Below the pieces are notes generated by a model. It did no database searches and was not told the DNA's origin. It saw nothing but the letters and a program-made list of their open reading frames with translations. Below, one piece after another: positions 1-64,000 of a stretch of 64,000 nucleotides of DNA; position 1 is the first letter of the stretch, and each line of letters opens with the position of its first letter. Source of the DNA: Fragilaria crotonensis. Taxonomy: Eukaryota; Bacillariophyta; Fragilariophyceae; Fragilariales; Fragilariaceae. The stretch covers positions 62,001 to 126,000 of the forward strand of contig JAKSYS010000018.1 in the NCBI GenBank assembly GCA_022925895.1, written 5' to 3'. The position numbers and the translations under genes are program-made.

Positions 1-3000
1 CGAATCCTTCCCAAGGCTTCAACGTTTCCTGTCATTTGGGACTCTGGTGCAAGCATCTCGATCACTCCTGACCGCAAGGACTTTGTTGGACCCATCAACA
101 CCCCTGGCCCTATCACTCAACTGCAGGGCATTGCAAAGGGACTCAGGATTGAAGGTCAAGGTCATGTTCTGTGGGCAATGCAAGATACTCTGGGCAACCT
201 AAGGATGCTCAAGGTCCCAGCATACTTGGTGTCTTGCATCAAGGTCAGGCTCCTATCCACCACAAGCTTGCTCCAAGCTTATCCTGGAGAGACCATCACC
301 ATTGAAGCTCATCAACTGACCTTGAGTGGCACCTCTGATGAAGCCAGAGGGCAACTCATTGCAAGAGTCAACCCTGACAACAACTTGCCTACCTCTGATG
401 CACACCGCAGCTCAGATACTCCCAAGGCAGTTGCAGCTCTCAACATTACTCTCAACACTGTTCATGAGAGCAACCTCAACTTGACTGAAGCTGAGAAGGA
501 GTTGTTAAGGTGGCACCACCGCCTTGGACACCTTTCTTCGCAAGATCCAATTCATCATGCGAACTGGAGTCCTGAGTCGGAGTGAGTCGCATCGATCACT
601 CCACACTGCTGCTTGCCGAATTGTCAACCCTCCCAAGTGTGCTGCATGCCAATATGGGAAGCAACATCAGCGACCAGCTCCTGCCAAGATCACAACTGTT
701 ATCAAGGATCGAGCTGGAGTTCTCAAGGCAGACAACTTGCTCCCTGGACAACAAGTCTCCATTGATCACTTCATTTGTGGAACAAAGGGAAGGCTCTTCT
801 CTTCAGCTGGAAGGAGCTTGAACTCAGACATGTTTGCTGGTGGCTGCCTCTTCATTGATCATGCTTCCAACTTTGTGCATGTCGAGTTTCAGAAGCATCT
901 GAACACTCATGAGACCTGAAGGCCAAGCAGAACTTTGAGTTGATGGCAAGGGACAGTGGAGTCATTCCACAATCCTATCTCTCTGACAATGGTGGAGCTT
1001 CACCTCAGCTAAGTTCACTGAGCACCTTGGAACTCTGAAGCAAGTTGTCAAGTTTGCTGGAGTTGGAGCTCACCATCACAACGGCCATGCTGAGAGGGCA
1101 ATCCAAACGATCATGTCAATCGCTCGGACGATGATGCTCCATTCAGCGGTACATTGGCCTGATGTGGCTGATGCAACACTTTGGCCAATGGCAGTCTCCC
1201 ATGCTATCTTTCTCCACAACCATGTTCCTGATTTGGCAACAGGTCTCTGTCCAAGTGATGTCTTCACTAAGTCCAGATGGGAGCAAAGGAAGTATCATGA
1301 TCTGCATGTGTGGGGATGTCCTGTGTATGCTCTTTGAGAAAACCATTGCAGATGGAAAGAAGCTGCCTCGCTGGAAGCCTCGGTCCATCCGCTGCGTCAA
1401 CATGGGGCTCTCCAAGAAGCATGCAAGCACAGTCCCCTTGGTTTTGAATCCAGAGACAGGGTACATCACTCCCCAATATCACATTGTGTTTGACGATTGG
1501 TTTGCAACGGTGGCTACTAATGTGGATGCCCTCCCGGATTTTAATACAACGCGTTGGGCCCGTTTGTTTGGCGACTCAAGATATCAGTTCCCATTCGATG
1601 ACGACGACGACAATGATGCTACAGAGGAAGCGCGAATGGACTCCCAAGCTACAGAAGCCATCAATGAGAACCAAACAAGAGTTGCTACCTCCATGGATGA
1701 AGCTGTTGCAATTGAACAACTCCCAGTTCCTCCCTTGGCTGAGGCTCCACCCAGGACACCAACTGTCCAACAGCCATTGCCAAGTTCTCCATTGCTCACT
1801 CCAAGGCCTCCAACTCCCATGATGTCTCAAACGAGGAGCAGTCTATCGATCCTCGGTCTCTCCAGTCTCCTCCAACGCCAGACATCAGAACTTCACCTCT
1901 GCAACGCCGTCACACTCCAGCTCACAAGCCAAGGAAGCGACGCCACGCAAGGTCCCAGCTACCCCGATCTCCCAGTTCATCAGCCAATCTTCTCCCCAGT
2001 TCGGGAGCAGACCCCAATGTCTGAAACGAGGGAGAGTCCTGTTCCAGACAATGCATTCGCCCTTGACTCACCACGTGACGAGCAACCAGTCAAGTCGCCT
2101 CCGCCACCAACGTCTCCGCGCCGGTCCAACCGCATTCGCGCAGCACCACAACGCCTTGGATACGATAACACTCAAGGCCATGGATACTTTGCTTCTCCAA
2201 GTGCTTGGATCTTTGAGGAAAATGGAATCATCCTTTCCCCAACTGCCTTCAAGGCAGCTGCATCTGATCCTGACACTCTGAGCTTTGACCAAGCTATGGC
2301 TGACATTGAGCATGTGACCAAGTGGATGGAGGCAGCTGCTAAGGAAGTGGCAAGCCTTGAGAAGAATGGAACTTGGAAGGAAGTCAGTATCCTTGAAGCC
2401 AAGACCAAGATTCTCCCAGGGACTTGGGTATTTCGGCGCAAGCGATCCCCAGATGGAGAAGTCACCAAGTACAAAGCGCTACTGTGTTCGAGGCGACCTT
2501 GAAGAAGGAGAACCTGAAACCTATGCCCCAGTTGTTGCTTGGAGTTCAGTTCGATTGTTCCTTGTCTTGTCCCTAACATTGGGATGGCAAACTTGCTCCA
2601 TTGACTTCAGCAGTGCCTTTGTCCAAGCTAACCTAACTGACCCAGTCTGGATCCACATGCCAAGAGGCTTCAAGTCTGATCAGCCAAGCGACCAGAGGAC
2701 CTGCCTACGTCTTGTTAAGAGCCTCTACGGTCTCTCGGTTGCTCCCCGCCTTTGGTATCAACACATTCGTGAAGCACTCCTCCTCCAAGGATTGAAGCAG
2801 AGTGCCACAGACTCATGCCTCTTGTACAGCAAGACCATCATGATTGTTCTCTATGTTGATGATCTTGGGATTGCCTACTCCAACAAGAAGGATCTTGACA
2901 AACTGTTCCAGGATCTTACTGATTTGGGTTTGGAGTTCACTCGTGAAGGCACCTTCACTGACTTTCTTGGAATCAAGTTTGTCAAGGATGAAGTTGCCAA

Positions 3001-3883
3001 CACTGTCACCCTAACACAAAAGGGTTTGATCCAGAAGATCATCAAGGCAACAGGACTTCAAGACTGCAACCCCAACCACACCCCTGCTTTGCAAGCATGC
3101 CTTGGGATTGACCCTGATGGAGAACCCATGGATGAGTTCTGGAACTACCGCTCTATTGTTGGAATGCTCTTGTACTTGTCAACAAACACAAGGCCAGACA
3201 TCACATTTGCAGTAAGTCAAGTTGCCAGGTTCAATCATTCTCCCAAGAAGAGCCATGCCATTGCAATCAAGACAATTGTCCGCTACTTGCATCGCACTGC
3301 TGACAAAGGAACTATTGTGACGCCAACTGGCGACCTCTCTCTTGATTGTTATGTTGATGCTGACTTTGCCGGACTCCATGGTCGTGACCCTGATCATTCT
3401 GACACCAGCGCCAAGTCCCGCACCGGCTACATCATCACCCTTGGAGGTTGTCCAATCCTCTGGAAGTCTCAACTACAAACAGAGATCTCCCTGTCCACAT
3501 TGGAATCTGAGTACTCTGCTCTCAGTGCAAGCATGAGGACTCTGTTGCCACTTCGTGATCTTCTTGAGAAATCTGCAGGAATTGACTCTGCCACCTGACT
3601 TCAAGTCTACCATTCGCTGCCGAGTCTTTGAAGACAACAATGGTGCTCTGCTGCTTGCTACCAAGCAACGCATTACTAATCGCACCAAGTACTTCCTGGT
3701 TAAGTGGCACTTCTTTGGCACCACGTCCGCAACGGAGATGTTGAAGTGCTCAAGATTGCAACCACTGACCAGTTGGCTGACTACCTTACCAAGGGCCTCA
3801 ATCGAGAAGTTTTCGAACGCATTCAAAGCTTGCTCAAGTTTGGTGACACGCGGCACCGCCGCACTTGTGTTGGGTGGATTTAA
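1..3883 (+). mobile_element. Ty1/copia retrotransposon pol, 5'-truncated by the window and frameshifted
   Basis: The polyprotein reads in copia order: aspartic protease (WDSGAS near 45), GAG-pre-integrase zinc finger (HHRLGH then CAAC), integrase core (SIDHF, SDNGG near 985), reverse transcriptase (LYVDDLG near 2855) and RNase H (VDADFAG, KSRTGY, STLESEY, ending in ADYLTKGL near 3780). This order, with integrase before RT, defines Ty1/copia; gag and the 5' LTR lie outside the window. The reading frame breaks at least seven times, near 530, 915, 993, 1335, 2480, 3595 and 3718, so this copy cannot make an intact polyprotein. The last readable frame stops at 3881-3883. The acidic, Pro-rich spacer between integrase and RT (about 1590-2150) is typical. 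The family is certain; the copy is dead, or its sequence carries indel errors. Confidence 0.93.
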
Positions 3884-4491
3884 GAGTGTTCCTCTTATCC
3901 TGCAAGCCCATATGTTTATTGTTCATGTCCTACATTTTCACCACACCATCACTAATCTATTTCTTGTTTCATTGAATGAGAGGGAGAGTCAAGGTACAGC
4001 AGCTGACAGCTGTTATTGTGCCGTTATTGACGTTGCAATTTCGTCCCCGCCAGCTGAGTCCCATCCGGCTTTGGATACGAAGATTCCCACGCCAACTGTA
4101 TACGGCGAATCGCCAGTACGAAAACTACAGTTGTCCTGGACTGCTTTCCGCCCTCATAACCTCCTTTTCTACAACAACAATTTGTCCACATTGACCCAGT
4201 GTAATTCAACTGCAATTTCCCTTCATGTGCCAACTAATTTCCAACATGTGTCCCTCATCATGTTGGCTAAGTCTGGCCATGTTGCAACAGTTGTTGCGAC
4301 CGTCAATTCGTTCGTGAAGGCGGAGTTGGTCCTGACATTTCAATGCCTTTATCAGTGGGATGAAGGCTTTGAATGCTCACTCCCACAACCCTCTAACTTC
4401 GCGAAAGTAGATCGGCAAGATTCAATCGGTCCTGGATTGAATTGGTTCCTTCAAAGTGAAACCTAGAAATAAGCTCATAAGTTAAACAACA
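3868..4491 (+). repeat. possible 3' LTR of the copia element
   Basis: TGTTGGGTGG begins at 3868, at the very end of the RNase H frame, and TGTTGG is a usual copia LTR start. A possible end (CAACA) lies near 4491. No second LTR is visible, because the 5' end is outside the window, and no clear polypurine tract precedes it. Both boundaries are guesses. Confidence 0.25.
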
Positions 4492-5103
4492 CTAGAATTA
4501 AAAACTCTACGTTTGACCGAACCCGGATTTCTACGAACTAGTACGCAGCCTTGATCACGCCGTGTACTTCGACTATTTCTACAGTACTCCAGTACTGCTA
4601 CTATGTCATAGTTCTCGGACTACATCTATGACATATGCATACAGACCTATAGAATTGAAGGCTACCGTAATACTTTACTCCAGTACCAATATGTAACCAC
4701 TCATATCCTAATCTTGAGTTAGCGTTTATTGAAAACCAAAGCCTCCCAATGAATTTGAATTCTGGGTGATGTGTCGCACTGAAGCTTGATAATTGGAAAC
4801 GGCTCGTTTCTCTCACAAAGCTCTCAAGTCTCAAGGGTCCAGCAAGTCCAGAGTCCAGAGTGCGGATGAGTTTGTATTGGAAACTCTGAATGCAAAGCGT
4901 ACCGCGTGCAAGTATCCTTTCGTGGCTCTTGACAATTGAGGATTGAGGATTGATTTCCAAGAGAGGGAGTACGCGCAACGGTGTCGTTTTGATTGTACTT
5001 TGTACTTTGGAGTATCCAGAGAGGTGTGAGGAGATTGATTGGCAAATCACGATTCAAGCACACACCGATACCAGATACGGTACCATAACAGGTAGTCCAA
5101 ACC
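4492..5103. other. intergenic, no gene seen
   Basis: It holds a GTAC-rich motif (AGTACTCCAGTACT near 4583) and the 5' flank of the first PLAC8 gene. No convincing reading frame on either strand. Confidence 0.5.
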
Positions 5104-8027
5104 ATGTACGGTCACAATAACAATGACAGTCACTACAAATACGCCATCAAGAAAAACTCGCCAAATCAGTTTGCATTGGCTTCCAATTCCGATGTTGCTG
5201 AAATGGACTTTGCATTCGATTGCAATCCAGACTGCAACAACGATAATAACGGTGCGCTTCCCATGTTTCCTGTTCAGAGGACGCTACCAACGGCACGATC
5301 GGAAACACCAATAAGTAAATCACGTGATCATGGTCGTGAATCTTCCTCTCCCATATCTATGCGGAATCGGCAACGAAGACGGGAGCAGCAGAAACAACAA
5401 CAACATCAACAACCATCCTTGTCACCCACAAGACGGCGAACTGCATCACCTACGTATGCAGATACTGCTACTACTACCAGCACTACGAATGCCAATGCAT
5501 CAAACTCTCATGGTCGACCTGTCACTGTTGCCGATTCACCTTCACCAACGAAGCAATCCACACGCATGTCTCGGAATAAAAGCAATCATAGCACCAATAA
5601 CAACAATCGACTCGATATGCGATACGATGATGATGAGTTCGCCTTTACTGCACACTTGATTATGCATCATTTGGAGCAGCAATCTCGTGAGGAACATGAG
5701 GACGCAGGATGTGTCAATTGGAACGACTTTCATCAACTTTGGAACTACATTCAGGCAGGTGATGAATCCCAATCCAGTGTTGGTGGTGGTGGTCATCAAC
5801 AACAACAACAACGACCACCACCAGCAGATCGCGCTGATACTCCCTTGACGGAAGATTTGTTGGCAGAGTTTCAATTCGCTCTCAAACATCGTCTTAAATA
5901 CATTCCTCTCATATCACCATCGAACAATGACAAACAGAACAAGGAAGAAGAGCCCATCGTCGTGCTTACCCGTCAAGTTGCCAAACTGATTGCTAAATCA
6001 GGATTTCCTGAACCAAAACGACCACCACGACGAGATTCAAGTCGACGCCGAGACACCACCAATGACAAAGACGTCGGGGATATGGATGACTCGACAACTA
6101 TAGACACGGAACGAAGCTCTTCCATTTCTGCTCCTGTCAACATTCCAACCTCCGAGCCAGAAAAAGATGCCAACAAAAACGCTACTGCTACTGCTCCCGT
6201 CGCTGACAGTGGATACGCAACACCAGCTCAACCCGGCCTCCCTGCATCCTCAACCCAAGCTCAGAACTATCAGCATCCTCAACCTGGAACGTTTGACCTG
6301 CAACTGGACCATGCTGAATATATTCGACAACAATACCAACGAGAGCTGCAGGAACAATTACAACCCCAATCCCATGGCCGTATCAGGAACCCGTGTATGA
6401 AATGTCATCATCCATTCATCCCGATACTGTTGTCGATGCATACTTTGAGGAGGAAGTCATTGCCGAGCCCATTTTGGATCCTGCGTTTCATACCCTCGAC
6501 AATTTGCTCATCGACTCAACGACATTTTCGTCGGAATCGACCGTACCTTTGAAGAGGAGACGGTCGTCATGCGCCAAGTCACTCAGCCACCGCGTGCTCA
6601 TTTCCCCATTGTGTCATCGGATGGTTCTTTCGCGCATGAGGTCATTGTTCCTTCTAACGCAAACGACGACGAAATCAAGAGTCGTCCCTCGCATATCCCA
6701 CCCCAGCTCTCACCTGAGCGCTCGATTCCGAGACAGCGGATCATGGATGAAGCCAAACGTGTAACCAACATGATGAATCTAACGTCTCATCCACAAGTCG
6801 AGGCATCTTGTCGGTTACGTCTGGATGACTTGCGTTGCGAGTTGGAGCGTTTGACCGTGTATGATGATAATCATGATGACGATGATCACGACGACGACGA
6901 CGACAATGCTGGCAGAGCGAAGGAAAGGGTCGAGACTGAATTTCCATCAGCAGACTACTATGTGGATATTAGTCCTACAAGGCGTTTCTTTCCGGACGCA
7001 GAAGACGAGAAGGAAAGCATCCAAGAACTCAATGTTTTCAGTGATGATTCCCACAAGGAGGCCCAAACCTTGCACATCCAAGAGAAAGCCAACAGCCCTG
7101 AAGTTCATAAAACAACACATCTGGTGAGTCCGTTGCGGATTATCTTGTGGGGTCGACCACTTTGCTTTCGGAGGTACCCAAATCTCACCTTGTTCTTGAT
7201 TTGTACAATAGGCACCACCGGAAAGAGCATCGTTGGATATTGCTAAGGAACAGAGCTCTCAACCGGTTCATAGCATCGCATTTTCAGAACCAAGGTCTCT
7301 TCATGAACCTGTTTGGGATGAGGAAGAGGCGATTCTGTGTGATACGACTCAGTTTACGGGCAAGTGGAAGGACAGGCTGCTCGATTGCTGTCGCTTTGGT
7401 CCATGCCATGCTAGTGTTATCGCGTCAGTTTTTCTCCCCCTGAGTACGTAATCTTGGAAGCGATCACTGATCGCTCGACGTCTCGCCAACTCAATTCTCA
7501 CGGTCTTCTTTTTCATTGCTCGTACTCTCGCAGTGGCACTCGGTCAAGTCATGGTTCGGCTCCAAAATGTTCGCTGGATCGCCTTGCCATCGCCGCGACC
7601 CAAGGACCCCTTTAGAATTGCCATTGTGCTCACCATGTTTTGGATCACAATCAATTGTCTCATTTATTACTTGGCGTTGGTAACGTTCACCAAGCTGATC
7701 TTGTTCCTCGCCGTCAACAGTGCCTTATATCTTTACTATTTGGCCAATGTCATTCGTACCCGATTGCTTGTAAGACGTCGTTATGGGATATGGAATGATC
7801 GGACAGCAGAAGATACGTTGGTCGGAGGACTCGTACCATTCTTGTGTGTCATGCAGCTCTTGCGACACACGTGTGACTATGATACCTTGGCGGGTTTTGT
7901 TTGTACCGCCAACGGAGTGTCGTCGCAGGTTAGACTCATCGTGCCACCGCTCATTGTCGCTCCGTCCGATCCCAACAAGAATGATGACTACAGTCTAGCG
8001 ACAACATTGACAAATCCATTGCGTTAA
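5104..8027 (+). CDS. PLAC8-domain protein 1 (three exons, two apparent frameshifts)
   Basis: Exons are 5104-7123, 7212-7443 and 7534-8027; both introns (88 and 90 nt) are GT-AG, the first in phase 0 and the second in phase 1. The N-terminal half is low-complexity (Gln, Ser and Asn rich, with an Asp run). It contains a version of the mini-domain shared with the other PLAC8 genes here (acidic AF segment, then FALKHRLKYIPL). The PLAC8 region is C-terminal: WKDRLLDCC...CHASVIASV, a hydrophobic hairpin, then RRRYGIW and a second Cys/Gln block ending TCDYDT. PLAC8 proteins elsewhere (FW2.2/CNR, PCR) are membrane-associated and linked to cell size or metal export; the role here is unknown. The frame changes near 6366 (a C4 run; one more C would repair it) and near 6490-6510. 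Unlike the others, it lacks the LPxGYQ module. Confidence 0.8.
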
Positions 8028-8493
8028 TTGCAATAAAATCATGAATAAACCAAGTAATTTCCACCATGAGCAATGCACGGCGTCAATAGATTCTGATTTG
8101 CTACTTTCCATGCCATAACTCTCGACAACAGATGTATAGTAATCGAGCCGAGGAATATAACAAGAAATGACTCACCCAGGGTATATGCATGCGAAATAGA
8201 GACTGCGCAAGTAACCACGAAAAAAGGTTCTTCACGAGGCGCGATATGCTGGCTGCTTACTCTAGATAAAAGGTGCAGTCATCGACCTTCGAATCATTCT
8301 CTATGTGCATACCCATCTTCATTCCCAGACCTGCATCTCTGTTCGCAATGTACTAGTACCACAACAGAAGATGAAGTGACCAGATGCCAAAAGGATGAAA
8401 GAAAACTAACAGCATTATACGTATTAACGATCCTATTTCCAAAACCGACAGATTGATTCACAGAACACCAACTCTTCTCTGACAAGTTTCAAC
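8028..8493. other. convergent intergenic between PLAC8 genes 1 and 2
   Basis: A 466-bp gap between two stop codons. It contains an AATAAA-like stretch soon after 8027 (CAATAAAATCATGAATAAA), plausibly for 3' end formation. Nothing else recognised. Confidence 0.5.
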
Positions 8494-11378
8494 TCATGAC
8501 CTAACGGAGGGCATGTGTCTTAATAAAATCAAATTGACGTCCGAATCAAGGCCTGTCTTGCTGCACATCTGGGCATCCAGCTGATCGTAGGGTACTGTGT
8601 GACGGTGTAATTGACAGATAGTGCACGGCATGCAAAATGTAGCACAACAATTATCCTCCAAATCGTAAAGCGATATTCCCGAATGTGGTAAATCTCGCGA
8701 GCAGCAGCACGTGGCCGCAACTGCGTAGAGTGTAAAGGCAATACCGGCTACGTTCAACGCCGTGACAGCAACGTAATCGGAATTGTAAGAGGCAAATGAT
8801 GCACCCATTTGAAGTTGAAGGCCATGTAAATAACAACATTCATGGCGATCCAGAAGATAGTGATGGTCCACATGGTGGACCAGGTTTTGCCGCCAAGTTT
8901 GGTAGGTCTTCCAAAGGCATCGAGTTTCAATCTTGTCATGATTTGACCAAGCGAGAAGGGGACAGAAGATTGTGTTGAGGTTGACCGGATGGCAGACGCC
9001 GAACTTCGTGCAATCGCACAGACGATCACGCCAAGCCCCGGTGGGAACACTCGCCCGCTTGGAGCGAGGTCACGCATGATACAGGAGAATGTTTCGCCTC
9101 GCTTTGCTCCACCAAATGGAACAGTAGCAAGAAAACGGTGGCCGTCGATTTCCGCTTCAAATTGGTACCCAGCTGGCAGATCAGCGGGAGAAACAACGTC
9201 AACTCGATCTGCTCCACTTCCAGTAGAAAGATGCTTTGCAGGATCAGAGCCTTCGGAATGTTTCAACCTTGATTGGTCCAAGGGTGGTGCAGGGCCTAAG
9301 TAGGGACTCGAGCGTCGTTGGTCAACGAAAGGACTGCTACGACCGGACTGCTGTTTGACATAATTGAGCTGTGTTAGTTCCCGTGGTGCGGTTTCAGGAT
9401 TTTCCAAAGGCGGATGGAAGAATTCTGTGCTGTACTTAGGAGGACCATAGTTTGGTGTTGAAAGAAGCTCCTCCTTGGTGCTTTTCGGAACGTTGCGATT
9501 ATGCTCAATTCGTGGAGACGTTTTTGTAGGAGGTCGACGAGGAGGCGAGATGGGTCGAACGACTTCGGAGTCTGTTTCATTGTGAAGAGACCGAAGTCGC
9601 GCTTGAAGAGAAATGACATGATTTTTCCAGAACTCCGCCGCTTCGGGTGTTTGGGATTCTGCCATGAGCGTACTGGCTTCCCGCAACTCTGCCAAGAGCT
9701 GCTTTCGAGCCAGGGATTCTGATGTGGCAGCATGCTGCTGCTCGAGATGGGCTCGTAAGAACAGAAGCAACAGATGCATTTTCGTGCAACTCAACTTCTC
9801 TTGCGCGCAATCGTTTGTGCTGCTCCTCGAGATTTCGAAGTGCCCGGTTGTCACTTTCAGATGACGGGGCCAATGGAGGTCTCTTGGTGGGTGACACGGG
9901 AGTTGGCGGGAGTTTTGGGTTCGACATCGGTGGGGCAAAGGACCCGACACTTTCGCTAGTGTTTTGAAACGAATTGACCTGCTGAAGACCGGACACACTG
10001 CGAGAACCGACATGTGGGACACTTAGAGACGCACCCATGTGAGGGATGGAACCTTGAGTTTGAATCGAGTCAATAGTTTGTTTCTGTGTAAAGCGGAAAG
10101 ATGTAAGTGAAGATTAACAAGTGAATCCTTCGCATCAATTAGAAACAGAGGTGAACTTACAGCCGCTTCGACTGTACTACTACTGCTACTACTTGGTTGT
10201 CTCAAGAGTGGATTCAAGTCTCCTCCTTGGCCAAATTGAATTCAGCACAGCCTAGTCAATACGTGCACATGAGCTTCACTGCTGTGGGCAGTTGTATTTG
10301 AGGCGAAAGCGCACAGCTTTGACAAAGCTCTCGGACCGCGGGGGTACGGATGAGTCCAAAACTTTCCAATCTTCGGCATCAAGGTAAACTCCTTGGCTGC
10401 CGTGTCGTTGAAAGCGCTCCACAACGATACTGGCGACGACATGAAATGCATTGTCATTGTGGATCAAATCAAGGATCGACGGAGCTGCCGGCAGACGCGA
10501 CGGAGGCATCAGTTTGAGTGAGATCGGGTGATTTGCCAAGTTCCGCTGCGGCAGTGCTCAGTAGACCTCTCGTCAACAACATTTTCAGTACGAGGAGGGG
10601 TGTTGAAGCGAGACTTGAGAGGCGACGATCCGCTCTGAATGGCCTGTTGGTTGACACTGCTAGCATCGTTGCTGTTGATGGTACTGTTAGCAGAAGTACT
10701 GCTGAAGCGAGATTTGAGAGGCGACGACCCGCTCTGAGTGGCAGGTTTGTTGACGCTGGTAGCATCGTTACTGTTGGCAGAACTACCGCCGTACCGACGG
10801 GGGGAGCTCAATTTGTATTCCTCCATCCCTTGTTTGGTCAATGCGTCAAATCTACGTGAAGCGGAGTTGATTTGCTTGGGGTTGAAGGAGTCTCAGCATC
10901 GCGTTGACCAGTAGTAGTAGTCACGGGCACGGGGCGATTCGAAGTCAATTGGTATGGTTCCATATCTTGCTTCGAGGTGCATCGATTCTACCAGAAGCGG
11001 GAGAAGATTTTGCATGTGACTCTTCCTCCTTTTCCCTTGGTTCATCAATGGTTCGAATCGTGTAAGGTTGAGCAGATTCGTCTTCCGTCAAGATGGAATC
11101 GGCAGCATCCATGGCCTGCTTAACAATTCGTTCCGTAGAAGTGTCTGGAAGTTCTTCGCGTTCTCGTTCACGGGAACGTCGATGAACTACAGCTGTTGAC
11201 TCTGTGATTTGACTCATCAACTCACTATCTTCCGGTGAGCGTTGCGATACAATTTTACGTCGGGCAAATGGTGAGGTCGGTCTGCTTTTGGGGATCGCCG
11301 AGTCGCAAGTCCAGCCTCAGTGGGATTGCTAAAGGCATTTCTTCCACTAGGTGCCGCTGCAGGTTTTGGATTCCACAT
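8494..11378 (-). pseudogene. PLAC8-domain protein 2, heavily frameshifted
   Basis: Following the coding sense across frames gives one PLAC8 gene starting at 11378 (MWNPKPAAAPSGRNAF). It continues through an RERER segment, a duplicated SGSSPLKSRF repeat (10600-10740), the shared N-terminal mini-domain (HNDNAF...VRFRLKYNC, 10285-10470), a phase-0 intron (10084-10160, GTAAGT to CACAG), a coiled-coil segment and the module SPADLPAGYQFEAEIDG (about 9150-9200). PLAC8 follows: AWRDRLCDCTKFGVCHPV at about 8995-9050, then CCATFCMPCTICQLHRHT. At least eight frame changes are needed, near 11290, 10955, 10870, 10545, 10270, 9740, 9060, 8960 and 8815. That is far more than in its paralogues, so it is probably a decaying copy, though sequence errors add doubt. 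The PLAC8 region has no intron at the site where genes 1 and 4 have one. Confidence 0.65.
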
Positions 11379-12185
11379 TCTGATATCAGCTACTGGACTC
11401 AGTCAGAATTTCTCAGTGTGCAGTCTTCGACCTGCAGTACAACTACCAGGCACTGTACTCTGGAGTATCAGTCAACAGTCAACAACCGCCTGATCAACAA
11501 AAGCTTCACTAGTCTTGTCGAAACCAAATCAGAACCGCTTGATCCAATGTCCCTGATTGCAAAGCACAATGCGCAACGCACAAGGGATCAGTGCAACAAA
11601 AGGAAAGCCGAGTAGAAGTAACTGAAGACAGAAACAGATATCCCGCCGTTGTCGTGACTATGAAATGTGTTCGCGATGGTACCTTGTATACATAGCCTAT
11701 AAAATGCCGTCTTTGCACTCTGAAGCTCGAAAGTAAAGAAAATTAGCCTGATGGCAGTCACACTAACGAAACGGCTATCTCCAAAATGACGGATTCCAGA
11801 CGCATATACATTATAGCGCATGTGGAAACATATATGACGTGCCAATGAAGTGTATACAAGCTTGATGATCGGCATTGGAATTCAAATCAATTGAAATGAA
11901 TCGCCAGTCCCGTAGCACTTGCTCTACTACGGTAGAAAACTGAAGAGTACTCCAGTACTCTGGTACTTTTACCTAGTAGAATACTCCTGTGGAAACAAAT
12001 GGCGAACTGCGAGGACGACCATAGTACGGTTGTACTTTGTACTGGAGTACTACAGTACAACTCTCTACGCTGCATTGCTGAAGCCGCGAAACCAATGGTT
12101 TTGTAAATTTGCTTCATGTTCAATTATACTGGTACTGATAGTACCGTGTACCGGTCGTCCACATGGCACATGGGAAAGGCAACAA
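11379..12185. other. intergenic, GTAC-rich
   Basis: No supported gene. AGTACTCCAGTACTCTGGTAC (about 11946-11966) and TACTGGAGTACTACAGTAC (12040-12058) are examples of the dispersed GTAC-type inverted repeats of this window. Confidence 0.5.
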
Positions 12186-12249
12186 CTAGTGTCTAGCCTC
12201 CCGGAGCCTTGGGGTTAATTAACCCCGTCAATTGCCTTAATTAACCCCG
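12186..12249. repeat. left terminal inverted repeat with palindrome
   Basis: TIR sequence at 12186-12204, a perfect 16-bp palindrome at 12212-12227, and a half-degraded second copy (TTAATTAACCCC) at 12238-12249. Each is followed by GTC. Confidence 0.75.
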
Positions 12250-13378
12250 TCGTTTTTGTACGTGCGCAAGACGCTTTTCTGTACATTTTATACTACGGGC
12301 CACAGAAAAAATACTCCAATTGAAGTCATCAATGTGCAAAGATAACGAAACCTATCTGCATTCATTTGATCGATTTTCCTTTACTTTATAATCAGCAGAA
12401 GTCAATGATGTGAAAAAAAGAACGAGACTTGATTTTTTCATCCACAATCAGACTCTGCGCAATCTTGCGTAGCCAGTGGTAGATTTTCTACGTAATGTGA
12501 AAACAGGTTTTAATTTTTGAAGTTCAAATTCATTCAATTCTGCGTTGACAAATTGAGACTTTGAAGCAGACATACTCACTCCCCGATGACAGACTACTTT
12601 TTGAAGTATCTGGCATCCTGACTTTTTAAAGTTGACTGGTTGCGAAGTCATCTTCTGACGTTCCTTAAAAATCTGTGGTGAATGTGAATTTTTGTCAAAC
12701 GCTTGGTACATATTCTACACAATTTCTGTGTGGAAATCGTCCGTTGGAGTTCCTTTTTCCCAACAATGTTTCTTCTTGAATTCTTGTCACGCTGGCAAAT
12801 TTCCAGCATGTAACATCACCATAAGAAATATAATGAAGATAATGACCGCCTCAGTTTTGTCAATTGCGAGAAAAGAATGGTCTATAACCACAGGATCAGA
12901 AATCAGCTAATCCGCCGTACAGTTTAGTATATATTCTAAACAATTCTTCGACATTTTTTCTTTTGTTCTGATGTCTCTCTCTAATTGAGTGCTGTTGCTT
13001 AAATATTGAAAATCAGATCAAGTTTCATGTTTATAAACATCACCTTAATGTATTAGAAACACATTTGTCGCCTTACTTTTGGTTGAATTTGAAAAGAACG
13101 TAATCAAACAGCTGGCCAAAAAGGTGTGTAAGAATCGTGGGTTTTACGTAGCATCTGGTATTATTTCTACTGTTTATAAAAATCAGAAATGACATGAAAA
13201 AATCTGAGGGTAAAGAAAATTGATGCAGACAAACTGTTGTTTCTCAACAATTATCAAGATTCAGATGTCCCCCTTTGAAACCATGCTCATTCATAGGGTT
13301 CTTGAGCCACCGCCCAAGTTTCTATTCCAACGGACGATGTGCAAGTAATAGCGACCAATTTTTGTGATGTGCAAATAC

Positions 13379-13435
13379 GGGGTTAATTAACCCCATTTGG
13401 GGTTAATTAACCCCGTCGGGAGGATAGACACTAGT
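13379..13435. repeat. right terminal inverted repeat with two palindromes
   Basis: Two perfect 16-bp GGGGTTAATTAACCCC palindromes at 13379-13394 and 13399-13414, separated by ATTT, then GTCGGGAGGATAGACACTAGT to the end. Confidence 0.8.
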
Positions 13436-13804
13436 ATTCAAGTAGATGGCGTATTCCAGTACAGTGCATTTGAGGTCGACCTTTCGTAGTCTCAGCCTGC
13501 AATACGGAGTACGGGACAGTACAGGTACACGCAGTGAGAGTGCCGCGTTCCGTTCACGACATCCGCACCCGCAGATCTCCGCTAACACTGGCACCCACGG
13601 CATAGACCATAGACTCCAGCTGGTGCAACTGGTGCAACTTGCAACCTGCCTGAAGAAAGTAACAGCCATCTTCCTTGGAACTACGCCGACGGTGCTTCTT
13701 AGTCTTCATCACACAATCGCTCACAACGATTACAACAATAGTACTTCAAGTCTCCTACTGATAGTGCGACGTATTTCTGGCTACACGCTATTGATACAAC
13801 ATAC
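13436..13804. other. intergenic, promoter side of the next gene
   Basis: A 369-bp gap between the transposon end and the next start codon. No motif identified. Confidence 0.4.
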
Positions 13805-14410
13805 ATGAGTGCCTATGCCGGAACCACTCCTTCGTCTGGTCGTCGCGCTGGACGGGCGGCTGCCCGAGTGACGAGTCATGGTGCTGCCAGAAGTAGTGGA
13901 CGACGCTCCAGAACTAAAAAGAATCAACCCTTGTTGAATTCTTCTTCCTTCTCTACAGCTGATCAGCATCAATACGGGACGAATCAGCATCATAATCATC
14001 ACCAACCATTGAAGCGGAATGCTCGATCATGGACTCTGTTGGATACACCACTCGGTGGGGCGGGATTAATTGTGCCAATGTGGGTACCAGTCGATACATT
14101 GACGGACGAACAAAAAGAACAATATGCATTGAAACAAAAGATGACGGAACAAGAAAAACAACAAAACGAGGGATCGAACGATTCCACGATCCCGGCAGAA
14201 CTGGCGCATCCTGAAGTTGTTGTCGCTGTGCCCATGACCGATACATTCACGGAAGTCACGTCTCCTTCCGAGGTCCCTCCCACTAGTTTGGATCCCGGAA
14301 CAATCGTGGAGCAGCAAGAGGAAGGCCCGCCTCTAAAGAGGCAAAAGACGGATGAATTCCAAAATAGTGAACCGAATGACATTGCAACGATCGGTACCGC
14401 TGCAAGTTAG
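13805..14410 (+). CDS. hypothetical protein, basic N-terminus
   Basis: A 201-residue frame that I do not recognise. Residues 1-42 are basic and rich in Arg, Gly and Ser (GRRAGRAAARVTSHGAA), as in nuclear or nucleic-acid-binding proteins. The centre holds a more conserved-looking stretch (LLDTPLGGAGLIVPMWVPVD) followed by an EQKEQYALKQKMTEQEKQQ helix. The C-terminus is acidic and ends with a KRQKTD-type basic patch. No signal peptide or membrane segment. A second frame (14352-14648, same strand) overlaps its end and reads plausibly (ENRERRALFEVADAF), so a 3' frameshift or a further exon is possible. Confidence 0.5.
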   Translation: MSAYAGTTPSSGRRAGRAAARVTSHGAARSSGRRSRTKKNQPLLNSSSFSTADQHQYGTNQHHNHHQPLKRNARSWTLLDTPLGGAGLIVPMWVPVDTLTDEQKEQYALKQKMTEQEKQQNEGSNDSTIPAELAHPEVVVAVPMTDTFTEVTSPSEVPPTSLDPGTIVEQQEEGPPLKRQKTDEFQNSEPNDIATIGTAAS

Positions 14411-15475
14411 CAAGCGACTTTCAAAGATTACCTCATTTGTACACTTTGCGCGAGAACCATCTACGGAAAAGTGTCAAGAGGCGATGGCTTGCATACTGGG
14501 AGGGATTGAGAAAGTGATGGGACACTCTGATTTTGAAAACAGAGAACGACGTGCCCTTTTTGAAGTTGCTGACGCTTTCACGCACGCGCACAAGATTGAT
14601 GTTTCTTTCTCCTACTCGAATGATACGGGTCGTATCGCCGGAGAATGAAAGATCCATTATCGAGGGATGAAAAAATGACGCCTCGATGGTCGTGATTAAC
14701 GCAGCAAATGTCCGTTATCCTTCCTGAATAATCTTGTTCCAAACCTTGGTAACCATGTGCGCTGAAGTTTGTTTTAGCTTTCAGGGTCAAGAGGACGGAG
14801 ATCCATATTGGTTACGTCTTTGAGTCCTGAAGGTAGAGTAAACACTGACTACCCGGAATGATAATCGCAATGTCTGCAGCGTTGTCATGAGGTGTGTAGA
14901 TGTACAGCGTTTATGTCACGTGGGGTCCTTACTTCGCCATCCCATGACGATGATCAGATGGGTCTATACTTGATCATTATAAGTAGATCAAGACTATGAT
15001 GTAATAGTGCGCCGAGCACTCGGCAGTCGGCAGGAGTTGCATTAGGCGCAGATGTTCTTTCGGAGCTCCGGACTCCGGAGTACTACCTGGTACAGTACCG
15101 GTAGACTGACTCTACAGAAAGCCAGTACTGGAGTTCTCCAGTACTCGAGTAGCACCTACAAACCCTGTTGTACAAGTAGACTACCGGTAGTCTAGCACGT
15201 TAAATTAGATTTTGGTTTTTTTTTTTGTTGTACAAGTACTCCAGTAGGGTACAAATCTTCGAACTCCCCGCAGAAAACAGACAAAAACTGCGTGTGCAGG
15301 ACGAAATGATTCATTTTTTGTCAAAGGAGAACACGGAACACTCAGGATGTGTAGTCACCTGCCACCAGACAGAAGTGAGAACACACATACACACACACAC
15401 CTTCATTCCACAATTCATCGACCGTCGCATTACTCATCATCAGTAATTGCTACAACTAGCACTTTTGACTCTGCG
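14411..15475. other. intergenic with GTAC and ACCGGT palindromes
   Basis: Apart from the possible 3' extension of the previous gene (to 14648), no gene is seen. 15060-15245 is crowded with short inverted repeats, including the perfect 18-bp palindrome TAGACTACCGGTAGTCTA at 15177-15194. A T-run (about 15218-15226) and an ACACAC tract (about 15383-15400) follow. Confidence 0.5.
15177..15194. repeat. 18-bp perfect palindrome
   Basis: TAGACTACCGGTAGTCTA equals its own reverse complement. It sits in a 180-bp stretch full of GTAC-type inverted repeats. Confidence 0.8.
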
Positions 15476-16072
15476 ATGAACTTCCATTTCCGTGCCTCCC
15501 ATGCTCTTGTTGCTGCTATATCATTGATTGTTTCCTGGTCAGTATTCCCATCACCAGCTAATGCGGCAGCAGCATGTTTGCCACCGTGCGTACCTGGAGA
15601 TGAGAGTATCATGAGACCGAAGGAACATGGAACATCTCACACTCCAGTCCAATCTCCTCTTCGGTGGGGATGCAATGTCGAGGTTGCCGATCGTATCTGC
15701 AATTACAATCGTCATTATGCAGAATATTCAGGATATTTCGAAGAAACATCATTCTTACTGGATGTCACTGGCGATGGAGTTTCTGAAACCAATCCAATTC
15801 ATTTTTATGACAGCAATACAGGAAAACTCGTTTTTACGGCACCTGTCGGTCGTTCCTTTCCAGACTTTGTCGAAGAATCTCGTCGTCATGGATGGCCAAG
15901 TTTCCGAGATGTGGAAGTGAATTGGGATACTGTGCGGATCTTGCCGAATGGAGAGACTGTGAGCGTTGATGGTACTCACTTGGGACACAACCTTCCAGAC
16001 GGAAAAGGGAATCGATATTGTATCAATTTAGTTTCGATTGCTGGCAATGCGGTTGACGAAAATGAGCGGTAA
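15476..16072 (+). CDS. secreted MsrB-like (SelR fold) protein
   Basis: A 198-residue protein. I choose the ATG at 15476 because it opens a classical signal peptide (hydrophobic core AISLIVSW, Ala-Asn-Ala junction near residue 30). The body matches the methionine-R-sulfoxide reductase B core: FYDSNTGKLVF, then HGWPSF, DGTHLGHNLPDGKGNRYCIN. MsrB uses the Cys of the RYCIN block for catalysis, with HLGH nearby, and both are present. The two CxxC zinc pairs of standard MsrB are absent, and the Cys usually found before HLGH is not there. The protein is either a divergent reductase acting in the secretory route or plastid, or a non-catalytic relative. It converges on RPT4, 155 bp away. Confidence 0.75.
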   Translation: MNFHFRASHALVAAISLIVSWSVFPSPANAAAACLPPCVPGDESIMRPKEHGTSHTPVQSPLRWGCNVEVADRICNYNRHYAEYSGYFEETSFLLDVTGDGVSETNPIHFYDSNTGKLVFTAPVGRSFPDFVEESRRHGWPSFRDVEVNWDTVRILPNGETVSVDGTHLGHNLPDGKGNRYCINLVSIAGNAVDENER

Positions 16073-16227
16073 TGATTTGAGAATTGTCAGTAACTGCTGT
16101 CCTCGTTGTGTATTTTACGTGAATGGTACCGGTTACGATATGCTTCGTCGACATCAATCTACCTACTAGAGCATCATTAGATCATGAGTAACAGCGACGT
16201 GTACTCAAGAGTAACAATGGACTATCG

Positions 16228-17635
16228 TTACACCTTGCTATAATCCAACTTGGATTCAAGCTTCTTGTTGTCCAGAATCTTACGAGCGGCCTTCATGAAA
16301 TCCTCTTCCAAAACGTAGTCTCGATCAGCTCGAATAGCAAAAAGTCCTGCTTCCGTACAGATATTTCGCATGTCGGCACCGTTCAAGCCATCCGCCAGCT
16401 TCACCACCGATTCAAAGTCGATGTCGCCCTTTTTGGTAATGGAGGCCGCATGGATCTTGAGAATTTCAAGACGCTGCGTTTCGTTCGGCTCGGGGATTTC
16501 AATTTTGCGATCCAAGCGACCAGGACGCAAGAGGGCAGGATCCAAAATATCGGGCCGATTCGTCGCCATGACCATTTTGACTGCGCCCTGTTCCTCAAAA
16601 CCATCCATTTGGTTCAAGAGTTCCATTAGTGTACGTTGAATTTCTCGATCGGCACTGGTACCTTCTGAGAATCGAGACCCACCAATGGCATCAATTTCAT
16701 CCATGAAAATGACACACGGTTCATGATCGCGAGCAAAGCCAAACATTTCGCGAATAATTCTTGCCGATTCTCCAATGTATTTATCGACAATAGCAGAGGC
16801 AACGACCTTGAGGAAAGTGGCAGCAATGTTGGAAGCCAGGGCTCGTGCGAGGAGTGTCTTGCCGGTTCCTGGCGGGCCATACAACAGAACACCCTTTGGT
16901 GGCTGTTTCGAGCGCGCGGAAAGTATCAAAAGATTGTTTGTGAGAATTCAGCATTGACAAGGACGAATACGCGGCGCTATGTGTCATACATGTTTCCAGT
17001 AATGATACAAAAGGTCTCCTCCGACGAACCGCACAGCTGCGCGCACGTACCTTGATGCCAACACGAATAAAAAGTTCTGGATTGGTCAATGGCAATTCAA
17101 TAACTTCGCGCAACTCTCTAATCTGTTCATTGAGACCACCAATATCACTGAAACTAACTCCACCATCTTCTTCTCCACTTTGCATGTGAAAGACAGTAGG
17201 ATCAACTTCTCTGGGCAAGACTCTCATAATCGTCAGCGTGGTCATATCCAGCGCAACACGCGTTCCTGGTGCCAGCTTCTCATGATTCAGACGCGTTCGA
17301 CAGCCCACAACGTAGCGAGGTCCACTGCTCGCCTTGACAATGAATCGTTCCGCGTCCAATCTCTTGAGAACATCTCCAATAATCTGTCCGACTGACTGAA
17401 GTGCTGACAAATCATCTTCTGTCTTTTGATAACGAGCCACAAGACCACGAACGTCTTCGCGCATTCGTTTCAAGCGGGCTTCCACTTCGCGATGCTCTCG
17501 AATTTTGGCACGGTATTGCTCCAACACTTGTTCGCGTTCGCTTTGTTCTTGCGAAATTGCAACATTGGCTTCTTCAGCGGCAGCAGCAGCCGCTGCATCA
17601 GCCGCAGCGGCATTGTCAGGGTTATCCGATGACAT
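16228..17635 (-). CDS. RPT4: 26S proteasome regulatory ATPase RPT4 (PSMC6)
   Basis: Two exons, 17635-17051 and 16902-16228, joined by a phase-0 GT-AG intron of 148 nt (16903-17050), give 419 residues. The order is an Ala-rich N-terminus, a coiled coil (about 28-75), an OB-like region ([20 protein letters not shown]), then the AAA+ domain. The AAA+ domain shows Walker A GPPGTGKT, Walker B FMDEID and the second region of homology with LLRPGRLDR. The C-terminus SKLDYSKV resembles the RPT4 tail. RPT4 is one of six ATPases in the proteasome base ring that unfold ubiquitinated substrates and feed them to the 20S core. The frame is clean across both exons. Confidence 0.96.
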
Positions 17636-19308
17636 GGTCGTTCCTAGATTCTTTCAAGTGGCAAGGTCGGTTTACTGGGTCAGGATGATGCCAGACAATG
17701 GTAGAGCTAATGCGATGGCTGCATAATTTGTCATTACAGTACAACAGTATGATGATTAAACGACAATACAATACCGCAATTGTTACATAGTACATGTAGT
17801 TGTGCCTGTACAGTACATGCAATATGTGCCAGTGAATCCTTGATTTTTCGACGCGGTTCCTGAGGCATCCATCCTGGATCTTTACAGGGGATGAGGATAT
17901 ATACCGTTGGTTCGTTGAAGACTTTCGAACCTCGCACACCCTTCCAATCCGCAAGGAGCAAAGACCAAAGACGAAAAACAACCGGACAAGCGGACAAGAA
18001 TCCAATTCGTCCGTCTGAATGTCTGAAGTCGTATCGCAGTTGCGACGTCGCGATGTCGCGACGAGGCCACGTGTTGAAGTAACACGGAGGGAAACTCCGT
18101 ATGCATATCTTTTAGTGACACCTCCTCCTCGCAGTATTCCGAATTTGTCTTGCAATACTCCGAGTAGGTGCTTGTTACGGGTCAGCCATACTGCAAAATG
18201 CGTTTTGGGCTTCACACTTCTGCTCGGAGTACGGCATGAGAATTTGTCGTCCTCCACGTGAGTTGTGGTATGAACTTGCAGGTTGCAGTACAGGAATAGG
18301 ATTAGGAGAGTCGAACACCATCGGTGGGAGACCGCGTTTCGGTTCATTTTTTAATCGGCACGTCAATCCTCCTTGTCGAAAGTGCTTTCTTCATCTGTGT
18401 AGCTCTGAATACACAAAACCAAAAGGACATCAAGGTAGCAAATGACTAAACTTCAGGTTGCCCTGGTGGTCGCGATCTTTCTCGTTTCTCTCTTGTGGGT
18501 GGTTGCCTCAGTCATCAAGGTGACCTTTCTCCTGATCGAGACTGTGTCGTCGTGACATTTTGGTATTACATTACAAGTTCTACAGTACACGCCCGTTATC
18601 TGCCGTCGGTTCCATCTCCCAGTTGGCACGTTGAAACGCTTGGCGCAGGATAGGGTGTTGCCATCCAGATCGTCGCTCCGTCTCAATGGTCATTCCGGTC
18701 ATTGCAGGAATGCAACCCAATTAATGGTTGACTTCTTAGCAGATGGCTCGGAGGACTGCGCACTTTCAATCCGACTCGGATTCGGAGTACACGACTGCCG
18801 TCCTGCGACTCGTGGTCAATGGTGAACTCTGTTATTTTGTGGAAGAGAGGCCAATGCAACACCTCACGTATCCAGAAGTACAATCTATACTCTACTCTAG
18901 ATGGCTTTTTTGGTACGACTTTGTCACTCCGTTTCAAATCAAACGGGAAGTTAGGAAATCCCTTACTCCTACTTCTGTCATTGCTGCTTCCTAATGACTC
19001 TCTATTGCTTCTGTAAAGTTAATCGAAAGTCCGTCGGCAGCTCATGATGAAACATGACAACATGACGAATAAATGGTTGCACGACATGAGACATGAAATA
19101 GCTGCGCAATGCGCGCATGCTGTCGGGTGACAGGCGGGCAGACGTCATTGATTGTCGCCATTCAGATCTGACAGCGATTGGTACCAGGTACTTGATCCAG
19201 GATCCTGGCATGCAGATCATATCTTGCTGTACACTCCCCCCATGTCTTGTCAACCCAGCCCATGACACACGGTGCGAACCGCGAACAATTAATCACAAGC
19301 AATCCTCA
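17636..19308. other. intergenic, no supported gene
   Basis: Frames of up to about 240 codons exist on both strands (for example 17622-18347 minus), but they overlap one another, lack domains and read as random sequence. I see no gene here. The first part is the RPT4 promoter side. Confidence 0.5.
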
Positions 19309-20307
19309 ATGATCAAGTTGAAAACTGTCACTTGCGTCCTTTGCGTGTGGCTTTTGGCTAGAACCACTGCTCTCAGCACCATCAAGAGCATACAAGTGTG
19401 TCAAAACAAGGACTGTTGTTCTCGATTTCAAGGTCGAGCGTCCAATCTTGTGCAGACTTTGCGTCAAATCACGTCACAAGTAGGTGTGCCAATCGAATCA
19501 ACTGGATGTCTATCACATTGTGACAAGGGTCCCAACATTCGTATCGTAATCTCGAATGGAAAGGAAGTGATCGAACATGGCGTTGATTCGGCTCACGCCG
19601 CTGCCGCTGTGCTTGAACTCGCAGATCCCAACTTGAGAATTCACCCAACGTTGCTGGCAGCGTGGAAAGTTATGGAACAATCGCAGCAAGGTATGGCATT
19701 CAATCTTTGGTTAATGACCGTGTTTGGCTTCATTTTATAGAGTCGCCGGTTCGGTTATTCTATACCGTTATCGGTGCTACTTGAAGCCTACAATAATTGT
19801 CAAGGGAGGAGCCATGATCGAGCTTTCGAGCTTGGAGATCATGGCGAATCTTGATCTACGACATGATTTACTTAACTATGCATACGTGCGTACCTTGCCC
19901 CACTCACATGTTGCCTTGTCCACTTAGCCCCAGATGCTTCTGAAAAAGAACGCTTCTTGAATTCTGTCATCAATGCCCTCAGTAAGGATGAATCTTTGGC
20001 TGTCTCTACGTGCATGGCGCAAGCCTTGGTCCTTCGATCGCAAGTCTTATCAAATGACGACGACATCAATAACAATGCCAGTAAAATCACGGAACGTTTG
20101 GACAGTGCCCGCACCGACATTATTCGAGCAGCAGTTCTGGATCCTTACCATCCCACTGTATGGCGGATTCTGGCCACCATCGAGGAGGAACGCAACGACC
20201 ACGCTGCTGCCATTCAGGCACTCTCCAAGTGGGCGACGTATCAACCGCTCTTTTCGACCAAGGTACAAAATGAAATTAGTCGACTCCGAGATAGTACTGC
20301 GAGATAA
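19309..20307 (+). CDS. thioredoxin-like [2Fe-2S] ferredoxin-domain protein with helical C-terminus
   Basis: Exon 1 (19309-19690) encodes a signal-peptide-like start (VTCVLCVWLLARTTALS), then IQVCQNKDCCSRFQG...STGCLSHCDKGPNIRI. The four-Cys pattern (C-x4-C ... C-x3-C) is that of thioredoxin-like [2Fe-2S] ferredoxins. An intron at 19691-19740 (50 nt) has clean GT-AG ends. The last exon (from about 19928) encodes PDASEKERFLNSVINALS and a TPR-like pair (DPYHPTVWRILATIEEE, then HAAAIQALSKWATYQP). The middle exon (about 19741-19885) needs one or two single-base corrections to stay open, so its boundaries are uncertain. Targeting to the plastid or secretory route and a redox role are inferences. Confidence 0.65.
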
Positions 20308-21269
20308 TACGATTGCAACCAAGCAGGTGCATGCACAACTTGCAAGGCGTAACTGTGGACTGCCAATCGCAAGTCAGGATGCAGTATCTGCTAGGGAAGT
20401 TTCGATCTTGGTGGGGCATTTCATTTGTGGACACATTGAGCTCATGTTAGAGTAACGCTGCCATCAAAGTGCAAAATCAGTGCCTGATCTATGGGATTTG
20501 GCGTGCACACAAATCATTGGAATGCCTACCTTTTAAGTCATCATGCAATCTGATTTCAAGCTCCAAGATTTCGTACTCGGACTGAAGGCGACAGTCTATC
20601 TGCAATCTACTCCGAGTTAACTCCCCTGTCGAGACAATATCGTGGATTTACCGAGAGCAAACAATCGAATACGCCACTTCCATATTTAGATGCAATAGCT
20701 AGCATTTACTAGGAGTACTTCGAAAACACAGATGTCATCAAAAACTACATGGCAGCAGACAGTCTACTGTATTACTGTTGTTGATATACAGTACTTGTGT
20801 TCGAGAAACCGTACGGGGCAATTAGTTTTACTTGTACTCGACCAATGTCGTATCAAAAAATTTGTTATTGCCCCTTTCTCTCCTCCTCAACTTCAGAAGA
20901 TACTCCAAACGTTTTTTAACGCTACTAATTTTTCTTAACTGCAGGCAGTCAGTTCAACCGCCATATTTGTTCACAATGCTTGTAGTAGAAATTTCAACTA
21001 TCCTCAAAAGAGATCCGTTGCGAGGTGGCCTTTCCTTATTTAGAACTACAGCCACGTTGGTGTCATAACTTGTTTATACAAAAGGAAGTGCGAGTAAGGA
21101 TAACGGAGCGTGAAGCACCGACTACATGATGAGCTCAATTGATCTCTCAAGAAAAAATTTGTCGACACCAATTTAATTTCACTTCCCAACCCCCAGACGC
21201 ACACATTTATCATCCGGAGCCAAAATATTCACCACGAAAGAAGTCCTCAAACTCGCCAACTTGCCAACC
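20308..21269. other. intergenic, no gene seen
   Basis: No convincing frame, only small scattered ones. It includes the promoter side of the following membrane protein. Confidence 0.5.
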
Positions 21270-22115
21270 ATGTTTTGCAGTCAGCCAAAGCCGTACGAAG
21301 AGGAAGACACGACGATCGCGGACTTTGTCATTATTGACAGACATGGCGACGAGGAGGATGAGCCGTCCCTCTCCAAGGCTTTCATCTGGGGCTATTTCTT
21401 CAGACCTTGGCACCTGTTCAAGGTGACTTTGATTGTTCTTGTGGTTTCTGCTTTTTTCAAACTCCTCATCGACTGGAATGATATCGTAGCCCTCTATGTT
21501 GGGTTTGCTCTTTTGCTCGTTCAACTTATCTTCACCGTTGACAAAATCCCTGGACTGAGGCTCAACACACAGTCTTACCTGACCGGCCCGACAATACATT
21601 CCAATTTGGAAGAAACCAGGAAAAGGACGAAGAAATTCTTTAGAGGGCCCAAAAGAACTCATTACGTTGTGTTGTACACGACAACTGGTTTGAATGGCAA
21701 ACCCATGGTGATTCGCAAGGTATTGCAAGCTGGGGTGTTTGATGAGGACTTGCCACAAGACAATGCGACTAGGAATGTGCTGACCGACCTCGTATGCCGA
21801 GAGGGAGCGCCTTTTTCAGCCTTTCCACGAAGCGCTGTTTGGAAACATCAGTTGCGATACAGGAAATGGATGCTCTATTTCATGCCCGTCTTGGTTGTCA
21901 CTTGCGTTGCCATTCCTTACAATCTTTATTGCTCCTACACCGTCGAATGGGATCAAACTCACCACATTGAACTACTCAAGCCAATTTTTGTTATCTATGG
22001 CGTTTTGTACCTTCTTGTGCTGTTGCCTCTGCTCTACAAGATTCGGAAGTGGAAGTATGATGTGAGTTACGGCGGCGAAGACATCACCTCGACCCAGGTG
22101 AGCACTGGGCCCTGA
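21270..22115 (+). CDS. four-TM membrane protein of unknown family, paralogue A
   Basis: A 281-residue protein; I use the ATG at 21270. An acidic N-terminus (EEEDTTIADFVIIDRHG) leads to HLFK and a hydrophobic hairpin (LIVLVVSAFFKLLIDWND, then ALLLVQLIFTVDKIPG). A soluble region of about 120 residues follows, with YVVLYTTTG and LVCREGAPFSAFPR. A second hydrophobic pair (MLYFMPVLVVTC, then FVIYGVLYLLVLLPLLY) precedes a short cytosolic-type tail. I do not recognise the family. The gene at 27496-28361 is a clear paralogue with the same architecture and the same GAPFSAFPR block. No intron is needed. Both lie between the two PLAC8 pairs. Confidence 0.8.
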   Translation: MFCSQPKPYEEEDTTIADFVIIDRHGDEEDEPSLSKAFIWGYFFRPWHLFKVTLIVLVVSAFFKLLIDWNDIVALYVGFALLLVQLIFTVDKIPGLRLNTQSYLTGPTIHSNLEETRKRTKKFFRGPKRTHYVVLYTTTGLNGKPMVIRKVLQAGVFDEDLPQDNATRNVLTDLVCREGAPFSAFPRSAVWKHQLRYRKWMLYFMPVLVVTCVAIPYNLYCSYTVEWDQTHHIELLKPIFVIYGVLYLLVLLPLLYKIRKWKYDVSYGGEDITSTQVSTGP

Positions 22116-22955
22116 GTTGTCCTTCCCAACGCTGTATCATAGTGGGTTGCCAGGCGATGATCCTGCAAATGTAGGCTGATGTGGATATTGCCATACATCG
22201 CAATAACACTTATAGGTGGGCATATTTGTATTAGTACTCTACGAATTGACTGGTCATGTTGTTTTCTCAAATTCATTACAAAATAGGGGGTCTCGGCATT
22301 GTGACTCATCTTCACTTGCACCCGTAGCTAAATGAGTAGCAATTAAGGTTTAAGAAACCAAACCTGCCTAAGCGAATTTGTGACACTGAAGGGAGAGCAC
22401 GAGCGCACGACAACAAGGGAATGGAACGACGGGCGAAAGCGCGACGTTGGTTGATCTTGCCTTGAGCGTTAAGGATTGGCTGTGTGTTGTAAACAAAGCG
22501 ATCTCTAGCCTTTATCGGCACTAAACAACGAATGCAGGAGTTTGGCACTGCCTACTAGGTAATGTTATTCTTTCGTAATACACTGTGGTGTGATTTCAAG
22601 AAATGCCGTACAAATTGTGCACGCTGTGAATTCTACAAGAATAGCAATAAATGCGAAAAAGGAATGGAATGAGACTTAAGAAATAACTGCAAAAGACAGG
22701 AATCAACGTATGATTACAAACGATTGCAAACAATCTGAATTGAATGACAAGTTAAAATGGCTGTGAACCAAAAACTATTGACAGCATCAGTTGTGCTCCC
22801 TTAAATGCCACCAAATTACTGACTGCATGGGATACGCTTGTGGCTTGCCACAATACAAAGTGAAATGAATAATTTGCATTCCCTTATGCTTGATACTGAT
22901 AACCCCTTGGTCCATGAGGAGGATATACCTGTACTTACCATCACATTCAGTGGCA
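22116..22955. other. intergenic, no gene seen
   Basis: No supported coding region. AT-rich with short frames only. Confidence 0.45.
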
Positions 22956-23560
22956 GAACTTGAGTATCCTTCTCCTTCCACTGCACATATTGCTCCCAAA
23001 CCAGAACTGCTATACAACAAAACAGAAAGACCTGCTTATCGGGTTATCATTCGCCTCGTCGATGTTATGGATTGGATGCCTAGCGAGCAATTGGGGGCTC
23101 TGCTGTCACGAATGCAGAGTCCTTCGGATCTCTGACAGCAAGTCAGCTATTTCAGGGCGGGTATGTTACCTTACAGATTGGAATGGAATTACTGTGGGCA
23201 GGCAACAATAAGATTCGGAACGCTTTTCTCTCAATTGGAGGAGGTTTCTATATGAAATACGAAGAGTGGTGACATTCAAGTGGATTAAAGGGCACCAGGA
23301 TGAACTGAGATAAAAAGACACACTTCCACATGATGACTATTGATGCCGACTTCTTGGCAACCCAATATCGCGAGGAAGGCTCAAGTCCATGCAGTCCGTT
23401 CTTGATTATGTCGCAGAACAGCAGAAGATCTCGTTTTCGATCAACGGCATTTCAGTCAATATCTTCCACATGATCCGTTCTTGATTATGTCCCGGAACAG
23501 CAGAAGATCTCATTTTTGATCAATGGCATTTCAGTCAATATGATGCATGCATTAGTGACC
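22956..23560 (+). mobile_element. decayed retroelement fragment with RNase H-like remnants
   Basis: Broken frames carry pieces typical of the RNase H-like end of diatom retroelements: SDSKSAIS (about 23127-23152), FKWIKGHQDE (23275-23304) and TIDADFLATQYREEG (about 23336-23380). Stops and frame changes separate them. The 3' part contains a tandem duplication (23395-23541). No complete domain remains. Confidence 0.45.
23395..23541. repeat. tandem duplication, 79-bp period
   Basis: TCCGTTCTTGATTATGTC starts at 23395 and again at 23474. The copies run on together through AACAGCAGAAGATCTC and GGCATTTCAGTCAATAT with few differences. Confidence 0.8.
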
Positions 23561-26500
23561 ACATTAATGGCTACAGATCGAAACAGTATATGCTGATGTA
23601 GATTGTGACATCCTTCACTGTCAGCCACTTTCAGAAATCATCCCCCACTCTGAGGATCACTAGACAAATGATGGTACACAACCAGCAACATCCGCCCGAC
23701 AGCAGAAGCGCAGTACTAGTAGTACTACAGAGGACATGCTAAGTTTAAAAACAAGACTCTGAAAAATGCCCTACTAGTTGCCTATTACGACTAAAGATGG
23801 AGTCACTTGTCATCCTACGGAAAGAATTCTCACCAAATGCTAGTAGGTTTGAATGATATACTCAGCGATCCACTTAATCGTGACCCACATCGCCTATGCC
23901 ATACGGTGGCGAGCGGAATAATTCATTGGCAAACAAGCAGCGGGAGGCAACAAAGATTAGAATCCAACAGCAACCTACTTTAGACGTTGCAGCATATTCC
24001 TACGATGATCCGGGAGCGATGGATCTTAGATCTTACCACCACTTGCGTGGCTGAACCACATGTGATCACTTATCCAGAGCTTTGGGATCTATTTCAGAAA
24101 CATATGGAAGACCAGGAACTGAAGTTTACATAATCAACAAAATGAGAAGCTCCTCAGCATGAGATCCTCAATGGAGGCAATCATTAAGACAAGACAACCA
24201 GCAAAAAGCAAGAACAAGGTGAATGCCAGCAATAGGCATTGGTGTGATATGCTGGCTGTCACTTGGAAACATGCATCATAACTGCAAAGGCTTCGACACA
24301 GAGTACTAGATGGCTTTGCAGAATCCAGGGAGCTCCTCAAAAACTACAAAGTGGCAGAAAGGGTCAGACAAAAATGGCTTTTGTTCATTGCGACCAGGAA
24401 GGTAGTAGTCGACTAACGAACTCGGCTGACATGTTCCAATGTGCATCATGTGAAGGATGTTGGTATGCCATTCATCTGTCCTGCATCAGGAATGCTGAAA
24501 GGACCGTGGTGCTTGTGAAAAGACATAGAAACAAGGCTGAAAGGATCATGGTGTTTGTGAAAAGAAATATACAGGAAAGTGAAATGGTAGTGACTTTGCT
24601 TGAAAGAGATTGGGGTTCAACAGGAAACTGAATTGCCAAAAAGAAATTAGTATGAGCAAGCAACAGTTGCCAGCTGTAGAGTTCTTTTAGCAATACTAGT
24701 ACTCCTTGAACGGCACTGGAAGACCAGTGGAACAGTATTGGTATAGCTCTGTAGGAGCCAAAGCACAGGGACAGCGAATAGAAGCAAGATGCAGAGTCCT
24801 CAGCAATCCAATGAAGAAATGAAAAGACCAACATCAGATGAGTGCCCCTGTTCAATGGCAACAATGCAAACAAACATCCAACAAGGCACTGAGCACTGTA
24901 AGAACAATGGGATGAGTGGCAGTATCCCAAAAATAGGAGCTGAATGAAAGATGAACTTCCTCTGTAAACAACAGAGTAGGATGAAGTCGCAGAATGAAAT
25001 GGCTCTTGATGCGGATTAAATGAAAAACATCACCTAAGCTTAAGCCAGCCATGTTAGGGCCAGTGGAACAGGAGGTGGTGTGCTGGTGTCTCAGTCTATG
25101 TTAAATATCTCTGATTCCCAATACCGTAGACTCTCTATCCAGTAGTGAATTCGACGCTACTAGATCCTGTTTTCGAATATTGTGAGTTCTAGAAATTACA
25201 CTTTCTAGATCTATTCCAATCTTGTTCCTGGACTCCAAAAGCTCCCAAGATTAACCACACAACTCATCCAGTACAAGCAGAACAAACACAAGGCCACTTT
25301 CCTTAAGTCCAAGTTGGAACAAGACCAACTCCAGGACTGAAAGTAATCCCACTGGATTAATCTAACCCCGGATCCATTAGCACATATGCCTATAAAGGCT
25401 TTCCAACTCTTGCATGCCTCTTGGCATAAATCCTTATGTCAGGTCTTGGTCTTGGACTTGTTTGAACCTCTGTTCACAACTGTCCAACCAAGATCATCAT
25501 CGTCCAGGACATAGCTAGCACACGATCCGATCGAACAGATAGTTTTCGCACTTGCAGTGTTGTCGCGTGGTACAGTAGCACCGTTGCCATCGACATCGTC
25601 ATCGCATCGTACGGTAGGACCGTCGATTTTACCAACAGTGGCACAGTTTGATCTGACAAGTGTAGGAGTGAATGGCAACCTTGCATCACCATCTGATAAT
25701 GAGAAGTACTGAACTCATAGCTCTAGTAGTTGAAATTGCCAAAAGGCACAGAAGTCATCCCAACTGAACAGCAGAAAGAGTGTTGGTTGAAGCCAAAAAG
25801 TTGGGACCAATGCATCAAAGTTGAATTTCCTCTGCCTGCTTTTTTGCAGCATGTACTAGCTAGTGTGCAACGATGCCAGGCAAAGGAGTTAATTGGAAGA
25901 GGGAACAGCCTTGCACTCACAGGAGTGCACGACCAAGAGGATACCACAAAGAGAACCCCATGGGGTACACTCTTTGGTCTTGACTAAAGACCGAGGGCGG
26001 TGTTAACACGATAATTAGTTCTTATATACAAAAAGAACCCCATCCTGTCTTCAGAATGAACAAGAATGGATCCACCATGGTGGTAATCCACAAGCAGGAC
26101 AGTACCCTTGCATAGCTAGTGCAGTAAAAAAACTGACAGACAGTTTCAAAAAACTCATCGCTGGTAGAGATTGTGTTGTCATAATTCTTCTTCTACATTC
26201 GCACATGAGAGAACTTATAAGGGTTGACAGGTGGGAATCTGGTGGATGTCAACCAGCAGGATGACATCCTCCCTGAACCACGTGGATGACCCTAAAGAGG
26301 AGTGCAGATTTGCCGTCAGTAAACCATCTGAACCATTGCAATTAAATTGTCTTGTTGATAGTATGGTGAACAATATTGCTCAAAATCAGATGATAAAGAT
26401 GGGTGAGGTTATTTACAATGGCATGCAATACTGCACCAAAATGATGGCTCCTCCAGTTATGGTTGCATGATTGCCTCCAATTGGTGCAAAGAAGCAATGC

Positions 26501-27495
26501 CAGCCAGTAGATGGTTGCTCATACCTTTCTTCGTCTTCCTCACAAATTCAGAATGGCTATGATATTGGACGCTGTTCAAACCAGATAATCAATACCAAGC
26601 ATTTATTAAATCCATGGGGAAGACTGACTTTTGAGAGCAATGACAAAGGTGATGTTCCTTCAAGCAAGGACTATGCTGCAATGTTCTTGCCTGGTGCTGC
26701 TGACCGGCGGCCTTTCTTTCCTGCTATGGTCAAACTGTCACACATATCTTCAAAAGATTAGCATGCATAGAAAAAAATCAGAAATCTCTCTGTTAGAAGA
26801 TTGGATGCATAAAAAACCGAAATCCATATATAGATTTGAAAGCATAGAAGTTGCAACATCCTGGTACCAGGTACCAGGTACTTTCGTGCGGTCCTCGCGA
26901 TTAGGATTATTTAGACATTGGAAGGGAATCCGGATGCTGTACGTGGTGGAAGTGCCGCGACTTTATGCAGCTGCCACGTGCGTTGGCATGCGCTCGCCAC
27001 CCAAGACTTGACTTGGAATGTGTACCTGGTACATGTGGTCTGGGACGAGGCTTGCTCTTTTGTCATCGGATTGCCAACGCACGCTAGTGTTCGTTCACAT
27101 GTAATAATTGAGTATACTCTATCAGTACTCGATTATCTACCGACTACCCCACCCCATCGTTAGTACTACTAGTGCTGTCGGAAGTCAAGTGCTTAGGTGG
27201 ACGGTCCAGTGAGAGACAAATAAACATCTACACTCCGTTGAAAGACACAAGCTTACCGTCCTTTGTCTGATCAGCATTCATGCGTTGCGAGCCATAGTAA
27301 TTCTAAGGGTCGATGCGTTGATTCGTCAATAGTACAGAAATGTATTCCATATATGTATATAACATACCTTCATATTTATAACATAGTTATATTTGGGAAC
27401 GCGGGGATATGTCGCGCATCTCAAATTACCTTGCCCTTGAACCTCACCTTTCAATGATACGCATTTTAGTCAATTACAACGATACATCATTGAAA
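23561..27495. other. gene-poor stretch, probably decayed transposon DNA
   Basis: No recognisable gene in nearly 4 kb. A 47-bp tandem duplication (GCTGAAAGGA...CTTGTGAAAAG, then GCTGAAAGGA...TTTGTGAAAAG) lies at about 24490-24566. At 25990-26040 GAGGGCGG is followed by TGTTAACACG, which could be a polypurine tract and LTR start, but no pol lies upstream. Frames of up to about 126 codons (26231-27011) resemble nothing I know. Confidence 0.4.
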
Positions 27496-28361
27496 ATGGA
27501 GGCCCTCAACGAAAGTATTCGGGACCTGGCAGAGAAGCAAGACGAGTTCCTCGCCGACTTTGTCTCATTTGATGAAGGCGACAAAGAAGGCAATGATGGG
27601 GAGCCCGATGTCTGGACCGAATTCTGTGGCGCGTGGCATCTTTTCAAGATTACGATTATTTGCATTGCCCTTGTCTTGACGTTGGGGTACCTCATATGCT
27701 GGAATGATATCCTTGCCTTGTACATCGAGTTTTCACTCCTTCTTGTCCAGCTCGTTTTCGCTATTGACAAGCTTCCTGGTATGAGACTTGACACGCGATC
27801 GTACATGCGTGGTCGAGCAGTTGCTGCGACTCTGAACGACACCAAACTTGTCAGGGTGACAAATGTGTTCAGCGCTTTGAAAAAACCAAGCTACGTTGTC
27901 GTTTATACTACTAATAAAGCGGATGGATCTGCCGTGACTATTCGAAAGACGCTTCAGCCCGGTTTCTTCGACAAGGATTTGATTGACGGTGAGATTTGCG
28001 ACACAAAATATCTGACTGATCTGGTTTGCAAAGAAGGAGCACCCTTCTCCGCTTTTCCTCGAAAAGCTGTTAAAGGCACAGCAGAAGGGAAAACAAGTGG
28101 ATCCTCTATTTCATGCCCATCTTGGTTGTAACCTTCCATGCGATCATGTTCAACTTGTTTCTCTCCTATCATTTCCTGGTGTACGTGCCAAGGGCTCACA
28201 TGAAGCACGTCCACCTCCTGACTCCTCTTTACATTATTTTTGGCATTCTTTACATTGCTATCCTTGTCCCCCTTGCTTTTGGTATAAAGCGTTGGGTGAA
28301 TGATGTGCACAATGGTGGGGAGGTGATCACCACGGAGGATGCATGTCCCAGTGACCCATAA
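27496..28361 (+). CDS. four-TM membrane protein, paralogue B, one frameshift
   Basis: Same plan as the gene at 21270-22115: acidic N-terminus with LADFVSFDEGD, HLFK, hairpin (ICIALVLTLGYLICWND, then LLLVQLVFAIDKLPG), YVVVYTTN, LVCKEGAPFSAFPR and a second TM pair (WILYFMPILVVTF...). I prefer the ATG at 27496, which matches the paralogue's N-terminal length; upstream in-frame ATGs exist at 27409 and 27454. The frame changes near 28066-28080 just after FPRKAV. Comparison with the paralogue shows one base missing, which would fit one A lost from the AAA run. It is either a recent pseudogene or a sequence error. Function unknown. Confidence 0.75.
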
Positions 28362-29009
28362 GCGATACAATGCAACTGTGTTAATGAAGGGTTCTTCGGA
28401 TTTGAAAGAAATATGACAGAAGACATGAACTCATGCAGGTCCAAAAGAGTTGCCTTTTCCATGTATAATGTGTATTCTTAGAATTCAAGAGTAAATGCGT
28501 AATTATTGAGAGTCACACAACGAATCGTGCGACCGACCGGCAATTTGTGCTGTTCACGTACAATGTCGTTCGATGGCAACACATTTCGAACTTGTAGGAT
28601 GAGATCTTTCATCAAACAAAGGATCTGATAATGGGTTGTTCCGACCTTACACTACGCCGACCTTACACTTCTCCGCGAAGTGATCGCGTTGTATGGCAAA
28701 GACACTACATATATTCGGAACTCGTTGCTCCTTACAAGAACAGGTTCCCATGAATTCGCTTTCTAAATTATGCACACCGACAGGCGTGTATGCAGTTCTT
28801 CAGACGTGCTACCCTCTTACGTGCAGCATCCTGATTTCGTCCCTATACTAAAGTTCAACCATGCAAACAAGAACTTCAAATTGATGTTAAATGGCGAAGC
28901 ATTGACGCAATTTCTCAGCGATGGAGTACTACTTGGTATGGCAGAAATTGAAAGAATTACCGTTACGAAAATAATTGCCGAACGGAAGTCCTCCCAATGG
29001 CAAAAGAAT
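28362..29009. other. intergenic, no firm gene
   Basis: A frame at 28770-29090 (plus) reads into the antisense of PLAC8 gene 3 and has no domain. I treat it as chance. Two CGACCTTACACT-like repeats lie near 28645-28670. Confidence 0.4.
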
Positions 29010-31841
29010 TTAGATGAGGCGGTACGTCGAGTATTCGCGTTGATCGCTCGTCTGACCCTTCTCAATATCAACAAGACTTTCGCATGGTAACTTCACTTCG
29101 ACGTGGTTAGCAAGTCCCGTGTCAGTGCAGCAGTAAGATTGGTAGGTTTCATAATCAGCAGTATGCCGTCCCATTTGCGCAATGGTGCAGCAGGTGCAGA
29201 AGAAAGTCAAGCAGCAATCTTCGTGGCCATGGCATCTCAATTCCGGAATGCCATACTCTCGTCGAATAGTTTTTCGTGTTTGCATCACCATGCAGAGAAA
29301 GTACAAAATCAAGATGATGTCCAACCCAGCCAGAGGAAATGCGAACATCAAAATGGTCTCCTCATCAGGTTTTCTCAGCATCAAGAAGCACCCGCAAGCA
29401 ACATGAAGTGCAATCAGCAGAAAGAAAAGCAAAAGATACCAACCAACGCGTGTCCTCGATTTGATTGTCATGACAGGATCGCCAGTGTCCGAAAGCTGAA
29501 TTCGAGCCATGATTTGGGATAGCGCAATCTGTGGACAAAAGATGGAATTGCACAAAAAGTCATGACATAGACCATGGCGAAAACAATCGAATAGTTCGTC
29601 CCTCCATCTGGATGGCGGGGCGTCCATGTCTCTGAATATCCTTGTCCTCCTTTGGGAAGCATCCGATGGGTCGCCGCGGGCGTCGCCCATGGCTGTTGAA
29701 AACACCTCGCCCTCTGTAACTCCACCGGGTGGTACAGTCGCCACAAAGTGCTCATCCCCAATTCTGGCCTCAAATTGAAAACCCTGTCAAAAGTTGTGTG
29801 AGAATTTGTATTTGTTGCATGAAATGAACACACCATAATCACATACTGCTGGTAGTGTGGACGGCGCCACAACCTTCATAAATCGTAGCTGCTTTCTGGT
29901 ATCTGGGAGCTGATTGCTAGTGTCATTGGATTTGGGCAGGAGAGGCTTCTTCTTAGAATCATCTATGACAGTGCGTCCAGTCCTAGTTGTCGTTTCCTTT
30001 TCAACTTGGTGCAAAATTGTTTTGTTGACGAGGGCACTTTTAGTCGGCGATGTTTCTTTCATGGCATGGTCACTGTATGTTCCATTGTTACTGCCAAACT
30101 CATTTTCCATTGTATTATTGTGGTTTCGAAATTCATATGAGGCGCGGTTCCATTTTTCGAGTTCGATCCGTAACTCGGTCCTGTAGGATTCGTACGCCCT
30201 CTTCTTTTCCTCCAGCATCTTGTTTTGCTCTGCAGTAGCAGCAGCACCGCTAGCACCTTGTCGTCGTGGTGGCAGTTGCAGTTGCTGCAACAACAAGGAG
30301 ATTCGATCAATTTCATCCAACAAGTTTTTGCGCAATTCCATGCTTTTATTGGTAGCTTCGGCTTCATCAAAAATAAACAAACATTTGTTCCTAGCGATTT
30401 CGAGCAAATAGTTGTCATCCTTGACTGCAAGTTGAAGTGTCGAGGATTGTGGATCAGATTCATTTTCTTGTTTGCCAGTTGCAGTAGCAAGCGGCTGGGC
30501 ATTTGTTGGTGAAGCCCAATCCGGAGATTTACGTGCTGCTTCGGTCTTAGATTGAGGATCATGGAAGTGTGCATAATCGAGCAACAGATCGGCACTTTCG
30601 TCTTCCTTCGTTTCATTTGGAGTTGGAATGCCCTCATTCACGGTTTTGACAAGAATGTTCCAATCGATATCGATATGAGTCGGTGGTGACGTTACAGGCA
30701 CCACCGGAGGTTGCTGAATGTGCAGAGCCGGCGGGCGGAATAGCTTGTATCGGGGTTGTGCTCCTGCACTCTGCATCGGCGATAGCGCGGCATTTGTAGC
30801 CTGGAGACCCATCCCATGATTACTAAAAGGCTGATATTGATGATGATGATGAGGATTCGGATCATAGTGGTTCTGGGAAGGAGCAGGATTATACCTTTCT
30901 CTGTGCGACAGATTTTGTATTGGCTGGGTCTCAACTGACAGACTCGATGCGGCCGGAGAACGATTCGATTGGTACAAGTGTTCCAGATGTTGTTGGGCTG
31001 ACATTGCTACTGACGAGTCATCGTATGAGGGTGCATAATGATGGTAGTGTTGTTGTTGATATAGATCTCGAGCACTGTTTTGGTAGGTTGCCTCATGGTG
31101 CGGAGGAATGTCGAATCGAGCCGGTACATGGTTATTTTGGTGTAGACTCTGATGTTGAGGAGACGGCTGCGGAGTTTCCAGGCTTGGAGGAGGCTGATAT
31201 TGTTGGGATGACGGTGAAATTGGTTGCCGAAAATCGGGAGGTGGTCCAGAAGGCGGTGAAAATGTTGGAAATGGATGCGAATGATCCTTGTCCTCGTGAA
31301 AAGCCCCAACTGCTGGTGACGAGAAAGGACCGGGTGAGGCATTATTGCGGTGACTGTTTGGGATCCCAAGTCCAAGTCGAATCCGAACTTTGGGCGATGG
31401 TTGTGAACTGCTTGTGGCTTTATGACTCCGCAGTGCGCTTCCGAATAGTTGATCAACGTCGCGTACAACTTGGTTGTTTGGATCTTCATTGACTACGGGA
31501 AATATGGGTAGTTGAGATTTTCGGAAATTGACAGCCTCCGCAAAAGCATTTCGTTCGTGTGGAAGTAGAACTGAATCAATGGCATCCTCTGCATTCAAGT
31601 TCCTGGTCCTGTGTCGTTCCAACAATGCCATGGCAATATTCACAAATGCGTGGTCGTCATGCTTGAGGTTCATGGATGGTGTTCTTGACTGTTCTGTGGT
31701 TATAATGGGAGCAGGCGATGGGTGGACAGCATATTCATTTGCTGGTTGTGGCATGGAGTACATTCCTGCCTTGGTGAAAGCCCGTTCGCTGATGATTCGG
31801 TGATAAAATGATTGTACTGTTTTCTGAGTGTGCACACGCAA
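29010..31841 (-). CDS. PLAC8-domain protein 3 (two exons, intact)
   Basis: Exons 31841-29847 and 29783-29010 flank a 63-nt phase-0 intron (GTATGT to GACAG) and give 922 residues without a frameshift. The N-terminal mini-domain is at residues 61-119 (HDDHAF ... LPIFP), matching gene 4. A long Pro/Gln/His/Ser-rich linker follows, then a coiled coil (LLDEIDRISLLLQQLQ and EKKRAYESYRTELRIELEK). The conserved module APSTLPAGFQFEARIGD...TVPPGGV is split by the intron right after LPA. PLAC8 comes next: WRDELFDCFRHGLCHDFLC, a hydrophobic hairpin, RREYGI, then CCLTFFCTCCTIAQMGRHT. It lacks the phase-1 intron inside PLAC8 that genes 1 and 4 carry. Start alternatives: Met at residue 27 or 30. Probably membrane-associated; role unknown. 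Confidence 0.88.
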
Positions 31842-32407
31842 TACTCGGAGTACTCGGAGTTCTACAAACTACAATGCGATGTGTGTCAGGAACAGAAAAG
31901 CGCAGCCCCGGAAGGACTTCGTTGCCTTTGACTTTGAAAGCTCACAAATGTGGCGACTCACGTTTCTGCTCGCCCAAAGGCATTTATTCTTTTATATTAT
32001 TCAAGTACGTATATTTTACGCAACTTCTCGGCTTCTAAATTTACAGATCGGCGAACCAACAACATCTAAAGAAAGAGATAAAATCAATGAATAGTGACAT
32101 TTTAGATTTTAAACAATTAGCTGCCAAGAATGTCTTGACGGGAGGGTTTCTGCGCAAGGAGATGTCCGTATATATTACTCAGCAATTAGTGAAGGCATCC
32201 TTTGCAAATGCTAACTGACCTGAACAGGTGATCTGCCTGATCTTTGACTCAAGTAAACAATCTGCTACCTTCATCAGTGTGGACTGAGGACCACTCCCAC
32301 AATCAGATCACAAAGCGACACTTGATTCATTCTGGGCCTTTCCCCATAAATGCTTGTTGTCGACCTGGTTCAGAGCCGACCCAGCTTATTCTTGAGATTT
32401 TGAGGAT
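31842..32407. promoter_or_regulatory. divergent intergenic shared by PLAC8 genes 3 and 4
   Basis: A 566-bp spacer between opposite start codons. It holds ACTCGGAGTACTCGGAGT (31845-31862) next to the gene 3 start. Shared control is possible by position only. Confidence 0.4.
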
Positions 32408-34941
32408 ATGCCCTATTATTCAACTTCGAACGCTCGCGACCCACTATACGATAGAAATGAACCATCCGCCAAGTATTACGGTCAATTTCGCGCCAGTGAA
32501 GCGAAGCCACCACAGTCGTATTATCAACCTCCTCAACCGGCCAATGGGGGTTCAAACGTTAATACAAATACACCTGTCACACCACCGCATCCGAATCCAT
32601 TGTTGCACGACGATGAAGCCTTCATCAAGGCTACCGAGTCACTTTTACAGAAACGAAAAATGACGTTGCTGTCGAGGACGAAATTCATGTATTCCAAAAT
32701 GGACCCGTTGGAACGCTCACAATTTGCAGCGGCATATTCGAGACGATATCAACGAATGCCCATGTTCCCAGCTGCCGATGAAACTGTCCTACAACGCTGG
32801 ATGAGACGCATTGAAGAAGATTTTGGTGATGCATTTTTGCAAGTCGTCGGTCATGGTGATGGCGTTGGTTTACCTCAACAACAGCTACAGCAGCAACAAC
32901 AACAGCTACAGCAGCAGCACCACCAGCTAAAACGACAACAGCACCAGCAACTGGAGGAACAACAGCCCTCTTACCATCAAGAGAGACAACCGCCTCCTTC
33001 ATTCAATTCAAATCCGAACGCGCAGAGGCCGAGAATAACGAACAATGAGCACTCATCACGTCAATATCGTCAATCGCCTCCCCCAATAAGACAGGAACAC
33101 CGAGACAACTACGACGAAGAACATTTGGTTCATTCGTCGCGACCAGCATCCTACTCAAATAGGGATGGCATACCTAACAATTCGCATGCGCCCTTACCTC
33201 GACGAAAGGACAGAAGGACGAAATCTCCAAGTCGACGACATGAATTCGAACCAACGCAGCAGGCAATCGACGTTGCAAATCTCACTGCTGCAGCACCGTA
33301 TACTCCCACATCCATTCTAAAAAAGTCTCGTCTCGGTCGTGAACCTGTGGCACAAATCATGGAGGTGTTGCCTCCAGCCGCTCCTTCTAATGTGGCATCG
33401 TCGGGGATCCAGTTCTGTGTTGAAACTCCAGTCCACGACGCGTCAAAGTATCATGCAAGAGATTGCGTATGTGAATAATCTCTTGGCAACCATGCCCAAC
33501 AGTGACGGACGAGGCAATAGTAACAATCTCAATGACAACCGCGCGTACTACACAGAGCATCTTTGGAGTCTCAAGGAACAGCTACATCTCTTGACTACCA
33601 ATGGAAACGAGGACAGCGAGCGCATTCTTACATACGACGGACCCGCCGTGAATCAAGTCTTGGACGCGGTGCTTAATTTGAACACGAACGAATCGATTGT
33701 CGAAATGGATGAAATTGTCGGACCAGCTCCCAGTAGTGTGAAGAGAGCTAGGGAATCAAGTCCGAGTCCCAAACGTGGTGGTGACAGGCAACTGCAATCC
33801 AACGCTCCGCAACGATCGCGTCGTCGCTCGAAGGAACGAAATTTTGAAAACTCAACGAGCCCAAACGAGGAGAGACCTGGCTCAGCGTTGGAACGTGGTT
33901 TATCGACAGGACAAGACAAAACCCCAGTAGATGCTTCTATTCCCAAGGTAATTTCCTTCGAACAAAGCCCGGCTTCCAACCATGCAATTGCTGCAGCGCA
34001 GCACCAGTGGGATGATGATGATGACATGACGAATTCCATTGTCGAGCGAGGGACCTTGGATGTTGGACCGACTATCGCGAAGGAAATACCATCTGTTCGA
34101 GTTGTTGCACCAGCGAATTTGCCAGGAGGATATCAGATTGACGCACAGCTCAACAACGAATCGTTCAAAGTTACTGTACCCGAGGGAGGAGTGTCGATGG
34201 GCCAAACATTTGAGGCCAAACCGACAAGTACAATTGCTGCCGGTGAAAGCAGGTGGAAAGCGGGACTGTTTGATTGTTTGGCACTCGGAATCGTACATCC
34301 AATCTTTTGCAATAGCTTCTTCTTCCCGCAAGGTAAGTGCGCATCACATATGAAACTGTCGTTTCTTCAGGGACATGTCTTATTTTTTAAATCTTGTTTG
34401 TCTATTTCACTGGCAAAAGTTGCTCTCACTCAGATCTTGACGAGGTTACGCATTTCACCTTTGCAACGCGGACAAGTTGCATCATCACTTCGCAAACGAC
34501 TTCGCATCAAGACGGTTCTCCTATTATCAACTGCATTTTTCTTGTTGGATCTTCTCCTCGTCTGCACCATGATTTGGCCCGCGAATACTGCCGCCAAGAT
34601 TTTTCTCTCATGTTATTTTGCTTGTGCAACATTCCTGCAGCAGTCTATTTCTGCTATTGGGTGGTCAAACCAGAAGACAAGTTCGTGCTGCGTACAATAT
34701 CCCAGCATGGCAGCGTAATTGCGAGGGTGGCGAAGACGTGATGGTATCTGTTTTTTGTCTGCCATGTTCGGTAGCCCAAATGATGCAACAGACTGCCGAC
34801 TATGACACCTACCGAGCCATTTGGTGTTCAGAAAGCGGCTTGCCCAACCATAGCTCTGGTACAGAAAAGGCAATCATTCCAACTCTCCCTAGTGCCAATG
34901 GTCCACCGAGTTTGATGAGCCATGGAGACAGACCTGTGTAG
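32408..34941 (+). CDS. PLAC8-domain protein 4 (two exons, two apparent frameshifts)
   Basis: The N-terminal mini-domain occupies residues 67-124 (LHDDEAF ... MPMFPAADE). A Gln-rich run (about 32870-32970), a Ser/Arg/Pro-rich linker, a helical segment (YYTEHLWSLKEQLHLL) and an Asp run follow. The conserved module VVAPANLPGGYQIDAQ...VTVPEGGV (about 34098-34197) precedes PLAC8: RWKAGLFDCLALGIVHPIFC, hydrophobic stretch, RAAYNIP, VFCLPCSVAQMMQQTADYDTY. A phase-1 intron at 34333-34419 (GTAAGT to AAAAG) sits at the same place as intron 2 of gene 1. The frame shifts near 33440 (before MQEIAYVNN) and near 34620-34650 (between the two halves of PLAC8). Each needs a single-base change. Confidence 0.8.
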
Positions 34942-35552
34942 GAGATCATGCGCTAGGTCTTATGACATCTTCTGTTTTGTAAAAATGGGAAATGATGTTG
35001 CGACGACAGATGAGGTTGGCATCGCCTAGCTAGATGGAGTGTTTAGTTTTCCTAGGCCTCATGCTATACCGAGTAGGACGAAGGAGCGTAGCTTTCAGTG
35101 TTCCGCTGCAACACGTAATTCAAGTTTCAAGTAATATCATGGGATCATGGTATCGCAATGCGATACTAATGTAAAGGTCAGTAGTCCTCATCTTTATTCA
35201 TAAGTAGCATTGCTGAACTACTCGGAGTACCTCATGATCTACAAGTCGACAGAGATCTCCTGTGGCGCCTGCGATTGTCTCTACACGAAGGTCGACTTTT
35301 TCCGTGTTACGGTATGCCTGCCGTGTCACGGGTGTATGGACGAGGTTCGCATCGCATTACATGTTTATAACGTGTATGGCCTCATAAATTTTTAACCAAA
35401 ATCTGCCACTCAATATGACATACACACACTCGTCTGGCGCAGGCCATCACATGATCACATTGCATCCAATTGGCATCCTTTCCAATCTCCCTCCTGTTCC
35501 CAAAACAAGACGCCATTCATATCTAAACTGTAAAACGTAGAAGTATCTAATC
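34942..35552. other. intergenic, no gene seen
   Basis: Gap upstream of the inositol phosphate synthase gene. Short frames only. Confidence 0.5.
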
Positions 35553-37408
35553 ATGAGTAGCAGTATCCACAGTCTCGATGGCGAGTTTGTAGTCCAATCG
35601 GACAAATGTACCTACACAAACGACGCAATCATTTCAGATTATATGTAAGTGAATGTATTTGTGTGTGACAATGATATCCTACATTGCCAATGACAGACTC
35701 GAGTGGACGATTGGACGATGCATTCATCGGTATCTATAATCACTCTCACTCAACATTATCAATTTTACCACTAATTTTCGTACAGTTATCAAACCACAAT
35801 TGTGGAAGGAAATGTCGTCAAGCCGGTCGAGACAAAAATGCAATTCAAGACCGACCGAAAGGTAGGAAAGGTCGGAGTTATGCTGATTGGTCTTGGTGGT
35901 AACAATGGAACGTAAGTTCTCCTTTTGGCAAGCGTCCATGCAGTATCGCCATTCGTTTCCTTGGTTTACTTACACACCCAAAACACACAAAAATCTCAAA
36001 AAAAAACAATAGGACATGCGTTGCTGGTGCCATTGCCAATAAACTAGGACTCACTTGGGAAACCAAGGAAGGAATCAATACTGCCAATTATTGGGGATCC
36101 CTCATGATGGCATCCACTGCCAAATTGGGCAATGATCGAAATGGGACAGCCGTATACTCTCCCCTGAATAAAATGTTACCAATGCTACATCCGAATGACA
36201 TTGTTTGGGGAGGTTGGGATATTAATGGTATGAATCTCGGTGATGCCATGAAACGTGGTCAAGTGTTGGACATTGAACTGCAAAGGAAACTGTATCCACA
36301 TTTAGAGAAAATGACACCATTACCATCCGTGTACTTTCCCGATTTCATTGCAGCGAATCAATGCGAACGTGCCGATCACGTCCTGACGGGCAGCAAACAA
36401 GAGCAGATGGACGAATTGCGAAGGAACATTCGTGATTTCAAAACTCAAAATGCGTTGAACAAGGTTATAGTATTGTGGACGGCCAATACAGAACGCTTCG
36501 CGTCCATCGAAGAGGGCATCAACGATACCGCCGAAACATTGTTGGCCAGCATTGAACGAGGTGAATCGGAAGTGAGTGCGTCCACCATCTTTGCCGTCGC
36601 ATCCATCCTTGAGGGGTGCATGTTCATCAACGGATCACCACAAAATACATTTGTGCCCGGTGTCATTGATCTTGCCCGACAGCACAAGGTATTTGTGGCC
36701 GGAGATGATTTCAAATCAGGACAAACCAAAATGAAGTCCGTGTTGATTGACTTTTTAGTGTCGGCCGGGATCAAGCCAGTGTCGATTGTGTCGTACAATC
36801 ATCTCGGTAATAACGATGGAAAGAACTTGTCAGCTCCGTCTCAATTCAGGAGCAAGGAAATTTCCAAGTCCAACGTTGTCGACGACATGGTAGCATCCAA
36901 CAGAATCCTCTTTGAAGAAGATGAACACCCCGACCATGTGGTTGTCATCAAGTACGTGCCCTACGTTGGTGATTCCAAGCGTGCCATGGACGAATACACC
37001 AATGAAATATTCATGGGAGGTAAGAACACGATTGTGATGCACAATACGTGCGAAGATTCGTTGCTGGCAGTTCCGTTAATTTACGATTTGGTGATTCTTG
37101 GTGAATTGTGCGAACGCATCACCATGAGAAAGCAAGAGGGAAGTAATGGTTATTGTGAATGGGAAGGATTCCATCCTGTCCTATCGTTGCTGTGCTACAT
37201 GCTCAAGGCACCTTTGGTTCCCAATGGTGCTCCGGTAGTGAATGCTCTCTTTAGTCAGAGGTCAGCAATTATCAACGTGATGCGCGCCTGTTTGGGCCTT
37301 GCCCCAGAAAATCACATGACTTTGGAGCACCGCTTGGAAAGCTCCTTGGAAGAGTTACATGCATCATCTACCAATGGACGAAAGTCGAAACGAAGTCGCA
37401 TCAGCTAA
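35553..37408 (+). CDS. INO1: myo-inositol-3-phosphate synthase
   Basis: Three exons, 35553-35644, 35786-35911 and 36013-37408, with GTAAGT donors and GTACAG / AATAG acceptors, give 537 residues. The enzyme converts glucose 6-phosphate to 1L-myo-inositol 3-phosphate with NAD, the first step of inositol and phosphoinositide synthesis. Visible landmarks: the NAD-binding GLGGNNGTT formed across the second splice, [70 protein letters not shown] and [13 protein letters not shown]. Length and order fit the eukaryotic family. The tail ends in a basic KSKRSR stretch. The frame is clean, which makes it a good internal control for sequence quality. The first exon encodes no clear targeting signal, so it is probably cytosolic. 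Confidence 0.96.
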
Positions 37409-38036
37409 GAACAATAACGAAACATGTGGACAAGGCGGGAGCACGAAAGTTGCAGATGTTGTGAGTAATTCGCTTTGGATGCTACATTGCGCTATCAGGG
37501 AGTATGCCATTCGTTCTAGTTAAGTTCCCCAGCACCAGGGAGGTTTTACTTCCTGCTAAACTCTCTATCTATTATCGGCATTGTCTTTGAGGGGCTGGTT
37601 CGACTCTGCTAGCCAATACTACGAGCATAGTGTGTCACCGGTACGATGCACGTTCGCAAATCATACATCGATACATACATCATCGTCGTCTATAGCCTCT
37701 TGCCCGTCAGTCCCGCGGCCGGCGTTAGCTCGCTCCACACTCAACAGTCCACAGTACTACCGGTAACAAAGGTGTAATGTGTAATCCATGTAGTATCACA
37801 GAGTAACAGTACAGTTGGTACTCTGAGTAGCTACCGGTAGTATTATATCGACGACAGGCGGGTTCGTGTGCTGAACCTCTGAACCATACACGACACCCCG
37901 TCCTCCTCCATCACTTCACTTGTGATGTCCTTATCCTTCCTGATCTCGGAACTTGGCACATTGTACTCCAGTACAACACTCCTCAACTCATTCAATACAG
38001 AGATATTATTGGTATAATCAGTCGAAAGTTGAAACC
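37409..38036. other. intergenic with GTAC/ACCGGT motifs
   Basis: No gene. Contains CAGTACTACCGGTA (37751-37764) and GCTACCGGTAGTA (about 37831-37843), of the same flavour as elsewhere in the window. Confidence 0.5.
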
Positions 38037-39428
38037 ATGACCTCATCACCGTCACCCGTATCGCCGCGGTCGCAATCTCAATCTCCATCGTCGCTTCCAT
38101 CACAAGAACCACACGTGGAACGATGGAGGAACCGATGGACATTGTTTCAACGAGCCTTGCGATCTCATGATGAATTTGATGCGTGGTATTGGGTGTGTCA
38201 ATTGGGTGCAGGATTGGCAGATTATCTCTACCATGCGTTACGAATTCACCATGTGGTTCATTTTTTTCAATTACAAACGTTGTGGCGACCCCTGACACCA
38301 GCCATTGCCATTGTTTTGATATTGTTCACCTTGTGTTCGTACTTTGTTTCACTACGAATACACTTGGTACGTCATCGATGGTGTCCATCCATGCATCACT
38401 CGAATGCGACCACTGTACTCGGTGTTCATGGTACACCAGGAGAATCATGTACCTGGGAATATGTTCACTCAACAATTGTCACGTATTTGGGAATCATGAT
38501 TCTATATACCTACATTGGAGTCATTTTTGAATCTCCAGGAGTGGCGATACCACTGCGAGATCTTCCAACCGAGTACCGATGGAAAGCAATTCAAAGTCAA
38601 GGTGGGTTCTTGGGATGGGATGCTACCGTGGACATTGCTGCCGAACGCCGTCGAGTGGAAGCCTACGGACCAGCACTATTGATGCAACAAGATGATGATG
38701 ACGACGACAACAACAACACTGCTTCCGAGTATCCAACCACCAATTTTACATTTTGCAAAAAGTGTGATACATGGAGACCGCCCCGATGTCATCATTGTTC
38801 CACGTGCAGACGATGTGTGTTGCAGATGGATCATCATTGTCCTTGGGTCAACAATTGTATTGGATACAATAACATTCGTACCTTCATCTTGTCTCTCGCC
38901 TTCCTCGTGCTGGGCTGTTGGTACGGAGCGTCCCTGCTGGCCATGCCGTTTTTCGAATTGATACGACACCAAGTCGCCGCACATGGATGGAAGCTCATTT
39001 ATCGCAACGGAACCGGATTCCTGGACCTGCCCGGTCCATCGGAATTATTGTATCAAATGATTTCTGGCAATCTTCCACCAGATGTGTGGATCAAGATGGT
39101 ATTTCCGCTACTCACTGGAGTTGGAACTGTGCTTACAGTGTTTTTGGCATTTCACATCAAGTATCTCGTGTCAGCACATACCACACTAGAGAACACGATA
39201 GTACTGACCAACATGCGCACCGAGGCCATGGATGTGCTCAGGAGGAGGTCGACTTCCGGAGACACGATTGTGAGACCCACAAACCCATTTGATCAGGGAT
39301 GGAAGAAGAATGTGTTCCAAATTCTCGGACCCAACCTACTTGGCTTGCTGCTACCGATCCGACTTGATTCACCACCACCTCCGTTTGTGCCACCCCCAAA
39401 GTCAAAGAGTATGCGGAATTGTAGATAA
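38037..39428 (+). CDS. DHHC-type protein S-palmitoyltransferase
   Basis: A 463-residue, single-exon gene. I use the ATG at 38037. An N-terminal Ser/Pro-rich tail precedes hydrophobic segments (about residues 60-75 and 87-105) and another near 145-165. The zinc-binding DHHC domain ([19 protein letters not shown], then [13 protein letters not shown]) is followed by two further TM segments, the TTLE motif (HTTLENT) and NPFDQG. The DHHC Cys takes the acyl group and passes it to Cys of target proteins at Golgi, endosomal or plasma membranes. [10 protein letters not shown] tract lies just before the domain. The last 50 codons and the stop are repeated twice downstream. Confidence 0.95.
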
Positions 39429-39910
39429 ACTGTGGACTCGTTCGGGAATTTAAAGCCACTTCCAGACCAACCATCGCCCAGCGCTGTGTGCGACCCTCAA
39501 ACCCATTGGATTAGCTGGAAGCAGAATGCGTTAACAATTCTCAGACCCAACCTACTTGACTTACTGCGACACATCCGACTTGATTCACCACCACCTCCGT
39601 TTGTGCCACCCCCAAAGGCAAAGAATATGCGGCATTGTAGATAAACTGTGGACTCGTTCGGGAATCGTAAACTAGTTTCAGACCATCAACCATCGCCCAG
39701 CTCTGTGTGCGATTCCCATTGGATCAGCTGGAAGCAGAATGCGTTAACAATTCTCAGACCCAACCTACTTAACTTGGTGCGACACATCCGACTTGATTCG
39801 CAACCACCTCCGTTTGTGCAACCCCAAGACAAAGAATATGCGGAATTGTAGATAAACTGTGGACTCGTTCGGGAATCGTAAACTAGTTTCAGACCATCAA
39901 CCATCGCCCA
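39275..39910 (+). repeat. three tandem copies of the palmitoyltransferase 3' end
   Basis: Copy 1 is the real C-terminus ([20 protein letters not shown]...). Copies 2 (to about 39644) and 3 (to about 39851) encode [20 protein letters not shown] and LRPNLLNLVRHIRLDS, each ending in the same stop. GATAAACTGTGGACTCG recurs at 39424, 39641 and 39851, periods of 217 and 210 bp. Copies 2 and 3 follow the stop and are not translated with the gene unless spliced. Confidence 0.9.
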
Positions 39911-40331
39911 GCGCTGGATAAAAGTACAGTACTGTGTAACCCAGTAGTGAAATCGGAGTGATGCGTTGAGTGACGTAGTGGTGACAGCACGGCCGTATCG
40001 TCAGTCAAGACTCGCGTCGCATCGCCTTATCGTGTACCACGTGGAGTGATGAATATGACGTCAGCTTAGCGCACTTCATATATCGTCCTACTGTACGGAT
40101 ACGAATTACTGAAGTATGAATACACGCAATCTAATTTTCCCTTCATGTGTATGACTCTCGCCAGCCCAAATTTGGAATTTTGATTCTTGAAGTGTGAGAT
40201 CATCACTGTCGCTAACTGTAATTAAGCTAAAGCAAGGGTTAGTCGCCACCGACTGTCTCAGGCCTTCCGTTCAACCGGCTTGCTTCTCATCCACAGCCAA
40301 CGTCACCTTCAGATCGAATCCAAACCTAATC
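39911..40331. other. intergenic, no gene seen
   Basis: Spacer before the FNR-like gene. Nothing recognised. Confidence 0.5.
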
Positions 40332-41892
40332 ATGCTGCCTGAAAGGCGAAGGATGAAGGTGAATAGAAGTCTAGTGTCGAAAACTGGTTTCGGATTGGCG
40401 ACGCTTGCCATCTTCACTCCATTGGCGAGCGCCTTTATTTCGCCATCATCAAGGGCTCTAAGAATAAACACGGAAACGAGCATATTACAAACGAACCACA
40501 AGTCATCAACACCCCGATCACTATGCAAGCTGAAAATGAAGCCCAGAATCACCATGGTACGTGTTGTATAGTTGACAGTGATTGATTTGCTGTCACGAAA
40601 ATGGTCGTGAAGCTCGTTCCTCTTACCATGTTATCATCCATTTCTAGCACCCACATGCCAACCTCGCAGTAGCAATTGATCAACCCATATTGCCATCCAG
40701 AAACGCTGGCATCACACGCTTCCTAATCTCTATTCTAATGTCCGATACAGCCAAGGCTGCCGTAATAGCCTTTGCGATCGCCGCAGCACTGACAGTAATA
40801 GCTCGAAGTGGTATTGTTGTCGGAGGAGTGACCTCCATAATGGCCTTTTTCAAAGGTGCAGTACTGAGGATAGTAGATCAGGTAAAGCCAAAGAAGGAGG
40901 GTGTTCCAATGACCTTTTCCGATGCGGAAAACGATGGTTGGGGAGTGTGCACGCTTCGATCCAAACGCAAACTTGGGAAAACATCATTTGTACAGTACGA
41001 CTTTGATTTGCCCAAATCAAATTTAGTTCTGCCACTGAAATTGGGGCAACAGTGCGAGCTTTGCTGTTTGGACAACAATGGGAACGTTGCCAAAGGGGAC
41101 TTTTATGTCTATCATTCGACTGTGAACCCAACTCTGGGTAGGTTCAGTATAGTGGCACCCAACAAGTCTGCCATGGAGAATGAATATGAAGTCGGGGCAG
41201 ATGCGTCTAATTTTGTAAGTTTCCCGCAAGCAATCAGACTGACTTGTTCGTCGTGATTATTATCATTGTCGTTGTTGTTTTCGTCGTCGTGGAACGCCTG
41301 GTTACGGTGCATTCATCTATAATCGCAGACAGTTTTTCCGACTTGATTTCGACAATCAAGAAACCAAAAACCAACAACCGTTCCTCACTCAATATGCTTC
41401 ACCCTATTTATTTCTCCATCAGGTCCGTGTCTTGAAGAATGATCTCAAAGTGGGTGATGAGATTGCAGTCAAACCTGGCGATCGCAAACTGGAATACCGA
41501 GGAGCACATTTCCCGTGACGGACATGGTCTACCTTGCATCTGGAACGGGAATAGTACCGATACTGGAACAGGTCCGAGCGGTGTTACCGAATGGCCAATC
41601 CAGTGTCAAATCCGTGACTGTGATTTGATGGACGAAGATGCCAACAACTTTGATGTGATTGCCGATCAATTGGAACGAGTATCACAAGTACACGACCAAA
41701 TTGGCTGTGGCATGTGTTGTGGATAACATGCGAGTGAATTCTTTGGCAGACAACACTGGGATTGTAAATGCAGTTCCCGAGTTCGTTCCGGGGACCATGG
41801 CAGTTCTGAGTGGACCAAGACCCATGCAACGGAAGGCAGTCACATACTTGACGAGTCGGGGATATCCAGAGGATTGCATTTGTCTGTTGTGA
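40332..41892 (+). CDS. plastid-type FNR-like (flavin/pyridine nucleotide) oxidoreductase, frameshifted
   Basis: Exons 40332-40556, 40648-41214 and 41423-41892; both introns are GT-AG and phase 0. Exon 1 encodes a signal peptide ending ATLAIFTPLASAFISPS, the Ala-Phe junction used for secondary plastid import. Exon 2 has a TM-like segment (AAVIAFAIAAALTVIA), then the flavin-binding half with GRFSIVAPN. Exon 3 encodes VKPGDRKLEYRG and, in another frame, MVYLASGTGIVPILEQVRAVLP (written here in part across 41520-41585), the nucleotide-binding motif of cytochrome b5 reductase/FNR-like enzymes; the end is AVLSGPRPMQRKAVTYLTS. The frame breaks near 41510 (TTT run, one T short), 41626 and 41683. Three breaks in 180 bp in otherwise conserved sequence suggest sequence errors or a recent pseudogene. 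Substrate unknown. Confidence 0.7.
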
Positions 41893-42113
41893 GTGGTAAA
41901 ATGGGGGGTTGTAAAGAACACGCGTTCCATCGTAGCTTTTCTTCTGCGTAACTCCAGTGTTGGAGCATTTCAGTTGCGATAGTATGGATTTCGAATACGA
42001 GCATCAGCATCGACAGGGTTCCAAGGCATCCCACAAAAAGTCTAGGACGACAGGGGAATGTGAATTCTTCTTCAGCTTCTTAAGCTGATAGGGAGTAGTT
42101 CGTGGGACGAAGG
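41893..42113. other. intergenic, no gene seen
   Basis: Short spacer before the tandem repeat array. Confidence 0.4.
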
Positions 42114-43110
42114 GGTTTGCCATTGTGCGGGGCCTTTGGTTACTCTCTGTTGTTGCCCATAACTCATGACATGATACAGCCATGACAGTCAATTTCACAG
42201 TCAAGATTAAACGGGTGTCTCCATGAAAAGGAAGGATCATCTCGGAGACGCAACCTGCGGAACAAACGAACATCAATAGAGGAGGTTCCTCGGCTATAGC
42301 TGTATTTGTTGGTACTTCAGTTTGATGAGTCGAAGATACCGACGGTGTACTGGTACTCCGTACAATCACAGAACTAAACTACCGGTAGTTAGCCTCATGT
42401 CAATCATGCAAAGTACACTACTACTAGCACAATTGCGACGTAGCTGATGCAATCGCTATGTTATTGATGGGGACTTGCCACAGTGCGGGGCCTTTGGCAA
42501 CTCTTCCCTGGTTACGCATGACTCATGGCTCATGACCTGATACCGGCATGCCTGTCAATGTCATAGTCAACATTCGACAGGGAGTCTCTGTGAGAAGTAA
42601 GTATCATCTTGGAGACGCAACCTGCGGAACTAACGAACATAAAAAGAGGAGTTTCCTCGGCTATAGCTGTATTTGTTGGCACTTCAGGTGGATGAGTCGA
42701 AGATATCGACGAGACGCTGGACAATTACAGAACTAAACTAGTTCGCCTCCTGTCAATCATGCAAAGTACACTACTACTAGCACCATTGCGACGTAGCTGA
42801 TACAATCGCTATGTTTTTAATGGGGACTTGCCCTAGTGCGGGGCCTTTGGTTACTCTCTCTGGTTGCTCATGACTGATGACTCATGATGTGATACAGCCA
42901 TGCCAGTCAATGTCACAGTCAACATACGACAGGAGTCTCTATGGAAAGTAAATATCATCTTGGAGACGCAACCTGCGGAAGAATTGAATACTAATAGAGG
43001 ATGTCCTCGGCTATAGCTGTAATTTGTTGGAAGTTTCTGTTCGATGGTTTGAAGCTACAACGCCGAGTTCATGTTGCACTGGTACTCAGTGCAAGTACAA
43101 AACTACTGTA
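42114..43110. repeat. tandem repeat, about 353-bp unit, two full copies and one partial
   Basis: GTGCGGGGCCTTTGG recurs at 42125, 42483 and 42836. GGAGACGCAACCTGCGGAA, CCTCGGCTATAGCTGTA and GTCAATCATGCAAAGTACAC also recur in register. Copies differ by scattered substitutions and small indels. Minus-strand frames inside (42004-42369, 42530-42724) are partly alike only because the DNA is repeated. Confidence 0.85.
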
Positions 43111-43165
43111 CTCTACAGTAAACTGCATCAAATAACCAAATGGAGTCAAACGCCTAAAACCTAAT

Positions 43166-43531
43166 TTAAGCCTTGACAGCAAATTTCAAGGCCGGGAAGG
43201 ATGCTTCCTTCTTCTTCTGACGATAAGTCTTTTTGCTGAGTTCCACCTTGGTAAGAGCACGTCGGATGGCTCGTGTCTTTTTGATGCGCAAGTCCTTGGG
43301 CATGTACTTGGCACCGGCGGCGGCCTTGCGGAGTCCCTCCTTTTGCATTTGGTTGTGCACCGTCAGGATGCGAGCAATGTTCTTGCGAACGGACTTGATC
43401 TTGGCAATCTTACTGGCAGCCCCACCCGTGACCTTGGCCACGTGCAATTCTGCCAATTCCTTTCGTTGCTCGGCAAGGTTTTTGAGCAAGTCCTCCTTGG
43501 TGCTGCCTCGCAGTTCAAATGCCTTGACCAT
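43166..43531 (-). CDS. RPL35: 60S ribosomal protein L35 (uL29)
   Basis: A 121-residue basic protein, the usual length for eukaryotic L35. It begins [19 protein letters not shown], has the Glu/Leu helix [18 protein letters not shown], then [19 protein letters not shown] and [14 protein letters not shown], all typical of uL29. It binds 25S rRNA by the peptide exit tunnel, next to the docking site for the signal recognition particle. Single exon in this window and a clean frame. The next gene is divergent. Confidence 0.97.
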
Positions 43532-43751
43532 TTTTGGAATGTATTGAAGTTCGTAACTTTGTTTTTGGGAAAAGGCTGATGTGTTCGAAACAGTGTAGGT
43601 AACTATATGAGTTCATCGTTCATTGTCGATTGACAGGAGTAAGTGAGGGGGAAAGCAAGTAACGAAAGGTTAGTGTCGTTCAAATCCAGTTGCAACAGTG
43701 GCATCTCATCGTGTCATAGATCATAGTGGTAAATCACGGCATGGCAACACG

Positions 43752-44213
43752 ATGAGCCCAGAGAAGAACCGGCACATTGTATCGGCAATACAAGGTACGC
43801 AACTGACAAAGGCAAACCATGCCACATGGAGCTACACATTCTCGCCCGCTCCATCAGTTGTTGGATGTTCACTTTCGTTGTCCCCTTTCTTTACACCAAA
43901 ACAAACCCGCACTGACTACAATGTCGTTATGACTGATAAGTACGACCTTGATCATGACTATAAGAACAGCAAAGGCGCCAGCAGCGACATGATGGACATG
44001 AACATGGTCACTCACATTACCAACACAACGATGATACAGTGCGGAAGCTCGAGTTTCGAAGGCCGAGGTGACTGTGGGAAAGCGGCGTTCCAAGTAAATG
44101 GTAATCAGGTCAAAGGGAACCTGGAAAACTGCTACGGTGCTACAGTACTGGGACAATTGTATTTCTTTCTGAATCTTGAATGTGTCATGTCCTTCTCTCC
44201 TAGAAACAACTAA
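43752..44213 (+). CDS. small hypothetical protein, uncertain
   Basis: An open frame divergent from RPL35. Its better part starts at the Met at 43929 (MTDKYDLDHDYKNSK) and includes CGSSSFEGRGDCGKAAFQV. No domain, signal or homologue that I recognise, and the end may run into non-coding sequence. Coding status rests on frame length and composition only. Confidence 0.3.
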   Translation: MSPEKNRHIVSAIQGTQLTKANHATWSYTFSPAPSVVGCSLSLSPFFTPKQTRTDYNVVMTDKYDLDHDYKNSKGASSDMMDMNMVTHITNTTMIQCGSSSFEGRGDCGKAAFQVNGNQVKGNLENCYGATVLGQLYFFLNLECVMSFSPRNN

Positions 44214-44585
44214 TTGTCTGTGCGAAGCCTAAAACGTGCTCAGATCGCGGCTCCGGCCCCCCTGGTTTTTTAATGTGCGAGCATATCCTGGATCGCGAAC
44301 ACTCTGTGGATCGTGCCGAATGTGGAGAAATCTTACTGGAATACTGGTAGTACTGTACGGTTGTTCTGTAGTACTTTCGGTACCACGATCTCAGGAACAT
44401 CACAGTACATGTGCTCCATGCCACGCAGATGACACCTTGACAGATTTCTTGTCTCCCAAGTCCCATGTCGTCTCGACACATACGACCGGCATACATGCAG
44501 GCGAATACAATCAAGAACTGCAATCTTTTTACTGTATGCATAGTAGAAGAATCAATCTCAATCTCTCACAATCAGCAACACAAAG
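44214..44585. other. intergenic with GTAC motifs
   Basis: No gene. GGTAGTACTGTAC and GTAGTACTTTCGGTACC lie at about 44346-44393, upstream of the prenyltransferase. Confidence 0.45.
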
Positions 44586-45989
44586 ATGAAGGCAGTTCCT
44601 GCTGCAATGAATCCTACAAGGACTTGTTCAATGATGCATACTCCAATTTCTCTTGTGATGCTGTCGCTGTCATTGTCACTTTCTACAACGAGCATGCCAC
44701 AAGTTCATGCCTTCTCAGCGCAACTTCCGCCTCCGTGGAAACAGAAACGAACGTCATCGTCTTCAACAAAGGATTCGCTCAATGACAAGCACGTCGGATC
44801 AAGATATACCTCTACCACCATTTTCCTGACTTCAGATGCATTGCCATCATCACATACCTCTGCCACACAGTCCCCAGACCATTATGAACAATCAGAGAGC
44901 GTTGCCAGCAACAGCACTGCCCCTCGAGTCTTTATTGCTCCATCGCATGCTGATGCTCACGCAAATACGAATGCTCATGCTCATGCTGATATAGCGTCCG
45001 TGGCGACAATTGCCACCAACTCTTCCTCGCCATCTCTGCTACCCCTAGCCAATGACCAAATATCAGTCCTCTCGTACTTGAATACGCTCTGGGCCATGAC
45101 CAGACCATCCAATTTCCTCGGCGTTGTCCTCTTTCACACACTGGGGACCTATCTTGCCATCAACAAATCGACAGCAAAACTCATTCCTATTCTACTTCAT
45201 CCACAACAAATTGTGGTCCTCATCTCGCTCATGCTCACCTCCGCCACGAGCATGGTCGTGAACGATTACTACGACGCCAAATCGGGTCTCGATTCCGCCA
45301 AACCCAACAAGGCCATGGCACCACTGCCCGTGGTGAAACGATTTCTAGGATTCTTGTACGCGCCACTGTTGTTGTGTACGGCCGTGTGTCCAGGAATTCC
45401 AGCACGCCTATCCGTCTTGGGTGGGACCATGTTGACCTTTCTGTACACGCAACATTTGAAACCCATCACATGGATCAAGACTGTCACGTGTGCACTCTTG
45501 ATTGCACTATCGCCTCTCACATCCGGAGTTGCGGCGCTGGCGTTGCAACAACAATTGGGATTGGAACCCAACATTCATAATTATGGATCATCCCTCACGT
45601 CCTTGTTCCGATTGGGTGCCATGTTATTCTTTGGATTTTTAGGACGAGAAATCCTCATGGATATTAATGATGTTGTGGATGATCGGTTGCACCGAATCAA
45701 GACAGTTCCAGTACGATATGGTCGACAATTTGCATCTCGCATTGCCTTGGTATCGACGTGCATCATGGGACTCTTGTGTCTTCTGCCCCTAATCACGTCG
45801 TCATCCTCATTCCTACTACTGCAACACCATCGACGACGACAAGTGGCATTGGGACTCCTTGGAACTGTCGCACAAATTAGACGAGCCTATCAAGTAGCAC
45901 ACAGCGGAGGAACAGCACCAGAATTGGTAGACAAGGCCGTGGAAGAAGGGAAACTAACAGTGTTGTTCTTGCTGGCAAGTTATATCTAA
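44586..45989 (+). CDS. UbiA-family prenyltransferase, plastid-type N-terminus
   Basis: A 467-residue membrane enzyme. The first 45 residues form a signal peptide ending VHAFSAQLPP, the Ala-Phe-Ser/Ala junction expected for secondary plastid import. A low-complexity, His/Ala-rich stretch follows. The catalytic part starts near residue 155 (WAMTRPSNFLGV). The first Asp-rich motif, NDYYDAKSGLD, and the second, DINDVVDDRLHRIKT, bind the prenyl diphosphate through Mg. Several hydrophobic helices lie between them. UbiA enzymes join prenyl chains to aromatic or other acceptors (quinones, tocopherols, chlorophyll, glycerol phosphate). The acceptor here cannot be read from the sequence. It ends 232 bp from a convergent gene. 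Confidence 0.88.
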   Translation: MKAVPAAMNPTRTCSMMHTPISLVMLSLSLSLSTTSMPQVHAFSAQLPPPWKQKRTSSSSTKDSLNDKHVGSRYTSTTIFLTSDALPSSHTSATQSPDHYEQSESVASNSTAPRVFIAPSHADAHANTNAHAHADIASVATIATNSSSPSLLPLANDQISVLSYLNTLWAMTRPSNFLGVVLFHTLGTYLAINKSTAKLIPILLHPQQIVVLISLMLTSATSMVVNDYYDAKSGLDSAKPNKAMAPLPVVKRFLGFLYAPLLLCTAVCPGIPARLSVLGGTMLTFLYTQHLKPITWIKTVTCALLIALSPLTSGVAALALQQQLGLEPNIHNYGSSLTSLFRLGAMLFFGFLGREILMDINDVVDDRLHRIKTVPVRYGRQFASRIALVSTCIMGLLCLLPLITSSSSFLLLQHHRRRQVALGLLGTVAQIRRAYQVAHSGGTAPELVDKAVEEGKLTVLFLLASYI

Positions 45990-46221
45990 TCATGGCCAAG
46001 CGTTTGGGATATAACGATGGACGTAATGCATGGTGATTTGGTACATTACCGTGACACTTTGGAACTGATTCGACTACTTTGGTGTAATTGTACTAATATT
46101 AGCTTTTAGATTGTTGATATTGCAGGTATTGCTTCTTTCTGCTACTCGTATTCCAGTGAGGGAGTACATGCATCAGGTTACATGAGTAGATGTAGATTGT
46201 TGAAATACATTTTGCGTGCAA

Positions 46222-46848
46222 CTAATCTTCCACCTCTCGTCCTTCTCGTTTCTCTTGTTGCTTATACAATTCGTTCACATCCATACCATCCATGACTTTT
46301 AATAGTCTATCGATTTCTTCCTGTGACGCCTCTCCTTGATCAGATGCACCAGTATTGCTAGTAGGAGCATCCGGAGTGATTTCTGGTTTTGCAGCTCTGC
46401 CATCATCCGTTCGCCAGGTACGGAAGCCATCTTCTCCCTGTTGGTAGGTTTCACCTTGGAATCCAACATAATTCTTATTGACTGCAGCAGTAATAGCAGC
46501 TGCATCATCCGGTCGTTCCATCTTTTCCATGATCAAATCTGGTTTGTTGTACGCAACTTGGAGTTCGGAATCGCCTGGTGCCGTCCATAATTCGAGTGTC
46601 CCAAATTTACAACTTGACAATTCCAGTGGTCGCAATTGTTTGGCATGTTGTACAATAAGATCGTATTGTCGACCGACACATTGTGCCACCGTCACATCCG
46701 ATACGCGTGCCACCTTGCCCACGAACCAAAAAATGCTATTGTTGGGATCTCGAACGTACACATCGTTTGTCATTTGGACACCACCCGCCTCACGAATGTC
46801 ACAAAAGTTGGTATGTTGACGAACGACATTGCGGGGAATGTATTTCAT
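46222..46848 (-). CDS. conserved-looking protein of unknown function
   Basis: An intact 208-residue frame with ordinary protein composition. The first 110 residues look globular (YIPRNVVRQHTNFCDIREAG, DVYVRDPNNSIFWFVGKVAR, CKFGTLELWTAPGDSELQVA). A helical, Asp/Ala-rich stretch with ITAAVNKNYVGFQGETY follows, then an acidic Gln/Glu-rich tail (SQEEIDRLLKVMDGMDVNEL). No signal peptide or TM segment. I have an impression of similar proteins in other stramenopiles but cannot name the family. It converges on the UbiA gene. Confidence 0.7.
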   Translation of the reverse strand: MKYIPRNVVRQHTNFCDIREAGGVQMTNDVYVRDPNNSIFWFVGKVARVSDVTVAQCVGRQYDLIVQHAKQLRPLELSSCKFGTLELWTAPGDSELQVAYNKPDLIMEKMERPDDAAAITAAVNKNYVGFQGETYQQGEDGFRTWRTDDGRAAKPEITPDAPTSNTGASDQGEASQEEIDRLLKVMDGMDVNELYKQQEKREGREVED

Positions 46849-47747
46849 ATCTGGAGGTATATTGTTGTTGTTGTATGCCGATTGTGATTCCTAATCCTCG
46901 TGGCCAAATTATAGATATTGTTTGTTGTTGTTGAGTGTATGTGTGGTTGTACAATACGTCGTGACCGTGAGTGTGTTTGTCAAATATACTCCAGGAAGTG
47001 TCAGTATGACACTCCTACCGGTAGTAGAGTAGAATCGTTTCATTCCTGACTTACCTCGTCATCATCATCGTCATCCACTAGATTTTCCCATTTTGAATTC
47101 AAGAGCAATGTCTGAACCCTTGGCTCACTGCAACTATTACGGCTGCAATAACCAGCATTACCAATATCACTGCCAGTCTCAATTCCTCTTGTGACGCCTC
47201 GATTCATGTGCCTGTACAACAGTGGAGTTGTCATTAAGAACGCATGACAACAACCATAACCATTGGGTCTTGGGTTCGCGGCCAAGATCATCATCCAACT
47301 AATAACAATAGCAAAAGTAGTATTCATACTCCACAACATGTTTATTGTAACGGCGATTGTGACTGTGAAGAGTGATGATGCGAGGCACAAAGTTTGGAGT
47401 ACGACACTGGAGTATCATAGGATGTGCAATCGTAATGATTGCCCACAAACGCTGGTTGCGACCAGGGTTGTGAGCACACAGTGTACAGTGTACAGTATCT
47501 GAACCGAGAACCATTGCAAGTAGGTGGTAGCCGGTGTACGTTTTGTGGACAGCAGTGTATGGCTGGTTTCATGGTTTTCTTGCATATCGTACAACTCGTG
47601 TAGGCTGAGTATAAAAATTCTCGACCTCATGTTACTCCCTCCGACCTTGCACGCTCGCGCATCGAAATAACACGAATAGTGCCACACAAAAAAAAAGAGC
47701 TGCGGACCATGATTGTGTAACGACGCGTTCACCACCTTCCACTTCGA
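46849..47747. other. intergenic, no supported gene
   Basis: Frames of about 70-120 codons exist on both strands but none carries a domain. Contains TACAGTGTACAGTAT-like repeats near 47483-47500. Confidence 0.45.
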
Positions 47748-47823
47748 AACTGCCGACCCTTTTGCTGCAGCCAGCTTCGTCATCAACGTGAGGGCAGTGT
47801 TTAGCTGGCGAGGGTCGGCAGTT
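47748..47823. repeat. 13-bp inverted repeat before the transposase start
   Basis: AACTGCCGACCCT at 47748-47760 is the exact reverse complement of AGGGTCGGCAGTT at 47811-47823, with a 50-bp loop. It ends 8 bp before the transposase ATG. No matching copy is seen at the other end of the element. Confidence 0.7.
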
Positions 47824-47831
47824 AAGCAAAA

Positions 47832-50800
47832 ATGAAGACACTACAAACATACTACCAATGTTGGCTCGAAGTCGTTAAGCAGAAACGATATCAGGACAAA
47901 TGGCTGTCGGATGAGACCTATTTTCGAGCAATCAAGGCCCAATTTCCGACTCTTGAGGCCCTTGGCTTTGATAGGGGTATGATGAACAAAGCCATTTCAT
48001 CTTGTGGAGGTGTCACCCTTGATGATTTCACCGAATCAAACCAAACTGGCCGATTCAGACGAGCAGCCAAAGGCCACGATCCATTCGGAAATCCTAAGAG
48101 AAAGATTTGGGGATACTTTATAACAAAACCAGGAGGATTGGTTGAACGCCCACCAGATGGAAAGAAGAGTTTTTTTGTCATTATTGCAAGATGTAAGCAT
48201 AAATGATCGCTACAGTGTTGCTCGGGGATTGCCAGAAGTTGTTGATTTGACGACGGAAATTGCAGAGCAATCTTCTGCTAAACGAAAATCTGAAGCATAT
48301 GCAGCGGCAAAGGATGAAGCAAAGAAGCCCAAACATGGTCCTTTTTCAGCAAAGATTGTCGAGGAGACGTATTGGGATAGTCCTGAAGCTAAGAAACTCT
48401 TTCTTGGAAACGCAAACGATGAACGCGACGTCCAAAACGTTCTTGAGCAACGAATTGAGCGACTCCAGCAGGCCAATAGGACGATGGATGGTTGGAAGGA
48501 CGTTATAGATAAGCACGACAAAGATAACCTCTGCTCTTCTTATGATGTATTCATAATTAGGCAGCGGTGTTCAATACTCTGCTTAGCCTATACGTACGCG
48601 TTAGAGGAGATGAATTCTGTACGGTGGATCGAAGATTGCTGTGCTCAGGCGATTGGTGCTTGTAGCAGGATGGGGATTGAAGCTGCCGCAACAACCGAGC
48701 GAACGGTTGCTGGCTGGAACATTCTATTGAGGGCAAATCGCGAGCACTTCCCGTTGCCAAATCCCAAGATACTACACAAGCAAAAACAACCGCTTCCCGA
48801 TTTGCTGGAATACTTTCGGGAGGAGATAACGTTGCCATGGCTCGGGTACTGTATTGAAAACCTTGCTGATCTGACTGTTGAGTTAGCAAGGAATGAATTG
48901 ATCTTGTCGTTGATTCCAAGTGCAGCGACTAGAACTAGTAACACGACTATTGCTGCAGACGAGGAAAGTGACAACGAACTACAGTCATCACCACTAGTAG
49001 AATACGAAGAACAGGAACAAGAAGGAAACAAAAAACAAACGATTAGAGACTGTCTACTTCAGGTTTATATCGAGTGTCCTATTTCATTATCAACAACATG
49101 GCGATGGCTCCGGAGAATTGGCTTCTCATATGATACAAGGAAGAAATCCTTTTTTGTAGATGGACACGAGCGACCAAACGTCGTCTTCAGACGAAATGAA
49201 TTCTGCACTCTCTATCTCACAAAACTTGAGCCACGTACGCATCGGTGGATTCAAGTCACTGCTGAGACTGTAGAGAATTGGAAAAGAGACAACAAAGTTT
49301 CAGAACATGACAACCGTGGATACAATTATGTTTCGGTCGACAACAAGAACATGATTGAGTTCCATGTCGACGATTTAGACTTACTTCACGAGTATGCAGT
49401 AACAATGGGCTTCGGTTCGTTTGGAGGGAATTTGAGTGTGAGGAAACCGCAAGGTGTCAAGCCGCTCATGATCTTTGGCCAAGACGAGAGTGTCTATAGT
49501 CAATTCTTACTCGGAAATCGCCAATGGGTTGGACCAGAAGGTCAACGCCCCCTTCTTCCGAAGACCGATGGTTTAAGTCTTATGATATCCGCCTTTCAAT
49601 CGCGGGAGACTGGTTTCGGGGTTCAGATTAGCAGAGTTCAATTGGAGGAGATCAATGAAGCACGTCGCGGAAAAACTTACGTTGATGTCGATGCAGCAGT
49701 AGCAATCCACGGACAAGCTTCAAAGAAGGACTTAAAGCGATCTCCATTTGTTGTCTATTTTGAATTGGGAGCGAACAACGAGGGATATTGGACGTATAAT
49801 CATATGGCCATTCAATTCGAAGACTGCGTTGATTGCCTAAAAGTTATCTTCCCTCAGTTTGACTTTGCCTTCTTGTTCGACCACTCCCAAGGTCATGCGA
49901 AGAAATTGGCAAATGGGTTGGATGCCTATAGTATGAACCGAGGGTTTGGAGGAGTGCAACCAAGAATGCGTGAGTCAATCATAAAAGCAGAGGATGGATA
50001 CCTTGGCATGAACGAACGTACCGTTAATGTCGGTGACACACAATCGTTTGTCTTCAGACCTGGCGATGCTGGGCCGTTCTGGATGACCGTCCAAGAAAGA
50101 GAACTCAACCGCCAAGACCGAATACTCCCACCTCTGTCTGGTACTCCTCGGACCAGGAACAGGACAATTTCTGAACTTAAAGCAGAGCTTCGTCCTCTCA
50201 ACGTCTTGAATGAGCGACGCCAATATCGACTTGCGGAATTGCAAGAACTTGCAAAAACAAACAATGTTGACGTCAAAGTCATACGAACACGAGAAAAGAA
50301 AGGCTGGCAAGGGCAACCGAAGGGCCTTTTGCAGGTCCTTTGGGAAAGGGGATGGATCGATGAAGCAAATCTTGAAAAATACACCATGGATCCAGCAACC
50401 GACGACGATGGTGAAGTACTTGAGGGTGCGGAGGAGTGGAGTTTAAGGGTCCTGATGGCGAGCTGTCTCGATTTTGCGGAGGAGATGACTGCGCTCCAAC
50501 ATGTTGGGAATGAGCTTGGTGTATCCGTCATCATTTCGCCTAAATTTCATGCGGAGTTAGCTGGTGAAGGCATCGAGTACAGCTGGGGAGTGACAAAGGG
50601 GCTTTACAGACGTAAGCCGTTGCATTCTAAAAGGAGCAAAGAAGCTTTCAGAGGATTAGTAGTTGAATGTACAAGCAGGGATATTCTTCGAACTGAGACC
50701 GTGCGAAAGCTTTCGAGACGAGCAAGGGCTTACATTTGTGCATACTATTCCCTTTACGAGAGCAAGAACAAGAAGAACACCGATGGTACACCACCAGCAC

Positions 50801-50950
50801 TTACGTTACCTCATAGAGCGTCTCGTCAAGGCATTTAAAACCCACAGGGCTGCAATTGACTTCGACGCCGGCTTTGTGAATGGATTTGTACCTCAACTGG
50901 AGAACTGTATCTTCCAAATGAACTCGAAAGAGGTGGTGTCAGAAGAATGA
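47832..50950 (+). mobile_element. large DDE-type transposase gene, two apparent frameshifts
   Basis: One long coding stretch of about 1,030 codons. It starts at 47832 (MKTLQTYYQCWLEVVKQKRY) and moves frame at the T7 run 48170-48176; one T fewer would join the frames. It is then open to 50838, and a second shift near 50790 reaches RLVKAFKTHRAAIDFDAGFV and a stop at 50950. The core has a helix-turn-helix-like SLSTTWRWLRRIGFSYD, then the likely catalytic Asp pair in IFGQDESVYSQF and FDFAFLFDHSQGHAKK. A third acid would lie downstream. This layout matches IS630/Tc1-like DDE transposases found as large genes in eukaryotes. I do not find matching terminal inverted repeats. Whether it is active is unknown. 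Confidence 0.7.
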
Positions 50951-53060
50951 GAGGTGGGTGTGGATCGAGTTTTGATGGGATGATGGTGCGTCAACTAAAT
51001 TTTTAGATTACTGAGTCTACGTGCACCTACGATATGCAGTCGCAGGATGAAACCAGCCATACAGCAGATCGCGATGCTGTATACCTGGTACTGGAGTACT
51101 AGAGTACAAGGTACTACGAGTAGTACGAGTATGTCTTCACTTCTTCAAGTCTTCAAGTACCAGATCTACTACAGTATGTACTATGTACAGTACCAACGAG
51201 CAAGTGGGACTCCGAACAAAGCTCAATCCAAGAACGTAGCTGACGCTCCGACCTCCGAGTGAGTAAATTGCCTGGCGCGCCTTACAAATCCTCACAAATG
51301 TCCGCAACAAGGCCTGGGCAAAAAAAATAGAGAGAAACGACTATCGGGACGAAGCCAAGTGTTGTTCCAGGAATTCCTAGACTTTGCGTCATAGAGTACC
51401 AAGTTCTACAGCTTTGCCGGCATTGCGAGATGGCTATCGGGCATAGCACATTGGCACGGGGATCGCCAACTACACCGGTGTAGCTAGCAAAGGGGAATCG
51501 GCGACTAAATAATAATTAACAATTCAGCAGGTCAGTTTTGGAGCTTTGTTGCCTAAACTCGCGAAAGAATAGCTACACATCATTCAAGGGATAATATTTG
51601 ACGATTTAAAAGAATGGCTCACTGAGCAATATTGCCTTGCAGCGGTCGCAATAACTCTTAGCAGATTCTTGGTTCTCAATAGTGAAGAAAGCACCTGCCA
51701 GATGTTCTCATACATGCACCGACACCGGCATTGTAGTGGCACACCACAATCTCCAAACCCTCTAGCTAGCTAGGTTGGCTCGTTGGCTTCCTCCAATTTG
51801 CAACCTGGTTGCGAATCGGATTCCCATGGTCATTAAAAGTCACATGAATTGTAGAGAAGTTACTCCGGAGAACAATGTTACACTTTTATTTATACCTACG
51901 GAGTACCTGGTACTCTGAGTGCTGAGTTCAAATGTAAGCAACGTTCGTTGATGTACACATCTCCTATGATTACGTACTAGTAGGACTCGGAAAAACATAT
52001 ACACAATCAAGAAACATATGCATATATATTTATACATCATGAGTAGGACCAACTGGCACTCCAAGGAGATCATAACCGACTGGCCTTTCCTGAAAAATCA
52101 ACAACGCTAATAATGGACATAGTGCTAGGTGCGAAGTGCGAACTATTAAGCTCGAGCTGAGAACGGTACTCTACATGCAAGTTTTGGTCATTGCCAAAGG
52201 TTGGTCTTTGGCTTCGATTGTCGAGTGTACCACGTACTCTGAGTATATACTACTCCGAGTACCAAACGTACCATCAAGCTCTGTATGCACTTTGTAAGTC
52301 CTACTCGGAGTAACATATACCACTGTATGCTAGACAGCACAGTACTGGAGTACAAGATTACAACTACAAGTACTCCAGTCCATGTTGAACAAACCGAAAG
52401 GTACTGTACATACGCCTCAATCCCGAATTGATGCCTCACTTTTCAAATCTTATCCGTATTGCCCTCCTTCGTGAGCTCTTCATTTTCCGAAGTTACTGAC
52501 GGTGTAGATACGGTCGCAAGACTCAAAGTCGAGAGCTACCAGGCACTCACCAGAATAATTGTACGTAAAATGATCAATGACCGACGTACTTGTAGGTGTT
52601 CGATGGTCTGATGCACATAGGAGAAAGACTCTCTGCGTTGTTGCATGCCTAGGTCGATACCATAGTAACAAGTACGCCGTGTATACATAGAGAGAACTAT
52701 GGTGACAAAGCCTTCAGATAAGCCCTCCATCCGCCCAGAATTCCACCCAAATCGATTTCGGCACAGGTTGCACATGTATTGAATCATCACTCGGACAGGC
52801 ATTCTGTGTCCGGCGCTTTGAGACAGTCTCCATTCCATTCCTATCCTTCAATCATATCGCTACTTCTGTTGTTGGTTTCTTTGCAGGCGATATCATCTGG
52901 ATCTCATCATTGACGTTGCCATTGTCATTGCGATTGATAATTGACAATTGCTAATCGACGACGATTTATTCCATTGACAATACTCCAGTACTGGAGTACT
53001 TGTACTACAGTACTGCCACACTGCATGGTTCTACTATCTTTATGGAAATAGTCTCGGTTC
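50951..53060. other. 2.1-kb intergenic rich in GTAC inverted repeats
   Basis: No supported gene. Dense clusters of GTAC-type repeats occur at 51084-51195, 51896-51925, 52228-52420 and 52981-53015. The last part is the promoter side of the armadillo-like gene. Confidence 0.55.
52981..52998. repeat. 18-bp perfect palindrome of the GTAC type
   Basis: TACTCCAGTACTGGAGTA equals its own reverse complement and is followed by CTTGTACTACAGTACTG. It lies 63 bp before the next start codon. Confidence 0.8.
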
Positions 53061-56000
53061 ATGGTTAAAAATCAGACAACATCCACCGCGAAGCAGCATT
53101 GGAGTGGTGCGGCAATCAAGATGCAGGGATTATCTCGCCTTGGAGGCAGTGGCAAGTACAAGAACATTGATGGGTCATTCGATCTCGTGCCTCCTGTAAT
53201 GGTCGCTGACCCTTCGAGAGGAATGAAACCAGAGCCAGCGAGCTTATCATACAACAATATGATCTTGAGACAGGACGGTGGCGTTTTATCTCACGAACAT
53301 ATTCGGGACATGAGAGACCGCCAAGGTTATTGTTTGACTTGTACGAATGAACCAACGCAACTTTTCGAGATTAAAAGAAGCAAAATCAACCCATTGTTCA
53401 GAGCCAAGGAAGCGATCGATTCGATTCACGAATCGTACAATGGCATCTGTCTCAAATGTAATCCCCACATGGATCCACATCGCATGATCAGAAGAGAAAG
53501 CCTCCAGAGAGCAATGAGTCGACGATCGTCCATGGGATCCAAGAGTGCAAGCATAGACTCAATCGATTCCTATCCAAGGTCTCGTTCCAACTCTCCGGGA
53601 GAAAGGCACGATTCTAATGACGAAGGATCTGGAGCGAAGCCTAGGCCCCTGAGAGTCAGGAAGTCTGCTTCCGTTACCAAAAGAGATAGGGCACGCGACG
53701 TTTTTTCTCCCATTCGTAAAGGATCAACCTCCGGGTCCGATATCACCGCGAACGAAACGCCCGTGTCAGCAAGGAATAGTGATCGATCCCTTGGAGTATT
53801 TGCCACTCCCCCAAATGGGGTATCCGAGGTTCCAGCTGATTGGACTCCTGGTTCTCAATTCGCGTCACAGTCAGGCAGTTCAAGTAGCTCCCTGGGATCC
53901 ATGATACGAACTAACAAGCCCCCGATTAACAGGTCCAACATGGAGGAGTTTTCTATGCCAGACTTCTCCGAAGGAAGTTCCAATTTTAAATCCCATAGGA
54001 AATCGAAACAGAAGGAAAGTCATGCCGTTGCGCTCCCTCCCCCGCCTGCATCCACCAAGAAACCATCCAAATCTGCGTTAAGTATGGTGAAGGAGGAAAA
54101 AAGACGAGAGGCGTCTTCGTCAAGCTCAAACTTTGGCAGCGGATTCTTCGCGGACTTTGACGACCCTTCGTTCACGCCGGCACCAATGAAGAAAAAAGCT
54201 CTCAAGAGGCACGAACCTAGCCTATCCGGTTCTCGATCCGATGAGACTTCTCGTTCCTTTTTCGACGATGGTGGCGATCCATTTGCTGGGACTGGAGTTC
54301 GGCAAGACTCTAATCCTTTTGGTTCTGATTCGTCTGTATCAGACTCTGAACCTGAACCGGGAGCGTATACCGGATACGATAGATTCGTGGTCTCCATTCG
54401 GCGATACTGACACGAATAATGCTCCTTGGCCGCCCGCACCTTCCATTCAGTCGGAACCGGAACCGTCGACGCGTGGTAGGTTGCGCCGAGGATCAGGGTC
54501 GCAATCAATCTCCGATGATAGCACCTTCTTGGCTCCTCCCTCAATGACATCAAGTACTGCTACGCAACGCCTCCAACGCGGCAACAGCGAACACAGCATC
54601 AATATTCATGACGCCATTCTGACGATTTCAGGGTCGGGCAACCATCACGACTCTATGACCCCAAGTCAACTCATTGAGGCTGACGAACAACTCATGCTTG
54701 GAATATCTGGAATCAAGCTGGATGCTCCCACCGAAGTATGTGTAGAGACAACTGCCGAGGTCGAGGATCTTAAATCATTGCTTCAAGACGTGGCCGCGGC
54801 TGGAAGCTCTGAAGTCCTTATTGACATGTTGGTTTCAACCATTCGCGAGAACACGAATTCCGTTCCGATTCAAGAAGTCTGTTTGAAACAAATATGGGAC
54901 CACTCTAAATTTAATGAGGCGCACAAAAGTGAGATTATGAATGCTGGCCTTGCCGTCGACATCATTCGTGCCATGAAGTCCCATCGTAGGTCTAAAAAGG
55001 TACAGGAGAACGCCTGCGGGTGCCTCTGGTCCCTCTCGGTGAGTCAACTGAACCGACCAGCGTTGGCGCATGCTGGCGCTGTTAAGCTCTTGTTCCGAAC
55101 GCTGGAGGATTTCATTGAAGACGAAGATGTTTTGGAAGTGATCTTTGGCTCGTTGCGAACACTTTCTCCTGACAAGGACGTCCGGGATGCAATAGTTCCT
55201 TTGCTTGGAGCGCGTCGTGTCTGTCGCGCCATGGGAAAACACCGGTCGTCGACAGCTATCCAACGTGATGGGTGCGCATTCCTTTCAAACGTTTCCGTCG
55301 ACATGGACAACCAGATGGTATCCACAGTACACAACGACGAACTTGCTGCAGTTGTCCGAGCCTTGGGAGATCATCTCCGAAATGAGTCTGTGGTCAGTAG
55401 TGCATGCTTCGCTTTGAAAAATTATACCTACGAAGAAAAGAATTTGAGGAACCTTCGCAGATTCGAAGAGGTAATACCTCTCCTTGAGGACGCCTCCAAA
55501 TATAGCACGAAAGCTGAGATACGGTTGGATGCGAATGAGATTATTGAACGAATTCAGCTGTCAGGTCAAGAAGATGATGCCCTTGAAGAAATCGCCTACT
55601 CATCTCTCCGAGATGCCATGCAAAGCCCTCGAATGACGGCTGACCAAGCTGTGGAAACGATTCGTGATGTGATGAAGCAGTACGAGTGGTCAGAGAAGTT
55701 ACTTGTATTCGGACTCGGGTCGCTGTTGTCTCTCTCGCGTCAAAGCGAGGAATACATGACGCGCATTACTCAGTTTGACGTTTTGAAGATTATTGTCCAT
55801 ACGATGTACAAGCAGCAGGTAAACGCAAACATTCAGCATCGTGGGTGCGAAACCCTTAAATTTCTCGCGGAACAAGGGAACAGACCTCGCACCATGATTT
55901 GTGATGTGGACGGAAGCAGCATCCTCATCTCCGCACTGCGCTTTCACCGAAACAATGAAACTGTCAAAGCGGTTGCAATTGCTGCTCTCGAGGAGCTTTC

Positions 56001-56121
56001 AAAGGATCCAAGGTGTGCTCATCTTATCAACAAGGAACTGTCGGAGGCTGATCTTGAGCAGAGCGGCGAACTGGGAAATAGCTTGGCCTCGTTTGGGGAA
56101 AGCTTCAAAACCACCAGCTAG
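53061..56121 (+). CDS. armadillo/HEAT-like repeat protein with N-terminal Cys pairs, one frameshift
   Basis: About 1,019 residues if the frame change near 54365 is bridged by one base. The N-terminal part holds two C-x2-C pairs (GYCLTCTNEP and GICLKCNPH) about 50 residues apart, probably a small zinc-binding unit. A long Ser/Arg/Pro-rich disordered linker with FFADFDDPSF-like acidic-aromatic motifs follows. The C-terminal 470 residues are alpha-helical repeats of about 42 residues (for example QENACGCLWSLSVS, IQRDGCAFLSNVSVD, SACFALKNYTYE, IQHRGCETLKFLAEQ), the armadillo/HEAT pattern of scaffold proteins. Diatoms carry many such proteins; partners are unknown. The frame is clean on each side of the single break. 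Confidence 0.78.
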
Positions 56122-56676
56122 TTTCTGTATTGTAGCGATCCTTTCCGGTTTTTTTCTGCCTGTATATACAGTACAAGTACTATTATTACGGTAGATTAAT
56201 CTAACCTTGATCCGGCATGGCGTTCCAAGAGGCGCATCCGCTGCCACAATGTTTGTTGAACGAATGTCAGGGTCTTTGCAGCATGGTTGATGCTGTTCAA
56301 ATTTCAACCGATGGAGAATTGTCTAGCATATTTTGGTTGACATTAGCATCCATGAATTCGAGGCCGGTCGAATGGAATCTAGCACACGTTGCTTTGCCAC
56401 GGAAAATGTGAACTTTGTTTTTAGGGCAAAACTGCTTCCTTCAGATTTGTGCATCGTAGCCTTTACTCCTATGCGCTAGCTCCTGAGGTAGTAGCGGCTT
56501 GTAGTGACTCTAATAGCCCATACTCGATTGGGACTACTTTCGAGTTTCTAATGTATTTCAATCAACTCGGTAGGAAAAAGAATAGAAATTTATAGATGCG
56601 AATATAATGTAAACAATCATGCCGCTGCTATCGCGCCCCAGTGCGAGGGCGAGCATTTTTCACCTCTGAATCCTGT
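56122..56676. other. convergent intergenic, no gene seen
   Basis: Only short frames between the armadillo-like gene and the small secreted protein. Confidence 0.45.
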
Positions 56677-57272
56677 TTAGTTTTTCAACTCAAAGTCAAG
56701 GTAGTCTACCGAGTTCATTCTGAACAGAGCCTCCGCCTCATGCTGAAGCATATCGGCATGTTCCGATGGGTCAACATTCTTGAGCTGAGTTAGCTTCCTC
56801 TCGAAGTTGGCGGCCTGACGAGTGACATGGGCGTGTTCCTGCAAAACAAGACAAATTCGAGTCAGAATATCGAATCCTATCCATGGTCAGGACGCATCTC
56901 CTTCACACTCACCTCAGATGAAAGCTTTCGATGGTCAGCATTATGGTCTTGAAGCTTCCTCTGGCGATCATCCAAGAGTTCAGCTAGTTTCTGGATTCGG
57001 AGCTCATGGCGGTCGTTCAAGAACCTCACCACATTCTGCAAAGAACAACCAAAAAGTGTTAGTCTCCTGATAATTTGTTTGAATCACAGTTGATACTCGA
57101 GTACAGCAAATAGTGCAGTATGGGGTTCTACGTGTACTGCACGACAGTGCCGAATGATACTCACGTCAGGGTTGACATTCTCTGGATTACGAAGCTGGCG
57201 CAATCGCTCCTTGATATCCACAGCAGTGGCAGATGCAACAATACAAGCGACGAAGGCGAGAGAAATCTTCAT
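56677..57272 (-). CDS. small secreted or ER protein, three exons
   Basis: Exons 57272-57165, 57035-56913 and 56838-56677 give 130 residues. Both introns have GTGAGT donors and TTTGCAG acceptors and are phase 0, so the whole frame joins cleanly. Residues 1-18 are a signal peptide (MKISLAFVACIVASATAV). The mature part is almost all charged helix: IKERLRQLRNPENVNPD, FLNDRHELRIQKLAELLDD, HVTRQAANFERKLTQLKNVD and a C-terminus MNSVDYLDFELKN, so a coiled coil is likely. No single frame shows it because each exon is short. I do not recognise the family. Confidence 0.75.
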
Positions 57273-58014
57273 GTTGATAAGACTGCTGAAATCAAAAGAG
57301 CAAATTGGTGAGTGTTGAGTGTTGTATTCCAAATATGGCGGCGTAGTCAGGTTACTGTGCCTGGATCACCGGTAGTCTAATGTCGGATCAGTCCAAGAAA
57401 TCGAGGACTAAAAAAATCGCAAAGCAAGGCCGACGCGAAAAGCCTTATGGAAACGGCGCCAACCGCGACACAAACTCCGTGCCTTCTACTTGTTTTCCAT
57501 GAAAGTTTCACATGCACCAGCAAAACTCTTTGCCTTCTTGACTAACAAATGTGTGATGCCTTGAACTAGAGGCCCGTCTGTGGAGACAAGGGACGCCAGA
57601 GGGCAACATGGCGATTGGAAAAGGGCTCACCTGAAGATTTTGGACGAAGGGGTAATTGTATTGTAGACAGGTCGTGTTTTGTTCCTGCTTCAAATCGAAG
57701 GAGTCCTCTCTAAATCCTCTCTATGTAATGCATACGAGCTATGACCGCTAAGAAAAAAGAGTAGGAGCTCTTGGTCTCGTGAATTCGACATTCCTGTCGT
57801 GAAGGAAACCTCGATCCCTACCATTCATTTTCTTTGGAAGAATACTAAGTTTGACTGTCTTCATGTTTTGCGTTTTGCAGATGATACAGTGTTTGAGGTT
57901 TGTGTTGGACAGCCAACGAGATCATCAATCATCAGATCATCCGGGCATCAAGAATCAAACCAAACCGCAAGACCAACAACTAGTCAACAACTAAGCAGTG
58001 GATGTGATACCGAC
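57273..58014. other. intergenic, no gene seen
   Basis: Divergent spacer. An open frame continues upstream of the next gene's ATG but reads as untranslated sequence. Confidence 0.45.
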
Positions 58015-58845
58015 ATGGGGCAATCTAGGATTTCGATTGCGATGGTGCTAATCATTCCAATTCTTTTCACCGGAACAAGCACATGCAGTTCATTTTGTGA
58101 AGGGTTCACATTTAACTTGAATCCATCAATACCCTACCGTCTCAATACGCAAGTCTTTTCAAATAATCCTGATCCAGAATCATTACAGTGGTACAATGCA
58201 GAGTTAGTTGACGACATGGGGGAAGACGATGATGAGGATTGGCTTCCCGATCGCGAAAAGGCACTCCGGAAACGCAAGTTTGCTCAGGAATATTACGCTC
58301 AAGCTCCAGCGGAACGAGTCAATCAAATCAAAACTCCAGCAGCTCCTTCAGATTCTGACGAAGAAGTGAAGAGAACACCGGTGTACACGGAAGAGGAAGA
58401 GGAACTCATCCTTGCCATGGGTGGTAAGACCGGTGGGAAACGTGAACCAGGCTATCTGGGAGACTCTACTTTGGCCGAGGTTGCTCAAGACTATTCTGTC
58501 CCTGTTTGTTATTTGGCAGATGTTCTCTGTACATGGGGAGTGCCAGTCCCCATCAATGTCCACGAACGATTGGGAGACATGGTTACTGGTGAGCAGGCCT
58601 TTGCTATTCTGGAAGCAATCCTCACTCTGGATGTGGCTGCGCTGCAAGATCGATATTCGAATAATAACTTGATGGAAGTCTGTAATTACTATGATATTGA
58701 CCTTCGAGATGCATTTCAGATGGCGATCAAGGAGGGGTGGAGTGTGCCATTCGGAGTTCAAACTTGCTTACGAGTTGAGCAAGAAGAAGATCTATTACGA
58801 GTTCTTGGTGGTTCATTCGTTGCGCCAGATAATGACGATGACTAG
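58015..58845 (+). CDS. plastid-type protein of unknown function
   Basis: A 276-residue protein from the ATG at 58015. It opens with a signal peptide (SIAMVLIIPILFTGTSTC) followed by CEGFTFNL, an aromatic junction that could serve plastid import. A very acidic segment (DDMGEDDDEDW) and a Lys/Glu-rich linker follow. The conserved-looking C-terminal domain begins at STLAEVAQDYSVPVCYLADV and continues VCNYYDIDLRDAFQMAIKEG to LRVEQEEDLLRVLGG. It resembles helical, plastid-located proteins but I cannot name the family. It ends 60 bp from the corrected end of the convergent tryptophan gene. Confidence 0.72.
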   Translation: MGQSRISIAMVLIIPILFTGTSTCSSFCEGFTFNLNPSIPYRLNTQVFSNNPDPESLQWYNAELVDDMGEDDDEDWLPDREKALRKRKFAQEYYAQAPAERVNQIKTPAAPSDSDEEVKRTPVYTEEEEELILAMGGKTGGKREPGYLGDSTLAEVAQDYSVPVCYLADVLCTWGVPVPINVHERLGDMVTGEQAFAILEAILTLDVAALQDRYSNNNLMEVCNYYDIDLRDAFQMAIKEGWSVPFGVQTCLRVEQEEDLLRVLGGSFVAPDNDDD

Positions 58846-58904
58846 ACGCAGTTTTTCTTCTCAAGGATATGCTACTTTTCGTTTGGTTCGATACCGAGTT
58901 GCGA

Positions 58905-61110
58905 TTAGAATCCTTTACTGCTTTCCAATGCGGCATCCTTGGCATTCTTCAGGAAAAGCTCTGACCTTGTCAAGATCCTTCTTCCCCTGGAGTTGCCTCT
59001 ACACCAGAGCTTACATCAATACCCCATGGTCGAACTGAACCAACAGCATCCATAACATTATCTGGCGTCAAACCGCCTGCAATAATGACGGGCAATCCCG
59101 CGTCTTGAATCCTTTGAGCAATGGTCCAATCAAATGTGACTCCAGTACCGCCGCCAGCCTTGGATCCCTTTATGGATGTATCCAACAGAATAGCGGCAGG
59201 ATCCGTCGTCAACTTGCTTAGTAAATCCTCAACAGCCGTGCTACTCGCCATGCCAGTTTCCGGATCTGTCACCACGTCTACAACACGAATTGCTGGGACG
59301 CCAATATCTGCAACGGCACATGCCTCCATACCTTCATCTCCATGTAACTGTACCATGTCGAGTCCACATTCTTCGACCATTTGTCTGACGTATTCCGGTT
59401 CATGATTCTGAAAGACTCCAACCACTATTGGGCGTTTACCAGCGCTTTCTTCCAGACGTCGTGCAACCGAAACGAGTTGTGACACTGGCTCTGCTCGAGG
59501 CGCACTAGTCTCAATGGTAAGGATCGATGACCGTTCTCCAAAGGCTCGCACTGTTTCAACCACTTCCTTGGCTTGCTCAGCAGTGACACATCGCTTGGAT
59601 GCAGAAACGAAAATAACACCAATCAAGTTTGCTCCAGATTGACAAGCTACCAGTGCATCCTCGGCATTGGTAATGCCACACACCTTGATGAGTTTTGTGC
59701 CTCTCGTGTAGGCACCTCCCGCTCCAGAGGAACCATTCGATTCATTTTGATAATAGTCTTGTGGGTCCAAACACAAATCTCGAATCGCTTGTTGAGGATC
59801 AGTTGCTCGCATGAGTGATTCACCAATCAAACACATGCCAACACCAGCTTCGCGATAGTGATGTACATCCATGGCGGTGGACATGCCACTCAATGATGAC
59901 AGTACGTACGGAGCATTTGGAGTGTCATGATGGTATTCCTTGTTTTGTTGTTTCATGAGTGCAGCGATATGATCCGTTGTACCCAAGTCCATGTGGAAGG
60001 TATGTAGATTGCGATTGTTAATTCCAATCACAGTGGCACCAGCCTCCAAAGCAACTTCCAATTCTTCGTCGGCGTGGACCTCCACGAGTGGTTCCATTCC
60101 AAGGGATCGACAATACTTGATCAATCGTTCTAGCAAGTGTTGAGGCAGGACCGCTACAATCAATAGTACAGTATCAGCACCATGCGCCGCTGCTTCCGCA
60201 ATCATGTATTCATTGACAATAAATTCCTTGCGCAGAATGGCTGGACGACTTGCATAGTCAGTATTGGTGGCAAGTCGAACTTCCTTCACATCCTCCAACG
60301 ATCCTTTGAACCAACGCTGTTCTGTTAATACCGAAATAATGTTGGCACCTGCCTTGGCATACTTCGTAGCCTGTTCGCCAGCATTCAAATGCATTGCGAT
60401 CTCGCCCTTGCTGGGGGATGCTCGTTTGAATTCTGCAGCCAGGGCCATGCGGGGTGCTTGTGATTTAATGACACGATTGAGATCCAAGATGGGACCATGA
60501 TTTGTAGCAAAGTTGTTGGCTTGTGCAATGAGAGACTCTTGACTAGGAAAGGATGTGAAATTCTGTGTAATTATCATATGGATGAGGGTGCATGAATATT
60601 GATGTAGGTTGTGCGGCTAATAGTGGGTCTGTACACGTCATGAAATTTCCGGACTCTTACCATATAATTTTGATAATCCAGAAGAACAGTTGCTGTAATT
60701 GTCTGCAGCATACTCAATTGATGGTCCTCGGCACCGTAACCGTACCCATAGATATGCCTTGCATCGAATGATGGATTGTCACTATCTGCCAAGAGTGAAT
60801 CCAAGGCTGCCTTGAGTTGTTCTTTCGAATACTCATGTTGAATCATTTGTTGTTTGGGAGTTTGGTCCTGTGTAGTACTATCAGGACTTTGAGTAGCAAA
60901 CAGCGGTGGTGATCTTTTACCTGCACGTTGTGTTCGTGTTTGTGATCGCAATTGCAATTGAGAGGCTGCAAAGTCAGATGAAGCTGTAATAATACCAACA
61001 CGTACGGACGAGACGGAGATGGGGAAGGCTTGAATGGAAGGCAAACAGATGAAGGATAACAAAAAGATACAGACAACGAAGCAGACGGCAGGAACTTGTG
61101 GTTGGATCAT
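58905..61110 (-). CDS. trpC-trpF: fused indole-3-glycerol-phosphate synthase / phosphoribosylanthranilate isomerase, plastid-type
   Basis: Exons 61110-60661 and 60562-58905 are joined by a 98-nt intron (GTAAGA to CACAG). Residues 1-30 are a signal peptide ending LPSIQAFPIS, the secondary-plastid junction. The first enzyme shows EFKRASPSKG, ILRKEFIVNEYM, PLVEVHADEEL and IGINNRNL; the second shows IKVCGIT, GVIFVSASKR, VQLHGDEG, LLDTSIKGSKAGGGTG and DVSSGVEATPG. PRAI isomerises phosphoribosylanthranilate and IGPS closes the indole ring, consecutive steps of tryptophan synthesis. As written, the frame stops at 58970. Two homopolymers (CCCC 58984-58987 and AAAA 58954-58957 on the plus strand) look one base too long; read through, the usual C-terminal helix (LDKVRAFLKNAKDAALES) appears and the stop falls at 58905. 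Confidence 0.95.
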
Positions 61111-62119
61111 TTCGATGAAAATGAAATGTACTTCAGTACTACGGTTCTGCCAATCGTCCAATGGAGTGTGAAAAGTGTGGAAGTGACATACGCTGGTACT
61201 TCGTACTTGCATTAATTATTATATATTATTTTTATTATATCATCATTAATTAAGAAATAAATACTCCGTATCGGAGTACACCTGTGTGGCTGTGTGGTAA
61301 TGAACCCATCAAGGTTCAATTTTAAGTTGTATGCTCACTTACAGGTGGAGCAGTATTAAGTATTAATAATAAGAGCTCAGAGCATACATAACATGCGACA
61401 GCCACTCGCAACATATGGTACCGGTAATGCGTGATCTGAGAATGAACAATTTACACGTAACCCGAGTACTGGTACTTGTACTGTGCCAGCTCTTGTTATT
61501 ACCGAAGGTGTCACGAAGATTCGTGTTGACAAGAGCGCATTTTATGAATACACCTTGGCTACTTGGCCAACATAGACTACGAGTAGACTATAGAAGAAGA
61601 GATTGGTTAGTGGTAAGGCCTATTCTCATCTGAAAGGTTCCAGAGTTCATTTGCATTATTGGCGCGCATGCTGTGGTCGACGGCGGTGAGTCAGCTGCCC
61701 TTGCGGCACAGGCACAGGGGCACAGGTGAATCAGCTCGTGAGTGCGAGTGACGCTACGTCTGGAACCATTAAAATACCTATAGAGTAGTACTTCCGGTCA
61801 AGTGGACGGTGTTGATTGCTCTATATTCGAATTGGCTCCTATTGTCAACGCTGGCACTGGGCACCAGTATGCCTGCGCTAAGAAGCTCGCTTCAAGTACT
61901 AGAAGAAAGTATCAATCCCCCTCAACACGTCAGGAGCTTGAGATAGTCAATGACGCAGTGCGGAATAAAAAAGCTCGCCGGACGAATGAAAGTTGATAAA
62001 AGTAAATTCAGAAGATTTCCAGTTCGCAACTCATGTTTTGAACAAAAGAGGAATACTCACACAAAAGATGTGTGTTCTGCAGTGTACAATGTCGACTCAC
62101 GGGGTCATAAATCGGGATC
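61111..62119. other. intergenic, no supported gene
   Basis: AT-rich near 61210-61260 (ATTATATATTATTTTTATTATA). A few GTAC motifs. Short frames only. Confidence 0.5.
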
Positions 62120-62905
62120 TTAGAGAGTGGGCTTGAGAGTAGGTCGTCGCGTCGGCTTGCGTGTAGGACCTCTGGCAGTGGGTTTCTGAGTAGGTCGTCG
62201 CGTCGGCTTGCGTGTAGGAACTCTGGAAGTGGGTTTCTGAGTAGGTCGTCGCGTCGGATTGCGTGTAGGACCTCTGGAAGTGGGTTTCTGAGTAGGTCGT
62301 CGCGTCGGCTTGCGTGTAGGACCTCTGGAAGTGGGTTTCTGAGTAGGTCGTCGCGTCGGCTTGCGTGTAGGACTGGCCGTTCCCATAGGAGCACCATTTG
62401 GGGAAGTGCCGCTGTCGGGCGCACAAGCGCAGACACCAATAATATCTGGATAGATTAGACAGTTTTCTAATGGAAGCTCACCGTTCAGGCCAGCCGTTTG
62501 CAATTCTCCGCAAGCGATCGGGTCATAATATGGAAATGCGAAGATTGCATCAGGTGCTGTAACGCTCTTGCCATCTCCGCAAATGGAACACCCTTGTCCT
62601 GGGGTAGTTGGCTTGAGAGTGGTCGGCTTGGCCGTTCCCATAGGAGCACCAGTTGGGGAAGGGCCACTGTCGGGCGCACAAGCGCAGACATCAATGAAAG
62701 GTGGAAGGGCTGCGCAGCCATCTAATGGTATCTCGCCATTTCGGCCAGCCGTTTGCAATTCTCCACAAGCGACCGGGTCAAAAGTAGGAAATTCGAAGAT
62801 TGCATCAGGTGCTGTAACGCTCTTGCCATCTCCGCAAACGGAGCACCCTTGTCCATTCGCAACAGCGAAGAATACGGCAAGGAAAAGAGTTCCTCTGAAG
62901 GACAT
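62120..62905 (-). CDS. secreted protein with two Cys-rich repeats and a Pro-Thr/Arg/Lys tail
   Basis: A 261-residue protein with a signal peptide (TLFLAVFFAVANG). Two copies of a Cys-rich unit of about 70 residues follow; each runs CS(V/I)CGDGKSVTAPDAIF ... ACGELQTAG(R/L)NGE ... VCACAPDSG. The tail has five units of 17 residues of the type RGPTRKPTRRPTQKPTS. In DNA the tail is a 51-bp tandem repeat (about 62120-62365, minus). Cys-rich modules with basic Pro-Thr linkers are common in diatom secreted or cell-wall proteins, and the Lys/Arg/Thr tail could bind silica or polysaccharide; that is inference. The near-identical repeats suggest recent expansion by slippage. Confidence 0.85.
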   Translation of the reverse strand: MSFRGTLFLAVFFAVANGQGCSVCGDGKSVTAPDAIFEFPTFDPVACGELQTAGRNGEIPLDGCAALPPFIDVCACAPDSGPSPTGAPMGTAKPTTLKPTTPGQGCSICGDGKSVTAPDAIFAFPYYDPIACGELQTAGLNGELPLENCLIYPDIIGVCACAPDSGTSPNGAPMGTASPTRKPTRRPTQKPTSRGPTRKPTRRPTQKPTSRGPTRNPTRRPTQKPTSRVPTRKPTRRPTQKPTARGPTRKPTRRPTLKPTL

Positions 62906-63145
62906 GGTAATGTTTCAAAATCAACCTTGGTAATTGTTTCGAGGGAATGTGGTAGGGAAGCATCAGGTAAATTTTTGCGAGTTGTTGCCACAAAATCTAG
63001 CAGAGATTCGCCAGGATTCGTGAACTTGTGCAAAGATGAATGAATCCTCGGACCTCGAAAACTCAAACTCCTGCCGTGAGAGATCAGAGGTGAAATGTGA
63101 AATTTTAAAAAACCCGAACGCTATTTTAACGTATTGCCGCTATGT
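62906..63145. other. short intergenic
   Basis: Promoter side of the secreted protein. Nothing else seen. Confidence 0.4.
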
Positions 63146-63900
63146 TCATACCAAGAACACTCGACCCACACGGCGAAACCTTGCCTTATACAAACAAGCC
63201 CCCGCACCCATACACTTGTCCCATGTATCTATTACAACATCCACGATATCAAGTATTGACGATTGACGGATAGATCGTGTTCCTGCTCTTATCCGCGTCG
63301 CTACGACCCGATTCAGATCCGCCCTGATGAGTGGCTCGTGAATTGCAATCCAATTTTTGTTGACCCAAAGGGGTCGACCAAAATGCTCTGTAACATCGGC
63401 GTACATGAGGTTTTGCACCTCCGTACTCAGCCGCGCTCGGTAATCGTATAGTTCTCGCAAAGTCCTGTGCACCTCTCTAGTCTCAGCTTGTGCGCGAGAG
63501 CGTGCATCCGCCCCATGTAGATCTCGGTTCCGACTTTCCCAGCACAGTGCCCACCATTGATCCCATAACAGCCCAATAATAGTGACTTGCCACCATTGAT
63601 CCATGCGTTATTGCTTCTTCTTTTTCTTATTGTGTACCTCTTCCGCATCCTTTTGTGCATAGTAGGTATCCTGGACATCACTCCACTCATTGCTGAACCG
63701 CCCCAAAAAAGTTGTTGCCATCCAATCTCATTTTGTTGTCGAATGAGTTGATGGACCTCCTGTGGGTATTGCTGGGGATTGATGGTGTCATCATCTGTAG
63801 CGTGTTGGAACCAACCGGTCAATGCACCGCTCAACAGTCCTCGCTTCAGCAATGGAGGACGCGTTTGCAATGACTCGCATTTCAAATACAAAAACGTGAA
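63146..63900 (-). mobile_element. decayed C-terminal fragment of a LINE-like retroelement
   Basis: Two overlapping minus-strand frames (63891-63427 and 63604-63146) read as one damaged protein. NEIGWQQLFWG, then DQWWALCWESRNRDLHGADA and YDYRARLSTEVQNL match the conserved C-terminal region I associate with diatom retroelement polyproteins of the LINE/RNase H type. A frame change near 63700 and a stop just before 63604 break it. No RT domain lies in this window. Confidence 0.5.
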
Positions 63901-64000
63901 CTAATTATCGGGTTGTCACCGTATCCCGGCCGGTAGGCCGCGATTGTTTACCCCGTCCCAGCGGCTTAAGCCGCGAGAACTTATTTGTATAAATAGATGT
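63901..64000. other. window end, nothing recognised
   Basis: A 100-bp tail with GC-rich inverted pieces (GCGGCTTAAGCCGC, a perfect palindrome at 63961-63974). Confidence 0.4.

Follow-up and report, generated by a model that had tools for sequence, protein, structure and literature searches.

Whether a group of neighbouring genes represents a functional system, or simply the product of local gene duplication, is the question raised by a locus of the diatom Fragilaria crotonensis in which four PLAC8-type genes (A to D) are interleaved with two genes of a four-TM family. The analysis covered a window of 64,000 nucleotides from contig JAKSYS010000018.1 together with the remainder of the genome assembly. 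The initial annotation regarded the locus as a locally expanded, co-evolving membrane system. Local gene duplication accounts for the cluster most simply. The reading favoured here, held with roughly even confidence, is that a long-armed PLAC8 subtype was duplicated locally long ago, that a tandem pair of four-TM genes is linked to it incidentally, and that gene C encodes a putative cation-handling membrane protein.

Layout of the Locus and Identity of the PLAC8 Genes

The four PLAC8-type genes lie at the places and in the orientations originally given, gene A (5104–8027, + strand) and gene B (ca. 10509–8494, − strand) being convergent, and gene C (31763–29010, − strand) and gene D (32408–34941, + strand) divergent. 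In gene A the PLAC8 part (7329–7943), with a 90-nt intron, is preceded by a long linker, and in gene B the GYxF module and PLAC8 part (9185–8524) contain three tight frame breaks. Gene C has intact frames and a 63-nt intron at about 29784–29846 bearing GT...AG ends, and its last exon encodes the GYxF module as well as PLAC8. The corresponding part of gene D (34113–34866) contains an 87-nt intron (34333–34419) and two tight breaks. The chosen start codons of C and D are separated by 644 nt (31764–32407), a divergent interval in which a common promoter is possible.

Assignment to PLAC8 (PF04749, Pfam gathering score 34.4 bits) stands for C (54.9 bits) and for D, which reaches 44.3 bits with its frames joined and 32.2 bits, under the cut-off, when unjoined. 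A (25.1 bits, E 3.5e-5) and B (24.3 bits, E 6.3e-5) score below the cut-off and are homologous but divergent. The values for A and B and the higher value for D were obtained after joining exons or frames, the start codons being the analysts’ choice, and all four genes resemble PLAC8 in sequence once this is done. A Pfam scan of the whole genome returned 11 PLAC8 matches, two of them in the window (C, and D at 32.2 bits). B, C and D each show two hydrophobic segments within PLAC8. By our own reading, the cysteine motif is CCLTFFCTC in C and CCATFCMPC in B, with only its second half in D and none in A, and the form CCxxxxCxC is kept by C alone.

Relationships and Age of the Duplication

The description of the locus as locally expanded is supported, also by the confinement of the mini-domain and of both four-TM copies to it. 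A tree of 12 PLAC8 regions unites A, C and D (84/83) and also all four genes (71/76), the forks being unstarred and the branches long; in a 13-row tree B falls outside, its placement being weak. Furthermore, A is closest within the genome to C (36.8 bits, the next relative reaching 27.1), and the GYxF module of C is 57% identical to that of B, 52% to that of an outside PLAC8 locus (C66) and 45% to that of D. A divergent PLAC8 pair also occurs on contig C417, indicating local duplication elsewhere in the family.

Recent duplication of the window genes is rejected, because the terminal branches of A to D amount to 0.9–2.2 changes per column, denoting very diverged sequences, and comparison of the window with itself by blastn gave a single match between cluster genes, of 35 nt, in the two four-TM genes. 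Searches of the last exon of C found no match among PDB sequences at E≤1, and three stretches in IMG/VR, none of them confirmed, in a scan that reaches close relatives only.

The N-Terminal Mini-Domain

A second proposal was that the PLAC8 proteins have in common an N-terminal mini-domain, far from PLAC8 and defined by a quoted motif (HDDxAF ... PxER..FA.A ... R...PxFP). The motif is matched as written by C and D and loosely by B. Used as a genome-wide query, the mini-domain of C (31425–31667, − strand) detects that of D (32600–32842, + strand) at E 2.1e-6, with no other match at E≤1. With a profile of C and D, the segment in B (10279–10482, − strand) is the top non-self match among 5564 ORFs, at E 0.41. 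None of 2000 shuffles equalled the B–C score, and 55 of 2000 matched that of B with D; as a genome-wide query, the B segment finds only itself at E≤10. The candidate in A (about 5623–5900, + strand) scores E 91 with a profile of C, D and B. The mini-domain is therefore firm in two proteins and probable in a third, and the claim does not extend to A.

These scores bear on the unlikely alternative that B (or A) stands outside the local duplication of C and D, its weak mini-domain likeness being due to chance or convergence. The modest E value of B, an unrelated ORF (L029:8678-8914) reaching E 0.39 with the profile of C, D and B, the score of A and the weak position of B in the larger tree would all fit such a separate origin. 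Against it, the first-ranked B segment lies on the correct strand directly upstream of a PLAC8 gene, its likeness to C exceeds every shuffle, its GYxF module is nearest to that of C, and C is likewise the nearest PLAC8 to A. The unstarred forks, the place of B in the 13-row tree and the E 91 of A also weigh against the favoured account of an old local duplication.

For the nine outside PLAC8 loci, the profile search covered ORFs of at least 30 aa in the surrounding stretches and found no mini-domain better than E 0.39. At the sensitivity used, the mini-domain is confined to one locus in the genome, and its profile has no match among PDB sequences at E≤1. Were it conserved, it would mark a diatom PLAC8 subfamily with a regulatory arm.

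A helical hairpin in the arm is suggestive only, on sequence grounds. In leave-one-out profiles, D ranked first, A second and C third among non-self ORFs (E 1.5, 0.7 and 1.4, respectively), and the hairpin of B was absent from the best 14 matches listed. Shuffles reaching the observed score, out of 2000 per pair, numbered 4 for A–D, 17 for both A–B and B–C, 191 for B–D, 235 for A–C and 613 for C–D.

The Four-TM Family and the Intervening Genes

The two four-TM paralogues are real. Both are on the + strand, with 46–48% identity and four hydrophobic segments each (Kyte-Doolittle). The first (21270–22115) is a single open frame of 281 aa, and the second (27496–28361) comprises two frames with one tight frame break near 28090. 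Pfam gave no family at E≤1 for the first and only LNS2 (E 0.077, under the LNS2 cut-off) for the first part of the second, leaving no family over cut-off in either search. The first gene likewise had no match among PDB sequences at E≤1, no pattern match in IMG/VR and no confirmed hit among 28 stretches from GTDB contigs, the latter two scans reaching close relatives only. The pair would constitute a small orphan membrane family; neither it nor the PLAC8 subfamily overturns the established picture.

At single-query sensitivity these are the only two copies in the genome and both sit in the window, hence the adjacency of PLAC8 and four-TM genes does not recur within this genome. The initial proposal, a single co-evolving membrane system made up of armed PLAC8 proteins and four-TM proteins, is judged improbable. 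In its favour, the mini-domain and the four-TM family are both restricted to this locus, the second four-TM gene lies about 650 nt from C, and C and D have their short divergent interval in common. However, the nine outside PLAC8 loci have no nearby four-TM gene, and within the cluster the members are separated by an AAA ATPase (16228–17653, Pfam) and by open frames at 13742–14410, 15248–16072 and 19102–19740. About 5 kb lies between the two four-TM genes, including an LTR-like repeat (25096–25664) with copies up to 98% identical on other contigs, often paired about 5.2 kb apart; it is probably a solo LTR, outside the gene families. The intervening frames, the ATPase, the repeat and all six tight frame breaks of the locus are omitted from the initial annotation. 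Among the 90 of 180 ORF pairs listed for PLAC8 neighbourhoods, recurrence outside PLAC8 was limited to repeats, one short pair and an ORF resembling a transposon.

A narrower version, very improbable in our estimation, would place the C–D pair and the adjoining second four-TM gene under common regulation, as a membrane module that only some diatoms possess, with a PLAC8 oligomer, disordered arms ending in a new binding mini-domain and an undescribed four-TM family as partner.

Frame Breaks and Assembly Quality

Six frame breaks are too tight for introns, with −4 to 11 nt between frames: three in B (near 9050, 8955 and 8800, − strand), two in D (near 34634 and 34669, + strand) and the one in the second four-TM gene. 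None were found in C, the first four-TM gene, the PLAC8 part of A or eight outside PLAC8 regions. The breaks represent either decaying copies or nanopore assembly errors.

This distribution would suit a decaying tandem array, with B, D and the second four-TM gene as pseudogenes, a drifted A, and working survivors in C and the first four-TM gene; that A has lost the cysteine motif and D one half of it points the same way. We consider this possible, if doubtful. It is compatible with the duplication history, differing in the number of working genes. However, indels occur elsewhere in the assembly, three HSP70 genes carrying four tight frame changes (C452 twice, C358 and C548), and past their breaks B and D can still be recognised as PLAC8 and have long open frames. 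In addition, the likely source of the window is the assembly of F. crotonensis SAG 28.96, described as R9.4.1 nanopore data with Illumina polishing and 81% complete (PMC9476933). Of the 13 matches in a DNA search for a second haplotype copy of D, one was D itself and the other 12 were short and lay in the glutamine-repeat stretch. The present outcome is an annotation result, and a warning against inferring a system from adjacency in an indel-bearing assembly.

Comparison With Known PLAC8 Proteins and Possible Function

In the literature collection searched, none of the five papers listed for PLAC8 in diatoms has either term in its title or abstract. Comparison is drawn with plant and fungal relatives. 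Plant PCR/FWL/CNR proteins such as AtPCR1 resemble the present genes in the two hydrophobic segments of the PLAC8 region and, by our own reading, in a CCxxxxCxC of C, a CCXXXXCPC motif being described for plant PCR proteins (PMC12467093). The latter are described there as small transmembrane proteins, whereas the present subtype has a long arm, with a mini-domain and a GYxF module, in front. MCA mechanosensitive channels of land plants are likewise multidomain, their C-terminal PLAC8 following a part that resembles a coiled coil (PMC8049495; PMC8526687). However, MCA is described as plant-specific (PMC8526687), and the scanned N-terminal frames of these diatom genes gave no Pfam match to the MCAfunc domain at E≤1.

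Under the favoured reading, the PLAC8 subtype would comprise the mini-domain, a low-complexity linker, perhaps the helical hairpin, a GYxF...VPxGGVxxGQ module and, immediately after it, the PLAC8 hairpin, with C as its best-preserved copy and the four-TM pair as a separate family of the same region, most likely linked incidentally. A role with divalent cations (Ca2+, Cd2+, Zn2+) is described for plant and fungal PLAC8 relatives (PMC12467093; PMC7409359). By analogy, C would probably encode a membrane protein that self-assembles through its two-helix PLAC8 core, the oligomer serving passage or homeostasis of these cations, and its arm could act as a cytosolic tether or gate. The restriction of CCxxxxCxC to C and the deep divergence of A to D weigh against this reading, as does the report, in PMC8526687, that MCA channel activity did not need the PLAC8 part.

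The nine outside PLAC8 genes of the genome differ from C and D in the mini-domain and have the same PLAC8 core; by our own reading, the full GYxF...VPxGGVxxGQ module is present in six of them and part of it in one.

Gene organisation and genomic setting

The cluster is real and mostly ordinary, apart from one mildly new element, an N-terminal arm bearing a mini-domain, and one orphan family, the four-TM proteins. Within the genome searched (62,107,879 bases, 881 contigs; window at C109:62001-126000), 19 Pfam matches to the silicon-transporter family PF03842 and 61 to the light-harvesting family PF00504 identify the source as a diatom. Three silicon-transporter units share one open frame at C97:29749-33762 and two at C771:21664-24330, resembling the multi-SITs described for Synedra (PMC6114903). 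GC per 2-kb step is 0.42-0.51 across the window, and 47.40% is given for the F. crotonensis SAG 28.96 assembly (PMC9476933).

Coordinates and strands bear out the convergent and divergent pairs of the initial annotation, with start codons chosen by us throughout: A (5104-8027, + strand) faces B (about 10509 to 8494, - strand), while C (31763-29010, - strand) and D (32408-34941, + strand) diverge across 644 nt between the chosen starts. Both four-TM genes were likewise located between PLAC8 members, on the + strand, as a single open frame at 21270-22115 (four-TM-1) and as open frames at 27496-28361 (four-TM-2). Also between members lie open frames at 13742-14410, 15248-16072 (SelR, E 0.0055) and 19102-19740 (thioredoxin-like families), both family matches being below the Pfam cut-off, and a Pfam-assigned AAA ATPase at 16228-17653, by reading presumably proteasome-subunit-like. 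DNA comparison with the genome placed an LTR-like repeat between the four-TM genes (about 25096-25664), with copies up to 98% identical on other contigs; these are often paired about 5.2 kb apart, so that the window repeat is probably a solo LTR. Contig C465 carries pieces of both its flanks with less DNA in between. Beyond D, Pfam matches indicate a gene for myo-inositol-1-phosphate synthase and another for a DHHC protein.

Membership and kinship of the PLAC8 genes

Against the Pfam PLAC8 cut-off of 34.4 bits, C (54.9) and D (44.3) pass and A (25.1) and B (24.3) fall below, A, B and D being scored on manually joined frames. By our reading of the alignment, the PLAC8 Cys motif is retained in C, changed in B, half left in D and lost in A. 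A genome-wide scan returned 11 matches, C and D in the window and nine on eight other contigs, with 9/11 passing the cut-off; the copy on C647 is truncated to 70 residues by our reading, and shares 89% identity over 70 aa with that on C548 within a common duplicated segment.

In a tree of 12 regions, omitting the truncated copy, support was 81/82 for C+D, 84/83 for A+C+D and 71/76 for A+B+C+D, none of these forks being starred, and the alternative B+C+D without A was not rejected (p-AU 0.175). With the C647 copy included, A+C+D received 82/85 and B fell outside in no resolved position. The best relative of A in the genome is C (36.8 bits; next 27.1). Local duplication has occurred elsewhere in the family, as a divergent pair about 2.2 kb apart on C417 indicates, and the sequences suggest that A-D arose by an old local duplication, likely but unproven for B.

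The N-terminal arm

The initial annotation gave all four proteins a common mini-domain, which holds for C and D and is favoured for B, but is not borne out for A. The C mini-domain as query matched only itself and D genome-wide at E<=1, and that of B only itself at E<=10. Among 5564 ORFs of at least 30 aa from the window and twenty other genome stretches, B was the best match to a C+D profile other than the two source sequences (E 0.41); with C+D+B, the best unrelated ORF reached E 0.39 over 17 residues, so that E-values alone are not decisive for B. What favours B is the location of its site, which precedes a PLAC8 gene and shares its strand, together with a score against C equalled by 0/2000 shuffles; the score against D was equalled by 55/2000. 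The profile did not recover a mini-domain in A (E 91, or 140 with the insert included); of 2000 shuffles, between 37 and 982 equalled the scores of the individual A pieces.

A weak signal suggests a hairpin-like helix pair in all four proteins. The GYxF module of C as query matches B (57%), the C66 copy (52%) and D (45%). By our reading, the full GYxF...VPxGGVxxGQ module occurs in 3/4 window genes (not A) and 6/9 outside genes, with a partial one in another, and is thus not peculiar to the cluster.

Frame integrity

Frame changes in B (within 8, 1 and 11 nt), D (two, each -1 nt) and four-TM-2 (one, -4 nt) are too tightly spaced for introns; changes within linker sequence, present in A, B and D, may be introns and were not counted. 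No tight change was found in the last exon of C or the PLAC8 part of A, and eight outside PLAC8 regions contain frame gaps of 72-212 nt only. As a yardstick, HSP70 (36 genome matches) includes three genes with four tight changes but no stops, two of the changes on C452 and one each on C358 and C548, and the C881 copy carries stops; these are indels or decay outside the window. R9.4.1 nanopore reads with Illumina polishing underlie the SAG 28.96 assembly, the likely source here, according to PMC9476933, and this, with the HSP70 changes, indicates indels elsewhere in the assembly too. Indel density nonetheless looks higher in B, D and four-TM-2 than elsewhere, through decay or assembly error, which are indistinguishable here.

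The four-TM family and its neighbourhood

Each four-TM protein has four hydrophobic segments. With four-TM-1 as query, all three genome matches fell within the two window genes; Pfam and PDB gave no relative, nor did IMG/VR or GTDB in scans that detect close relatives only. A co-evolving PLAC8/four-TM membrane system, as initially proposed, is unsupported within this genome: none of the nine outside PLAC8 loci has a four-TM gene around it, and the adjacency is therefore non-recurrent. ORF pairs were compared within and among the PLAC8 neighbourhoods at E<=1e-5, and the 90 of 180 pairs inspected comprised PLAC8 pairs, the four-TM pair, within-contig repeats, the C548/C647 duplicate segment, a family transposon-like by our reading (including 48124-50838 in the window) and one short L027-L032 pair. 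The long ORF 48124-50838, which we take to be DDE-transposase-like, has relatives at L025, L026 and L033.

Putative function

Every functional step for C is one that we infer. PLAC8 proteins are cited for fungal Cd metabolism and plant Ca2+ transport (PMC7409359), on which basis C would most likely be a membrane protein handling divalent cations, with its arm most likely serving as a tether or gate. MCA channel activity did not require the PLAC8 part (PMC8526687), which counts against a pore role for PLAC8.

Other features of the window

Integrase/polymerase-like frames occupy 1135-3598, presumably Copia-type retroelement remains. The ORF at 62120-62914 ends in proline-threonine-rich tandem repeats, and a single open frame at 58970-60616 is, by reading, a putative fusion of indole-glycerol-phosphate synthase with phosphoribosylanthranilate isomerase.
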